Positions 1-64,000 of a DNA stretch of 64,000 nucleotides are shown here, piece after piece. The first letter of the stretch is position 1; every line of letters begins with the position of its first letter. The notes under the pieces were generated by a model. It searched no databases, had not been told where the DNA came from, and saw only the letters and a program-made list of their open reading frames with translations. The stretch is from Orobanche coerulescens. Taxonomy: Eukaryota; Streptophyta; Magnoliopsida; Lamiales; Orobanchaceae. The position numbers and the translations under genes are program-made. Where the stretch lies: contig CM065803.1 of assembly GCA_033398695.1 (NCBI GenBank), positions 102,288,001 through 102,352,000 on the forward strand, in the 5' to 3' direction.

Positions 1-501
1 ATGAGTGTCTTTTACGTCAAACGGTTTCCGAATACATGAGAATGGAAGTTCCACCCTAGGATTATCCCGATGAAACATCCCGAGATCCTAACCTAGTGGT
101 CGACTCGAATCAAATTCTTGAGCATATTTATATAAGGGGATACTGTCCGAGGTTTATTTGTTATGAGACTCGTGAAAAATTGTGCCTTTAGACTGTGGAA
201 CGCGACGAACTAGCTTGTTTATGTTAGCCTTTCATATTGACGGTTGATTTGACTCATGTTTTGTTGATCTTTGAGCTGAGTTTTCTTCATGAACAAATGA
301 TTAGGACTGAACTTGATGTCTTTGCGGAATCATTATTCTGAGTGCAGCTCGCTTTTATGACACTCGTATTATTTAGAGAGAATGGCAGGATAGTATTGAT
401 TAGGTTGAACACTATGAGTTGCACGATGATTCACGACATTCTTTTATTGACTTTAATTCTTTTTGCTTGAGGACAAGCAAAGGCTTAAGTTTGGGGGTAT
501 T
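1..501 (+). mobile_element. 3' internal end of a Tat/Athila-like Ty3/gypsy element
   Basis: Non-coding tail of an LTR retrotransposon whose 5' part lies left of the window. No open frame with recognisable protein is present. The last 40 bases contain a polypurine tract (AAGTTTGGGGGTAT, about 487-500) directly before an LTR that starts TGTTAGG. A 'gaggacaagcaaaggctt' block before such a tract is the usual arrangement in plant Tat/Athila elements (family knowledge). Lineage is inferred from this signature only. Confidence 0.6.
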
Positions 502-1815
502 TGTTAGGCGTATTTTTATACGCTTATTTATCATTATTTTGTAGTATTTTGGAGTGTGAAATCATCTAAATGAGCTTTTAATGCCTTAATTTTGTATGAT
601 TGACAGGAAATTGAAGTCCGGAAGCTTAAACGGTGCAAAACGGCGAAAACGGCAAAATCGACTATGAGCCGCGGCACAAGGAAGCCGAGCCGCGGCAAAG
701 GAAGACACCACCGAAGGGCGAGTGGGTCAGACTGCGTGCCGCGCACAGCCCATGTGAGCCGCGTACAGAGGGATTTGATTACGCCTGTGTATTCAGATTT
801 TGGCGATGTGCCGCGGCACAAAGACAGTGAGCCGCGGCACACTTAGCGGGTTTGGTACGTCACATGGATTTTGGGCCGTTCAAGCCGCTTTTCAACCAAC
901 TAATACGGACGTGATTTATGGAAGTCTTGAGCTATAAATAGGGCTTAAGACCCTAATTTAATCATCTGGGAATCATTGAATCTAAACCTACAAGAGAGCT
1001 TAAGCTTGGAGACAGAGAAGAGGAGGAAAGCAGAGGAATTCAAGGTATAGGCGGAAGTCAAGAACGGAGGAATCCGAGCTTCATCTGCGTTTGAATTTTA
1101 TGCTTTCGTTTATTTATTCTGTATTGTCGCTTTTAGTATGTCGTGCTAAAGCCCTAATCTAGTGGTTTTGATGAAACCTTTATTTTGACGAATTGATTGA
1201 GATTATCCAATTTATTACCTTTTTATTGAGTTTTCCCAATTATGTTTAATGCTTGCAATTATCCGCCAATAGTTGTATTGATTTAATCATTCACTTGAAT
1301 CGGGAGAGGAGATTTGGTGAGGAACTATTGGTGATGACCGTTTATTCTGTGAGATAGGAATATACTCATAGGAACTACGTGGCCTTTAGGAGATTTCATG
1401 CTTTTGCCTAGCGACGAGATAATTCACCTAGGGATAGAGTGCGTTAGTCGCCGTTAGATAAATCTATTGACCTCGGGAGAGGCGGTAGAATATTTTAGCA
1501 ATCTCCGCCTTCAATAAATTGGGAAAATTATTTATTACGGATAATCAAGATTAAATTCGGATAAATTAAGGTGGATTCAGAACTCTAGACTTATTTATCA
1601 TTTGATTCCTTTTATTCAAGCTATCGTTTTCTGTTTAGTCTTTTATTAATTCTTTTAGTTATTAATCCAAAAACCCAACTTCGATTGTTCAAATAAAATT
1701 GGAATACGAAAGCGTCGGTAGTTAGAGATTCAATCCTCGTGGGAACGATACTCTACTTATCACTTTATTACTTGTAAACGATGACGTGCACTTGCGTGTA
1801 GGAAATATCGCAACA
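502..1815 (+). repeat. 3' LTR of the Tat/Athila-like element
   Basis: This 1314-bp terminal repeat begins TG at 502 right after the polypurine tract and ends CA at 1815, where the sequence changes abruptly to element A's LTR (compare 16100 onward). A TATA box (TATAAATA) lies at 933-940, about 90 bp after a cluster of GCCGCGGC palindromes. The 3' part contains the 'gggaacgatactct...gtgcacttgcg' type of ending common in Tat/Athila LTRs. The partner LTR is outside the window, so the target duplication cannot be verified; it would be TACGT (1816-1820). Small open frames at 534-846 are only the palindrome array read through and are not genes. Confidence 0.7.
668..840 (+). promoter_or_regulatory. 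GCCGCGGC palindrome array in U3
   Basis: About six full or partial copies of GCCGCGGCAC, including a perfect 12-bp palindrome GTGCCGCGGCAC at 808-819. Neighbouring copies are 20-21 bp apart (for example 668/689 and 810/831). The array stops about 90 bp before the TATA box at 933. This is the Tat-like counterpart of the TAGCGCACGCTA arrays in the other LTR families. A regulatory role is inferred. Confidence 0.6.
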
Positions 1816-2007
1816 TACGTACGTAATACACCCTGTATAACGTACGTAACTCCATCCGTTGACTCACCTGTCCACATCTGCGCCGAAAGCTGCCGACCAC
1901 GGGCCCCACTGTCCGATTCCTCTTGTTACGTACGTTATGTACGCTATATAACGTACGTAAGCTAACACATTTTACGTACGTAAGCTCCAAGGCTTAACGT
2001 ACGTAAT
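1816..2007. promoter_or_regulatory. ACGTACGT palindrome array with 23-bp period (left LTR of A)
   Basis: Repeated TTACGTACGTAA-type palindromes. From the first copy (1817) to the next, and between the four copies around 1926-2007, the repeat distance counts to 23 bp each time, while the spacers between them differ in sequence. The same array is present in the other LTR at 16026-16287. Confidence 0.65.
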
Positions 2008-2315
2008 GACTTTTATACTTAGCCAAAAATCTAACTATTCCTGTTCGACGTCTCGACGTACAAAATACAAACATACGGCATACTGAATACACATACTGAA
2101 TCCAAAAATATTCTCATACGATATACCTGATATCCAAATCAGTTCAACCTGATACAACATATCCTGAATATATCTGTCAATCAAAACGATAATCACACCA
2201 GTATAACTGTCTCGGTTCTCAATTTATTTTATCCATACTGTATAGATACCAAACTATACAGTATATCTCAGATAAAATAACGCGAAAAATTTATACTGAA
2301 AATCCGGGTATTACA
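1816..2315 (-). repeat. Left (3') LTR of element A, remnant
   Basis: Nearly identical by eye to 16098-16596, the end of the right LTR of the same element. It ends in ATTACA at 2315, followed on the plus strand by a pyrimidine tract (TACTACCCCCCTTAAAA), the complement of a polypurine tract, so the element is on the minus strand. The rest of this LTR lies left of the window beyond the Tat-like insertion. Confidence 0.75.
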
Positions 2316-2704
2316 TACTACCCCCCTTAAAATAAGTTTCGTCCTCGAAACTTGCAACCTGTCGCCAACAACAAATAAATCCAAAATTTTCCAACTCATC
2401 ACAAAAACAATCACGCGTCGCCACAAGCGAATAACCAAACCAATATACTTACAGCTGCGTGAAGCCGATGATCTCCCGTGATACTAGCACACGAATCCCA
2501 TACGAAGTCTCAACACAACCAACGCACACCAATATCACAAATAGCAGTTTGAAAAGAATCTCGACAATTTTGGAAACTCCAAAAATCGATTCGACTCAAA
2601 AGTCAGATAAACTCATTTTCAAAAATCACGCTACTCCCGTACCGGTAAAGCCACATAACACACACGCCTGGGTTTCACAAAACCCAAGCTCTGATACCAT
2701 CTTC
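2316..2704 (-). mobile_element. Minimal internal domain of element A
   Basis: Only about 390 bp separate the two LTRs of element A. The domain has a polypurine tract at its left end (2316-2332, minus strand) and a tRNA-iMet primer site at its right end (2688-2699), but no gag or pol similarity. An open frame of about 100 codons at 2459-2773 on the plus strand runs antisense and into the LTR, so I do not treat it as a gene. Element A is therefore a non-autonomous derivative that would need proteins from a relative such as G1 or G2 (inference). Confidence 0.65.
2688..2699 (-). other. Primer binding site of element A (initiator tRNA-Met)
   Basis: On the minus strand this reads TGGTATCAGAGC, the standard plant retrotransposon PBS complementary to the 3' end of initiator tRNA-Met. 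It lies a few bases from the LTR edge at 2705. Confidence 0.85.
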
Positions 2705-3694
2705 TGTAACACCCCCAAAACCATCCGGGATATTACAGCGCCGTGGGTCCCGCGCCGGAACCCACCAGGCTAAAAACCGTTTACAAAACCAATTCAAAAG
2801 CGCCAAAAGGCCGATGACGGTAATATTTTAAATACTCAAATTTTTTCAAAAGCATAATTTTGAAATACCGTCATAAAATACCATTTGAAAATACAAGGCG
2901 AAGTGCCAAATCTCAACAGTTTAAAATATACGTTAAGCCACAACTTAAACGTACCGATAAAATAATTTGGGAAAAGAGTTTAACGAAAATAACTCAAGTT
3001 CGCAAAATGCCAAAAATCCCTTTTAAAATACACACACGCAGCGGATAAAGATACCAAAAAGCCATTTTGAAATATACACACGCAGCGGATAAATGCAGTT
3101 CAAAATACACATTTGCAGCGGAAATAAATGACCGGAATAGAATACTCAATTCTCCGAAAACAAGCCACAACCAGTATCACATCGGGAAGCTCATCCCTTC
3201 ACGACCGCTACTAGCTCGATCTCCAAGTACCTAAAAATAAAGCCCATGACGGGGTCAGCCACAATACTCAATAATGATATCGATCACATCATTATAAATA
3301 ATTACATACCAATGTAATAATATTGTAAGAATACTACCAAAGTAATCTTACCGTCATACCTTACCAATCCATAACAATCCATACTAAATCAATCCTTGAC
3401 ATATTCCACATTTCGTATTCTCAAATGACGAAATGAATTCAACAACAATCATCTCTACTGTATTCCAAAAATACCGACAATCCTCAAAACATCATCATAA
3501 CTCATAAGTGTGGAAATAATCTAATCTGTGCCAAATCCTGTCCATTGATTACACAATCAAATCTCAACATGTATAAACCAATAATACACAACATATCTGT
3601 AGATCAACTACCACATGATAATGATAACAAATCCTGAAATATCGACATATAGTCTGAATGCTTATACGATCAATAACCAGATCAACCGATAAAT

Positions 3695-3908
3695 CAACTG
3701 AGAATATCATCGACATGATAACTCTAATACGACCAATAAAGGATCACGATAACTGAGAATACCATCAACATGATAGCTCCGACACGATTAACAAAGGATC
3801 AACAATAATCGAGAATACCATCAACAAGGTAAACTCCAAATGATCAACAAAAGACCAATAATAACTGAGAATACCATCAACAAGGTAAACTCCAAATGAT
3901 CAACAATA
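3695..3908. repeat. About 62-bp imperfect tandem repeat, four copies
   Basis: The phrase 'actgagaataccatcaacaaggtaa' followed by 'ctccaaatgatcaacaa' recurs about four times with increasing identity toward the right end. It lies within the long LTR of element A, downstream of its TATA box. No function is evident. Confidence 0.6.
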
Positions 3909-6609
3909 ATGGATCTCAAAGAAATAACTCTGACTGTCGAACATACCCCTCGGGCGTATGAACAACCAGTCACAAACCGTCGAACATACCCAACCATAAA
4001 TGGAGGATGAACGACCAAACAATATGGCTTAAAGATGGAAATCATAGTACGCCCGATCCGAATATGTGTCAGTGCACATGTCCACCCCGTATACGGAATC
4101 CAGGATATACGTGGGACAATGTACCTAATTAGCCTCAACGAACTACGTCTCGTGTGCACAACCTTTCACGGAAAATATTCACGCATGACTATATATGTGC
4201 CCGGCTAAAAATCCTACACAATATCCAATCGGAACGCAGATATGACTCCAGATATGTCATGATGCAACATGACAACGAAACTCAAAGAAACACATACCCA
4301 ATAAGGATCAAAAGACTCACCGAAGTGAACAACAATAGTCTGACAATGAAAAGTCGACACGACCAATCAATATTCAAAACAACAACCCTGGGATCACAAA
4401 CTCCAAAGGATAATCCATACCATCAACAATCTCAGACAACAGTTCTGGGATCGACATCCATCAACGAACAACCAATATGAATCTCAATACACGAAGCCTC
4501 AACGTACAACATATACAACAACTCAACATAATAATTATCTCATAACTGAACAATGCATAAATTACCTCAAAGTCGAAGAAAACATCCTTTCCACGAACAA
4601 TATCCCTGAACGAATACACAGTTATACGAATAATCCCGAAATAGGTATAGTCCATTTATACCAACAAACCACCATCCCGACATCAATATCGACACGATAA
4701 CTATCCTCGATATCCGATATTCTATATCCTTGACCAAAGATAACTCACGTCTTCCTTGAACACAATTAAATAATATACCTTATGATTTAATACAAACCAG
4801 AGCACGATATACAACTCATTAACCAACAATTTACCTTTATAACAACATTGCTATATGAATTATAAATGAAATGAAAACGACACCATTTACCAAATATTAT
4901 AAACTGAACAAGTATAAACTTGCCTCGATACCGATACCACGAAGCCGTTACCAAAATCCATTGCCTTTGTCTACGAGCTCCTCAGCCCCGACCAAAAGCA
5001 ATCTACGAACTCTTCGACCTCAACCGCAACACAACGGTCATAATCCATGATCAAAACATAACAACCTATTGCAATAATCAATTAACAACAATCCAATAAC
5101 AATCAATAACCAACATAGCCAACCAAGCGACTCAACGGCTCAACAATACACCGATCATAAACAAAACCGAACAATACAACTCAAACAAATACGAACTCAT
5201 ATCCACGATACAAGTCGTAACTCGATGATCACAAATAACAATCAATAACCGATCAACAAGCACAACGGTTCTACAATATCCCGATTAAACACAAATCCGA
5301 ACAACCAAATCAATCGATCACGAATTCAAAACCACAATACGATTCCACAATCCGAATATCATATCCATAATCTATTTAAACCAACAAGGGTCTAACATTA
5401 CCGATTCCAAATTCAATCTTAAAAACAATTACAAGTTTCCTCCTTGTATAATCATAATAAAACCCAATTAATTCAACAATATAGATAACCATATTCCAAA
5501 GGTTTCAAATAATTCCATTATCCGAATTGAACACTTATTCAATAAGTATGAATTTCCAAATTCAAACATGAATAATAATTCTCATCAAACTCGAAATCAT
5601 ATTCGTATTCCTATACGAATATTGTACCAAGATACATAACTTAGTTCTAAATGTGAATATTCCATATTCATATCCAAAACACCAACACTTTAAAACGTAT
5701 TCATCAAATCAATGATCAATTCATCTTGATATTAAGGATTTTATAACATATTCGATTCCAACTTCAACTCCAAATACGAAGACAAAACTCCTTCTTGTTC
5801 ATACTTGTAAATTCATAGAAAACAATTTACCGATTATTATCGTGAATAATCACATTCCAAAATTATCCGAAATCCTTCCAAAATCATAACATGTAACTCA
5901 AGAGTTCTTCGAGAACACGAATTATCCAAATTCACGTTCATAATCTATAAAACAACATAACCCGATGTTTTCAACATCTAAACAACCCTTAATCATAATT
6001 CAAGGTGTATATAATCATGTCCTTCAACATATACTTCTCATAACATCATGATTCGCAATAAACCACCAAGAACATCGAGAATACTACGATTCCACAATCA
6101 TAACAACATAATCGAATCATTTGATCACCAATTCATTATCTTCCTTTAACAAAATTCCCATAATTACCAAGAATCATTGCAAAAATATCATTTCAACCAT
6201 CATTCATACGAAAACGTGTAGAATTTTCCAAGTTCTACTCATTGAGACATTTCATCGAACACTTTGAAGGCATAGTCCAATTCAATCGATTATTCAAAGA
6301 AATACTCGAATTTGTTCCACAAAACTTCAAGAGCAACGAATAATCTCAAGAATACAACAAGGTTCCATCAATAATCTGAGTTAAAACGAATCAAATCGTC
6401 CAAAACATCAAGAAACTCCAAAAATATCCAAAACCAAGTGTTTAGGTGTTCTTACCTTCGATCCGGGTGGAAGATGATGTTAATCCATGATTCCAACTTC
6501 CAAAACATGTTGTTATAAGATGATCTTACTCAAATGCATCAATTCTTGCCGAAGGAATCGCGAAGAAACGAAGAAAAACGAAAAATGAGTAGGTGACTCG
6601 GTCCAGGCC

Positions 6610-6779
6610 TTATATAGCCGAGACTGCCAAGCACGTTACGACGTAATCGGCAGGTCCTTACGCACGTAGCGGCCACGGCCGACCCTCCGCCCATTCGCCG
6701 GAACCCTTACGCACGTAATCGGCACCGCTTACGACGTAATCGCCCTTACGGCCAGAATCGCCGAGCCTTACGTACGTTA
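6610..6779 (-). promoter_or_regulatory. TATA box and TTACG(T)ACGTAA array of element A
   Basis: The TATA box on the minus strand is the complement of TTATATA at 6610-6616. On its upstream side are copies of TTACGTACGTAA or close variants (6636, then 6658, 6710, 6729, 6768), several 22 bp apart. Some copies lack the central T (TTACGACGTAA), which may be consensus error. The array continues beyond the G1 insertion at 16026-16287. Confidence 0.6.
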
Positions 6780-7431
6780 TCGGCCAATTCTAGCCATCCC
6801 TGCGAGTCACTGCCGACCGTGATCGGCCATCCATGCGAATCACTGCCGACCATGCTCTGCCATGTAACACCCTCAATTTATTCGAGGTATATTACAGTGC
6901 CGTGAATCCCTATATGGGACCCACCAGGCTGAACAACATCAAACACAACGACTCACTGAAACGATAAAATAACACCACGTCATAAAGACGCAAAACAGAA
7001 TAATCCACCCGGTTCAACCGGTCAAACATAACATCATCAATCAACACAAACATAATAGGCAACAATACAATCCGGACGAACAATAACTCTTAAGTACTCG
7101 AGTACTACTATTAGTTCGAAGACCACAAAAGATGAAAAGATAAAAAGACATTAAGACGTCACTGATGCACAATCATCACGCATGGCCATCATCCGTGTAC
7201 TGGTCCAGCGCCCGCTCGTCCCGATGAACCTGACCTGAAATTCATAAAACGAATTTCCCCAAAACGGGTCCCCAGAGGGGTTAGCAATTACGCTAGTACA
7301 AGTAACCAAATGAACGATTTACATCTTACACATATAGTAATGCATGCAATCAAGAAATCATAGTTCCAAAACACTCATTTCCGGAAATGCCAATAATCAA
7401 ACCACATTTGTAAAAATGCACCACAATTAAC

Positions 7432-7565
7432 CGCGGACCCACAGCTTCGTGGATCCCTGCCGAGACCCCGTCGGATCTAACCCACAGTGGTTAAAAGCAA
7501 GCTCGCGGTTCCACAGCTTCGTGGAGCCCTACCGAGACCCCGTCGAGTCTAACCCGTAGTGAGCA
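7432..7565. repeat. 72-bp tandem repeat inside G1 LTR
   Basis: Two units start at 7432 and 7504. Each contains 'cacagcttcgtgga' followed by 'cgagaccccgtcg'. The other LTR has it at about 14411-14545. Equivalent tandem repeats with a related CCGTCGGA/TCCGACGG core lie at the same place in the LTRs of E1, G2 and B. Confidence 0.7.
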
Positions 7566-8175
7566 TACACACACACAATTTCTCATACAAAACTACTATG
7601 TCAAGATCGTAAGTTCATAAAGATACTTGCCTCGATTAAATAGACGACGACACGAACGGAACGGAAGAATCAAGCACGACCGCGAGGAACCAACGAAAAT
7701 GAACCTAACGATTCGAATAACACCATCACAACCACTCCTAAACGATTACGGAAATAGAATACACCCGAAAACCCGCCTACGATTCATGTATATTCGTACA
7801 AAAATAACAACGAGGGCGGACCACAACCAAACCCTCTCGATTTCGCAAAACCATGAAAATATACCATGAATCCGTAGGAAAACTAATTATACCAACAAGA
7901 TTAATCATATTCATCATGAATCCACCAACAAAACGGAACGGATCGGAAGAAAATCCCAAAACCCCCAAATCGCCCAAAAGTAGGGTTCTAAGAGATTTAC
8001 CGTGGATTAGGACGAAACATTCGTGTTGATGTTGATATAATACTCCAAGAACTCAAGAAGGATGTTGGATGAGATGATTGGAGGAAGAAATCGCCAAGGA
8101 GATCGCCCCGGAATCGCCTTCGCCGCGGAGAGAGGAAGAAATGAGGATTTATGTTTATCTCGGTCAACTCCCTGG

Positions 8176-8711
8176 TTTATATAGCCAGGGAGTGTTAGCG
8201 TGTGCTAATCCTCAAGGTTAGCGTGCGCTAACGGGATGAAAATACAGACCAAACAATTTGCGTCCCAGTCCAGTAGCCAGATTTCTGGCCGTTAGCGTGC
8301 GCTACTCGAAACGTAGCGTGCGCTAATAACCTCTTGGTAGCGCTCGCTATCGACCAATAGCGTGCGCTACCTGGACATCACCAGTCCAGAGCTAACCGCC
8401 CAAAACTCACTCGACCTGTTAGCGTGCGCTACCATACAAGCGTAGCGTGCGCTAACCGGCACTGACCGTTTGAGAAAACTGCCCAAGATCGAACACTCAC
8501 GCTAGCGCACGTTACTGGAAGTCTCGGCGCTAGCTCCCCGACATTAGCGTGCGCTAGACTATGTAGCGACGCTAATCCGCCGATCCGAGGGTTGGAAAAC
8601 AACACCGCCACTCCTGTGGCTAACTCGTTAGTGCGCGCTATTTAAGTAAACGTAGCGTGCGCTACTAAGGGATCTCTAGCGTGCGCTATACAGGAAATTT
8701 AGCGTGCGCTA
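8176..8711 (-). promoter_or_regulatory. TATA box and TAGCGCACGCTA array, G1 3' LTR
   Basis: About 15 copies of the 12-bp motif (plus strand TAGCGTGCGCTA, element sense TAGCGCACGCTA) between 8196 and 8711. Consecutive copies in a group are 20-24 bp apart, as at 8196/8219 and in the two groups near 8291-8370 and 8420-8455. The array begins about a dozen bases upstream of the TATA box. A few copies are degenerate, and one near 8510 is in the opposite orientation. Confidence 0.75.
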
Positions 8712-8990
8712 GATACAGAATATAAACGGCCCAAAATACCGGAATATGAACGAAACGTTAAACAGAATATCTCAAGACGCATCGAAACATGGAATGGATC
8801 CACGGCAACCCCGAAACGGCGGTTCCGCACAACAATTACGAGAATCAGATTAATAGATGACGGAAAAGTTACACTGAAGGATACACGAGAGTCGCTACAA
8901 TCGAGAAATACACCGAAAATAACAATACAAGGGAAAGAAAAAAAATGCGGATATTACATTCTACCCCTCTAAAAATAAGTTTCGTCCCGA

Positions 8991-9305
8991 AACTTAAGAA
9001 TCAAACAATTCGGGGTACCTAGCACGCATGCTATCCTCGGTTTCCCAAGTTGCCTCCTCGACACCGTGTCTCGACCACTGCACCTTTACCAAAGGTATGG
9101 TCTTATGACTCAATCGTTTCTCACGATGCTCCAAAATCTTCAAAGGACGCTCTTCAAAAGTAACATCCTCGGCAACATCAATCTCACCATAATCGATGAC
9201 GTGACTAGGATTCGGGACATATTTCCTCAACTGGGAAACGTGAAAAACGCTATGAACATGACTCAAGGCTGGAGGTAACGCCAAACGGTATGCCAACTCA
9301 CCGAC
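8991..9305 (-). pseudogene. G1 integrase C-terminus and chromodomain-like tail
   Basis: Codes for the end of the gypsy polyprotein: the segment from 'AYRLALPP' through 'VFHVSQLRKYVP', then a chromodomain-like end in which 'LVKVQWSRHGVEEATWE' is the core of the Tekay/Del type. In that lineage such a tail is thought to guide integration to heterochromatin (family knowledge). It is separated from the upstream part by a stop at about 9303, in the same frame. It ends with a natural stop at about 8994, some 30 bases before the polypurine tract. Confidence 0.8.
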
Positions 9306-10094
9306 TCACTCGAGAATCTCAAAGGGTCCAATAAATCTCGGACTCAATTTCCCCTTCTTTCCGAAACGAAAAACTCCCTTCGTCGGCGACACCTTTAGCA
9401 AAACGTGATCTCCCACCTCGAATTCCAAAGGTCGGCGACGGACGTCGGCATACGACTGGCCGACTACGGGCGCCAACATCCGTTCTCGAATTACTTCTAT
9501 CTTCCGCCTCGTCTCTAAAACGACGTCCGGCTCGGTTCCGACAAAATCGGACGTCTCATTCCAACAAATTGGTGATCGACATCGCCGCCCATAAAGTGCC
9601 TCATACGGTGCCATCCGAATCGACGCGTGCCAACTGTTGTTGTACGTGAATTCGATCAATGGCAAATGTTCCTCCCAATCGCTACTCCAATCGAGGGCAC
9701 AAGCACGCAATATATCCTCGAATGTCTGTATAGTGCGTTCCGATTGTCCATCTGACTGGGGATGAAAAGAGGTGCTCAAATGCAAATGGGTACCCAACGC
9801 CTTATGCACCGCCTGCCAGAAGTGCGATACAAAACGGCCGTCACGATCCGAAACAATAGACTTCGGAGTACCGTGAAGCCTCACAATCTGCGCGATAAAC
9901 ACACGAGCTAACTTCTCCGGGCCCCAAGTGTCCTTGATGCCTAGAAAATGTGCCGACTTGGTCAGACGATCAACAATCACCCATACCATATTCATGCCCG
10001 ACCTCGATCTCGGCAAACTCGTAACGAAATCCATCGATATATCTTCCCATTTTCATTAGGAACGAAGTGATTGCAATAACTCAATGGCCGATGC
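9306..10094 (-). pseudogene. G1 integrase catalytic core
   Basis: The integrase core inserts the reverse-transcribed DNA into the host genome. Visible are the segment starting 'MDFVTSLPRSRSGMNMVWV' with the first catalytic Asp ('[12 protein letters not shown]'), the second in '[12 protein letters not shown]', and the Glu region '[12 protein letters not shown]'. This is followed by the GPY/F-type region ('GPFEILE'). The stretch 10035-10094, which should join the zinc-binding domain to this core, is out of frame; several CAG codons expected from sister element G2 read CG there. It returns to the same frame as the rest of pol. Confidence 0.85.
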
Positions 10095-11021
10095 TCAATT
10101 TTGACCACGACAAGTCAAACATCTCGCTACAAACTGTGCGACCTCCTCCTTCATATCATTCCACCAGAAATTTCTTCTCAGGTCCTTGTACATCTTACTC
10201 GAACCAGGATGAACGGAATAAGGTGTAGCATGGGCCTCCCGTAAAATACTCTGCCTCAACTCTGAGTCGTTCGGTACACAAAGCCGACTCTGGAATCTCA
10301 AAATACCATCCTCGTGAACCACAAACCCAAGAGATTTTCCCTTAAGAACGTTCTCTCGGATTTGAGTAATCATCGGATCCTCTGACTGCTTCAGCTTAAT
10401 TTCATCGATCAAAGACGACGAAATCTCTAAAGCACGAAGTTGCCCGACGGCTCCAGGCAACAAAACTTCAACATCTAACTCGATCAAAGCCCGCCGAAGC
10501 TCGGACTGAGACGTAAGGATCTCAAGCGTTCGTAACGCAACCGGTTTCCGACTCAAGGCGTCGGCCACGACGTTCGCCTTGCCCGGATGATAAAGGATCT
10601 CGAGGTCATAATCCTTAATCAATTCTAACCACCTCCTCTGCCTCATATTAAACTCTCGTTGAGTAAATATGTATTTCAGACTTTTATGATCGGTAAAAAT
10701 CTAACATGCAGAGCTGAAAAGATAGTGACGCCAAATATTTAGTGCAAAAACGACTACCGCTAACTCCAAATCATGAGTAGGGTAGTTCAGCTCATACGGC
10801 CTCAACTGTCTCGACGCATAGGCAATGGTCTTGCCGTGCTGCATCAATACGCACCCAAGACCCTGACCCGAAGCATCGCTATAAACGGCAAAACCCTCGT
10901 TGCCACATGGCAACGCCAAAACCGGGGCTGAAGTCAAACGCTTCTTCAGTTCCTCAAAACTCAACTGCCTCTCATCATTCCAGATGAACTTCTCGGACTT
11001 CTGGAGCAACTGAGTAAGTGG
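10095..11021 (-). pseudogene. G1 RNase H and integrase zinc-binding region
   Basis: RNase H removes RNA from the RNA-DNA hybrid; its typical start '[18 protein letters not shown]' and the later 'TDHKSL' and 'VVADALSRK' motifs are all visible. Next comes the HHCC domain of integrase ('[17 protein letters not shown]' to 'CLTC'). The frame is interrupted by a TAG at 10701-10703, where G2 has a CAG codon, a C-to-T change at a CHG site. Upstream it is separated from the RT by the stop at 11022-11024. Confidence 0.85.
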
Positions 11022-12008
11022 TCAAGCTAGTTTCGAGAAACCCTCGACGAACCTACGATAGTAGCCAGCTAAACCCAAGAAACTACGGAGCTCCTTCACA
11101 TTCTTGGGCGGTGCCCAATCCAACACCGCCTCAATCTTCTGCGGATCCACACGAACCCCCTCGGCTGAAATCACGTGACCTAAAAACATCACTTCCTTCA
11201 GCCAGAACTCACATTTCGAGAACTTTGCATAGAGTTGCTCGGTTCTCAAAATGTCTAATACTACCCGCAAATGGTGGGCATGCTCTTCCTCATTCCTCGA
11301 ATAAATAAGAATATCGTCAATAAAGACGAGGACGCACTTATCCAGATACTCGATAAAAACTTTGTTCATCAACTGCATGAACACCGCCGGCGCATTAGTT
11401 AACCCGAAAGGCATGACTACGAACTCATAATGTCCGTACCTCGTCCGAAAGGCTGTTTTCGGCACATCGGACTCTCTCACCTGGAGCTGATAGTACCCCG
11501 ATTTCAAATCAATTTTCGAGAATAGCGCAGCTCCCTGCAACTGATCGAACAAGTCATCAATTCTTGGCAAAGGATACTTGTTCTTGATGGTCACCTTGTT
11601 TAGTTCGCGATAGTCGATACACAAACATAGCGAACCATCCTTCTTCCGCACAAATAGGACCGGTGCGCCCCAAGGCGAGGCACTCGGTCGAACATACCCC
11701 GACTCAAGAAGCTCACTCAACTGCTTCTTCAACTCTGACATCTCTGAAGGTGCCATGCGATACGGCGCCTTCGAAATCGGAGCCGCACCCGGCTCTAACT
11801 CTATAGCAAACTCAACCTCACGATCCGGTGGCAATCCCGGTAACTCATCAGGAAAAACATCAGGAAACTCACTAACGACTGGAATCGACGAAAGCTCGAC
11901 TCCACCATTCTCCGCCTTCAAGGCATAGCACCAATAACCAGTACACCCCTTCCGCAGGAGACTCATCGCCTTCAAGGCATTAATAACGAACTTCTGGTTT
12001 CCCCTCTT
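11022..12008 (-). pseudogene. G1 reverse transcriptase
   Basis: A 317-codon open segment with most of a Ty3 RT: '[11 protein letters not shown]' linker, '[14 protein letters not shown]', '[12 protein letters not shown]' and the catalytic FIDD box at about 11313-11324. It makes DNA from the element RNA in the virus-like particle. The frame ends at a TGA at 11022-11024 in the thumb region, where G2 has a CGA codon, consistent with methyl-CpG decay. Upstream it is separated from protease by a TGA at 12009. Confidence 0.9.
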
Positions 12009-12671
12009 TCACCCCGCGAAAGAGTGCTCGGTGCCGTCCTCGGCTAACATTGTGATGATTCTCGTGCGGTAGTTCATGATTGCGCCATGCCGCTCGAGCC
12101 AATCATCCCCGAGAATTAAATCCTCACCCTCAATATCAACAACGATAAGATTAGAGAGCCAGGCCCTCTCACAAATAAACACAGGACAGTCTCGGACCTC
12201 TCGATCGCCAACGATCCGATCACTGCTAGGAAGTTTAACGATGAAAGACTCGCAAGGCGACAAACAGTCGAGACTCAAACGGCGCACACACCCCAGCGAT
12301 ATGAACGAATGTGTAGCACCAGAATCGAAAAGCACACTGACAGGATGAGAATGGATATGAACGGTACCTGTCGCCACAGTAGCTGCTGGGTCATCGGCCC
12401 TCCTCATCTCGTAGACATGCGGGTGGGCTGAGCCGACACTGGAAGCTCCCCCCTTAGAGGGCTGACCCCGACCTCTCCCCCGACTAGCACTCGGCGGAGA
12501 TTGAGGAGCAAACGATCCCTGATTCACACTTGGTTCCCTAGGCACTGGAATGGAAGCCCGGGCACCAAGGATTTTCTCCCTCTCAACACAGAAAGCCGCC
12601 TTGTGACCCGGCTGGCCACACTGATTACACGTCAGCAAAGGGTTCGGACAAATACGACTGATGTGGCCCTG
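12009..12671 (-). pseudogene. G1 second zinc knuckle and aspartic protease
   Basis: Starts within the nucleocapsid region: a CX2CX4HX4C knuckle ('CNQCGQPGHKAAFC') near 12595-12636, then a basic RGRGRG-containing linker. The retroviral-type aspartic protease follows with the active-site DSGATHSF near 12316-12335. Protease cuts the polyprotein. A TAG at 12672-12674 interrupts the first zinc knuckle directly upstream, where CAG is expected; a TGA at 12009-12011 ends the segment. Same frame as gag and RT. Confidence 0.85.
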
Positions 12672-13610
12672 CTAGCCACAGTTAAAGCACTTCACCTCTC
12701 GAGAAGGGGCACTGGCAGTCCTACGGGGAAACCCAGTAGATCGAGCTGGGCCACCACCAGCAGAAAAGTTAGCAGACTGAAATTTCTGCTGACCCCCACC
12801 TTTGTGGCCCGAAAAATTCCCGGCGGACTTCTGCTTCTTACTCTCGCAGGCCGCCTCACTCGCCGTCACAGACATTTCGTAAGCAAGGGCCCTACTCTGA
12901 TAATCCTTCAAGGTAGTACATACGAGCCCCGACATATAGTCCCGGATCGACGACTTCATCCGCCTGGAAAAATGGAAAATTTTGTCGCTCTCCTCGACAA
13001 CTTGGGTCTTCACATAACCCAACTCCTTATTAAAATCAGCAATAGCTTGAGATACGGGGATATCCCGCGGTTGGGCATCATAAAAAGCATGTACCCGAGC
13101 CTGTCTGACCGGCCACGGGCAATATTCAGTCTCCATCAATTCTTGAAACTCAACCCACGAAACAGCATGATCTTTGGGCCCAACGGCCTCCCACCAGTCC
13201 GTAGCGTCCCCTGTGAGAAAGTATTGAGCAATAGGGACTTTCCGGTCATCGGGACAGTCAGTGGCAACGAAGACCTTAGACATCTCCTTGATCCACCCTT
13301 CCCACCAATCGGGTGCAAGCTCCCAAACCGAGGAGGATGCATCTTGATAACATCTTGGAGCCAACGATCCGCTCCGCCCGATTAGCGTGGGCACGATCCG
13401 GGTTGAACCGCTGAGCTATTGCCGCCATTTGGTTCATCATTTGTTGCATAACGGCCGCAATACCAAGGTCGGCGCGCTCGAGAAGAAGCATGATCGTGGC
13501 GGTCGCGCATCGCGGCTCGAAGACTGCGACGTGGCCGCCCTACCGGCTGCCCCACGTCCCCGGCCGCGTCCACGTCCACGACCGCGACCACGACCTCTTC
13601 CAGCATCCAT
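12672..13610 (-). pseudogene. G1 gag (capsid and nucleocapsid)
   Basis: Start chosen at the ATG complement 13608-13610, which opens 'MDAGRGRGRG' with a long Gly-Arg repeat. The capsid part contains 'WWEGWIKEMSKVF' and 'YFLTGDATDWWEA', typical of plant Ty3 gag (Retrotrans_gag family), with 'FNCG' of the first zinc knuckle at the end. Gag forms the particle and binds RNA. The frame is lost and regained between about 13390 and 13490, consistent with a pair of small indels; the intervening 'MQQMMNQMAAIAQRF' lies in another frame. A TAG inside the zinc knuckle ends the open segment. Confidence 0.85.
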
Positions 13611-13831
13611 ACTGGAGTTAAATAAGTAGCAAAAGCCATACGAGGGTAAGTACAAGAAAAGAACAATCACAAGTCAAGAATCAAGGGTACGATACAAGGA
13701 ATTAATGAACAGAGGAAGGAAAACTTACGGACACTGGTAGTACCGGAATCATGGCAGCGTGACGATGATGTGCAAAACAAAACACCACAAGACCCAATAT
13801 ACCGACAAGCCTAGGTATCCATAAACCTAGA

Positions 13832-13843
13832 GCTCCGATACCA
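13832..13843 (-). other. G1 primer binding site (initiator tRNA-Met)
   Basis: Minus strand reads TGGTATCGGAGC, one base different from the usual TGGTATCAGAGC. It lies five bases from the LTR edge at 13849. The same G variant occurs in E1, G2, S1 and C. Confidence 0.85.
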
Positions 13844-13848
13844 TTTTC

Positions 13849-15949
13849 TGTAACACCCTCAATATATTCGAGGTATATTACAGTGCCGTGAATCCCTATA
13901 TGGGACCCACCAGGCTGAACAGCATCAAACACAACGACTCACAGAAACGATAAAATAACACCACGTCATAAAGACGCAAAACAGAATAATCCACCCGGTT
14001 CAACCGGTCAAACATAACATCATCAATCAACACAAACATAATAGGCAACAATACAATCCGGACGAACAAGAACTCTTAAGTACTCGAGTACTACTATTAG
14101 TTCGAAGACCACAAAAGATGAAAAGATAAAAAGACATTAAGACGTCACTGATGCACAATCATCACGCATGGCCATCATCCGTGTACTGGTCCAGCGCCCG
14201 CTCGTCCCGATGAACCTGACACAAATTCATAAAACGAATTTCCCAAAACGGGTCCCGGAGGGGTTAGCAATTACGCTAGTACAAGTAACCAAATGAACGA
14301 TTTACATCTTACACATATAGTAATGCATGCAATCAAGAAATCATAGTTCCAAAACACTCATTTCCTAAATGCCAATAATCAAACCACATTTGTAAAAATG
14401 CACCACAATTAATCATGGACCCACGCCTTCGTGGATCCTCGCGAGACCCCGTCGGATCTAACCCACAGTGGTTAAAAGCAAGCTCGCGGTTCCACAGCTT
14501 CGTGGAGCCCTACCGAGACCCCGTCGAGTCTAACCCGTAGTGAGCATACACACACACACACAATTTCTCATACAAAACTACTATGTCAAGATCGTAAGTT
14601 CATAAGGATACTTGCCTCGATTAAATAGACGACGACACGAACGGAACGGAAGAATCAAGCACGACCGCGAGGAACCGACGAAAATGAACCTAACGATTCG
14701 AATAACATCATCACAACCACTCCTAAACGATTACGGAAATAGAATACACCCGAAAACCCGCCTACGATTCATGTATATTCGTACAAAAATAACAACGAGG
14801 GCGGACCACAACCAAACCCTCTCGATTTCGCAAAACCATGAAAATATACCATGAATCCATAGGAAAACTAATTATACCAACAAGATTAATCATATTCATC
14901 ATGAATCCACCAACAAAACGAAACGGATCGGAAGAAAATCCCAAAACCCCCAAATCGCCCAAAAGTAGGGTTCTAAGAGATTTACCGTGGATTAGGACGA
15001 AAGATTCGTGTTGATGTTGATATAATACTCCAAGAACTCAAGAAGGATGTTGGATGAGATGATTGGAGGAAGAAATCGCCAAGGAGATCGCCCCGGAATC
15101 GCCTTCGCCGCGGAGAGAGGAAGAAATGAGGATTTATGTTTATCTCGGTCAACTCCCTGGTTTATATAGCCAGGGAGTGTTAGCGCGCGCTAATCCTCAA
15201 GGTTAGCGTGCGCTAACGGGATGAAAATACAGACCAAACAATTTGCGTCCCACCAAAGAGCGTATTGGCCGTTAGCGTGCGCTACTCGAAACGTAGCGTG
15301 CGCTAATAACCTCTTGGTAGCGCTCGCTATCGACCAATAGCGTGCGCTACCTGGACATCAGCCGAGTCCAGTAGCCAACTGCCCAAAACTCACCTGACCC
15401 GTTAGCGTGCGCTACCATACAAGCGTAGCGTGCGCTAACTGGCACCTGACCGGTTTCAGTAGAAAACTGTCCAGTACTGAACACTCACGCTAGCGCACGT
15501 TACCTGGAAGTCTCAGCGTGCGCTAGCCCCCGACATTAGCGTGCGCTAGACTATGTAGCGTACGCTAATCCGCCAGTCCAGAGGGTTGGAAAACAACACT
15601 GCCACTCCCAGGGCTAACTCGTTAGCGCGCCATTTAAGTAAACGTAGCGTGCGCTACTAAGGGATCTCTAGCGTGCGCTATACAGGAAATTTAGCGTGTG
15701 CTAGATACAGAATATAAACGGCCCAAAATACCGGAATATGAACGAAATGTTAAACAGAATATCTCAAGACGCATCGAAACATGGAATGGATCCACGGCAA
15801 CCCCGAAACGGCGGTTCCGCACAACAATTACGAGAATCAGATTAATAGATGACGGAAAAGTTACACTGAAGGATACACGAGAGTCGCTACAATCGAGAAA
15901 TACACCGAAAATAACAATACAAGGGAAAGAAAAAAATGCGGATATTACA
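13849..15949 (-). repeat. 5' LTR of G1
   Basis: 2101 bp, TGTAACACCC...ATTACA, partner of 6863-8958. Differences between the two LTRs sit mostly in patches such as 15248-15270 against 8263-8290 and 15357-15480 against 8380-8500, where CAG/CTG in one copy reads CGA/TCG in the other. The conserved hairpin block is at about 14250-14290. Confidence 0.85.
15160..15703 (-). promoter_or_regulatory. TATA box and TAGCGCACGCTA array, G1 5' LTR
   Basis: TATA is the complement of TTTATATA (about 15161-15168). The array covers 15181-15703 and begins with the perfectly symmetric TAGCGCGCGCTA at 15181. It matches the array of the other LTR copy by copy. This is the copy that would drive transcription of G1. 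Confidence 0.75.
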
Positions 15950-16596
15950 GGCCATCCCAACGAGTCACGTCCGGCCATGCTCGGCCATCCAGGTCATCTC
16001 GGCCACGACCCGGTCAGCCGCCCCGTAACGTACGTAACACTTAATCCGTTGCGTACGTAATACGTACGTTGACTTGCTACAGTATAATACTCATATTACG
16101 TACGTAATACACCCTGTATAACGTACGTAACTCCATCCGTTGACTCACCTGTCCACATCTGCGCCGAAAGCTGCCGACCACGGGCCCCACTATCCGATTC
16201 CTCTTGTTACGTACGTTATGTACGCTATATAACGTACGTAAGATAACACATTTTATGTACGTAAGCTCCAAGGCTTAACGTACGTAATGACTTTTATACA
16301 TAGCCAAAAATCCAACTATTCCTGTTCGACGTCTCGACGTACAAAATACAAACATATGGCATACTGAATACACATACTGAATCCAAAAATATTCTCATAC
16401 GATATACCTGATATCCAAATCAGTTCAACCTGATACAACATATCCTGAATATATCTGTCAATCAAAACGATAATCACACCAGCATAACTGTCTCGGTTCT
16501 CAATTTATTTTATCCATACTGTATAGATACCAAACTATACAGTATATCTCAGATAAAATAACGCGAAAAATTTATACTGAAAATCCGGGTATTACA
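15950..16596 (-). repeat. Right LTR of element A, second part with U3 array
   Basis: Continuation of the LTR broken by G1. It contains the ACGTACGT palindrome array (16026-16287) with exact 23-bp steps in its right half and ends ATTACA at 16596. The five bases after it, CCGGA, are the expected target duplication but the left partner is outside the window. Confidence 0.75.
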
Positions 16597-17595
16597 CCGG
16601 AGTCGGATTCTACCTTACGGTTCAGTGAGTTTCATCATATTAAGGTATGTTCAACCTATCTCCATACTTAGAGTTGGATTCTAAAGAATTGGATGATCAT
16701 AGTAACGAGATATTGATTTTCATAAGTGAATTATCTAAAGTACATCATGTTTGGAATATTGAGATGAATAAGCCTTAAGTACCTTGATTATGATCATCAT
16801 GATTCGAATCGTATTACATTGAATATGTAAAGGAAGCTTCTATCATTGGTAATCCGAATCTAGTAGATGACGTCATAGCAATCTTGGACTTGACTTTAAC
16901 ATCATTATTGTTAGATAAATCTAAAGGATTGATCATGGAAGGATTTATCTAGTATAGATGGAACGTTTAACAACTTCAGCATGATAATATTGATTGATAT
17001 AGAGGTGTTGATATCAACCGTTAAGCCTTTCGAATTGTCGTATGAAGATTTGTAGTCGAAATGGAATATGGTTTTATAATGGTATGCATATCCTCGAATC
17101 TGAAGTTGTTGCTATCCGTAAGATCATTTCTTTTGTTAAGGTTTGGTCCTGTTACGTGATTAATTGAGGAGGACGATCTTCAAGTGTTCGTTTTCGTGGA
17201 AGTGTTGTTCTTGTCTTCAAATCGAGGCAAGTACCTTAATTGTTTTATGTATTGTTGTTATACATATTGTCGTGCATGTATGTCGTTATTGTATGTCCAC
17301 CTCGTGTTGGTCCGACGGGATCATCGGGGGATCTATGCTAGCGTGCGCTGGATCATCGGACGGGTTTTTCCACCACGGGTTGGTCTGACGGGATCATCGT
17401 GGGTTCTAGGCAGTGAACGCTGGATCGACGGAATTACCATGTGTATGTTATGATATCATGTTGTGATTATCAGTTGTGTATGTCATTTATGAGTTTCTCG
17501 TAGGAGAAGACTCATGGGTATTTTGCCGTTTACGTTATTATTCTTCGTGAGATATGAATAATATGTTGTGGTACTTGTACTAGCATCGTTGTGCT
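16597..17595 (+). repeat. Diverged gypsy LTR B, first part
   Basis: R/U5-like portion of a plus-strand LTR related to the G2 LTR. Shared landmarks: a 'cgatcttcaagtg...cttcaaatcgaggcaagtac' block, a tandem repeat with TCCGACGGGATCATC (about 17290-17430), and 'acttgtactagcatcgttgtgct' at 17573-17595. The 5' part was displaced by the element A insertion at 16596 and the 3' part by S1. The open frames at 17164-17453 are not genes. Confidence 0.65.
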
Positions 17596-19000
17596 TGTTA
17601 GGAATACTTGTTAGATTTTGATGATGTCATTAATATTAAATCAAATGTTTATTACTTGGCAAAATGTAAGGAAGAACCAAATGAGTATCTTCCATAGGCC
17701 AAAATATGTTAAGTATAAAACTTGGCAAAATGTAAAGAAGAACCAAATGAGTATCTTCTGTAGGCCAAAAATTAGTTAGGCTGAAAAACGACTAAGTACT
17801 AAGTACAGCTTAGTCCATCAGAGAAGAACAGCCTACTCCAGTCAGAGTAGCTCTGGTCAACTAAATTTATCAGAGAAGTTTGACCAGATCGGGCAATGAG
17901 GTACATCAGGGAAGTCACCCGACCGGATAAGTCACAAACAAGGAATGTACCGAGAGGACCTATCTACAGAGATGTTAGCGCATATCACCTACTCATTGAC
18001 CAAGTACTCCAAGTCCACGTCAGCATGCGTTGAAAAGTCAAGTATTACGGAAAGCTCACATGCAACGTGAAGAGACAAATTGGAGTGATTCCCGCAAGAG
18101 ATATGATTTAAATAAATCATCCTGACCCACCGTGAAGACTTTAATCCTTTTATATTCAAAAGATTCGGCGCTCACATGTAGAAGTCTTCACAACGGTCGG
18201 AAGATAAAATAAAATAATGGGAATCCAGCCTTGCAACGTTCAGAAAGAATAAACAATGAAGTCTCCCTCCAACGGACGGATTTGTTCAAAAGAATTGCAA
18301 CAGCTACAAGGAAAAAGCTCAGAGATCTGACCTATATATATCCGAAGATTTGAAACAGAGCAACTACCGGTGCGAACATACATTCTAGCGATCAAAGCAA
18401 TCAAGCAATCTCAAGCAATCAAATAGCATCGTGAAAAGAGCAGATCTAAAAGTTCATACTTAAGGAAGCTCTTAAGTTGGAGAAGACAAACACTCTTGTC
18501 TATAATCTTGAGTACGGGGTACTTCACTGGTTGAAGTAAGAGACTGTAAAGGCATCCGAGGATCGAGGATCAAGAGGTGCAAGGCAGTCAAGTGTGTACA
18601 ACGGCACGGATTTCCACTGGTTGGAAGCTGTTGTAGTGTGGTTTGAATCACTGTAATATTTATCACTGGTTGAAAATTATAGTGAATTCATCTCCAACTG
18701 GTTTGGAGAAAAGTGGATTAGTAGAGGATTACCCCACCTTTGAGACCACTATAATTGCCTGTGTTATTTCTTGCTTTATCGCATCATACTTTAACTGCTG
18801 CATACATTGTTAAGTGTTTCATTAAGTTAATTTATATTCGTCATCAGCTGACTTCCGCACATATCCAAGAACAAACGACTCCAAGTCATTTGTTTGACTA
18901 TCAGCTGAAGAAACTCACTCTTCGCGAAAAGAGTTCAAGAGTTTCAACAAGTCTATTCACCCCCCCTCTAGACTTGTTCCTGGACGACTTGTGACCTACA
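17596..19000 (+). repeat. 5' LTR of S1
   Basis: 1405 bp, TGTTAGGAATAC...GACCTACA. TATA box in CCTATATATAT (about 18331-18342). Nearly identical to the 3' LTR except for a patch at about 17889-17995 (partner 28507-28632). No palindrome array of the TAGCGC type is present, which makes S1 the exception among the LTRs of this window. Confidence 0.9.
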
Positions 19001-19002
19001 AG

Positions 19003-19014
19003 TGGTATCGGAGC
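19003..19014 (+). other. S1 primer binding site (initiator tRNA-Met)
   Basis: TGGTATCGGAGC two bases after the LTR end at 19000. Confidence 0.88.
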
Positions 19015-19084
19015 GGTTGGTTCATTTATCTCACGAACCAGATCTATATTAGATATATATATATATCTTAACTCTCACTTTATA

Positions 19085-21142
19085 ATGGAACACATGCACT
19101 CTAGACTCCCTGTCATTTCAGTTGACGAGTATGATCTGTGGAAGATAAGAATGCAGGCACACTTATCTTCAATTCATGACGACATGTGGTGCATTATTGA
19201 AGACGGTCCATTCATTTTTGAGAAGGACAACACAGCCGAGGAGATTGCAGCTGGGAGGCCAGAAAAGATTCCTAAGAAGAGGACGGAGCTGACCCCCGAA
19301 GAAAGAAAGATGGCCAATCTTGACAACCGGGCCAGAGATGTGTTATATCAAACTCTTGACAAATCCACCATGGTCAAGATCAAAAACTGTAAGAATGCCA
19401 AAGAAATTTGGGACACATTAGCTCTAATGTGTGAAGGAACGGAGCTGATCAAGGAAAACAAGCTGTCAATTGCTATCCAAAAATTTGACAACTTTAAAAT
19501 AAAGAATGGTGAATCTATAGATCAAGTGGACACAAGGTTCACTGAAATTATCAATGAGATCAACTCCCTGGGCAAGACCTATGGCAACAGGGAAATGGCA
19601 CTAAAGGTCCTCAGATCTCTCAATCCCGAATGGAGTATGAAGGCTGTAGCTATGAGAGAGTCCAAGGACCTGAATAAGATAAAGATTCAGGAGCTGTTCT
19701 CTGATCTAAAGGCTTATGAGTTCGAGCTTCCAAGCTCATCCTCAACTGAGCCTGCAGAGAAGGGAATCGCATTTGCAGCCGAGTCCCCTGCTAAGAGCCT
19801 ATCTGATGTGAAACCTCCAAATCCACTAGATTTTGAGGAAGAAATGGCTTTCATAATGCAAAGGTTCAGCAATTTCAGAAAGAACTACTCAAAGTATAAG
19901 AAAAACTAAAATGAGAATACAATAAGGAACCAGGAAGGTGGAAGTCGGAAAGTTGAATGCTACAACTGCCACAAAATAGGACACATCCAAATGGATTGTC
20001 CCGAGCTCAAGAAGGACGAAACCAAGAAGGAGGTGGGCAGAAAGGAAGACAGAAGAAAAGCTCTCATCGGAGAAGACCAGGAGCATATCGAATCAAGCAG
20101 CGGTTTCTTTTCTAATGAAGACGAGGAGTATGATTGCCTGATGGCAAACTTAGCTGATGAAGAGGTAACTTCTAAACCCACCGGTTCAAATAATAGCTCA
20201 GCCATGTCACAAGATATGGATCTACATGAATCGGTAAATCAGTTATTTAAAGATTTTGAAACACTCAAATCTGCACACCAAGCTGTATCAGCAGAGAAGA
20301 CTCAGCTGCAAGATGAGAATAGGCAGCTGAAAAATGATTTCCAAAAACTCAGCCTAGATTTAAATAAGGTTGAGACAACTACAGCTGACTTTAAAAACCA
20401 GGCAAGTGTCAATACAGCTGAGATAGATCGGCTAAACAGTTTACTTAAAGAAAAATCAGCTGCACTTGCTCATGCCAAAGCTGAGTTTACTAAGCTGGCA
20501 CAGATAAATAAAACTCAGGCGCAGGAAATAACCTCCCTGAAGGCGTCTTCAACTCTGGGCGAATTGTGTACTTATAAAAGGTCACTATATACCAAATCAG
20601 GCCTTGGATATGATTCTCACACTCCTTCTAGTTCTGAAACCAAGTTTATCAAGGGAGAAACAATAGTCTCGATCACGAGCACGTATATAAACCGATATTC
20701 AAAAGCAGCAACAAAGTCAAACGTCTAGCTGCAATCGAGTTACACTGCATACCACCTAGACAGCGACTAGCAAAGGCCTGTGCAAAAGCAAGAGCCTGCA
20801 CAACATGCCCACTATTACCAACAACTCCCCAAAAATAGATTTCATAATGGGAGGGGCAGATGGAAACCTCAAGGTTATCATAATTACCAAAATGAACAAG
20901 TGTGGAGACCACAAAGGTTTAATAAATGGTCTCAGCCTAGATTTAGAAATGGCCCACACTATCAAAATTTTGAGGAATATCCGGTATATAATCCAACCAG
21001 GAGATTTAGACCTCGACCACAGACACCTTATAAGGGCTATAATAATACTTCCTATAATCCAAGGAGAAATCAATTCTCCAGAAAACCAACTAACCCCAAA
21101 GGACCCACACAAATTTGGGTACCTAAATCTCTGCTTATTTAA
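19085..21142 (+). pseudogene. S1 gag
   Basis: Start at the ATG at 19085, shortly after the PBS. One reading frame runs to 21142 with in-frame stops at 19907 and 20726 and a terminal TAA at 21140. The first 200 codons match the copia-type gag polyprotein (UBN2 family), including 'KEIWDTLALMCEGTELIKEN'. A zinc knuckle 'CYNCHKIGHIQMDC' lies at about residues 292-305, followed by an acidic and coiled-coil stretch around residues 380-500 and a basic, Arg/Asn/Gln-rich tail. Gag packages the element RNA. The next frame (protease) follows in the same frame after the TAA. Broken as read. Confidence 0.85.
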
Positions 21143-22032
21143 TTGCAGAAAAGGTGGAAGGACTACAACCACATCTCCTCAAGCTCAAATTTTGGAGGTG
21201 AAGAATGGTTTGTAGACTCTGGATGCTCGAGGCATATGACCGGGAACAAGAAGATGCTGACCAAATACATCAAAGAAAGAGGTCCCGATGTAACCTTTGG
21301 AGATAGCTCTAGAGGTCAGACAAAAGGCTTTGGAGAGCTGCACCGAGGAAACATTGTCATATCCAAAGTTCATTATGTCAAAGGGCTCAAGTACAACCTC
21401 CTGAGCATAAGCCGCTCGTGACGAGAAGAATCTAGTAGTCTTCACCATCTTGAAGTGTATGGTGATAGACATCTTATCTGGAGAAATAAAGCTACAAGGA
21501 TTCAGAAGAAGAGATGTCTACATGATTGATTGGAACACAGGAACACCTAACTCCTGTTTTCTATCCAAGACTGTAGCTGAGAATGGATGGCTGTGGCACA
21601 AAAGACTATGTCACCTGAACTTCAAATCCATCAACAAGATTAGCTCTCGAAGCCGGGTCGAGGACTTCCAAATGAAGCATTCAAAAAGGAAGCACTCGTG
21701 ATGCATGTCGAAGGGAAAGCGGACCAAGGCATCGTTCGCCGATCACCTACAACGCTCACATCAAGGGTCTTAGATCTACTCCACATGGATCTATTTGGTC
21801 CTATCAAACCAAGGACTTTGAGCGGCCGAAAGCATGCACTTGTAATAGTAGATGATTATTCAAGGTACACTTGGATCATTTTTCTATACAAGAAAAGTGA
21901 AACCCTGACCAAGTTACGAGCCGAGAAGGATCGAATGAGAAATCCCTCTCCATAATCAAGATCGGATCGATAGAGGAGGAGAGTTTCTCAACAAGGCGAT
22001 AATCGATTACAGCGATCGAATGGGATCCAAAG
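21143..22032 (+). pseudogene. S1 protease and N-terminal integrase
   Basis: Copia protease with active-site 'VDSGCSRHMTG' (Asp at 21215-21217), then the GAG-pre-integrase zinc region ('LWHKRLCHLNFKSI', about 21590-21640) and the start of the integrase core ('HMDLFGPIKP', 'VDDYSRYTWIIF'). At least three frame changes occur between 21407 and 22032. They coincide with sites where comparison with the C2 element predicts CAG or CTG but CG, CGA or TCG is read, notably 21410-21424 and 21688-21740. Confidence 0.85.
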
Positions 22033-23028
22033 ATGAGCTCTGCAGCCAGGATGCCCCAGCAGAATGGTGTTGCTGAAAGAAGGAATAGAACCCTGAAGGA
22101 AGCAGCAAGGTCCATGATTGCAGAAGCGGACCTACCCAAAAGGTTCTGGGCTGAAGCTGTTAACACAGCCTGTCACACCCAGAACAGGAGTATGATAGTA
22201 GGGAGACATGGCAAAACTCCCTATGAGGTTTGGAATTATAGAACTCCTACTGTTGCTTACTTTCATGTTTTTGGTTGTAAGTGTTTCATCCACAACAACG
22301 GTAAAACACAGCTAAATGCCTTTAATGCTAAAACTGATGATGGTCTATTTATGGGATATTCCCAAAGAAGCAAGGCATATAGAGTTTTTAATAAAAGAAC
22401 CTTAGTTGTGGAGGAAACACCCCATGTTGTTTTTGATGAATCTACCGTTGAGTACAGGAAACAACTTGAGCTAATTGAGAACAAGCTCAAGTCAGCAACC
22501 CTTGAAGAAGTCATTATACATGACACTGGAATGGTGGACTCACCTGCAGACCAGCCTGATGACCCAACTGCAGCTGATGAAGACCCAACTGCAGATCAGA
22601 CAGGATCACCAAACCTATCTGATCCGATTCTGCAGAAGAAGACCAGTAAAGCTGACAAAGACTCATCTGCAGTTCAGAACCATGCTGCAGATGACAAGGC
22701 GGTAGCTGATCCAGTTGCAGACCAGAACCCAGCTGATGCAGATAACCACCAGAGCAATTCATCAGGGGGAACAAATCCAGAAGAGGACGAGATCCCCAAA
22801 TGGCTCAAGGATCACCCAATTCAGCAAATTATCGGAAAGTTGACTGATGGAGTTAAGACAAGACAGTCAACTCTACCAGCGGGAATGGCGATGTTCTCAT
22901 GTTTCATGTCGCAAATTGAACCCAAGACTACAGAACAAGCCTTGGAAGATTATTCATGGATTAATGCCATGCAAGAGGAATTAGAGCAGATGGAAAGAAA
23001 CAAAGTTTGGGAACTATGCATGCACTGA
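22033..23028 (+). pseudogene. S1 integrase C-terminal half and RT start
   Basis: 331-codon open segment. Begins near the third catalytic residue of integrase ('PQQNGVAERRNRTLKEAA'), continues with the copia 'TPYEVWNYRTPTVAYFHVFGCKCF' block, then a Gln/Asp/Ala-rich linker (about residues 165-260). It ends at the start of RT ('[20 protein letters not shown]'), where the frame breaks at about 23015. The following segment continues RT in another frame. Confidence 0.85.
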
Positions 23029-23056
23029 TCACAAGAAAGTTATTGGCACCAAATGG

Positions 23057-24434
23057 GTGTATAAAAACAAGAGTGATGAAGACGGAGCTGTTGTTAGGAA
23101 TAAAGCCAGACTCGTAGCAAAAGGTTATGCACAGTGTGAGGGAATAGATTTTTATGAAAATTATGCACCTGTTGCAAGATTAGAAGCCATCAGACTATTC
23201 CTCGCATATGCTGCATTCAAGGACTTTGAAGTCTACCAGATGGATGTAAAAAGTGCTTTTCTGAACGGAATCCTAGAAGAAGAAGTCTATGTAGAGCAAC
23301 CCCCAGGTTTTGTCAAAGGAGACAAAGTCTATAAGCTGTTGAAGGCTCTGTATGGACTCAAGCAAGCACCGAGAGCATGGTATGAAACACTGTCTGTGTT
23401 TCTTGAGAAAAATGGATTTTGCAAAGGGAAAGTGGACAAGACTCTATTTAGAGTGGAGCACGGAGGCCACATATTAATAGTTCAGATTTATGTGGATGAC
23501 ATCATATTCGGGTCAACCAATCCAGAACTATGCGAGAAATTCTCCAACCTCATGCAAGGAGAATTTGAGATGAGTATGATGGGAAAGCTTAACTTCTTTC
23601 TCGGATTACAAGTTAAGCAGATGGAAAAAGGAATTTTCATCAACCAAGCAAAGTATACTAGAGATCTTATCAAGAGATATGGAATGGAATCAGCCAAGCC
23701 CGCAAGAATTCCAATGAGCACAAGTACTCACTGGATGCGAGGCGAGGCATATCGGTGGACTCAACCCACTACGAGAGGACTCATCGGATCTCTTCGTACC
23801 TCACCGCAAGCGCACTGCACATATCATATGCAATCGGAGTTTGTGCAAGATTCCACCCAAGCCGAAGCAATCACACCTAGATGCACAAGAGAATAATTAA
23901 GTACCTAAAGTCTACAATTAATGTTGGACTATGGTATCCCAAGGATGACAACTTCGAGCTATCGGATACTCGGATGCGGATTTCGCAGATGCAAAATCAA
24001 CAGAAGAGCACTAGTGAACGTGTCAATTCCTAGGAACCAGATCGATATCTGGTTTAGCAAGAAGGAGTTTCTAACTCTATCTCCACTACAGAGTCGAATA
24101 CCTAGGCTGCAGTAGTCACAGCATGATTCTATGGATCAGACAACAGTTAAGGGACTATAATATTATTGCCAACGAAGTCCCAATCTGGTGTGACAACAAC
24201 AGTGCTATTGCAATAACCAACAATCCGGTTTTGCACTCAAGGACGAAGCATATTGACGTTAAGCACCACTTCATTAGAGACCACGTGCTTAACAAAAGGG
24301 TTAGAGTTGAAAGAGTCAGCACAGACTACCAAATAGCTGACATCTTCACTAAACCCTTGCCAGAAGAAAGATTCCTAGAGCTGAGCAGAGACCTTGGATT
24401 ACTAGATTGGCAATCTAGTTCTGAAGCAAGTTAA
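23057..24434 (+). pseudogene. S1 reverse transcriptase and RNase H
   Basis: The RT (copia RVT_2 type) is open over 23057-23720 with '[11 protein letters not shown]', '[12 protein letters not shown]' and the catalytic YVDD at 23489-23500. From about 23725 to 24122 the frame is scrambled by many small changes; RNase H landmarks ('SDADF', 'KSTSGT') can be recognised piecewise in different frames. The end of RNase H is open again at 24123-24434 ('HSRTKHIDVKHHFIRDHV', 'ADIFTKPLPEE') with a natural stop. Confidence 0.85.
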
Positions 24435-24961
24435 AGGAAGGATGGACCCCTGAATCACCTAGCCGATGCAAAGTAGAAGACGAAGGCCGAAAGCAACTTA
24501 GCTGCTCGTAATACCAAAGTAGAAGTCAACTCACCTGTTGCAGAGTGGTCAACAGTCAACGAAACGAACCAGCTAAGTTCTCTAAACTGATCTCTAAATT
24601 TTTAATTATTATCTGCCACATTTATAATATTATTTTGGCTAACGAAATGGCATTTAAATATACATCTTTATAAGCCAAGTGGCAATTTTAATACACGCGT
24701 CAAACACCTATTAAATCAACCTTTACGATGGCCAATCAGAATCAACCGTCGAATTTTAAATTGGGCCACCGATTCAAATTTGAAATTCAAAAGAATATCA
24801 AAAGGCGTACCACCGTTCAAATATATAATAAACTAATACAAACGTCTTTTAATCTTCTTTATAAGGAAAGAAGACCTTTCACTTTACTCTTTACGCTTAT
24901 AGAAACCCTAGAATTTACAGAGCAAAAATATACACTAAGAAAAAATCCTCTTTTTGCAGAA
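24435..24961 (+). promoter_or_regulatory. Spacer with TATA-like box before the S1 extra ORF
   Basis: Noncoding spacer between pol and the extra ORF. TTTATAAGG at 24858-24866 lies about 96-104 bp before the ATG at 24962, followed by a leader-like 'gaaaccctag' stretch. This is ordinary spacing for a plant TATA promoter and its 5' leader. The open frame actually extends upstream to an ATG at 24728, so a start there is also possible. That the box works is inference. Confidence 0.45.
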
Positions 24962-27900
24962 ATGGCATCTTTCGAAGGAGTGAATTTGAAGGCGGTGAAG
25001 GACCAGGTCATTTTCTCCATGGTTGTCGACTTTGAAGGTTTACTAGAAGCAAACCTGGAGGACTTCGATATGCTCAATTTGATCCGGGCAATGAAGCTGA
25101 ATGGGATCTACCCGTTTCTCGACATCAACCCGCAACATTTGTTCAAGGAAGATGTTGTTGAATTCTATCGCAATGCCTATCTGATTCAGCATGGGATTCA
25201 CAGCACAGTCGGCGGAGTTCCTGTCAGCATAGATCGAGAGAAGATTCGCTATGTATTCGGAATGAAGCATCGTGGTTTGGCGGTCGAAGCTCTCAAGCAA
25301 TCCGCTGCCGAAACCTGGAAAACGATTAAAGTTGAAAATATCCCAGAGAAATTGAAATTTACAGCCAAGCGGAATGAATTAAAAAGGATTTACCGAGTTG
25401 CGTTGGACATTACCAACAAGATAGTCATGGGGATGGCAGGCAGCTATGACCAACTGTCATCTTCGAAATTTATGGTGTTGGGTGCGTTGATTCAGGAAGA
25501 GGAAGTCGATTGGGCGGACTATATTTTCAGGCAACTTGTGCGCGAGGTGAACAAGGTCGAGTGGCTCGACGATGAGAAGAAGTTCAAGACTAAGTTGGCG
25601 TTCGGAACGCATCTTAGTTGGTTTTTGGAGCAGACCGGAGTGGCTAAGGGAAACATTGACCCTTTCCACCCAAATAAGAGGCTTGGTCATATGGACCATG
25701 AGAAGAAGAAAGTCGGAGGCACTGGGAAAGCAGCCCAGTTGTTGAAGGATCTGCCGGACTCAAGGTCATACCCAAGATACGATTTATCAGAGGAATCGGA
25801 CAGACCTGCAGCTGACATCCCAACTGCAGTCGAGTCCGACAACGAGTCCGACGATACACCAATTGCTATCAGATTCAAGAGACAGGGACCAGCCCCAGAA
25901 GGACCCTCTAACCTGCAGTCATCACCGGAACCCTCTCCTAAGAGGCCAAGGAAACTGCAGTTTAGCGAGGGAGAGAAGTCTGAACACCATACCACCCATC
26001 GGGTCACCACGGTTCATCCTGAAGACTTGCCTGCACCAGATATCACTGAAACTCGGATTGTACCTGTTATCACACCTCCAGTCTACATATCCGAAGAAGA
26101 GGAAGCAGGTCTAATAATCTCCATTCCTGAAGCAGATTACATTTTTAACCTGTTAGAAAATAATACCTTCAATCTTTCTATTGAACAACTTCAGCTTGTT
26201 AGACCACAAGCAGAAAAACACTCTTTTGTACATATTTTTAAAGAGTGGAAATCTTTCAAAACCATGCCTTTTACAAATCTTCAAACCTTTGTTGCAACTA
26301 GTGGTTGGGAATATCCCCAAGCCACTGAGGAGGTTCTGATTGAATTTTGCAAAGAATCAGACTTGGCTTTAATCCTCCAGGATAAATGGTTCATGTCACA
26401 TTTTAAAACAAACATGGACCACTTTATCCATTCTATCATGCTCAGTATTTTTGATGGCGTTTTTGGAGAGGAAGAGGAGGAGGAAGTTGAAAAGGAGATA
26501 AGGATTGAAGAAGTAGATGGAGATAATGAAATTATTGATTTGGTGGCTGAAGAAGATGAAGAAGAGAGAAAAACAGGAGAAAATATACCAGTTGAAAAAC
26601 AGCCAGAAGAGATTGAGAAGACAGAAGAAGTGGCTGATGAAGGAGATGAAGAAGAAGGAGAAGAAGTAGATCAAGAAAAAGATGAAAAAGAAAAGGAGGA
26701 TGAGGATGATGAAGGAGAAAAGAAGGAGAAGGATGATGATCAGAATGATGATAATGATGATGATGATGATAATGATGATGGAGGAGAAGCAGGAGCAGAA
26801 AAAGAAAATGAAAAAGAAAAAGGTGAGGAAGAAGAAAAAGAAAACTCTGGAGAAAAAGAAGAAGGGAAAGAGGAAGAAAGAGAAGGAAACAAGGAGCCAG
26901 AACAAGAGACGGAGCCAGAGCCTACTCACGAAGCTGCAGATAGGACTGAGGTACCTGCACGGTACACCAGCCTAGACGCAGAGCTGGCTGAGGACTCCAG
27001 GTCAGGGACCCCGGAGAAAACCCACTCTGACCTACCAGCTGCAGACCGGAGCCTGCAGTCCAGTGGTTCCTTTGCAGAAGGATCAGGAGAGCACTCTCCA
27101 TCATCTCAGTTATCCCCTACCATGACTGAGCTGATCAAGCAAATCGTCAGAGACACTATTGGAGAGCTGCTATCAACTCAGGTCACTCCTGACCTTCAGT
27201 CAATAAATGCCAAGATTGAAACCCTTCTACAGAGAGAGATCCCTCAGCCTCCTCCCCCTACCAACAACAGAATGCCATTTGGCATGTCTGATTGGATGAG
27301 CCGCATAGAACAGCAGTTGACTACCCTTATTGATGCTGGCAAAAAGGGGGAAGAGAGAATTCAGGGGGAAGAAAGAGAAATCAGAAGCAAGAAGAAGCAG
27401 GATGTCCCTCAGATTGAAGGACCCTCCAGTCTAAAGAGAAAGGAAGCTGTAGATCGAGATGACCAGGCTGACCAGGCTGAAGGAAAAATAAGAAGGACTA
27501 GAGGTGGCTTTGAACCTACTCTAGAATGGGAAGGGAAGGAGCTATGGTTTGTTGAGGATTTCATTCCATTTGAAGCTCTTGAGATGTGGGGATCTGCTAA
27601 GAAGAGATTCATCAGAGACTATTACGTCTGGGAACTACTTCATGATGACAAACTCTCCCCACAAGAAATTTTCATAAACTTCATGGAAGAAATCCATCCG
27701 AAGCTTTGGGCTGTTCTGAAGAAGCACGCTAAAGAACAAAATGCTTATCCTATGATTCCCTTATTCAGGGCAGAGGAAGCACCAATCCGTATGGACGGTG
27801 AACTTGATGAGTTAGCACTTCAAAGGGAAATCAAGCTGGTGTGTCTTGAGAACAGATTCAGATCCCAGCAAGAACAAGACTTCGCAGCACTTGTTGTGAA

Positions 27901-28003
27901 GAGAAAATATGGTCTTGCTCCAGTTAAGGTAAGACCAATCCGAGCCAAACCATTCAAGCCTGCCAAGAAGCCTATTCGAAGAGACAGAGGAAGGGGCAGA
28001 TGA
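24962..28003 (+). CDS. S1 extra ORF after pol (SIRE-type 'env-like' position), intact
   Basis: About 1013 codons from the chosen ATG ('MASFEGVNLK'); the open frame reaches back to 24728 (1091 codons). The N-terminal 300 residues are globular-looking and resemble the plant retrotransposon-associated proteins sometimes labelled 'putative plant transposon protein'. Next come Pro/Ser-rich stretches, a strongly acidic Glu/Asp tract (nt 26467-26925, about 150 residues), a short helical, coiled-coil-like segment ('TELIKQIVRDTIGELL'), and a basic C-terminus ending in RDRGRGR. I see no signal peptide or convincing membrane segment, so the 'env-like' label rests on position only. It is the one long intact reading frame of S1. 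Function unknown. Confidence 0.75.
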   Translation: MASFEGVNLKAVKDQVIFSMVVDFEGLLEANLEDFDMLNLIRAMKLNGIYPFLDINPQHLFKEDVVEFYRNAYLIQHGIHSTVGGVPVSIDREKIRYVFGMKHRGLAVEALKQSAAETWKTIKVENIPEKLKFTAKRNELKRIYRVALDITNKIVMGMAGSYDQLSSSKFMVLGALIQEEEVDWADYIFRQLVREVNKVEWLDDEKKFKTKLAFGTHLSWFLEQTGVAKGNIDPFHPNKRLGHMDHEKKKVGGTGKAAQLLKDLPDSRSYPRYDLSEESDRPAADIPTAVESDNESDDTPIAIRFKRQGPAPEGPSNLQSSPEPSPKRPRKLQFSEGEKSEHHTTHRVTTVHPEDLPAPDITETRIVPVITPPVYISEEEEAGLIISIPEADYIFNLLENNTFNLSIEQLQLVRPQAEKHSFVHIFKEWKSFKTMPFTNLQTFVATSGWEYPQATEEVLIEFCKESDLALILQDKWFMSHFKTNMDHFIHSIMLSIFDGVFGEEEEEEVEKEIRIEEVDGDNEIIDLVAEEDEEERKTGENIPVEKQPEEIEKTEEVADEGDEEEGEEVDQEKDEKEKEDEDDEGEKKEKDDDQNDDNDDDDDNDDGGEAGAEKENEKEKGEEEEKENSGEKEEGKEEEREGNKEPEQETEPEPTHEAADRTEVPARYTSLDAELAEDSRSGTPEKTHSDLPAADRSLQSSGSFAEGSGEHSPSSQLSPTMTELIKQIVRDTIGELLSTQVTPDLQSINAKIETLLQREIPQPPPPTNNRMPFGMSDWMSRIEQQLTTLIDAGKKGEERIQGEEREIRSKKKQDVPQIEGPSSLKRKEAVDRDDQADQAEGKIRRTRGGFEPTLEWEGKELWFVEDFIPFEALEMWGSAKKRFIRDYYVWELLHDDKLSPQEIFINFMEEIHPKLWAVLKKHAKEQNAYPMIPLFRAEEAPIRMDGELDELALQREIKLVCLENRFRSQQEQDFAALVVKRKYGLAPVKVRPIRAKPFKPAKKPIRRDRGRGR
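26460..26925. repeat. Purine-rich GAA/GAT low-complexity tract
   Basis: Trinucleotide-rich (GAA, GAG, GAT) sequence coding for the acidic tract of the S1 extra protein, with a (GAT)n-like core at about 26733-26782. The long minus-strand open frame over it is its mirror image and not a gene. Confidence 0.75.
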
Positions 28004-28222
28004 CCTTTAGTTATTTCTCTTACTTGTAATTTTACTTTCTGTACTTAAAACTTTCTTGTAAAATTTCAATAACAAGTCAGAAAATTTTATAAACAGTCTG
28101 TTGAATGGCAATTTCCAGTTGTCTCAATATTGGACTGATTTCAGTTTTTGTCTCGCACTTAAGTGCAGACTTGGTCATTTGATTTCTTACTTAGTTTTGC
28201 CATCATCAAAATAGGGGTAATT
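28004..28222 (+). other. S1 3' untranslated region and polypurine tract
   Basis: AT-rich, noncoding, ending in AAAATAGGGGTAATT (28208-28222) directly before the 3' LTR. The tract primes plus-strand DNA synthesis. Confidence 0.75.
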
Positions 28223-29628
28223 TGTTAGGAATACTTGTTAGATTTTGATGATGTCATTAATATTAAATCAAATGTTTATTACTTGGCAAAATGTAAGGAA
28301 GAACCAAATGAGTATCTTCCATAGGCCAAAATATGTTAAGTATAAAACTTGGCAAAATGTAAAGAAGAACCAAATGAGTATCTTCTGTAGGCCAAAAATT
28401 AGTTAGGCTGAAAAACGACTAAGTACTAAGTACAGCTTAGTCCATCAGAGAAGAAAAGCCTACTCCAGTCAGAGTAGCTCTGGTCAACTAAATTTATCAG
28501 AGAAGTTTGACCAGACTGCAGCCGAGGTACCTCAGGGAAGTCACCTGACCAGATAAGTCACAAACAGTGAACAGCCGAGAGGACCTATCTACAGAGATGT
28601 TAGCTGCATATCAGCCTACTCGATCATGACCAAGTACTCCAAGTCCACGTCAGCATGCGTTGAAAAGTCAAGTATTACGGAAAGCTCACATGCAACGTGA
28701 AGAGACAAATTGGAGTGATTCCCGCAAGAGATATGATTTAAATAAATCATCGTGACCCACCGTGAAGACTTTAATCCTTTTATATTCAAAAGATTCGGCG
28801 CTCACATGCAGAAGTCTTCACAACGGTCGGAATATAAAATAAAATAATGGGAATCCAGCCTTGCAACGTTTAGAAAGAATAAACAATGAAGTCTCCCTCC
28901 AACGGACGGATTTGTTCAAAAGAATTGCAAGGGCTACAAGGAAAAAGCTCAGAGATCTGACCTATATATATCCGAAGATTTGAAACTGAGCAACTACCGG
29001 TGCGAACATACATTCTAGCGATCAAAGCAATCAAGCAATCTCAAGCAATCAAATATCATCGTGAAAAGAGCAGATCTAAAAGTTCATACTTAAGGAAGCT
29101 CTTAAGTTGGAGAAGACAAACACTCTTGTCTATAATCTTGAGTACGGGGTACTTCACTGGTTGAAGTAAGAGACTGTAAAGGCATCCGAGGATCGAGGAT
29201 CATGAGGTGCAAGGCAGTCAAGTGTGTACAACGGCACAGATTTCCACTGGTTGGAAGCTGTTGTAGTGTGGTTTGAATCACTGTAATATTTATCACTGGT
29301 TGAAAATTATAGTGAATTCATCTCCAACTGGTTTGGAGAAAAGTGGATTAGTAGAGGATTACCCCACCTCTGAGACCACTATAATTGCTGTGTTATTCTT
29401 GCTTTCTTGCATCATACTTTAACTGCTGCATACATTGTTAAGTGTTTCATTAAGTTAATTTATATTCGTCATCAGCTGACTTCCGCACATATCCAAGAAC
29501 AAACGACTCCAAGTCATTTGTTTGACTATCAGCTGAAGAAACTCACTCTTCGCGAAAAGAGTTCAAGAGTTTCAACAAGTCTATTCACCCCCCCTCTAGA
29601 CTTGTTCCTGGACGACTTGTGACCTACA
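28223..29628 (+). repeat. 3' LTR of S1
   Basis: 1406 bp, partner of 17596-19000. Ends GACCTACA followed by target duplication GTGCT. The last 900 bases differ from the partner at only a handful of positions by eye, so S1 is young. Confidence 0.9.
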
Positions 29629-29998
29629 GTGCTAACCCCTTCGGGGGTGAACATTTTGTTTATGTTCAGGATCCAGGAGAGCGGGAAAACAACCACTGGA
29701 GCTGCATGACGACGAGGGTGCAGAGTGATGTTTTGGCCGGGTTCATTTGTCTGTTGTTTATTGGTTATTTCAATAAGTACTCGAGTACGAAGTCATTTAT
29801 GCTGAATTTGAATTTGGTGATGTATTATTAAGTTCTACGAACAATCTGATTTCGATTTGGTCAGAACCGTTGTATCTTAATTCCATTATTTCCATTCGTT
29901 AGTACCTTTTAATGTCTGTTCAATTCTTCAGCCTTGTAAATCCTTATGTAAAGGATTTACGGCGCTGTAATATTCCTAAATATATCGGGGGTGTTACA
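29629..29998 (+). repeat. Diverged gypsy LTR B, 3' end
   Basis: After the S1 target duplication the LTR continues 'aaccccttcgggggtg' and ends with 'ggcgctgtaat...gggggtgttaca' at 29998, closely matching the G2 LTR end. No PBS follows, so this is a 3' or solo LTR. The next bases CGCGT (29999-30003) are the probable target site, because the second copy of the flanking duplication reads straight through this point (30815). Confidence 0.75.
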
Positions 29999-31610
29999 CG
30001 CGTAGTCTCTGTCCATATTGTAAGGGCCCATGAGGTAGTTTCTTTTATCTTCTAAGCTTTTAAAACACCAGTTGCCGCTTCTTCTGTTTAATTGTAGAAT
30101 AGTGTATTTGTACTCCTTATTTTTTTTTCAAGCCCTCGTGTGATTTCACTGTTTAATGTTTACAATTTTTTTGTTACGTTTTACAAATTTATAATTACAT
30201 AGTTTTATGGAGAAAACCCTACAATTTGTATTAATCTTTGATATGGTATTTTTGTGTCCAAAATTTTCATCCGCTCGTATAGTTAAATTTTGGGTTTTGT
30301 TTTCGATTTGTCGCGACCGTTGTTTTTGCAAGAAAACTCCATGTCCAGTAGGCTTGTAAAATGCAAGAAAAGTTTTTCAAAACGACTTTACATGCTAGTT
30401 TTCAACATTGATTGAGAATCGGCATTTTTAAGTTCCTTCGGGTCCACATTATTTGTGTTACTTCGTGTTTTTGTGGTTTGAGATCATTGTTGGCGGCTTG
30501 ACGTTCTCTTTCTCAGATTTGCGGTATCTATTTCTTAGTCTAAATATTTCGATTGCGATTGATTTTTTCAAAAATCGCTTTATATGTTTAAGGAAATTCC
30601 TTGTTGGTTTCTGTTATATTTTGTAATGATTATATTAAACTCTAAATCTGCTCTCATGTATTTCTTTGGGGTTTTGATGGTAGTTTGTAACAACTACCGT
30701 TAAAACTTTTAAAGAGGGGGCAAGTGTCGAGTTGAACAGAAGGAAGGTAAGCATTGTTTCCCATTCTAATAATGTATCATGTTCTTTTTTTTTATGTTTC
30801 GAGAGTTCTACCTTCGCGTAGTCTTTGTCCATATTGTAAGGGCCCATGAGGTAGTTTCTTTTATCTTCTGAGCTTTTAAAACACCAGTTGCCGCTTCTTC
30901 TGTTTAATTGTAGAATAGTGTATTTGTACTCCTTATTTTTTTCCAAGCCCTCGTGTGATTTCACTGTTTAATGTTTACAATTTTTTTGTTACGTTTTACA
31001 AATTTATAATTACATAGTTTTATGGAGAAAACCCTACAATTTGTATTAATCTTTGATATGGTATTTTTGTGTCTGTAAATTTTTCATCTGCTCAGATATT
31101 TAAATTTTGGGTTTTGTTTTTGATTTGCTGCGACCGTTGTTTTTGCAAGAAAAACTCCATGTCTGGTAGGCCTGTAAAATGCAAGAAAAAGTTTTTCGAA
31201 AACAGCTTTACATGCTAGCTTTCAACATTGATTGAGAATCGGCATTTTTAAGTTCCTTCGGGTCCACATTGTTTGTGTAACTTCTGTGTTTTTTGTGGGT
31301 TGAGATCATTGTTGGCAGTTTGACGTTCTCTTTCTCCAGATTTGCGGTATCTATTTCTCAGTCGAAATATTTCTGGACTGCGATTGATTTTTTCAAAAAT
31401 CTGCTTTATATGTTTAAGGAAATTCCTTGTTGGTTTCCTGTTATTTTTTGTAATGATTATATTAAACTCTAAATCTGCTCTCATGTATTTCTTTGGGGTT
31501 TTGATGGTAGTTTGTAACAACTACCGTTAAACTTTTTAAAGAGGGGGCAGTGTTGAGTTGAACAGGAAAGAAGGTAAGCATTGTTTCCCCATTCTAATAA
31601 CATATTATGT
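29999..31610 (+). repeat. 816-bp direct duplication in the CACTA 5' region
   Basis: Two tandem copies: 29999-30814 and 30815 to about 31610, both starting CGCGTAGTCT and sharing the phrase 'ccatattgtaagggccc'. They differ mainly by short indels, several again at CAG/CTG positions. No coding sequence is recognisable. Probably intron or subterminal DNA of the CACTA element. The terminal inverted repeat itself was not found in the window. Confidence 0.7.
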
Positions 31611-32427
31611 TTCTGTGAAAATAATTAAGTGCTACATTTACTACAAATGCTACATTATAACATATCAATATTCTTCTGGTGTTTGATTATTTATTTGTAG
31701 TTTTGTATATGAATTTGCTTAAGTTTGTATACCATGGCTTATGTTAAAATAAAATGATATGAGTTCTTTGTTATCATCTTTTTTGGACATAGTCACTTAA
31801 TGTTGGTGATTTCTTGGAGGTCTATAGTGTTGGTGATAGGAGGTCTATAATGTTGGTGATTTCTTGGAGTTTTCTATTTTGAATGTTGAAAACCTAATAT
31901 CAGTTAGATATCCTTGCACATTATGTTACAATATGGAGTTTCATAAGCTTTAACTAGTAAAGCTTCATTTATTTGAAAATGATTTTCTTGAGTCGTATGT
32001 CATTTGGACTAAGCTGGTCTTTCTTCCTCCACAAACTGTCAGAACATACACCTAGTAAAAAATTTAGATGTCAAGATTTTAATTCTGGTCTTCTGATGAC
32101 ATATGTATATGTCATAGATAAAGGTATTTTAATTCTTGTTTTCTTCATACTTTTGCTTTCCGAATCTGGTTGTCCATCTTTACATGTTCTTTTTTGTTTC
32201 GAGAGTTCTACATTCGCCTAGTCTTTGTCCATATTGTAAGGGCCCGAGTTAGGTTCTTTTATCTTCTGAGTTTTAACACTAGTTGCCGCTTCTTTTGTTG
32301 ATATCATATTTAATACTACCTTATGTTATCATTTGGTCGATATTAAAAGAAAAATATATTGAGCAAGTTAAGGAAACAAAAGATGTTTCACAACCATTAG
32401 TGCTCAGGCAAGCATTCATTTTGTTAA
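31611..32427 (+). repeat. CACTA 5' region with degenerate exon copy and third partial repeat
   Basis: 31870-32110 is a decayed duplicate of the transposase-associated exon at 32590-32825 (shared 'aatatggagtttcataagc', 'cttgagtcgtatgtcat'). TGTTGGTGAT occurs three times at 31801, 31829 and 31851. A third, short copy of the 816-bp repeat start is at about 32187-32298. No intact gene. Confidence 0.6.
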
Positions 32428-32527
32428 ATTGAATTATTTTTGTGGCAAAAATATTTCTTATATGCATGTTTATGAACTGTACAGCCTGACACTGAATATT
32501 ATATATGCACAGGTAAAGGTATTGGAA

Positions 32528-32996
32528 ATGGACAAAACTTGGATAGCTTGTGATAGAAGGTCTTTAGAGTATAAAATTGGTGTTGCTGATTTCTTAGAAT
32601 TTGCAATTTTAAATGCTGAAAACCGAATGTCAATCCGATGTCCTTGCACCTTTTGTTGTAATATGGAGTTTCATAAGCCTGAACTGGTCAAGCTTCATTT
32701 GTTTTAGAAAGGTTTTCTTGAGTCGTATGTCATATGGACTAAGCATGGGGAAGTTGACCTTTTTACCTCCACAAAGTGTCAAAACCATCCACCTAGTGAA
32801 AGATTTAGATGTCAAGATTATAATAATGTAGTTGATATGGTCCAGGATGTTTATGAGCATTATGATAAAGACCCTAGTACTTTAAAACACATGCTTGATG
32901 ATGCTGAAAAACCTTTATATCCGGGTTCAAAGCATTCAACGCTTGCCGGTTTGATGAGGCTCTATAGTGTTAAAGGGAATTATGGGTGGTCTGATA
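32528..32996 (+). pseudogene. CACTA (En/Spm) transposase, N-terminal part
   Basis: ATG at 32528 after a possible splice acceptor (TGCACAG). Encodes the transposase-associated domain: 'MDKTWIACDRRSLEY' then a Cys/His cluster ('CPCTFCCNMEFHKPE'), usual at the N-terminus of plant CACTA TNP2/transposase. An in-frame TAG at 32705-32707 interrupts it; the same frame continues to the insertion point, where the E1 target duplication TGATA begins at 32992. The frame is exactly resumed at 62813 on the other side of E1. The protein normally excises and reinserts the CACTA element. Confidence 0.85.
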
Positions 32997-33573
32997 TGTA
33001 ATATCCGCAATTTTCGATTTTCGATAAATTTCTTTTTTCGGCTGGAGTCCGTTTTGACGACTCGCTCATGACCGTTTCGTCATTCTGAGAATGATTAATT
33101 CTACACTTTTTGTCATCCGAGTTCGCTTCGGTGTTGTTTTGTTGAGTTCCGTGCTTTTTAACGACTTTTCCGCACTTGAGTTCGATTCTTGCGAATCTCG
33201 TTCGAAACTGCTGTTTCGAGTTTCCCGCAAGTCTGTTTAACTTTGTTAGACGTGTTGTGAACTTCGGTTTGGTTATTCGATCACATATCGTGATTTCCGG
33301 GCGTTTTGGGCCATTTTGTAATTTCTTGAAAGTTACGGGTATCCGTATCTGTAGTTGTTGTCTCGACCCGTTTCTTGGTCGCGTATGATTAATTATGGTA
33401 TTATGTTTTGATTTCGGGCCGTTGATGTTGTCCGCGAACTTTTCGTCGTGTTCGTTCCGTACATTTTCGGAAATCGGGTCGTCGAGCCCTGGTGGTCGGG
33501 TACTGGCCGGACGGTTGCGGGACTGGCCGGACGATTGCGGGCACCGGCCGGACAGGTGCGGTAGGAACCGGCG

Positions 33574-34014
33574 TAGCGCACGCTACGGCCGGAAGGCTGT
33601 GCGCGCTAACCGGCAGGTGTAGCGCACGCTATCGGCTGGCCTAACGCACGCTATCGGGTCTGGGCAGTGGGGTTCTGAGGTTCTGGACTCGGTCAGGATC
33701 GGCAGGTAGCGCACGCTACTGTCGGTCGTAGCGCACACTAACCGGCAGGGGTAGCGCATGCTGCCGGCCGACTAGCGTACATTACCTGGGTGAGTTAGTT
33801 AGTCCAGAGGCTACTGGACAGGTCGGCTAGCGCGCGCAGGCTTCCGGCCGTAGCGCACGCTAGCGGGAGTCGGGCGGACAGTCAGGGTCGGCAGAATTGG
33901 TCGGTGGTGCCGGGTCATGCGGGCCATGGCCGAGAGTGCTCGGCCGATACTGGCCGATAGCGCACGCTAGTCCGGGAAGGCTAGCGCACGCTAGTTCCGG
34001 CCCAGTATATATAT
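33574..34014 (+). promoter_or_regulatory. TAGCGCACGCTA array and TATA box, E1 5' LTR
   Basis: About 12 copies between 33574 and 33993, spaced 22-24 bp in groups (33574/33598/33621 and 33958/33982). TATATATAT at 34005-34014 follows the last copy by a dozen bases. A partly matching AGTCCAG...CTACTGGAC inverted repeat lies near 33798-33822. Confidence 0.75.
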
Positions 34015-34688
34015 GACAGACCAGCGACTTTTCATTCATTTTTCATTTCCTTTCTCTTCGGTCCGCGACTGGGGTTTTGGAGGAGACGAAACCATGTTGT
34101 TGGACATCAAATCCATGAAGTTCTTGAGGTTATATCGTTGATCAATCATCCTATAACATCCTTCGATCCAACGAATCAAGGTTAGATCTTTAGAACCCTA
34201 CTTTTGGGGAGATTTGGGGGTTTTCGCGTTTTTGTCCGATTCGTTCCATTTTATCGATTAATTCATGATGAATATGATTAATCTTGTTGGTATTCTTAGT
34301 TTCCCTATGGATTCATGGTATATTTCGTGATTTTTACGGAATCGAGAGGGTTTGGTTGTGGTCCGCCCTCGTTGTTGTTTATATACGAATATACATGAAT
34401 CGTAGGCGGGTTTTCGGGTGTATTCCAATTCCGTATTCATTTAGAAATGGTTGTGATTGTATTATTCGAATCGTTAGGTTCGGTTTCATTGGTTCCTAGC
34501 GTTCGTCGGTGACTTTCCTTTCCGTTCGCTGCGTCGTCAATAATTCAAGGCAAGTATTTTTGGAAACCTTTATGCTTAACGTGAAATGGTAATGTATATT
34601 GTGTGTGATTTGCTCACCTCGGGAGGTTCCGACGGGATCACGGAGGGAATATATGGCTTCGTCCTGGATTCATGAGTTTGTTTCGCTA

Positions 34689-34846
34689 GCCAGCTCGGGA
34701 GGGTCCTTAGAGGCCTCGAGTGGGATTCGTGGCTTCGTCCCGGTCCTAGGTGACGTGTGGTGCTTGATTTGTTTTATGAATGTGGCCAGCTCGGGAGGGT
34801 CCTTAGAGGCCTCGAGTGGGATTCGTGGCTTCGTCCCGGTCCTAGG
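34689..34846. repeat. 96-bp tandem repeat in E1 5' LTR
   Basis: GCCAGCTCGGGAGGGTCCTT starts at 34689 and again at 34785; a degenerate earlier unit starts near 34617 with TTCCGACGGGATCACGG. The 3' LTR copy is at 62083-62240 with the same 96-bp offset. Confidence 0.8.
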
Positions 34847-35418
34847 CAAATTAATTGTGACTGTTTGTTTCCGGAAAAGACATGTCTGGTTTTGGCTTTT
34901 GAAATTGATATTGGTGCATGTACTATGAAATGTGTAAGCGATTGGTTTGCCTTGAATACTTGTACTAGCGTAATTGCTAACTCCTTTGGGGACCCGTTGT
35001 CGGGGAAATTCTTGTTATGGATTTTAGGTTATTTTCAGCCAGATGAGCGGGCGCTGGGATGGTACGAGGATGTCGGCCAAGGTTGTTGACATGTGCAATT
35101 GAGTCTTGTTATTTCCTACTGTCTCTTTTGATGTGGATGTTTTCCAAATTGTAAACTTATAGATTGTACTCGCGAGTACTTAGACTTTTCCTTTCGGATT
35201 GTGATTGGTCTTCGTTGGACTTACTGTATTTGTCGGTTGATGTTTATTATGCCGGTTGTACCGGACGTGTTGTTTTATGTTCTTGTTGTTAACAATTGTT
35301 TCCTTGCCAACCGAGACGGTTAGTCGAGAGGTGTTTTCTTGTGTTAGCCTGGTGGATCCCATGTAGGGGTCCACGGCACTGTAATACACCTCGAATATCT
35401 TGGGGGTGTTACAGAAAA

Positions 35419-35430
35419 TGGTATCGGAGC
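35419..35430 (+). other. E1 primer binding site (initiator tRNA-Met)
   Basis: TGGTATCGGAGC, five bases after the LTR end at 35413. Confidence 0.85.
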
Positions 35431-35824
35431 TCTAGGTTTATGGATACCTAGGCTTGTTGGTTATTTGGGTCTAGTTGTGTTTTGTTTTGCACATTGTTAC
35501 ACCGCTGCCGGCATCTCAGTACATCCAGTGCTCGTAAGTTTTCCTTACTCGATTCTCTTGTTTTCTCGTATTGAAACTCCACTTCTTGAACTGTGATTGC
35601 CTCTCTCGTACTTATCGTCGAGTTGTTTTTCGATCCATCCGGTTCGTGTACTTTTGATTCTAGTATTGCGCAGTCCTTTATCTCTCTGGAGTATGTGCGC
35701 CGTTCTGGGCTTGACCGTTTGTCGTTTTGCGAGCCTTCCATCGCTAAACTTCCTAGCGTTGGTGGGATCGTTGGTGATCGAAAGATCCGAGATTTGCTCC
35801 GTGGTATATTGTGAGAGGGCTTGA
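35431..35824 (+). pseudogene. E1 leader and aspartic protease remnant
   Basis: The leader 'ggtttatggatacctaggcttgt' matches G1 just inside its PBS. From about 35610 a decayed stretch 'SFISLEYVRRSGLDRLSFCEPSIAKLP' and 'IVGDRKIRD' corresponds to the region after the protease active site in G1 (12150-12320). The active-site DSG reads 'DSSIAQSF', losing the motif. Gag and everything up to protease is deleted. Confidence 0.65.
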
Positions 35825-37050
35825 CTCTCTAATCTTTTGTTGTATGATGGAATCTGTGTTTGGTAATTGCGATATACTAAATGTATGTTGAGCCGAATGT
35901 ACTGATGGTTTGGACACCGAAGGGTGTAGTATGATGTAGAAGTTTTGAACATTGAAATGTTCTGGGAAAGGTATTGATGGCAGAGTTTGTTGAGAAACTC
36001 ACATAGCTGGTTTCGACATATGTCTAAATCGGTGATCTTTGGTTACGCTGTTAAACTTGAAGAGATAAGTTTGACATATGCTTAGAATTAGTGTTTCTGA
36101 GTTGCGCTTGTTGAACTGGTGATTTTTGAATGCCGTATATGCGTGTGTTCGGGAATTGATGGTACTTGGCTAATTATTGTTATTTGCAACCAATGTATTT
36201 CTATTGATAATAATACATGCGGCGTGCATGCTTGAAAATCTCTGAGACTTGATCGTATTGTGGGTTTTTGAAAAGTAACATGAATTTGGGCGAGCCAGCC
36301 TTGTATTTCCAAATAAAACCTTGTGTCGGTATTTAAAGGTCGTGTATAAAAGTGTTTAGGACATTTTATAAAATGCTACCGCTGTTAAGCCCTTGTCGTG
36401 TTTGAAAGGGGTCTTGAAAACGATTTTTAACTTATCGGTTTTATTTTCGAATAACTAGAGTATACGATTTTAAAATCAGATTAGCCTGGGGAAACCTAGG
36501 ATGTCGAGTCAGGTTGTGTTTGTTGAGTTTTGTCTCATCGGATTTTGTCCGACTTAGTCGCATCGCGACGCGTCGTTTGAGATCATTGGTCGTGATTAGT
36601 ATCGAGGGGCGGTCGTCACTTATGTGCGACCTATGGATGTAAAACTCCCTTCCTTGTGTTGTGCCTCGTGTGACACGAGTTATTTGTATGATTAGTCGTT
36701 AAATGATGGAATCCTTCTGTGGATTTTGATTTCACAATATGTGTTTATTAGACTCTCGTATTTGGTTTATACGAGGAGTGTCGTCACTGCTGATGTATTT
36801 TTGTACCGCATTTTATCCGCTGCGTGAGTTCTTTCAAACGGCTTTCGGTATTTTGCAAACTGAGTTTTATTTTGTAAAACCGATTCCCTGAATCAAGTTT
36901 TGGCATTTTGGCCATGAACATTCTATGACGGTTTGACAAATGAGTTTGTGAGTTTTAAAAAATATTACCGTCATTGGTCTTTTTAGCATTTTCGAAATGA
37001 CGTGGGAAATTGTGCTTAGCCTGGTAAACCCGTGTGAGAAAGGTTTATGG
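35825..37050. other. Noncoding repeat-derived DNA in E1
   Basis: No gene is seen. 36770-37045 resembles the end of element A's LTR in the opposite orientation ('tatccgctgcgtg', 'atattaccgtcat', 'ttagcctggt'), so at least part is a decayed LTR. The remainder (35825-36760) is AT-rich and not assignable. Confidence 0.4.
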
Positions 37051-37847
37051 CATGTAATTTTTCTGATATGTTCTGTTGTTGTCTCTGTGGGTCATTAGCG
37101 CACGCTATGCCTTGCGGCTAGCGCGCGCGAGAGTGCGTTGGTAGCACGCTAAGGGGAGGATAGCGCACGTTACCTGGTAGTTCAGGGCAGTCCAGGAGCT
37201 ACTGGACTGGGTCTGAAGTTCTCGTTAGCGCACGCTAACACTTGGGGTTAGCGCACGCTAACAGTGTATTTTGGTCAGGAGTTCTGTTTGATGCCGTGAT
37301 AGCGCACGCTAACCTTAATGATTAGCACACGCTAATTGTGTCCAGTATAAATACTGACACCAGTCTAGAAGTTGCATTTTTCTTCATTTCTTCTTCTTCC
37401 TCCATGAGTTTGAGACGTAGCGACTAGGGTTCGCATCTGGGCTGATTTTTCTTCCATCCAAAGGTGTTTTGGAGTATACTAGATGATTTTTAACATCATC
37501 TAATCCATTGTTCTTCGCCGAATCTAGGTATTTTCTTGAATCCCTAGAGTTGACTTTTTGGAGTTTTGTTCTTGATATCGTTTTCCATCCAGTTTTGATA
37601 AACCGATTGTTTTTTTAACGATGTTGTTAAACATATCCTAAGGATTGTATAACACTGTCGTGATTTTGAGCGATTTTATGCGTGTGATATGATGTGTTTA
37701 AGTGAATGTTGATACGTGCGAATTTTGGGCATTTTGGCCTATTGTACTTCTGAAAAACATTGGGTATCTTAGATAATAAACCTCGAGACATACTTTTAAA
37801 ATGAATTATTTTCTCACAGTGTTCTCAAGATGCCTACTAGCGCCACG
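37051..37847 (+). repeat. Truncated gypsy-like LTR with U3 array
   Basis: Begins about TGTAATTTTTCTG. Palindrome array 37096-37334 (pairs 23 bp apart at 37096/37119 and around 37227-37334), TATAAATA at 37346-37353, then a leader with 'gactagggttcgc'. Cut at 37847 by the copia sequence. The continuation may be 59038-59400, beyond the copia pair. Confidence 0.55.
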
Positions 37848-38141
37848 CTATGGATTAAAAATCAACTACGCGACTACGGCATTCATTTTGAAAATACCCC
37901 TATCCTATGTGATAACACTAGTGCAATTAATTTGAGCAAAAATCCTGTTTTGCACAGTAGAACCAAACATATAGATATTAGACATCATTTTTTACGTGAT
38001 CATGTTCAGAAAAAAGACATCTGTTTAATTTTTGTCGGGACGAAGGATCAACTTGCTGACATCTTTACAAAACCTCTTCCCGAAGAATCTTTTAACTCCA
38101 TTCGTTTACAACTTGGCATAGGACATGTAGACAACTTTTGA
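37848..38141 (+). pseudogene. C1 copia pol, last 98 codons (RNase H end)
   Basis: Almost identical to the end of C2 pol (55161-55454): 'NTSAINLSKNPVLHSRTKHI' to 'ADIFTKPLPEES' and the natural stop. Everything 5' of this in C1 (5' LTR, gag, most of pol) has been deleted; the junction is at about 37848. It is the start of the 5'-truncated first unit of the tandem copia pair. Confidence 0.85.
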
Positions 38142-38191
38142 AATAAGCTTACTACTCAAAACATCAAAAATCCTTGATTCAGATCACTCGC

Positions 38192-38446
38192 TAGCGCGCG
38201 CTAGCTTCATTTTTCTTAACGCGCGCTAATCACTCCCTTCGATAGCGTACGCTAAACCCTACTCTCTTGCGTACGCTAATTAAAGTTTTTTGAATTCCAT
38301 TGTAGCTACTGGACAGTACAGTAAGCCTTTCTTTTCTGCCTAACGTACGCTAATCTTATAAACCCTAGCGTACGCTAACTTAAAGTTCGTTGACTATATA
38401 TATGCCGTACTACCCAGGCACACAAACACACTTCCTAACGCACGCA
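38192..38446 (+). promoter_or_regulatory. U3-like palindrome and TATA module before the C1 extra ORF
   Basis: Between pol and the extra ORF there are six copies of T(A)RCGYRCGCTA (38192, 38217, 38243, about 38269, 38341, 38366), spaced 25-26 bp in groups, then TATATATAT at 38395-38403 and one more partial copy at 38436. The extra ORF's ATG is at 38525. The layout mirrors the LTR promoters. The same module is kept in C2 at 55504-55757. Function as an internal promoter is inferred. Confidence 0.6.
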
Positions 38447-39060
38447 ATTGACTGAAAATTCTCATCTTGCCAAAAACCCTAGCCGTTAATCGGTTTCTCC
38501 AAACTTCAATTCCTTCTCCGATTAATGTCGAGCAAGAACCACACAGCCATGGCAAAACAATACAACAACCTCAAACTGTAACACCCCGAGATATTCGGAA
38601 TAATTACAGCGCCGTAAACCCTTTAAGTAAGGATTTACAAGGCTAATTAAAAAGGGAAGTAAATATAAGACATCAATACTGCGAAACTTCAAGTTTATGA
38701 AAACGTACAACTGGTTCAACGGTTAATTAATACAACCATATCGAATTAATAACAAAAGGACACGCGTACTCGAGTACAGAAACCAACCCAAGAAAACAAA
38801 TCTCCAATAACAATAAACATCACTGAACCCCTTCGTCGTCGCTCGCATCAGGTCGCCTCTCCGCTCCTTGGCTACCTGAACATAAAAAACAAATGTCCAC
38901 CCCCGAAGGGGTTAGCACAACGATGCTAGTACAAGTATCATATTAAACAATTCGAATATGCATCAACAATACATAACAAGATACATCACACGGACTTCCG
39001 CTACCGGAATCCGACAATGCGAATCTACAAGATTCCATTACACAGCATGGGTATTCCAAT

Positions 39061-39216
39061 GATCCAGCCTCAAAGATAGATCCCAAGATGATCCTGTCGG
39101 ACCAACACGAGGTGGAAATAACCCGTCCAATGATCCAGCGCCCTCAGCCTAGATCCCAAGATGATCCCGTCGGACCAACACGAGGTGGACATCCGATCCA
39201 GCGCCCTCAGTATAGA
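39061..39216. repeat. 63-71-bp tandem repeat in G2 LTR, three units
   Basis: GATCCAGC units start at 39061, 39132 and 39195, each with 'agatcccaagatgatcc' and 'gtcggaccaacacgaggtgg'. The other LTR has it at about 46291-46452. Confidence 0.8.
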
Positions 39217-39591
39217 TCGTACAACGTATACAAACACAACTCATGCATACACATATGCCAAATCATTATGTTCATCAACATGAACATATAAACACCATAT
39301 AACGAATATCATGACAAATCAACGAAGTAAATATCATGTTCAACAACATGCATAATCATACGCATACTCCAAAAATACCGATATTAACATATCACGATAC
39401 TTGCCTCGAAGATGGCAAGAACGATACACTTCAATGATCTCAACCCACTCGAAGGTCGCCTCCTTCGATCAACGTAGCAAGCTCGAACCTTAACAAAAGG
39501 AATGATATACAAATCATCTCAAGTCGAACCATGGCCTAATAATTCGGCCTACGGCCGAAAAACTCAAAATAAACAAGCTGCCTGGATTGCT

Positions 39592-39778
39592 TAGCGCGCG
39601 CTACGTACTCTACGTAACGTGCGCTAAGTCGATCATAGCGACGCTATCGCATAAGACTAGCGTGCGCTAGCCACGAATCGGCGCCCGACTTATTGCCTCA
39701 TAACGTACGCTACGTACGTTTTGTGCGAAAACTGAACCTCGATAGCGCACGTTAACTCACACATGTTAGCGTGCGCTA
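39592..39778 (-). promoter_or_regulatory. Second palindrome cluster in the G2 LTR, downstream of TATA
   Basis: Seven copies or variants of the motif (for example TTAGCGCGCGCTA at 39591 and TAGCGTGCGCTA at 39767), about 670-860 bp downstream of the TATA box in the sense direction, inside the transcribed LTR. The matching cluster is at 46827-47018. No other family in the window has the motif in this position of its LTR. Confidence 0.6.
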
Positions 39779-40447
39779 ATCTTGCATGGCAGAATACTGC
39801 AAACCGAAAACTGGGTTGAATGGTGAAGAACTCATGAATCCTATGGTGATATTACAAGTTATCCTCGGGCATATCATGCTAATAAGGTTTCTGGAAGATT
39901 TATGATTATGAAATACCAATATACGGATAGTTATCTCAATATCACAATTCCTCTACGATCTTCAAGAAATAATCTAAGTTCCATCGTCTTACGTTCCAAA
40001 ACACATGATTCCAACGTATACAACGTATCAACTGGGTAATATCCGATTACTTGATCATAAATCGATTTAAACATGCTTAGGAGTCCTTATAATAAGATGG
40101 TTCAAAGGTTCATTCGATATCTAGTACCGATACGTCAAAAGTATCCTTCTAACATGTGATGACCGATAAAAACGAAATACTTGCTATCCAAACATGATTC
40201 AAACTTCCTTAGGAACCTTACTAATCATTGGTGAAGAATCACCTACCTCAAAGTAGTGAAGAACACGGATGAAAATGAAGCAATCCAACACCGAAGGCTT
40301 GAACACCAATCTCCAATGATGTATGATCTTCAATCTCGAACTAGGAGGTTGATACGGAGTGTTTAGGACGAAGGGAGTTATGTTCTAAGTGTCAAAGTTC
40401 GGGTTTTGGGAGGAGAAGGAACTGAAATCACGAATAGGATGCTGTCC

Positions 40448-40762
40448 TATATATAATAAATGGCTATTAGCGCGCGCTAGACCCTGTTCGTAGCGTGCGC
40501 TAACGGCTCACAGTCTAAACTGTACTTGGCACTTAGCGTGCGCTACGCATAGACCTGTAGCGTGCGCTAAGGCGTTGACTCGGCTTTTCCCGAAAGCCGT
40601 CCAGGTACATCCTACATGATCCGACAGGGGTCCCCCGGCCAGATCTCACCTACCGCACGTCTCAATCAATCTGACCACGCATAGCGTGCGCTAATTACAC
40701 TCGGTAGCGTGCGCTATGAAACCATGTTAGCGTACGCTACCCGTAGCCTGTAGCGTGCGCTA
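40448..40762 (-). promoter_or_regulatory. TATA box and TAGCGCACGCTA array, G2 3' LTR
   Basis: Eight or so copies between 40468 and 40762, with steps of 23 or 24 bp: 40468/40491, 40533/40557, and four copies at 40682-40762 with three successive 23-bp steps. TATA follows the array by about 10 bp in the sense direction. The partner array is 47708-48002. Confidence 0.78.
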
Positions 40763-40946
40763 CATGCACAGAATTTCAATCTCTATATCACATATACGAA
40801 ATTATACGCTCGACAACATCGGATAATGAAATACAAAGAATAGTACTCATACAAAAGTACAATCATTACAATATCACAAGTTCCAAATACATAACAGAAA
40901 TCTCGGGTATTACATCCTTCCTCCCTAAAAAGAAGTTTTGTCCCGA

Positions 40947-41600
40947 AACTTAGGATGAAAACATCTCCGGATATTTAGCCTTCATACCGTCCTCCGTTTC
41001 CCAAGTGGCCTCTTCGAGTCCATGTCGTGACCATTGTACTTTAACCAAATGTATTGGTTTATTCCTCAATTGTTTGATCCGGCTCTCAAGTATCTTGATT
41101 GGTCTTTCTTCGAAGGTACCATCATTAGCTATCTCGATCTCGTCGAAATCAATGATGTGACTGGGGTCCGGTACATACTTCCGCAGTTGGGATACGTGAA
41201 ACACATTGTGAACATGACTCAGCGATGGCGGCAAGGCCAACCTGTATGCTAGATCCCCAACTCTCTCTAGGATCTCAAATGGTCCGATATATCTTGGACT
41301 TAGCTTACCTCTTTTCCCAAAACGGAAAATCCCTCGAGTAGGAGACACCTTCAATAGTACGTGGTCCCCAGCGTCGAACTCTAGAGGGCGACGACGTACA
41401 TCTGCATAAGATTTCTGTCGACTCTGGGCATTCAACAGTCTCTCTCGAATCACAGCTATCTTCTCTTGAGTCTGAATAATCAATTCTGGTTTCGTCCCGA
41501 TCAAATCCGAAGAATCATCCCAATACAGGGGTGATCGGCATCTCCTCCCGTACAAAGCTTCAAATGGTGCCATTCTAATAGAAGCATGCCAACTATTATT
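40947..41600 (-). pseudogene. G2 integrase C-terminus and chromodomain-like tail
   Basis: 207 codons from 'MAPFEALYGRRCRSPLYW' through 'GPFEILERVGDLAYRLALPP' to the chromodomain-like 'LVKVQWSRHGLEEATWE' and a natural stop at about 40950. It is separated from the rest of pol by one TAA at about 41598-41600, where a Tyr codon is expected. Otherwise the frame is continuous, so a single base change inactivates this region. Confidence 0.88.
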
Positions 41601-43952
41601 TTAAGTGAATTCGATCAAGGGCAAGTGAACTTCCCAATCAGTTGACCAATCCAACGCACAAGCTCGAAGCATGTCTTCTACAGTTTGAATAGTCCTTTCG
41701 GACTGACCGTCTGTTTGGGGATGATAAGCTGTGCTAAAGTTGAGCTCAGTCCCCAAAGCCTTGTGAACTGCTTTCCAGAAGTGCGACACGAAACGACCAT
41801 CTCGATCCGAAATAATGGTCTTCGGCGTCCCATGCAATCTGACTATCTCCGCAATAAATACTCGCGCCAATCTTTCGGGTCCCCAAGTATCTTTGATTCC
41901 TAGGAAATGAGCCGACTTGGTTAGTCGATCAACTACGACCCAAATCATGTTCATTCCTGCTCTACTCCTTGGCATACTGGTGATGAAATCCATCGAAATG
42001 TCCTCCCACTTCCATTCAGGGATCGGAAGCGGCTTTAACATCCCGGCAGGTCGCTGATGCTCAATCTTGACCTGCTGACAAGTCAAACACTTCGAAACGT
42101 ACTCTGCTACGTCCTTCTTCATATTCCCCCACCAGAAGTTTTGTTTTAGATCCTTATACATCTTACTGCTGCCCGGGTGAATAGAATAGGGCGCGCTATG
42201 AGCTTCTTTCAGAATAGTCCGTCTCAAATCATCATCATCGGGAACGCAAAGTCGACTTTGAAATCTCAGAACTCCATCATCTTGTATCACGAATCCTGGG
42301 GCTTTTCCTTTCTTTACTTCATCACATAATCGAAGGATCAGAGAATCGTCCAACTGCTTGGACTTGATCTTCTCGACTAGTGATGAAGTCAGTTCCATCA
42401 CATAAAGTCGCCCTTGGATTCCTGGTGCCCATACTTCAATCCCTTCGCGGATCAGTTCTCGTTGAATGCTGGTCTGGGGCGTAAGAGCTTCCAACACTCG
42501 AAGAGAAACAGGTTTACGGCTCAATGCATCGGCTACTACATTTGCTTTCCCCGGATGATAGAGAATCTCTAAGTCGTAATCCTTGATCAATTCCAGCCAC
42601 CTTCTCTGCCTCATGTTTAATTCTTTCTGACTGAAAATGTATTTGAGGCTCTTATGATCAGTAAAGATCTGACAATGAGTGCCGTACAAATAATGTCGCC
42701 AAATTTTCAAGGCAAAGACCACAGCTGCTAGCTCCAGATCATGAGTCGGATAATTAACTTCGTACGGTTTCAATTGCCGAGAAGCATAAGCAATCACTTT
42801 ATCCTTCTGCATCAACACACAACCCAAACCCTGATTTGAAGCGTCGCTGTATACCATGAATCCATCAGTTCCATCTGGTAATGCTAAAATAGGTGCTATC
42901 GTCAGTCTCTTCTTAAGTTCATCAAAACCAGCCTGGCATTTCTCATTCCACGTGAACTTTTGAGTTTTTTGTAACAGCTGAGTGAGCGGACGAGCAATTT
43001 TGGAAAATCCCTCTACAAAGCGGCGATAATATCCAGCTAGTCCTAAGAAGCTTCGGACTTCCTTCACGTTCTTAGGAGCTTCCCATTCCAAGATTGCTTC
43101 GACTTTCTTCGGGTCCACCTGAACTCCATCGGCTGATATCACATGCCCAAGGAAGGTTACTTCCTTAAGCCAGAACTCGCATTTAGAAAGCTTAGCATAC
43201 AGCTGTTCCTTTCTCAAGATGCTCAAAACCACACGTAAATGTTCAGCATGTTCCTCTGCGTCCCTCGAATATATCAAGATGTCGTCAATGAAGACGACCA
43301 CAAATTTATCCAAGTATTCCAAAAATACCCGATTCATCAATTGCATGAATACCGCAGGAGCATTGGTAAGTCCGAATGGCATCACTACAAATTCATAATG
43401 CCCGTACCGGGATCTGAAAGCAGATTTCGGTATATCCGATTCCTTAATTCTCAACTGGTGGTATCCTGATCGCAAGTCAATCTTCGAGAATACCCTCGCC
43501 CCTTGCAGTTGATCAAACAAGTCGTCGATCCGAGGTATAGGATACTTATTCTTGATCGTCATCTTGTTAAGCTCCCTGAAATCAATACACAGTCGGAGGG
43601 ATCCGTCTTTCTTCCGGACAAAGAGAACGGGCGCTCCCCAAGGGGAAACGCTCGGTTGAATATAGCCCTTCTGTAACAATTCCTCCAGTTGCTTCTTGAG
43701 TTCATACATCTCGGTTGGCGCCATGCGGTATGGTTCCCTGGAAATAGGGGTTGCTCCAGGCTCTAATTCGATGGTGAATTCCACTTCTCTTTGCGGAGGT
43801 AACCCTGGTAGCTCGTCAGGAAATACATCTGAGAACTCATTCACAACTGAAATAGACGAGAGCTCTACTCCTTCCTCTTTCCTCATAGCATAGCACCAAA
43901 GTCCGTGACATCCCTGCTTTAGTAATTTCACGGCTTTCATTGCCTTGATCAA
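41601..43952 (-). CDS. G2 pol: reverse transcriptase, RNase H, integrase
   Basis: 783 codons open in the minus strand. Order: RT ('[11 protein letters not shown]' linker, '[14 protein letters not shown]', catalytic FIDD at 43281-43292), RNase H ('[15 protein letters not shown]', 'TDHKSL', 'VVADALSRK'), integrase HHCC ('[17 protein letters not shown]' to 'CLTC'), and the integrase core with '[12 protein letters not shown]' and '[12 protein letters not shown]'. It carries out DNA synthesis and integration. It lacks protease at its N-terminus, where the frame is broken, and stops just short of the integrase C-terminus. Partial gene as read. Confidence 0.88.
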
Positions 43953-44797
43953 TTTCCCCGAGCTTCCCGGTCTCTATCCTCGGAATAAGTGTTCAGATCC
44001 GTCATCAGCAATGATGGAAATGACTCTCTCTCGGTAATTCGGACATGACTCCATAACGGTTGAGCCAATCATCTCCGAGAATTAAATCGTCACCGAGATG
44101 TCAACTACAATAAGATTCGATGGCCAATCTCTTCCTTCTATAGATCTTGGGAAATCCCTAGCTTCTAGTGTTCCCACAATTTTCTCTCGCTCGGTAATCC
44201 CACAACATAAGGTTCACAATTATACAAGCACGAGATGTTCAAACGATTAACACGGTTCAAAGATATAAAAGAATGCGTAGCTCCCGAATCGAACAAGACA
44301 CTAGCTGGTTGCAAAAGGATCTGAATCGCACTGATGCAGCGGTGTTCAGTCGTCGAGATCTCCTCATTTTGTACGGGCGCGGAGGAACGGACCCGGCCTG
44401 GATGTCTCTCTCTTCCCGCGTTACTGCTTTGAAATCCACTCTACCGTGTCTGGTTCACACTTATCTCCTTAGGAACCGTGGCCGGAGTGCGGGTACCAAA
44501 AGATCTAGTAGCGGCTCCACAGAAGGCCGCACGGTGCCCTTCTTGCCCAAAATCGTAACAAGTCACAGAAGATGCGGGCAATCACGTCGAACATGCCCTT
44601 TCGACCACAATTGTAGCATTTCTTTGATGCGTCAAAGCTGTGATCTGTCAGGAACTTCTTTCCGCCTCTAGAAGGATGTGGAGGTTTCTAGCCGAATAAA
44701 GGAAGACGGCCCTTGCGGGCCCCACCACTCTTGTTTTACGCAAAGTGCCGGTCACCTTCGCTTCTTTGCCTCTACGATTTCTCTACCGCCGCCTCTT
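43953..44797 (-). pseudogene. G2 nucleocapsid and protease, scrambled
   Basis: Between gag and RT the reading frame changes repeatedly. The protease active-site region (FDSGA) is readable near 44283-44302 and the domain's tail ('LILGDDWL') near 44070. The zinc-knuckle region at 44500-44700 is hard to follow. Many small changes fall at places where CAG/CTG is expected by comparison with G1. Confidence 0.7.
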
Positions 44798-45562
44798 TCA
44801 TGTCGTAGGCCGGCGCTTTGTCTTGATACTGCCGCAACGTAGTACACTCGAATCCGACATGTCTTTGAATCTCGGCTTCATCCGCATCTCAAAATGAAAA
44901 ATCTTTTCTGCCTCCGTTCTGACCAAGTGTCGCACACAAGTCAGATGATGATTAAAAGTTTTAATTACATCTGTCACAGATGCCTCCGAACTCTGTGGTG
45001 AGAAAAACTCTCGGATCTTTGCCTCTCTAACTGGACGAGGACAATACTGTGCCTCCATCATTTGTTTGAATTCCGTCCAATCCGTATTACGATCCTCGGG
45101 TCGAATAGCCTCCCACCAATCAAAGGCCTCCCCAGTCAGAAAATACTGGGCAATGGAAACCTTCCGGTCCTCGGGACAGTTAAGACCCGCGAATATCTTC
45201 TCCAACTCCTTGAGCCAGTGATCCCAAGTAAGTGCCTCAGCAGATCCGTCAAATTTTGGCGGGTGCAATTTAACCACTTCAGCAAGCCATCTGTCTCCCC
45301 GGTTATCCTCGTGGTGCTGCTGTCCCATCGCCGTCTGCATGCGATCAACGACCTGAGCGAACAGATTTATCTGCGCCACCGCCTGTTGAAGCACTCCTGG
45401 CATGTTAGGATTTGCGTCATCATTCGCTGATCCTTGCTGCCCTCCAGAATGGGAATCGGTTCGACTAGCCGATATTTCTGGGGTAGTTGCGGAATCCTCA
45501 TGTCTCATGTTACCACGTCCGCGTCCACGACCGCGTCCGCGTCCACGTTCTCCTCTCAACAT
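44798..45562 (-). pseudogene. G2 gag (capsid part)
   Basis: ATG complement at 45560-45562 chosen because it opens 'MLRGERGRGRGRGRGRG', parallel to the Gly-Arg start of G1 gag; the open frame extends further upstream without similarity. Capsid motifs 'DHWLKELEKIFAGLNCPED' and 'YFLTGEAFDWWEA' are clear, as is 'EKIFHFEMRMKPRFKD'. The frame is lost at about 44830, so this copy lacks its nucleocapsid in frame. Confidence 0.85.
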
Positions 45563-45789
45563 ACTGTAAACGTAATTTCTCAATATACAGAACAAAATTT
45601 TTGAAATAAAGTCCGTCAATACTCACAAAACAGTAATTAAGTAAAACGGTAGTATAAGAGATTAAGAGACTTACAACCACGGTCCACATGACGACTTCGG
45701 CTGAACAGTGATGTTACAAACGACCCGTAAATCAAATAACGTAAACAGACCCAAATAAAACCCGACTGCCAAGATATCCATGAATCTTA

Positions 45790-45801
45790 GCTCCGATACC
45801 A
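45790..45801 (-). other. G2 primer binding site (initiator tRNA-Met)
   Basis: Minus strand TGGTATCGGAGC, five bases from the LTR edge at 45807. Confidence 0.85.
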
Positions 45802-45806
45802 TATTC

Positions 45807-48154
45807 TGTAACACCCCGAGATATTCGGAATAATTACAGCGCCGTAAACCCTTTAAGTAAGGATTTACAAGGCTAATTAAAAAGGGAAGTAAATATAAGA
45901 CATCAATACTGCGAAACTTCAAGTTTATGAAAACGTACAACTGGTTCAACGGTTAATTAATACAACCATATCGAATTAATATCAAAAGGACACGCGTACT
46001 CGAGTACAGAAACCAACCCAAGAAAACAAATCTCCAATAACAATAAACATCACTGAACCCCTTCGTCGTCGCGTCGGTACTGTGGCTGTCTCCCTGCTCC
46101 TTGGCTACCTGAACATCAAAAACAAATGTCCACCCCCGAAGGGGTTAGCACAACGATGCTAGTACAAGTATCATATTAAACAATTCGAATATGCATCAAC
46201 AATACATAACAAGATACATCACACGGACTTCCGCTACCGGAATCCGACAATGCGAATCTACAAGATTCCATTACACAGCATGGGTATTCCAATGATCCAG
46301 CGCCCTCAGCATAGATCCCAAGATGATCCCGTCGGACCAACACGAGGTGGAAATAACCCATCCAATGATCCAACGCCCTCAGCCTAGATCCCAAGATGAT
46401 CCCGTCGAACCAACACGAGGTGGACATCCGATCCAGCGCCCTCAGCATAGATCGTACAACGTATACAAACACAACTCATGCATACACATATGCCAAATCA
46501 TTATGTTTATCAACATGAACATATAAACACCATATAACGAATATCATGACAAATCAACGAAGTAAATATCATGTTCAACAACATGCATAATCATACGCAT
46601 ACTCCAAAAATACCGATATTAACATATCACGATACTTGCCTCGAAGATGGCAAGAACGATACACTTCAATGATCTCAACCCACTCGAAGGTCGCCTCCTT
46701 CGATCAACGTAGCAAGCTCGAACCTTAACAAAAGGAATGATATACAAATAATCTCAAGTCGAACCATGGCCTAACAATTCGGCCTACGGCCGAAAAACTC
46801 AAAATAAACAAGCTGCCTGGATTGCTTAGCGCGCGCTACGTACTCTACGTAACGTGCGCTAAGCTGGACTGTTAGCGTACGCTATCGCATAAGACTAGCG
46901 TGCGCTAGCCACGAACTGGCAGTCTGACTCGGCTGTCTCATAACGTACGCTATTTACGTTTTGTGCGAAAACCGAACCTCGATAGCGCATGTTAACTCAC
47001 ACATGTTAGCGTGCGCTAATATTGCATGGCAGAATACTGCAAACCGAAAACTGGGTTGAATGGTGAAGAACTCATGAATCCTATGGTGATATTACAAGTT
47101 ATCCTCGGGCATATCATGCTAATAAGGTTTCTGGAAGATTTATGATTATGAAATACCAATATACGGATAGTTATCTCAATATCACAATTCCTCTACGATC
47201 TTCAAGAAATAATCTAAGTTCCATCGTCTTACGTTCCAAAACACATGATTCCAACGTATACAACGTATCAACTGGGTAATATCTGATTACTTGATCATAA
47301 ATCGATTTAAACATGCTTAGGAGTCCTTATAATAAGATGGTTCAAAGGTTCATTCGATATCTAGTACCGATACGTCAAAAGTATCCTTCTAACATGTGAT
47401 GACCGATAAAAACGAAATACTTGCTATCCAAACATGATTCAAACTTCCTTAGGAACCTTACTAATCATTGGTGAAGAATCACCTACCTCAAAGTAGTGAA
47501 GAACACGGATGAAAATGAAGCAATCCAACACCGAAGGCTTGAACACCAATCTCCAATGATGTATGATCTTCAATCTCGAACTAGGAGGTTGATACGGAGT
47601 GTTTAGGACGAAGGGAGTTATGTTCTAAGTGTCAAAGTTCGGGTTGTGGGAGGAGAAGGAACTGAAATCACGAATAGGATGCTGTCCTATATATAATAAA
47701 TGGCTATTAGCGCGCGCTAGACCCTGTTCGTAGCGTGCGCTAACGGCTCACAGTCTAAACTGTACTTGGCACTTAGCGTGCGCTACGCATAGACCTGTAG
47801 CGTGCGCTAAGGCGTTGACTCGGCTTTTCCCGAAAGACATCCAGGTACATCCGACATGATCCGACAGGGGTCCCCCGGCCAGATCTCACCTACCGCACGT
47901 CTCAATCAATCTGACCACGCATAGCGTGCGCTAATTACACTCGGTAGCGTGCGCTATGAAACCATGTTAGCGTACGCTTCCCGTAGCCTGTAGCGTGCGC
48001 TACATGCACAGAATTTCAATCTCTATATCACATATACGAAATTATACGCTCGACAACATCGGATAATGAAATACAGAGAATAGTACTCATACAAAAGTAC
48101 AATCATTACAATATCACAAGTTCCAAATACATAACAGAAATCTCGGGTATTACA
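45807..48154 (-). repeat. 5' LTR of G2
   Basis: 2348 bp, partner of 38577-40914. Differences are few and clustered, for example 46858-46885 and 46915-46945 against 39630-39655 and 39675-39710, where CTG/CAG in this copy reads TCG/CG in the other. Confidence 0.9.
46827..48002 (-). promoter_or_regulatory. Two palindrome clusters and TATA, G2 5' LTR
   Basis: U3 array 47708-48002, TATA (complement) about 47688-47698, and the second cluster 46827-47018 in the transcribed portion. The spacing equals that of the partner LTR (23-24-bp steps in U3). Confidence 0.72.
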
Positions 48155-49357
48155 CAAACGACCTCTCAACGCCCAATTTGATGCGAATCGTTTCATCTCC
48201 GCCACCGCCTCGAGGGTTTTCTTTGACATTCTTCCACAGGAACACATCACCGACTGTTACTTCTTCAATCTCTCAAGTCTAGAACGGGTAAACGTCGATA
48301 TTTCCAATTTCTTCTCCTCGCTTGGTATTTCCCGTTTTGTCGAATGCAAAAACCCCATCTTCCCTGAACTCGTCCGAGAGTTTTATGCCAACCTCCATGT
48401 GGCCGAAAGTGAAGGGTCTTCAGCCCTTGTTTTAGGAAGTCTTGTCGGAGGAACTTGGGGGTGAAAGTTTCTTCAGATGTTTTGTATCAGATTTTTGGTT
48501 TACCCTGTGATGGTTTTGTTTGTACTGGAAAATATTTGGCCGATGATAATGAAGTCGGTGAAATAGATGTGAAAGAGTTTCTTAGTTCAAAGGCCGTTAT
48601 TGACATAACGGACGACTTTTTCGAAAACAACGATTTTGGAGTCAATATTCGCCTGCTTTTGGTAGCTCTCACGAAATGCCTAATGCCTAAGGTTAATTCC
48701 CAGCACAAACTAGTGGGAGTGGACAAGCAAGTGGTGTATCGCGTTCTCAACGACGATAAAGTTAATTTTTCCGATATCATCATCAGTTGGATGAAGGTGA
48801 AGGGAGACTTGTTTCGGTCGAAAAACTACGCTTCTCGTTCTCGCAAGGCTGGAATGCCTTATGGCTCAATCCTCTCGGCCATTTTCAGTTTTCACCAAGT
48901 CGACTTGTCGAAGGACAAGGCAGTCCCCGTCTCCCTTGGTCATGAGATCTCGGATGCTTCGCTTAAAGCTATGCACTATGTCCGGACGTCCAACAGAGGC
49001 TGGATCTTTTTTCCGTACCTACGCGACGATGACCAAGTAGAGAAAGGGTCGCGGATGCCTACTGCAGAAGAAAAGATCACTCGTCGGGGACCTCATACCC
49101 TTCGAGAAATGCGGACCGGGGAATTCGTAAGGAAGCCTACGTCGAAAGGAAAACGCCCAATGAGAGATGTGGTGACGGAAGAAGAGGAGAGCGACCTTTG
49201 TGCTCGGATGCGGGGCATCGAGACCTCTCAGGCTGAGATACGAGAGGATGTTCGGGCTCTGCGTTCGGAAGTCCGGGAAGTGCGTGGGCTGATATCCGAG
49301 TTCATTCGTTTCACACACCCCTCGTTCCCTTTCCCTTCGTCTTCTTCCGATCCTTAG

Positions 49358-49745
49358 ACTTGAGGATTTTATCTTTTGATGTTTGATGTAGAATCTTGTT
49401 GTTCGAACAATCTATATGTTTTTTGCCATTACAACTCGTTGTAATACTTGCATTTTATCTTAATGAAATTCGCATTTCTTCATTTGGCATTTGTTATTTA
49501 CAAGTATTGTTATTGTTGTTTACAAGTATTGTTGTTTACACTTTGAGTAATGACACTGTCATTAATATTTGTTAATAATGCAACAATTCAGGGGGAGTTC
49601 CTTTTTGTTTATGTCAAAAAGGGGGAGAATACTCCAAAAACCAAATCTACTAATATATCGAACAAGTTTACCTTGATTCGAATCATTTCAAAATGTTTTT
49701 GCAGGTATTAATTAAATGTTTTGACATCATCAAAAAGGGGGAGAT
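49358..49745 (+). other. C1 3' untranslated region with two polypurine tracts
   Basis: Noncoding. AAAAAGGGGGAGA occurs at 49616-49628 and again at 49732-49744, the second directly before the LTR. Repeated tracts of this form before the 3' LTR are typical for SIRE elements (family knowledge). Confidence 0.75.
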
Positions 49746-51295
49746 TGTTGACTCAAAATGTATTTTGATGATTATTACATTCAAAACATTTAATTAGATC
49801 AATCTCGGCTCGATAATATTTTGAAGGAGCAAAATAGAGCTAGCGCACGCTACTCATCATATAGTAGCGCACGCTATCGGGACATACATATACAGACCAG
49901 TCAAGTCAGCTGCAGCCTAGTGAAGTCGCCTGATCGATAGCGCACGCAAGCTATTCAATGTTAGCGCACGCTAAGAACCTACAGTTAGCGCACGCTATAC
50001 AGTAAAAATAACGCACGCTATCGTATTTCTCCAGGTCGGTGAAGTGCGGAAGGAAATCGAATCGGATGTTGCGCACGCTACACATATCATTTTACGTACG
50101 CTAAAGCAAGGATATAGCGCACGTTACTGCTCATCTCTAGCGCACGCTACCAATATTATGGTCAGTAGTCCAGTAGCTACTGGACTCAATTCGTTAAGGC
50201 TTTTACGTACGCTACACAAGGTAACGTACGTTAATGAAAGAACTCAGTAGCGCACGCTAAGGTAAAGGCATTAGCGCACGCTAAAAGGAGTCTGCATACT
50301 ACCGTTTGAATTTCAACCGTTGGAAGGCAAGAGTCAATGCAGATCCGGGAAATCTGGAAAAGTTGGATTTAATTAATGCTAGCGCACGCTATGCATACTT
50401 GCTAGCGCACGCTAATCATAAATTTAGCCGTTGGATAAAGAGTCGTTGGAGAGAAAATCGGACATTGTCAAAGTCAAAATCGAAGACTAGTTGACCAGAC
50501 GTTAACGCACGCTACCACTACATTACTAGCGCACGCTAGACATGGTATTTTACCGTTGCAACAGTCTTTGTGACCGTTCAGAGATTCCAAGTCAAAAACC
50601 GATAGCGCACGCTACAAGGAACTATTAGCGCACGCTAATAGTATGTTTTTCAGCATTTGAAGGATGGATCTCACCTATAAATACCCGAAGGACTTGGGTA
50701 TCAAACACACAACTTCAAGCATTCAAGCATACAAGCATACAAGCAATCAAAGCATACTTGAGCTCAGTTTTACATCTTTTATTGCATTACAAGTTGTGAG
50801 AAAAGAAAGATACAAGAGTGATTCTCATTGTAATATCTATTATTCTTTGTATTCTTTCATTTGGTTGTAAGTGTTGCATCACTTACACTTGAGCGTAAAA
50901 GAAACGAATCAAGAGTCACTAATCCGGTGTTATTAGGATCTTTGATCCGGCATTGTTAGGATTATACTCCCATATTCGTATAGTGAGGATTATCTAGTTC
51001 CTATAGAACACTAGATAAACAATCATTTATATTGAGGGAAAGGTTGAGCTTGGACCGATAGAAGACAAGCGATTGTAACGGTTGTGAACTCGGACCGATA
51101 GAAGACGAGTTAAGTTTGTGGTTTTTCTTAAGCCAATAGAAAAAGAAAGTCGGAGAGAGGACGTAGGCAAGTTGCCGAACCTCTATAAATTCTTGAGTCT
51201 TTATTTCGCACTATTTTCTATTTACTCGCAAGAAATTTCGGTATTCCGCATCACCACTATTCAACCCCCCTTCTAGTGGTGAATTTATCTCTTCA
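49746..51295 (+). repeat. LTR shared by copia units C1 (3') and C2 (5')
   Basis: 1550 bp, TGTTGACTCAAAATG...ATCTCTTCA, followed by the PBS of C2 and preceded by the PPT of C1, so it serves both units. TATAAATA at 50676-50683. A long palindrome array fills U3 (49841-50637). Confidence 0.9.
49841..50683 (+). promoter_or_regulatory. TAGCGCACGCTA array and TATA box, shared copia LTR
   Basis: About 20 copies or variants from 49841 to 50637, mostly TAGCGCACGCTA with some TAACGTACGTTA-like forms. Steps of 23-24 bp recur (49841/49865, then four copies around 49937-50020). A perfect 20-bp palindrome, AGTCCAGTAGCTACTGGACT, sits at 50167-50186. TATA at 50676 follows about 40 bp after the last copy. Confidence 0.78.
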
Positions 51296-51297
51296 GT

Positions 51298-51309
51298 TGG
51301 TATCGGAGC
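51298..51309 (+). other. C2 primer binding site (initiator tRNA-Met)
   Basis: TGGTATCGGAGC, two bases after the LTR end at 51295. Confidence 0.88.
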
Positions 51310-51356
51310 TAGTCTCTTTTTAAAGGTTTAACCACCTAAGAGAAAAAGATCCGCAA

Positions 51357-53708
51357 ATGGCACTTCTTGGCCAAATTGAAGGAAATGCTCTCAACCGTCC
51401 TCCTTTCTTCGACGGTTCCAATTTCATGACGTGGAAAAAGAAGATGGCGATCTTCATCCAAGCCTACGATATCGAAATCTGGAAAGTCATTGCTCTTGGT
51501 CCTAAACTTGCTAAGAAAGAGGATGGATCGTTAAAAAAGATCGAAGAATTCAACGATGAGGATTGGAGAAACACGCATGTCAACTCACGAGCTACTCAAC
51601 TTCTCTATTGTGCTCTTAATCCCGAAGAACTCAATAGGATATCGTCCTATGAAAGTGCAAAAGAAATTTGGGAAATTCTCGAAGTCACTCACGAGGGAAC
51701 CACCCAAGTCAAGGAAACCAAAATTAATATGTTACTCCATGACTACGAATTATTTTCCATGAAAGACGAGGAAACGATTACAAATATGTTGGATCGATTT
51801 TCGGCTATAACAAATGGTCTTGCATCTTTTGGAAAGCCTATATCGAGCAGCGACAAAGCTAAGAAAATCCTTCGATCGTTGCCACGAGGATGGGATGCCA
51901 CGGTCACCGCGATCATGGAGTCCAAGGATCTCAACAAACTCGAATTTAGTGCCCTCATCGGGTCACTCATCAATTATGAGATCGTTCTCAAGTCTAGAGG
52001 CACAAAACCAAAGCCTCGGGAAAGAGTAGTCGCATTCAATGTTGATAGCGACGTTGAGGAAGATGTTCCCGAAGATGAAGACGACGAGGAACTCGCTCTC
52101 TATGCCAAAAATTTTAGAAGGTATAAAAACGTAATTCAAAAGAGGCGAAGTTTTCTTGGTCGGGATGGCAAACCGGAGCAAAAGAAGAGTGGCTACACTC
52201 CTATCAAGAAGTTCGACAATAATTGTCGGAAATGTGGTCAAGCCGGTCATTATGCCAAAGAATGCCGAGGATCCTCTTCAAAATCTCAAATGGAAAGATT
52301 CAAAAAGAAGGAGGTTCTAATCGCTTCTTGGAGTGATGACGAGGAGGAGATTGAAAGATCTCTAGACGCAAATCTTGCATTCATGGCCCTCGAATCCGAA
52401 AGTAATATCGAGGTACCGGCACCAAGGAAAAACAAGTGGTACATTGATAGCGGATGCTCAAGGCACATGTGCGGCTCCGAGGACTTATTTGAAGACCTCG
52501 AATATCAAGATCAAGGACATGTGACCTTTGGAGATAATCAAAAGGGAAAAATCAAAGGAATCGGCAAAGTCGGTAAGGAACCTTCTCCCTCTATCAACAA
52601 AGTACTATTTGTTGAAGGTTTGCATCATAATCTCCTTAGCGTTTCGCAACTTTGTGATGAAGGTTTTAAAATTCTATTTGAGCAAACGCATTGCACGGCA
52701 TTTAGAAATAATAAAATTGCATTCATTGGTTTGAGATGTGGAAACATCTATATTGTTGATCTTAATGATAAGAGTTCATTCAATGAAAAATGTCTTATTA
52801 CCTTGGATGACAATGCATATTTATGGCATCGAAAATTGGGGCATACTTCTCTACCTATTATTTCTATTTTATCTAGACACGACCTTGTTCGTGGATTGCC
52901 CAAACTCAAGTTTGATAGAAAACATTTGTGTGAATCATGCATAAAAGGGAAACATACTCGAGGATCGTTTAAACCAAAATTCGAGGTTTCCACTAGTCAA
53001 GTTCTTGAACTCGTACATATGGATTTGATTGGACCATCTAGACATGTTAGTTTAAATGGTAAACTTTATACTTTGGTTATTGTTGATGATTTCTCTCGAT
53101 TTACTTGGGTTAGATTTTTAGCACATAAAGATGATGCATTTTCCGAGTTTTCTAAATGGTGTCGTTTGGTATCAAACGAGAAAAACCTCTCCATAATTTC
53201 TATTCGCACCGACCACGGAGGTGAATTTGATTGCACCCCGTTTGAACTTTTATGTGATAAATACGGTATTAATCACAATTTTTCGGCTCCTAGAACGCCT
53301 CAACAAAATGGAGTTGTTGAAAGGAAAAACCGATCTTTGGAAGAAATGTCGAGGACAATGCTTAATGAATACTCTCTTCCACGATACTTTTGGGCCGAAG
53401 CAATTTTTACGGCATGCTATGTGATTAACCGAGTTCACGTCCGTAGAACTCATCTTAAAACTCCGTATGAATTATGGAAGGGCAAAAAGCCCAATATTGC
53501 TTACTTTCATCCTTTTGGTTGCACTGTATTTATTTTAAACAATGGCAAGGATAACTTGGGCAAGTTTGATGCCAAATCCGACTCCGGAATATTTCTTGGC
53601 TATTGTACTAATAGTAAAGCATATCGTGTTTATAATATTAGAACGAATAAAGTTGAAGAGTCCATACATGTTAAATTCAATGATATGATCTCACCCCGAG
53701 AAAGGTAG
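51357..53708 (+). CDS. C2 gag, protease and integrase
   Basis: 783 codons from an ATG 48 bases after the PBS. Copia gag (UBN2 type) at residues 20-220, zinc knuckle 'CRKCGQAGHYAKEC' at 290-303, protease 'YIDSGCSRHMCG' with Asp near 364, integrase zinc region 'LWHRKLGHTSLP' near 490, core 'VDDFSRFTWVRF', and 'TPQQNGVVERKNRSLEEM' with the catalytic Glu. It ends at a TAG (53706-53708). Comparing frames, the next 80 bases read in another frame ('[16 protein letters not shown]'), so a pair of small indels separates it from RT. Confidence 0.88.
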   Translation: MALLGQIEGNALNRPPFFDGSNFMTWKKKMAIFIQAYDIEIWKVIALGPKLAKKEDGSLKKIEEFNDEDWRNTHVNSRATQLLYCALNPEELNRISSYESAKEIWEILEVTHEGTTQVKETKINMLLHDYELFSMKDEETITNMLDRFSAITNGLASFGKPISSSDKAKKILRSLPRGWDATVTAIMESKDLNKLEFSALIGSLINYEIVLKSRGTKPKPRERVVAFNVDSDVEEDVPEDEDDEELALYAKNFRRYKNVIQKRRSFLGRDGKPEQKKSGYTPIKKFDNNCRKCGQAGHYAKECRGSSSKSQMERFKKKEVLIASWSDDEEEIERSLDANLAFMALESESNIEVPAPRKNKWYIDSGCSRHMCGSEDLFEDLEYQDQGHVTFGDNQKGKIKGIGKVGKEPSPSINKVLFVEGLHHNLLSVSQLCDEGFKILFEQTHCTAFRNNKIAFIGLRCGNIYIVDLNDKSSFNEKCLITLDDNAYLWHRKLGHTSLPIISILSRHDLVRGLPKLKFDRKHLCESCIKGKHTRGSFKPKFEVSTSQVLELVHMDLIGPSRHVSLNGKLYTLVIVDDFSRFTWVRFLAHKDDAFSEFSKWCRLVSNEKNLSIISIRTDHGGEFDCTPFELLCDKYGINHNFSAPRTPQQNGVVERKNRSLEEMSRTMLNEYSLPRYFWAEAIFTACYVINRVHVRRTHLKTPYELWKGKKPNIAYFHPFGCTVFILNNGKDNLGKFDAKSDSGIFLGYCTNSKAYRVYNIRTNKVEESIHVKFNDMISPRER

Positions 53709-55454
53709 AATATTTTGATGATGCGGTACCTTTAGGATCCCTCACCCGAAGTGAAGAAAATTTCGGAAATCGAAACGAACACAATCGTTGATTTACCGAA
53801 AGATTGGAGGCACATCAAAGACCATCCGAAGGATCTCGTGATCGGAAACATTGAAGACGGTGTTCAAACCCGAAGGAGAACCACCAAATTTATGGGTCAT
53901 TGTGCTTTTGTATCCGAAATAGTTCCCAAGAATATATCCGAAGCTCTCGATGATGAAAGTTGGGTGATGGAAATGCAAGAGGAGCTTGTGCAATTCAAGC
54001 ACAATAATGTATGGAATTTAGTTCCCGCGCCTAAAGATAAAACAATTATCGGAACTAAATGGGTGCATAAAATCAAGAGTGACGAAGACGGCTATCCTAT
54101 TCGAAATAAATCTCGTTTGGTCGCTCAAGGATATAATCAAGAAGAAGGTCTTGATTACGAAGAAAGTTTTGCTCCCGTGGCTCGACTCGAAGCCATTCGC
54201 TTGCTTTGTGCTTTTGCCGCTCATAAGAAGATTAAACTATTTCAAATGGATGTCAAAAGTTCATTCTTGAATGGTTTCATTCAAGAAGAAGTCTACGTCA
54301 AGCAACCTCCCGGTTTTGAAGACCATCATTTTCCGGATCATGTCTACAAGCTCAACAAGGCACTCTACGGGTTGAAGCAAGCACCCCGAGCATGGTATGA
54401 TCGTTTAAGTCAATTTTTAATAGCAAATGACTATAAAAGAGGCAAAGTCGATAATACCTTGTTTGTTAAAATACTAAATGATGATATACTTGTTTGCCAA
54501 ATTTACGTTGATGACATTGTTTTTGGAGCTACTAATGAATCCTTGTGCCAAGATTTTTCTAATCTTATGAAAGGAGAATTCTAAATGAGTATGATGGGAG
54601 AATTAACGTTCTTCCTCGGGCTTCAAATCAAACAATGCAAAGATGGAATTTTTATCCATCAAACGAAGTACTCAAACGACCTCCTCAAGAAATTCAATAT
54701 GGAAAATAGCAAGGTGATATCTACGCCAATGTCGTCATCATTAAAGCTTGAGAAAGATGAAGATAGCAAATCCGTAGATCAAAAATTATATCGAGGTATG
54801 ATCGGATCTTTGCTATATTTGACTGCATCTAGGCCAAATATAATATTTGCTACATGTCTATGTGCTCGATTCCATGTTAATCCCAAGGAATCACATTTAA
54901 TTGCTTGTAAACGCATTTTTCGCTACTTGAAAGGAACTATTGGACTAGGTCTATGGTATCCTTCTTGCTTGGACTTTAATTTAATTGCCTATAGTGACGC
55001 CGATTTCGGCGGATGCAAAATTGACAAAAAGAGTACTAGTGGTACATGTCATTTTGTTGGATCTTGTTTAATATCTTGGGGAAGTAAAAAGAAAACTAGC
55101 GTAGCATTGTCTACAGCTGAGGCCGAATATGTCGCTGCAGGGAGCGCCTGTGCTCAAGTGCTATGGATTAAAAATCAACTACGCGACTACGGCATTCATT
55201 TTGAAAATACACCTATCCTATGTGATAACACTAGTGCAATTAATTTGAGCAAAAATCCTGTTTTGCACAGTAGAACCAAACATATAGATATTAGACATCA
55301 TTTTTTACGTGATCATGTTCAGAAAAAAGACATCTGTTTAATTTTTGTCGGGACGAAGGATCAACTTGCTGACATCTTTACAAAACCTCTTCCCGAAGAA
55401 TCTTTTAACTCAATTCGTTTACAAGTTGGCATAGGACATGTAGACAACTTTTGA
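53709..55454 (+). pseudogene. C2 reverse transcriptase and RNase H
   Basis: Same frame as gag-integrase after a short shifted stretch. RT (RVT_2) with '[11 protein letters not shown]', '[12 protein letters not shown]' and YVDD at 54504-54515. One TAA at 54582-54584 interrupts RT ('GEF' stop 'MSMMGELTFFLGLQ'), a single-base change. RNase H ('SDADFGGCKIDKKSTSGT', 'LSTAEAEYVAA', 'HSRTKHIDIRHHF') follows, ending with a natural stop at 55452. The last 98 codons are duplicated as C1 at 37848-38141. Confidence 0.88.
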
Positions 55455-55503
55455 AATAAGCTTACTACTCAAAACATCAAAATCCTTGATTCAGATCACT
55501 CGC

Positions 55504-55757
55504 TAGCGCGCGCTAGCTTCATTTTTCTTAACGCGCGCTAATCACTCCCTTCGATAGCGTACGCTAAACCCTACTCTCTTGCGTACGCTAATTAAAGTTT
55601 TTCGAATTCCATTATAGCTACTGGACAGTACAGTAAGCCTTTCTTTTCTGCCTAACGTACGCTAATCTTATAAACCCTAGCGTACGCTAACTTAAAGTTC
55701 GTTGACTATATATATGCCATACTACCCAGGCACACAAACACACTTCCTAACGCACGC
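55504..55757 (+). promoter_or_regulatory. U3-like palindrome and TATA module before the C2 extra ORF
   Basis: Same arrangement as 38192-38446: palindromes starting at 55504, TATATATAT at 55707-55715, ATG of the extra ORF at 55837 (130 bp from the box). Kept intact in both copies while the ORFs themselves have picked up lesions. Confidence 0.6.
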
Positions 55758-55836
55758 AATCGACTGAAAATTCTCATCTTGCCAAAAACCCTAACCGTTA
55801 ATCGGTTTCTCCAAACTTCAATTCCTTCTCCGATTA

Positions 55837-57070
55837 ATGTCGAGCAAGAACCGCACAACCATGGCAAAACAATACAACAACCTCAAACGACCTCTCAACG
55901 CCTAATTTGATGTGAATCGTTTCATCTCCGCCACCGCCTCGAGGGTTTTCTTTGACATTCTTCCACAAGAACACATCACCGACTGTTACTTCTTCAATCT
56001 CTCAAGTCTAGAACGGGTAAACGTCGATATTTCCAATTTCTTCTCCTCGCTTTGTCGAATGCAAAAACCCCATCTTCCCTGAACTCGTCCGAGAGTTTTA
56101 TGCCAACCTCCATGTGGCCGAAAGTGAAGGGTCTTCAGCCCTTGTTTTAGGAAGTCTTGTCGGAGGAACTTGGGTGAAAGTTTCTTCAGATGTTTTGTAT
56201 CAGATTTTTGGTTTACCCTGTGATGGTTTTGTTTGTATTGGAAAATCTTTGGCCGATGATAATGAAGTCGGTGAAATAGATGTGAAAGAGTTTCTTAGTT
56301 CAAAGGCCGTTATTGACATAACGGACGACTTTTTCGAAAACAACGATTTTGGGGTCAATATTCGCCTGCTTTTGGTAGCTCTCATGAAATGCCTAATGCC
56401 TAAGGTTAATTCCCAGCACAAACTAGTGGGAGTGGACAAGCAAGTGGTGTATCGCGTTCTCAACGACGATAAAGTTAATTTTTCCGATATCATCATCAGT
56501 TGGATGAAGGTGAAGGGAGACTTGTTTCGGTCGAAAAACTACGCTTCTCGTTCTCGCAAGGCTGGAATGCCTTATGGCTCAATCCTCTCGGCCATTTTCA
56601 GTTTTCACCAAGTCGACTTGTCGAAGGACAAGGCAGTCCCCGTCTCCCTCGGTCATGAGATCTCGGACGCTTCGCTTAAAGCTATGCACTATGTCCGGAC
56701 GTCCAACAGAGGCTGGATCTTTTTTCCGTACCTACGCGACGATGACCAAGTAGAGAAAGGGTCGCGGATGCCTACTGCAGAAGAAAAGATCACTCGTCGG
56801 GGACCTCATACCCTTCGAGAAATGCAGACTGGGGAATTCGTAAGGAAGCCTACGTCGAAAGGAAAACGCCCAATGAGAGATGTGGTGACGGAAGAAGAGG
56901 AGAGCGACCTTTGTGCTCGGATGTGGGGCATCGAGACCTCTCAGGCTGAGATACGAGAGGATGTTCGGGCTCTGCGTTCGGAAGTCCGGGAAGTGCGTGG
57001 GCTGATATCCGAGTTCATTCGTTTCACACACCCCTCGTTCCCTTTCCCTTCGTCTTCTTCCGATCCTTAG
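55837..57070 (+). pseudogene. C2 extra ORF (retrotransposon-borne 'putative plant transposon protein' type)
   Basis: ATG at 55837 ('MSSKN'). A TAA at 55903-55905 and a 14-base deletion near 56055, both by comparison with C1, break the start; from 56114 the frame is open to 57070 (318 codons). The domain resembles the plant 'putative plant transposon protein' family: 'PELVREFYANLHV' upstream, then 'SSDVLYQIFGLPCDGFV' and 'VNFSDIIISWMK'. The C-terminus is coiled-coil-like. No signal peptide or membrane helix is evident. Role in the element's life cycle unknown. Confidence 0.75.
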
Positions 57071-57458
57071 ACTTGAGGATTTTATCTTTCGATGTTTGAT
57101 GTAGAATCTTGTTGTTCGAACAATCTATATGTCTTTTGCCATTACAACTCGTTGTATTACTTGCATTTTATCTTAATGAAATTCGCATTTCTTCATTTGG
57201 CATTTGTTATTTACAAGTATTGTTATTGTTGTTTACAAGTATTGTTGTTTACACTTTGAATAATGACACTGTCATTAATATTTGTTAATAATGCAACAAT
57301 TCAGGGGGAGTTCCTTTTTGTTTATGTCAAAAAGGGGGAGAATACTCCAAAAACCAAATCTACTAATATATCGAACAAGTTTACCTTGATTCGAATCATT
57401 TCAAAATGTTTTTGCAGGTATTAATTAAATGTTTTGACATCATCAAAAAGGGGGAGAT
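57071..57458 (+). other. C2 3' untranslated region with two polypurine tracts
   Basis: Noncoding counterpart of 49358-49745. AAAAAGGGGGAGA tracts at about 57329-57341 and 57445-57457, the latter adjoining the LTR. Confidence 0.75.
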
Positions 57459-59037
57459 TGTTGACTCAAAATGTATTTTGATGATTATTACATTCAAAAC
57501 ATTTAATTAGATCAATCTCGGCTCGATAATATTTTGAAGGAGCAAAATAGAGCTAGCGCACGCTACTCATCATATAGTAGCGCACGCTATCGGGACATAC
57601 ATATACAGACCAGTCAAGTCAGCTGCAGCCTAGTGAAGTCGCCTGATCGATAGCGCACGCAAGCTATTCAATGTTAGCACACGCTAAGAACCTACAGTTA
57701 GCGCACGCTATACAGTAAAAATAACGCACGCTATCGTATTTCTCTAGAGGTCAGTGAAGTCTGGAAGGAAATCAGAACTGGATGTTGCGCACGCTACACA
57801 TATCATTTTACGTACGCTAAAGCAAGGATATAGCGCACATTACTGCTCATCTCTAGCGCACGCTACCAATATTATGGTCAGTAGTCCAGTAGCTACTGGA
57901 CTCAATTCGTTAAGGCTTTTACGTACGCTACACAAGGTAACGTACGTTAATGAAAGAACTCAGTAGCGCACGCTAAGGTAAAAGCATTAGCGCACGCTAA
58001 GGTAAAGGCATTAGCGCACGCTAAAAGGAGTCTGCATACTACCGTTTGAATTTCAACCGTTGGAAGGCAAGAGTCAATGCAGATCCGGGAAATCTGGAAA
58101 AGTTGGATTTAATTAATGCTAGCGCATGCTATGCATACTTGCTAGCGCACGCTAATCATAAATTTAGCCGTTGGATAAAGAGTCGTTGGAGAGAAAATCG
58201 GACATTGTCATAGTCAAGATCGAAGACTAGTTGACCAGACGTTAACGCACGCTACCATTACATTACTAGCGCACGCTAGACATGGTATTTTACCGTTGCA
58301 ACAGTCTTTGTGACCGTTCAGAGATTCCAAGTCAAAAACCGATAGCGCACGCTACAAAGAACTATTAGCGCACGCTAATAGTATGTTTTTCAGCATTTGA
58401 AGGATGGATCTCACCTATAAATACCCGAAGGACTTGGGTATCAAACACACAACTTCAAGCATTCAAGCATACAAGCATACAAGCAATCAAAGCATACTTG
58501 AGCTCAGTTTTACATCTTTTATTGCATTACAAGTTGTGAGAAAAGAAAGATACAAGAGTGATTCTCATTGTAATATCTATTATTCTTTGTATTCTTTCAT
58601 TTGGTTGTAAGTGTTGCATCACTTACACTTGAGCGTAAAAGAAACGAATCAAGAGTCACTAATCCGGTGTTATTAGGATCTTTGATCCGGCATTGTTAGG
58701 ATTATACTCCCATATTCGTATAGTGAGGATTATCTAGTTCCTACAGAACACTAGATAAACAATCATTTATATTGAGGGAAAGGTTGAGCTTGGACCGATA
58801 GAAGACAAGCGATTGTAACGGTTGTGAACTCGGACCGATAGAAGACGAGTTAAGATTGTGGTTTTTCTTAAGCCAATAGAAAAAGAAAGTCGGAGAGAGG
58901 ACGTAGGAAAGTTGCCAAACCTCTATAAATTCTTGAGTCTTTAAATTCCGCACTATTTTCTATTTACTCGCAAGAAATTTCGGTATTCCGCATCACCACT
59001 ATTCAACCCCCCTTCTAGTGGTGAATTTATCTCTTCA
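57459..59037 (+). repeat. 3' LTR of C2
   Basis: 1579 bp, TGTTGACTC...CTCTTCA. Longer than its partner mainly by one extra palindrome unit near 57980-58010. The following bases GGTGC (59038-59042) would be the target duplication, but the left partner has been deleted. Confidence 0.88.
57554..58423 (+). promoter_or_regulatory. TAGCGCACGCTA array and TATA box, C2 3' LTR
   Basis: Array 57554-58377 and TATAAATA at 58416-58423. One palindrome unit with its spacer (about 27 bp, near 57985) is duplicated relative to the other LTR, showing that the array changes by unit gain or loss. The 20-bp palindrome is at 57883-57902. Confidence 0.75.
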
Positions 59038-60401
59038 GGTGCTTGCAAATTATTTTCAAAAGGTGGCTTTTGTTTTCAAAACCTATCATTTCTATTTGTG
59101 GTCCGGGAATATATGTGTGATGTTCGTACTCTCGTTAGGGTGTTAACCCCCGAGTTGTTGTTGAATTGGTGGTGTGAGCGTTGAGTCGTTCGCCACACAG
59201 TTGTCGTGGTAGCCTCTGTGAGGGGTGTGATGTTGGTATTGGATGTTGTCGCCTCGTAGCGGTTTATGCGTTATCGCATGTATGCGAGCTGTTAGAGATC
59301 GGGTTAGTATGATTGTGTGCATCGGTTATTGTTCCGCGTTGTGTCGGTTGCTTGTTGTATTGTTACCTTGGTTCCGTTGTTGTGAGTTTCGGGGGCGAGG
59401 TCAAAGGTAATACCCGTACTATTTCGACTTCTATATTTTCTCTTTCTCCAGTTTATCGATTCGCTCGTGTTCATTGATACCTTCTGAACTTGTTCCGTAC
59501 CTTGGTTTCATCGTTCGAACGAGCTGTAATCTAGTTTTGAGTCGATCTGGTTATCGCTGTGACTTTTCCGAACTCGGTTCGACTATTGTGAACCTTGTTC
59601 GGAAGTAACATCTTTTGGTTCTAATAGTTCTTTTATTCGAAGTGGATCAGATTTTGAACTTCTGTATTTTTGGCTCTATCGACTCGTTTATGCTCGTTAA
59701 CATTTCTGAACTTTCCCTATCCCTTGCTTTTGTTGATCGAACGAGGGTGGTATTGTTTCGGAATAACTCGTCTGTCGTTGTGGCTTTTCAATCGCTATTC
59801 CTTTTCCTGTGGATCTTATAGGAATGCACATCTTGCTGTTCTCACCAGGTCATCCTGGGAGTTGTTGTTTGAATTTTATTATCCTATGTGTTTCGGACAT
59901 GATTGTTCGATTTTTGTTGTCTCAATCGTTTATTTGTTCGGTTTTTGTTTTCGTTTCGTGATTGTTGAGCGTTCAGGCTCCTTCGTAATTCCCTTAAGTT
60001 CGGGAAATTAGTCTCGTTTTCGATCTTCCAACCCTTGGGCGGTGGAATTCCATATTTGTTCAGCGTTGACTCGCGTTTTGGTTGATGAACCATTGGGTTG
60101 GTCAATTGTATTGATTTTCGTTCGTTGAGTTTTGTGATTGTTCGGATAATCGACTCGATTGTATTGTCTATTTTATGACGCTTGTCACTCGTTGAATTTA
60201 TTATGTCTCTACCGGTGGCGTTGTGTTAGTCGCCCTGGAGCGTATTTTCACGCCGTATGTCTCTTTGCGTTTCTTGCAGCGTTTCGCCGTCGGGCGCGAG
60301 TTTTCGGTTTTTGTGTATCTCGTTGAGTTTTCCTGGCGAGATATTGCTTCTCCCTACTTGTTTTAAGTTTCGGGACGAAACTTCTTTTAAGGAGGGTAGA
60401 A
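59038..60401 (+). other. Noncoding 3' interior of E1, with polypurine tract
   Basis: 59038-59400 resembles the R/U5 part of a gypsy LTR ('ctcgttagggtgttaacccccgag') and may continue 37051-37847. 59455-59590 and 59675-59790 are a decayed direct repeat about 220 bp apart. 60360-60401 'gtttcgggacgaaacttcttttaaggagggtagaa' matches the G2 sequence beside its PPT and is the E1 polypurine tract. The open frames at 59615-60105 and 60226-60630 have no family signature. Confidence 0.55.
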
Positions 60402-62808
60402 TGTAATATCCGCAATTTTCGATTTTCGGTAAATTTCTTTTTTCAGCCGGAGTCCGTTTTGACGACTCGCTCATGACCGTTTCGTCATTCTGAGAATGAT
60501 TAATTCTACACTTTTTGTCATCCGAGTTCGTTTCGGTGTTGTTTTGTTGAGTTCCGTGCTTTTTAACGACTTTTCCGTACTTGAGTTCGATTCTTGCGAA
60601 TCTCGTCAAGCTAGCATTTCGAGTTTCCATAAGTCTGTTTAACTTTGTTAGACGTGTTGTGAACTTCGGTTTGGTTATTCGATCACGTATCGTGATTTCC
60701 GGGCGTTTTGGGCCATTTTGTAATTTCTTGAAAGTTACGGGTATCCGTATCTGTAGTTGTTGTCTCGACCCGTTTCTTGGTCGCGTATGATTAATTATGG
60801 TATTATGTTTTCATTTCGGGCGATTGATGTTGTCCGCGAACTTTTCGTCGTGTTCGTTCCGTACATTTTCGGAATTCGGGTCGTCGAGCCCTGGTGGTCG
60901 GGTACTGGCCGGACGTTTGCGGGACTGGCCGAACGATTGCGGGCACCGGCCGGACAGGTGCGGCAGGAACCGGCGTAGCGCACGCTACGGCCGGAAGGCT
61001 GCGCGCGCTAACCGGCAGGTGTAGCGCACGCTATCCCGGCCTAACGCCTTATTCTCCAGTGCAGGCGGTGGGGTTACGAGGTTACGGACTCGGTCGGGAT
61101 CGGTAGGTAGCACGCGCGCTCGTCGGTCGTAGCGCACGCTAACCGGCGAGGGTAGCGCACGCCGGCCGACTAGCGTGCGTTACTGTGTGAGTTTGTTAGT
61201 CCGGAGGCTCTTTGGGCCAGTCGGCTAGCGCGCGAGCCTTCGGCCGTAGCGCACGCTAGCGGGAGTCGGGCGGACGATCGGGGTCGCGGGGTGGTCGGTG
61301 GTGCCGGGTCATGCGGTCCATGGCCGAGAGTGCTCGGCCGATACTGACCGATAGCGCACGCTAGTCCGGGAAGGCTAGCGCACGCTAGTTCCGGCCCAGT
61401 ATATATATGACAGACCATCGACTTTTCATTCATTTTTCATTTCCTTTCTCTTCGGTCCGCGGCTGGGGTTTTGGAGGAGACGAAACCATCTTGTTGGACA
61501 TCAAATCCATGAAGTTCTTGAGGTTATATCGTTGATCAATCATTCTATAACATCCTTCGATCCAGCGAATCAAGGTTAGATCTTTAGAACCCTACTTTTG
61601 GGGAGATTTGGGGGTTTTCGCGTTTTTGTCCGATTCGTTCCGTTTTATCGATTAATTCATGATGAATATGATTAATCTTGTTGGTATTCTTAGTTTCCCT
61701 ACGGATTCATGGTATATTTCGTGATTTTTACGGAATCGAGAGGGTTTGGTTGTGGTTCGCCCTCGTTGTTGTTTATATACGAATATACATGAATCGTAGG
61801 CGGGTTTTCGGGTGTATTCCAATTCCGTATTCATTTAGAAATGGTTGTGATTGTATTCTTCGAATCATTAGGTTCGGTTTCATTGGTTCCTAGCGTTCGT
61901 CGGTGACTTTCCTTTCCGTTCGCTGCGTCGTCAATAATTTAAGGCAAGTATTTTTGGAAACCTTTATGCTTAACGTGAAATGGTAATGTATATTGTGTGT
62001 GATTTGCTCACCTCGGGAGGGTCCGACGGGATCACGGAGGGAATCTATGGCTTCATCCTGGATTCATGAGTTTGTTTCGCTAGCCAGCTCGGGAGGGTCC
62101 TTAGAGGCCTCGAGTGGGATTCGTGGCTTCGTCCCGGTCCTAGGTGAAGTGTGGTGCTTGATTTGTTTTATGAATGTGGCCAGCTCGGGAGGGTCCTTAG
62201 AGGCCTCGAGTGGGATTCGTGGCTTCGTCCCGGTCCTAGGCAAATTAATTGTATTTGTTTGTTTCCAGAAAAAGACATGTCTGGTTTTGGCTTTTGAAAT
62301 TGATATTGGTGCATGTACTATGAAATGTGTAAGCGATTGGTTTGCCTTGAATACTTGTACTAGCGTAATTGCTAACCCCTTTGGGGACCCGTTGTCGGGG
62401 AAATTCTTGTTATGGATTTCAGGTTATGTTCAGCCAGACGAGCGGGCACTGGGATGGTACGAGGATGTCGGCCAAGGTTGTTGACATGTGCAATTGAGTC
62501 TTGTTATTTCCTACTGTCTCTTTTGATGTGGATGTTTTCCAAATTGTAAACTTATAGATTGTACTCGCGAGTACTTAGGCTTTTCCTTTCGGATTGTGAT
62601 TGGTCTTCGTTGGAGTTACTGTATTTGTCGGTTGATGTTTATTATGCCGGTTGTACCGGACGTGTTGTTTTATGTTCTTGTTGTTAACAATTGTTTCCTT
62701 CCTAACCGAGACGGTTAGTCGAGAGATGTTTTCTTGTGTTAGCCTGGTGGATCCCATGTAGGGGTCCACGGCGCTGTAATACACCTCGAATATCTTGGGG
62801 GTGTTACA
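60402..62808 (+). repeat. 3' LTR of E1
   Basis: 2407 bp, partner of 32997-35413. The GC-rich U3 differs from the partner far more than the rest: at 61030-61300 CAG/CTG in the 5' LTR appear as CGA/ACG here. The 96-bp tandem repeat is at 62083-62240 and the conserved hairpin block at about 62350-62400. Confidence 0.88.
60976..61408 (+). promoter_or_regulatory. TAGCGCACGCTA array and TATA box, E1 3' LTR
   Basis: Array from 60976 to 61387 with TATA at 61400-61408. Copy number and order correspond to the 5' LTR, though several copies are damaged. Confidence 0.7.
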
Positions 62809-62812
62809 TGAT

Positions 62813-64000
62813 AAAGGGTTTTCGGATTTGTTAGATGTCCTTGCTGATATTTTGCCTATTAATAATGATTTTCCTAAGTCAGTTTACGAGGCTAAGAAAA
62901 CTATGAAAGTGTTAGGCTTAGATTATGAGAAAATACATGCTTGTCCAAATGATTGCATTTTGTATAGAAAGGAGTTTGTTGATCTTGTTGAGTGCCCGAA
63001 CTGTGGAGCATCTAGGTGGCAGAGAGAAAAAATTGGTTTGAAAAAACTAAAAAATGGTGTGCCTGCAAAGGTGTTGTGGTATTTCCCCCCTATTCCTAGG
63101 TTCAAAAGAATGTTCCAATCACCACAAACTGCTCAAAATTTGACATGGCATGCAAATAAGAGAATTAAAGATGGCAAACTTCGCCACCCAGCAGACTCAC
63201 CATCTTGAAAATTAATTGACAATAAGTGGCCACAATTTGCAGAAGAGGATATAAATCTTCGTTTAGCTCTATCAACGGATGGGGTTAATCCACATAGTAC
63301 ACTTAATAGTACTTATAGTTGTTGGCCTGTTTCTTTGATTGCATATAACCTTCCTCCGTGGTTATGTATGAAGAAAAAGTTTATGATGTTGTCTCTTTTG
63401 ATATCTGGTCCTAAACAACCTGGAAATGATCTAGATGTATACTTAGTACCCTTGGTTGAGGACTTGAAACTTCTCTGGGATGAAGGTGTTGATGTTTATG
63501 ATGCATGGAATAAAGAAACATTCAACTTACGAGCTATCCTAATGTGGACAATCAGTGACTTTCCAGCATATGGAAACCTCTCTGGTTGTACTGTTAAGGG
63601 ATATTATGCTTGCCCAGTTTGTGGAATAGACACCTGTGCATCTTGGCTACCACATAGTCGAAAAATATCTTATATGGGCCATCGTCGATTCTTACCATGT
63701 GGACACCCATTTCGAAAACTTAAAAAGGTGTTCAATGGGAATCAAGAGTGGGGTGAGCCTCCTAGGACTTTATCTGGTTTGGAAATCTTAAATATGGTAG
63801 AAGCTATTGATACTAAGTTTGGAAAGAAAAAAGTTAAGAAGCGAAAACTTGACGATGTTGATGGCGATGATGATGAGGGAATAACTAGAAAATTGTTCAA
63901 AAAGAAATCTATCTTTTTTTCCCTTGATTATTGGAAACATTTGTTAGTTCGCCATCAACTAGATGTGATGCATATCTAGGAAAACGTGTGTGAAAGCATT
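62813..64000 (+). pseudogene. CACTA (En/Spm) transposase, central part
   Basis: Resumes exactly in the frame left at 32996. Contains 'KTMKVLGLDYEKIHACPNDC' and 'CPNCGASRW' (zinc cluster), then the Transposase_21 (TNP2) domain: 'LSTDGVNPHS' with the first catalytic Asp at 63278-63280, 'GPKQPGNDLDVYLVPLVEDL', 'CPVCG' and 'RHQLDVMH', which holds the second catalytic Asp. In-frame stops at 63206-63208 and 63977-63979. The gene continues beyond the window. It would catalyse excision and insertion of the CACTA element; this copy is dead. Confidence 0.88.

Follow-up and report, generated by a model that had tools for sequence, protein, structure and literature searches.

Arrays of a CG-containing near-palindrome in the LTRs of Ty3 and Sirevirus-like Ty1 elements of Orobanche coerulescens: a putative helically phased promoter module

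Why would the LTRs of unrelated retrotransposons carry arrays of one short, CG-containing palindrome, regularly spaced and ending ahead of the TATA box? The question is raised by a 64,000-nucleotide stretch of the Orobanche coerulescens genome (the window; GCA_033398695.1, contig CM065803.1, positions 102,288,001 to 102,352,000), in which a sequence-only reading had described such arrays in Ty1 and Ty3 elements. The motif is a 12-bp near-palindrome containing CG, with the core CG-YR-CG inside its degenerate form TWRCGYRCGYWA; each motif contains two or three CpGs. Half-sites of the TAGCG type (TAGCGC, TAGCGT) are dominant and TTACGT is a minor class. The term palindrome holds only loosely for TAGCGCACGCTA, an imperfect dyad with CA at its centre that usually lies on the sense strand. 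Enrichment over shuffled sequence is extreme (338 copies of TWRCGYRCGYWA in the 264 kb read, 0.4 in shuffles), and the scale of the arrays far exceeds what the 64-kb window displays: the 3.65-Gb assembly holds 1,017,744 copies of TAGCGCACGCTA, compared with 56 for a reversed-letter control, and 170,680 copies of TTACGTACGTAA.

As had been read from the sequence, the near-palindromes occupy the U3 of G1, G2 and E1 and an LTR fragment; they also fill the U3 of G3, whose LTRs lie at 33 and 61 kb. Arrays of the Ty3 element G1 are at 8196..8711 (minus strand; LTR 6863-8958), where TATATAAA is found 12 bp past the last copy, itself decayed, and at 15181..15680 (minus; LTR 13849-15949). The G3 LTR, which resembles that of G1 in part, carries plus-strand arrays at 33574..33993 (LTR 32996-35413; TATA 12 bp past the last copy) and 60976..61387 (LTR 60401-62808). 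In the fragment the array spans 37096..37334 (plus), its last slot being a decayed copy, TAGCACACGCTA, with TATAAATA 11 bp further on. G2, a Ty3 element with a weak chromodomain match, has minus-strand arrays at 40468..40762 (LTR 38576-40914; TATATATA 12 bp after) and 47708..48002 (LTR 45806-48154). Each G2 LTR contains a second minus-strand array (39592..39778 and 46827..47018); the former is about 0.7 kb downstream of the TATA of its LTR and lacks a TATA[AT]A in the adjacent 45 bp.

E1 is best described as a Sirevirus-like Ty1/copia element, on the criteria of gene content (Pfam copia gag, integrase and RVT_2, then an extra ORF after RNaseH) and of polypurine-tract copies before the 3' LTR (GGGGGAG at 49591, 49621 and 49737; in the downstream E1 unit at 57304, 57334 and 57450). 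Its LTR (49746-51295) has a plus-strand U3 array at 49841..50637 with 20 strict copies and TATAAATA at 50676, and the other LTR, starting at 57459, has one at 57554..58377 (plus). What had been taken for the LTRs of a separate copia element (37847-38576 and 55160-55888) proved to be the RNaseH end of E1 plus the intergenic stretch before the extra ORF, so that the arrays there (38192..38447, in a unit interrupted at 38576 by G2, and 55504..55759, both plus) are internal ones. The second of these does not stop before TATA: six copies run to 55689 with TATAAA at 55669 among them, and TATATATA at 55707 is followed by one further copy (55748-55759). The extra ORFs, in the ENV position, are partial (48455..49357 and 56114..57070, plus). 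The relatives found are Orobanche proteins, most carrying PF20167, and the ORF is well conserved (mean column identity 69% over 22 aligned sequences, drawn from the window and from three Orobanche species). With owners assigned by Pfam and tblastn, the same motif is found in E1, G1 and G2 and is thus common to Ty1 and Ty3 elements, which appear to be served by the same arrays.

Neighbouring copies in the window are mostly 23 or 24 bp apart, including the three successive 23-bp steps reported at 40682-40762. Such steps make up 129 of 289 intervals in the 264 kb read (11.9 expected). Motif pairs 1-31 bp apart number 251,942 in the genome and 0 in the control, with a spacing of 23/24 bp in 87 of 100 among the matches listed (as in all such genome-wide distance samples, the first 100 places, on contig C1, and not a random sample). 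Where a step is doubled, the middle slot holds a decayed copy (≤2 mismatches) in 16/19 cases, compared with 15/1260 random places. Once they exceed 30 bp, intervals are quantised, with a period near 10.3-10.4 bp; 10.3 bp was the best period in a 7-40 bp scan (72 values, each array group counted once), a fit matched by none of 1000 uniform draws. A further set of long intervals gave R=0.46-0.48 at 10.0-10.5 bp and equally 0.48 at 9.5, for 19 rows picked by eye from 100 listed as free of inner motifs, the first of which does contain a decayed copy; so small a set is not decisive by itself. The proposal that the sites face one side of the helix is therefore supported, in modified form, for long intervals and for the one-turn steps of a second motif (below), but not for direct neighbours, which are rotated rather than strictly aligned because a 23-24-bp step is 2.2-2.3 turns.

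The regular 23/24-bp step is also what would be seen if the arrays were a 23-bp satellite or a slippage product, inherited with their spacers. This is very unlikely: adjacent spacers (22.7% identical, n=24) are no more alike than spacers from different arrays (27.2%), none of the 24 pairs reaches 70% identity, and the long intervals track 10.3 bp rather than multiples of 23. Unrelated spacers, as had been noticed at the outset, refute a recent satellite duplication; a very old one followed by saturation is conceivable. The other early suggestion, that the period reflects production or targeting of 23-24-nt siRNAs, draws on the match of the first step to siRNA size, but past that step a 23.5-bp phase has R=0.04 (69 intervals), and we regard it as extremely improbable.

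A second motif, CTGGACT, accompanies the palindrome, with 48,469 occurrences near it in the genome and 0 in the control. Among the matches listed (contig C1), 94 of 100 have it at a distance of 31-32 or 40-43 bp, counted from where the palindrome starts, and 14 of 15 spacer clusters fall in these bands (26% expected), so that its offsets differ in steps of one helix turn. CTGGACT often forms half of a dyad, AGTCCAGnnGCTnCTGGACT; in the E1 LTR (50180..50186, plus) the dyad is AGTCCAGTAGCTACTGGACT.

The claim that the array ends just before TATA stands for part of the material. The motif followed by TATAAA within 30 bp occurs 38,654 times in the genome and once in the control, the gap being 9-13 bp in 96 of 100 among the matches listed (contig C1), which include 58 distinct spacers. 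Of the 17 array groups sampled, 7 show TATA[AT]A 11-14 bp beyond their last copy and 9 lack one over the first 45 bp, some of these being cut fragments or internal arrays. Orientation relative to TATA is a bias only, as the inverted motif precedes TATAAA 28,745 times (0 in the control), at 9-13 bp in 40 of 100 among the matches listed. GACA is found ≤8 bp after TATAWA in 19 of 35 array-linked boxes, compared with 8 of 796 other boxes.

These regularities suggest that the arrays are probably a helically phased, two-motif promoter or enhancer module for a shared nuclear factor. A dimeric nuclear DNA-binding protein would occupy the 12-bp dyad TWRCGYRCGYWA and a second factor CTGGACT; the sites would form a helical lattice that in the best-defined group runs up to TATA, 11-14 bp past the last site, and cooperative binding along the helix would recruit the transcription machinery. 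Ty3 elements and the Sirevirus-like Ty1 element would thereby receive the same regulatory input, possibly through a single host protein, and the E1 array ahead of the extra ORF may be an internal promoter. The arrays could have spread by an ancient capture, after which the spacers diverged, or by gradual accretion under selection. Against the module we count the 9 groups lacking a nearby TATA[AT]A, the TATA of the E1 LTR, which lies 38 bp past the last site and about half a turn off the 12-bp class, the E1 internal TATA inside its array with another TATAAA between two copies, and the rarity of TTACGTACGTAA near TATAAA (1,750 cases, 35 in controls, against its full copy number).

Repeated U3 boxes are familiar from Tnt1 and Tto1, where tandem activator boxes drive plant LTR transcription; those boxes are few and confined to one family each, while the arrays here span several families. 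To our knowledge no known plant factor fits the dominant TAGCG half-site, and none of the SBP (GTAC), BZR (CGTGYG), CAMTA and FHY3 cores fits all motif variants. NAC factors were considered and rejected: the minor TTACGT half-sites include a TACGT core, but the dominant TAGCGC and TAGCGT lack T[G/A]CGT, and the palindromic NAC form, in the available part of the source, is CGTN7-8ACG, not CG-NN-CG (PMC4081100). The closest precedent is the RM box of Sireviruses, short CG-containing palindromes that, in the sections available of Bousios et al. 2010 (PMC2829016), number 8 to 32 per element and sit ahead of TATA within the upstream half of the LTR, with a further cluster before ENV, a gene absent from some Sireviruses. 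Arrays of palindromes ahead of TATA and of ENV were thus already known, with another core (CGG-CCG in 12 of 13 elements, as given there), which was not found here. E1 has a like layout, with palindromes clustered before TATA and before the ENV-position ORF, except that one copy of its internal array follows TATA. In the same sections RM boxes are described as specific to Sireviruses and lacking in classic copia elements (PMC2829016), whereas here one motif is also carried by the Ty3 elements G1 and G2. We found no report in the open-licence literature of Ty3 sharing, helical grammar or such scale; new here are the intervals quantised at 10.3 bp and the locked CTGGACT. The 2010 Sirevirus observation is thereby extended beyond Ty1/copia and given a physical rule.

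Might the elements themselves supply the factor? Foamy-virus Tas is an element-encoded regulator acting on its own LTR and internal promoter, and the E1 extra-ORF protein could likewise bind the motif copies that E1 carries in its LTR and at its internal promoter, with Ty3 families parasitising it. The same array does precede the extra ORF and sit in the E1 LTR, and the conservation of the ORF agrees with a function of this kind, but a search for a DNA-binding domain found none above the cut-off, only PF20167 (of unknown function), and the AlphaFold model is of low confidence (mean pLDDT 58.7). As Sirevirus pre-ENV boxes have, in the text available, quite different cores (PMC2829016), simple co-regulation suffices, and we consider an element-encoded regulator unlikely. 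Equally unlikely is an anti-silencing role like that of VANC, in which the motif would recruit a transposon-encoded protein and unrelated elements that took the motif would be freed in trans. The targets of VANC proteins in VANDAL transposons are short tandem motif arrays in noncoding DNA (PMC5735166, PMC10398659), the VANC6 motif also occurs in the unrelated AT9TSD1 (PMC5735166), and every motif here offers CpGs. However, VANDALs are DNA transposons, their motifs differ (YAGTATTAY and AGTTGTCC/AC; PMC5735166) and neither the VANC21 nor the VANC6 motif was found here; the target descriptions, as far as available, mention no TATA or helical register (PMC5735166, PMC10398659), and promoter assembly better explains the fixed TATA distance and helical phase. 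CpG differences between paired LTRs give little signal of protection, at 23/214 in motifs and 123/748 elsewhere (the latter summed by hand without the LTR pairs L009, L008 and L019). A sharper contrast with 241/1005 other CpGs (Fisher p ~1e-5) was not relied on because that count includes those three, L009 being a doubtful pair (77%) and L008 and L019 having no motif in the aligned part.

A promoter grammar readable across many unrelated spacer backgrounds lends itself to statistical and reporter tests, unlike single enhancers. If one factor binds the motif, a large share of its possible genomic sites would lie in retrotransposons, with a bearing on activation common to unrelated elements and on the large size of this genome. 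The stronger version, in which one trans-acting factor, possibly from the Sirevirus ENV-position ORF, drives a genome-wide regulon of more than one million sites, seems to us unlikely; it would mean that Ty1 and Ty3 families converged on or captured a helically phased two-motif code and are all activated jointly, in a single cell type or at a single stage.

Other elements of the window depart from this pattern. Element S (17595-29628) has an extra ORF without a TAGCG array, and among its repeated 8-mers we saw no convincing private motif. Element A, read as the minus strand, has TTACGTACGTAA-type arrays (no strand assigned) at 1815..2006 and, in its other LTR, at 16026..16287. Its near-palindromes are present and mostly 23/24 bp apart, as proposed, but no TATA was found by either array: the left one is cut at 1815 by the Tat-like element, and the right one has none in the 76 bp of flank before G1 interrupts. 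TATA does occur at 13 bp in L008, which was placed with A on the likeness of their spacers. The Tat-like LTR (666..840, plus) carries two GCCGCGGC pairs, the only four copies in the window, and TATAAATA at 933; TATA is thus about 92 bp from the palindromes rather than directly after them. The short period claimed for this LTR was borne out as a 21-bp spacing within each pair, and across the window and the sample 10 of 17 GCCGCGGC-palindrome intervals of up to 80 bp are 21 bp.

A scan of the window for near-palindromes with two CGs gave 121 matches, 112 of which have the form TWRCGYRCGYWA (hand count). The 264-kb set, composed of the window and twenty 10-kb sample pieces (L001-L020) taken at round coordinates from contigs C1-C14, has 338 strict copies, whereas 20 dinucleotide shuffles averaged 0.4. 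The motif is present in 15 of the 20 sample pieces (203 copies in total), and AGCGCACGCT is their most frequent ten-letter word, simple repeats aside. Across the 3.646-Gb assembly (1279 contigs, with the window at C3:102288001-102352000), there are 510,633 + 507,111 occurrences of TAGCGCACGCTA and 170,680 of TTACGTACGTAA, versus 23 + 33 for TAGCGCACGCTA with its letters reversed and 255 for the control of TTACGTACGTAA. Among 28 of the contigs, C1-C19 span 138-237 Mb, C20 spans 5.1 Mb and the others are smaller; numbering seems to follow length. The CpG observed/expected ratio is 1.04 for the window (computed by hand) and 0.9-1.2 for 12 of the 20 sample pieces (range 0.43-1.32), values that seem elevated for a plant genome so rich in repeats.

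Retrotransposons in the window were called by self-alignment, Pfam and tblastn. Two Ty3 elements are on the minus strand, G1 (LTRs 6863-8958 and 13849-15949) and G2 (LTRs 38576-40914 and 45806-48154), the latter with a chromodomain match of 21.1 bits, under the Pfam cut-off of 25.1 bits. G3, on the plus strand (LTRs 32996-35413 and 60401-62808), has an LTR similar in part to that of G1, and the strand of element A (1816-2315 and 16097-16596) is taken as minus from the polypurine side. The Ty1/copia element S (17595-29628; LTRs 17595-19000 and 28222-29628) is without TAGCG arrays. Its extra ORF, of 1091 aa, occupies the ENV position and matches PF20167 weakly, under the curated cut-off (E = 2.1e-5). 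In E1, also Ty1/copia, the proper LTR spans 49746-51295. The LTRs that the sequence-only reading named E1 and ‘copia C’ are actually a single 3.9-kb unit, and only its last part is the LTR proper. This unit runs from the RNaseH end through an intergenic stretch with the array, the extra ORF and several polypurine tracts to the LTR proper; one such unit flanks the E1 gag-pol start on either side, and G2 is inserted within the first. Two tandem copies of ~0.8 kb each, 94% identical, are located at 29999-31611, and a partial CACTA-type transposase at 63335-63979 (Transposase_21, E = 1.4e-67).

The 23-24-bp spacing initially noted for neighbouring copies extends to the whole 264-kb set, in which steps of 23/24 bp account for 129 of 289 neighbour intervals (40 arrays), versus 11.9 ± 3.3 under random placement and never more than 26 in 2000 trials. 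Genome-wide, motif pairs are 23 bp apart in 46 and 24 bp apart in 41 of the first 100 matches listed. Recent unit duplication is excluded, since adjacent 11-bp spacers (22.7% identity, n = 24) are no more alike than spacers of different arrays (27.2%). Where steps are 45-48 bp, the middle slot is filled by a copy one or two mismatches away from the motif in 16 of 19 cases, compared with 15 of 1260 random places; the lattice is therefore continuous, with copies decaying in place.

Intervals longer than 30 bp cluster near 42-45, 53-54, 63-65, 73-76, 83-84, 104-108 and 124-125 bp, with others falling between. Allowing relaxed copies and keeping one array per interval pattern left 23 arrays with 69 intervals; here R is 0.448 for the 10.4-bp component, versus 0.03-0.04 at 23 and 23.5 bp. 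Grouping by similarity of the motif-masked arrays gave 17 groups and, with each interval value counted a single time per group, 72 values; a scan from 7 to 40 bp then peaks at 10.3 bp (R = 0.41). The observed maximum in the 9.5-11.5 bp band was matched by 0 of 1000 uniform draws, a guide rather than an exact probability given that the groups come from the same sample, some elements are in two groups and near-equal values within a group were counted separately. In a by-eye subset of genome-wide long intervals, periods of 9.5 and 10.4 bp are not distinguished. The proposal that the copies occupy one helix face gains support with a modification: intervals over 30 bp are phased near 10.3 bp, but one 23-24-bp step is 2.2-2.3 helix turns, so direct neighbours are offset by roughly a quarter of a turn and not aligned.

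Genome-wide, TAGCGCACGCTA followed by TATAAA within 30 bp occurs 38,654 times (control, 1), and the inverted motif before TATAAA 28,745 times (control, 0). The TATA run is 9-13 bp past TAGCGCACGCTA in 96 of the first 100 matches listed (58 distinct spacers, 19 clusters), compared with only 40 of the first 100 listed for the inverted motif; orientation is therefore a bias, roughly 3:1 as estimated from these matches. That arrays stop just before the TATA box is true of some groups: of 17 array groups in the sample, 7 include one or more members with TATA[AT]A 11-14 bp past the final copy, in E1 the distance is 38 bp, and 9 have none within 45 bp. GACA occurs within 8 bp after TATAWA in 19 of 35 array-linked boxes versus 8 of 796 others. 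Array-linked boxes are often directly before GACAG, for instance at window 34006-34020 and, on the minus strand, from 40455 downward. In G2-type LTRs, another array follows the promoter (window 39592-39778, 46827-47018; L015 1518-1731, 8824-9039), within 45 bp of which TATA[AT]A is absent.

Masking the palindromes revealed ACTGGAC in 20 of the 40 arrays and its reversed letters in none. CTGGAC sites are frequently half of AGTCCAGTAGCTACTGGACT and occur in both Ty3 and Ty1 elements. Of 52 sites flanked on both sides by a palindrome no more than 120 bp away, a count that includes LTR pairs and both dyad halves, 51 are in gaps of at least 51 bp; 36 lie 31-32 or 40-43 bp past the start of the preceding palindrome, and 39 lie 13-14, 22-24, 32-34 or 43 bp ahead of the next. 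The whole gap around CTGGAC has R = 0.73 at 10.0-10.4 bp versus 0.10 at 23.5 bp. Genome-wide, the palindrome plus second motif occurs 48,469 times (control, 0); distances in the first 100 matches listed are 31-32 bp (36), 40-43 bp (58), 37 bp (3) and 44-45 bp (3). These matches have 76 distinct spacers in 15 clusters, 14 of which are within the 31-32 and 40-43 bp bands.

The E1 internal array, which carries the second motif as CTGGACA, has six copies at 55504-55689, followed by TATATATA at 55707, another copy at 55748 and the extra ORF region. An additional TATAAA (55669) is between two copies; with TATA among the copies and one copy past TATATATA, TATA is thus not cleanly downstream of this array. 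An internal promoter ahead of the extra ORF is plausible. The layout matches that reported by Bousios et al. (PMC2829016) for ENV-bearing Sireviruses, in which the boxes carry CGG-CCG cores. Extra ORF copies in the window are partial; aligned relatives in Orobanche measure 370-438 aa, and almost all of them contain PF20167. In a search limited to proteins that share short words with the query, all 27 protein relatives of an ORF in the window are from Orobanche minor, O. gracilis or O. hederae, which suggests that the source plant is a broomrape or closely related to one.

The arrays probably serve as a promoter/enhancer module that obeys a helical grammar, to which a factor would bind and confer activation. 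A host-encoded factor is the simplest reading because the motif is common to elements of two superfamilies; an element-encoded factor is a bolder alternative. Palindromic arrays ahead of TATA and ENV are already known from Sireviruses (PMC2829016). The same array in Ty3 elements, the helical phasing and the CTGGACT partner were not reported in the open-licence literature searched, where a query by motif letters listed no paper that seemed relevant from its title and abstract opening.

A different CG palindrome, GTACTCGAGTAC, occurs a single time toward the downstream end of each G1 (7093, 14079) and G2 (38766, 45996) LTR, as does its variant GTACTCGCGAGTAC in each G3 LTR (35166, 62561); it is possibly an R/U5 signal, and TACTCGAGTA is over-represented in the sample pieces too. 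A single GTACTCGAGTAC-type palindrome lies immediately outside the S LTR (29777). The Tat-like palindrome, GTGCCGCGGCAC (window 666-840; L006 5543-5709 and 9654-9863; L008 5794-5877), is mostly paired at 21 bp, equal to two turns, a distance seen in 10 of the 17 intervals no longer than 80 bp; this is possibly the same helical grammar with another motif.
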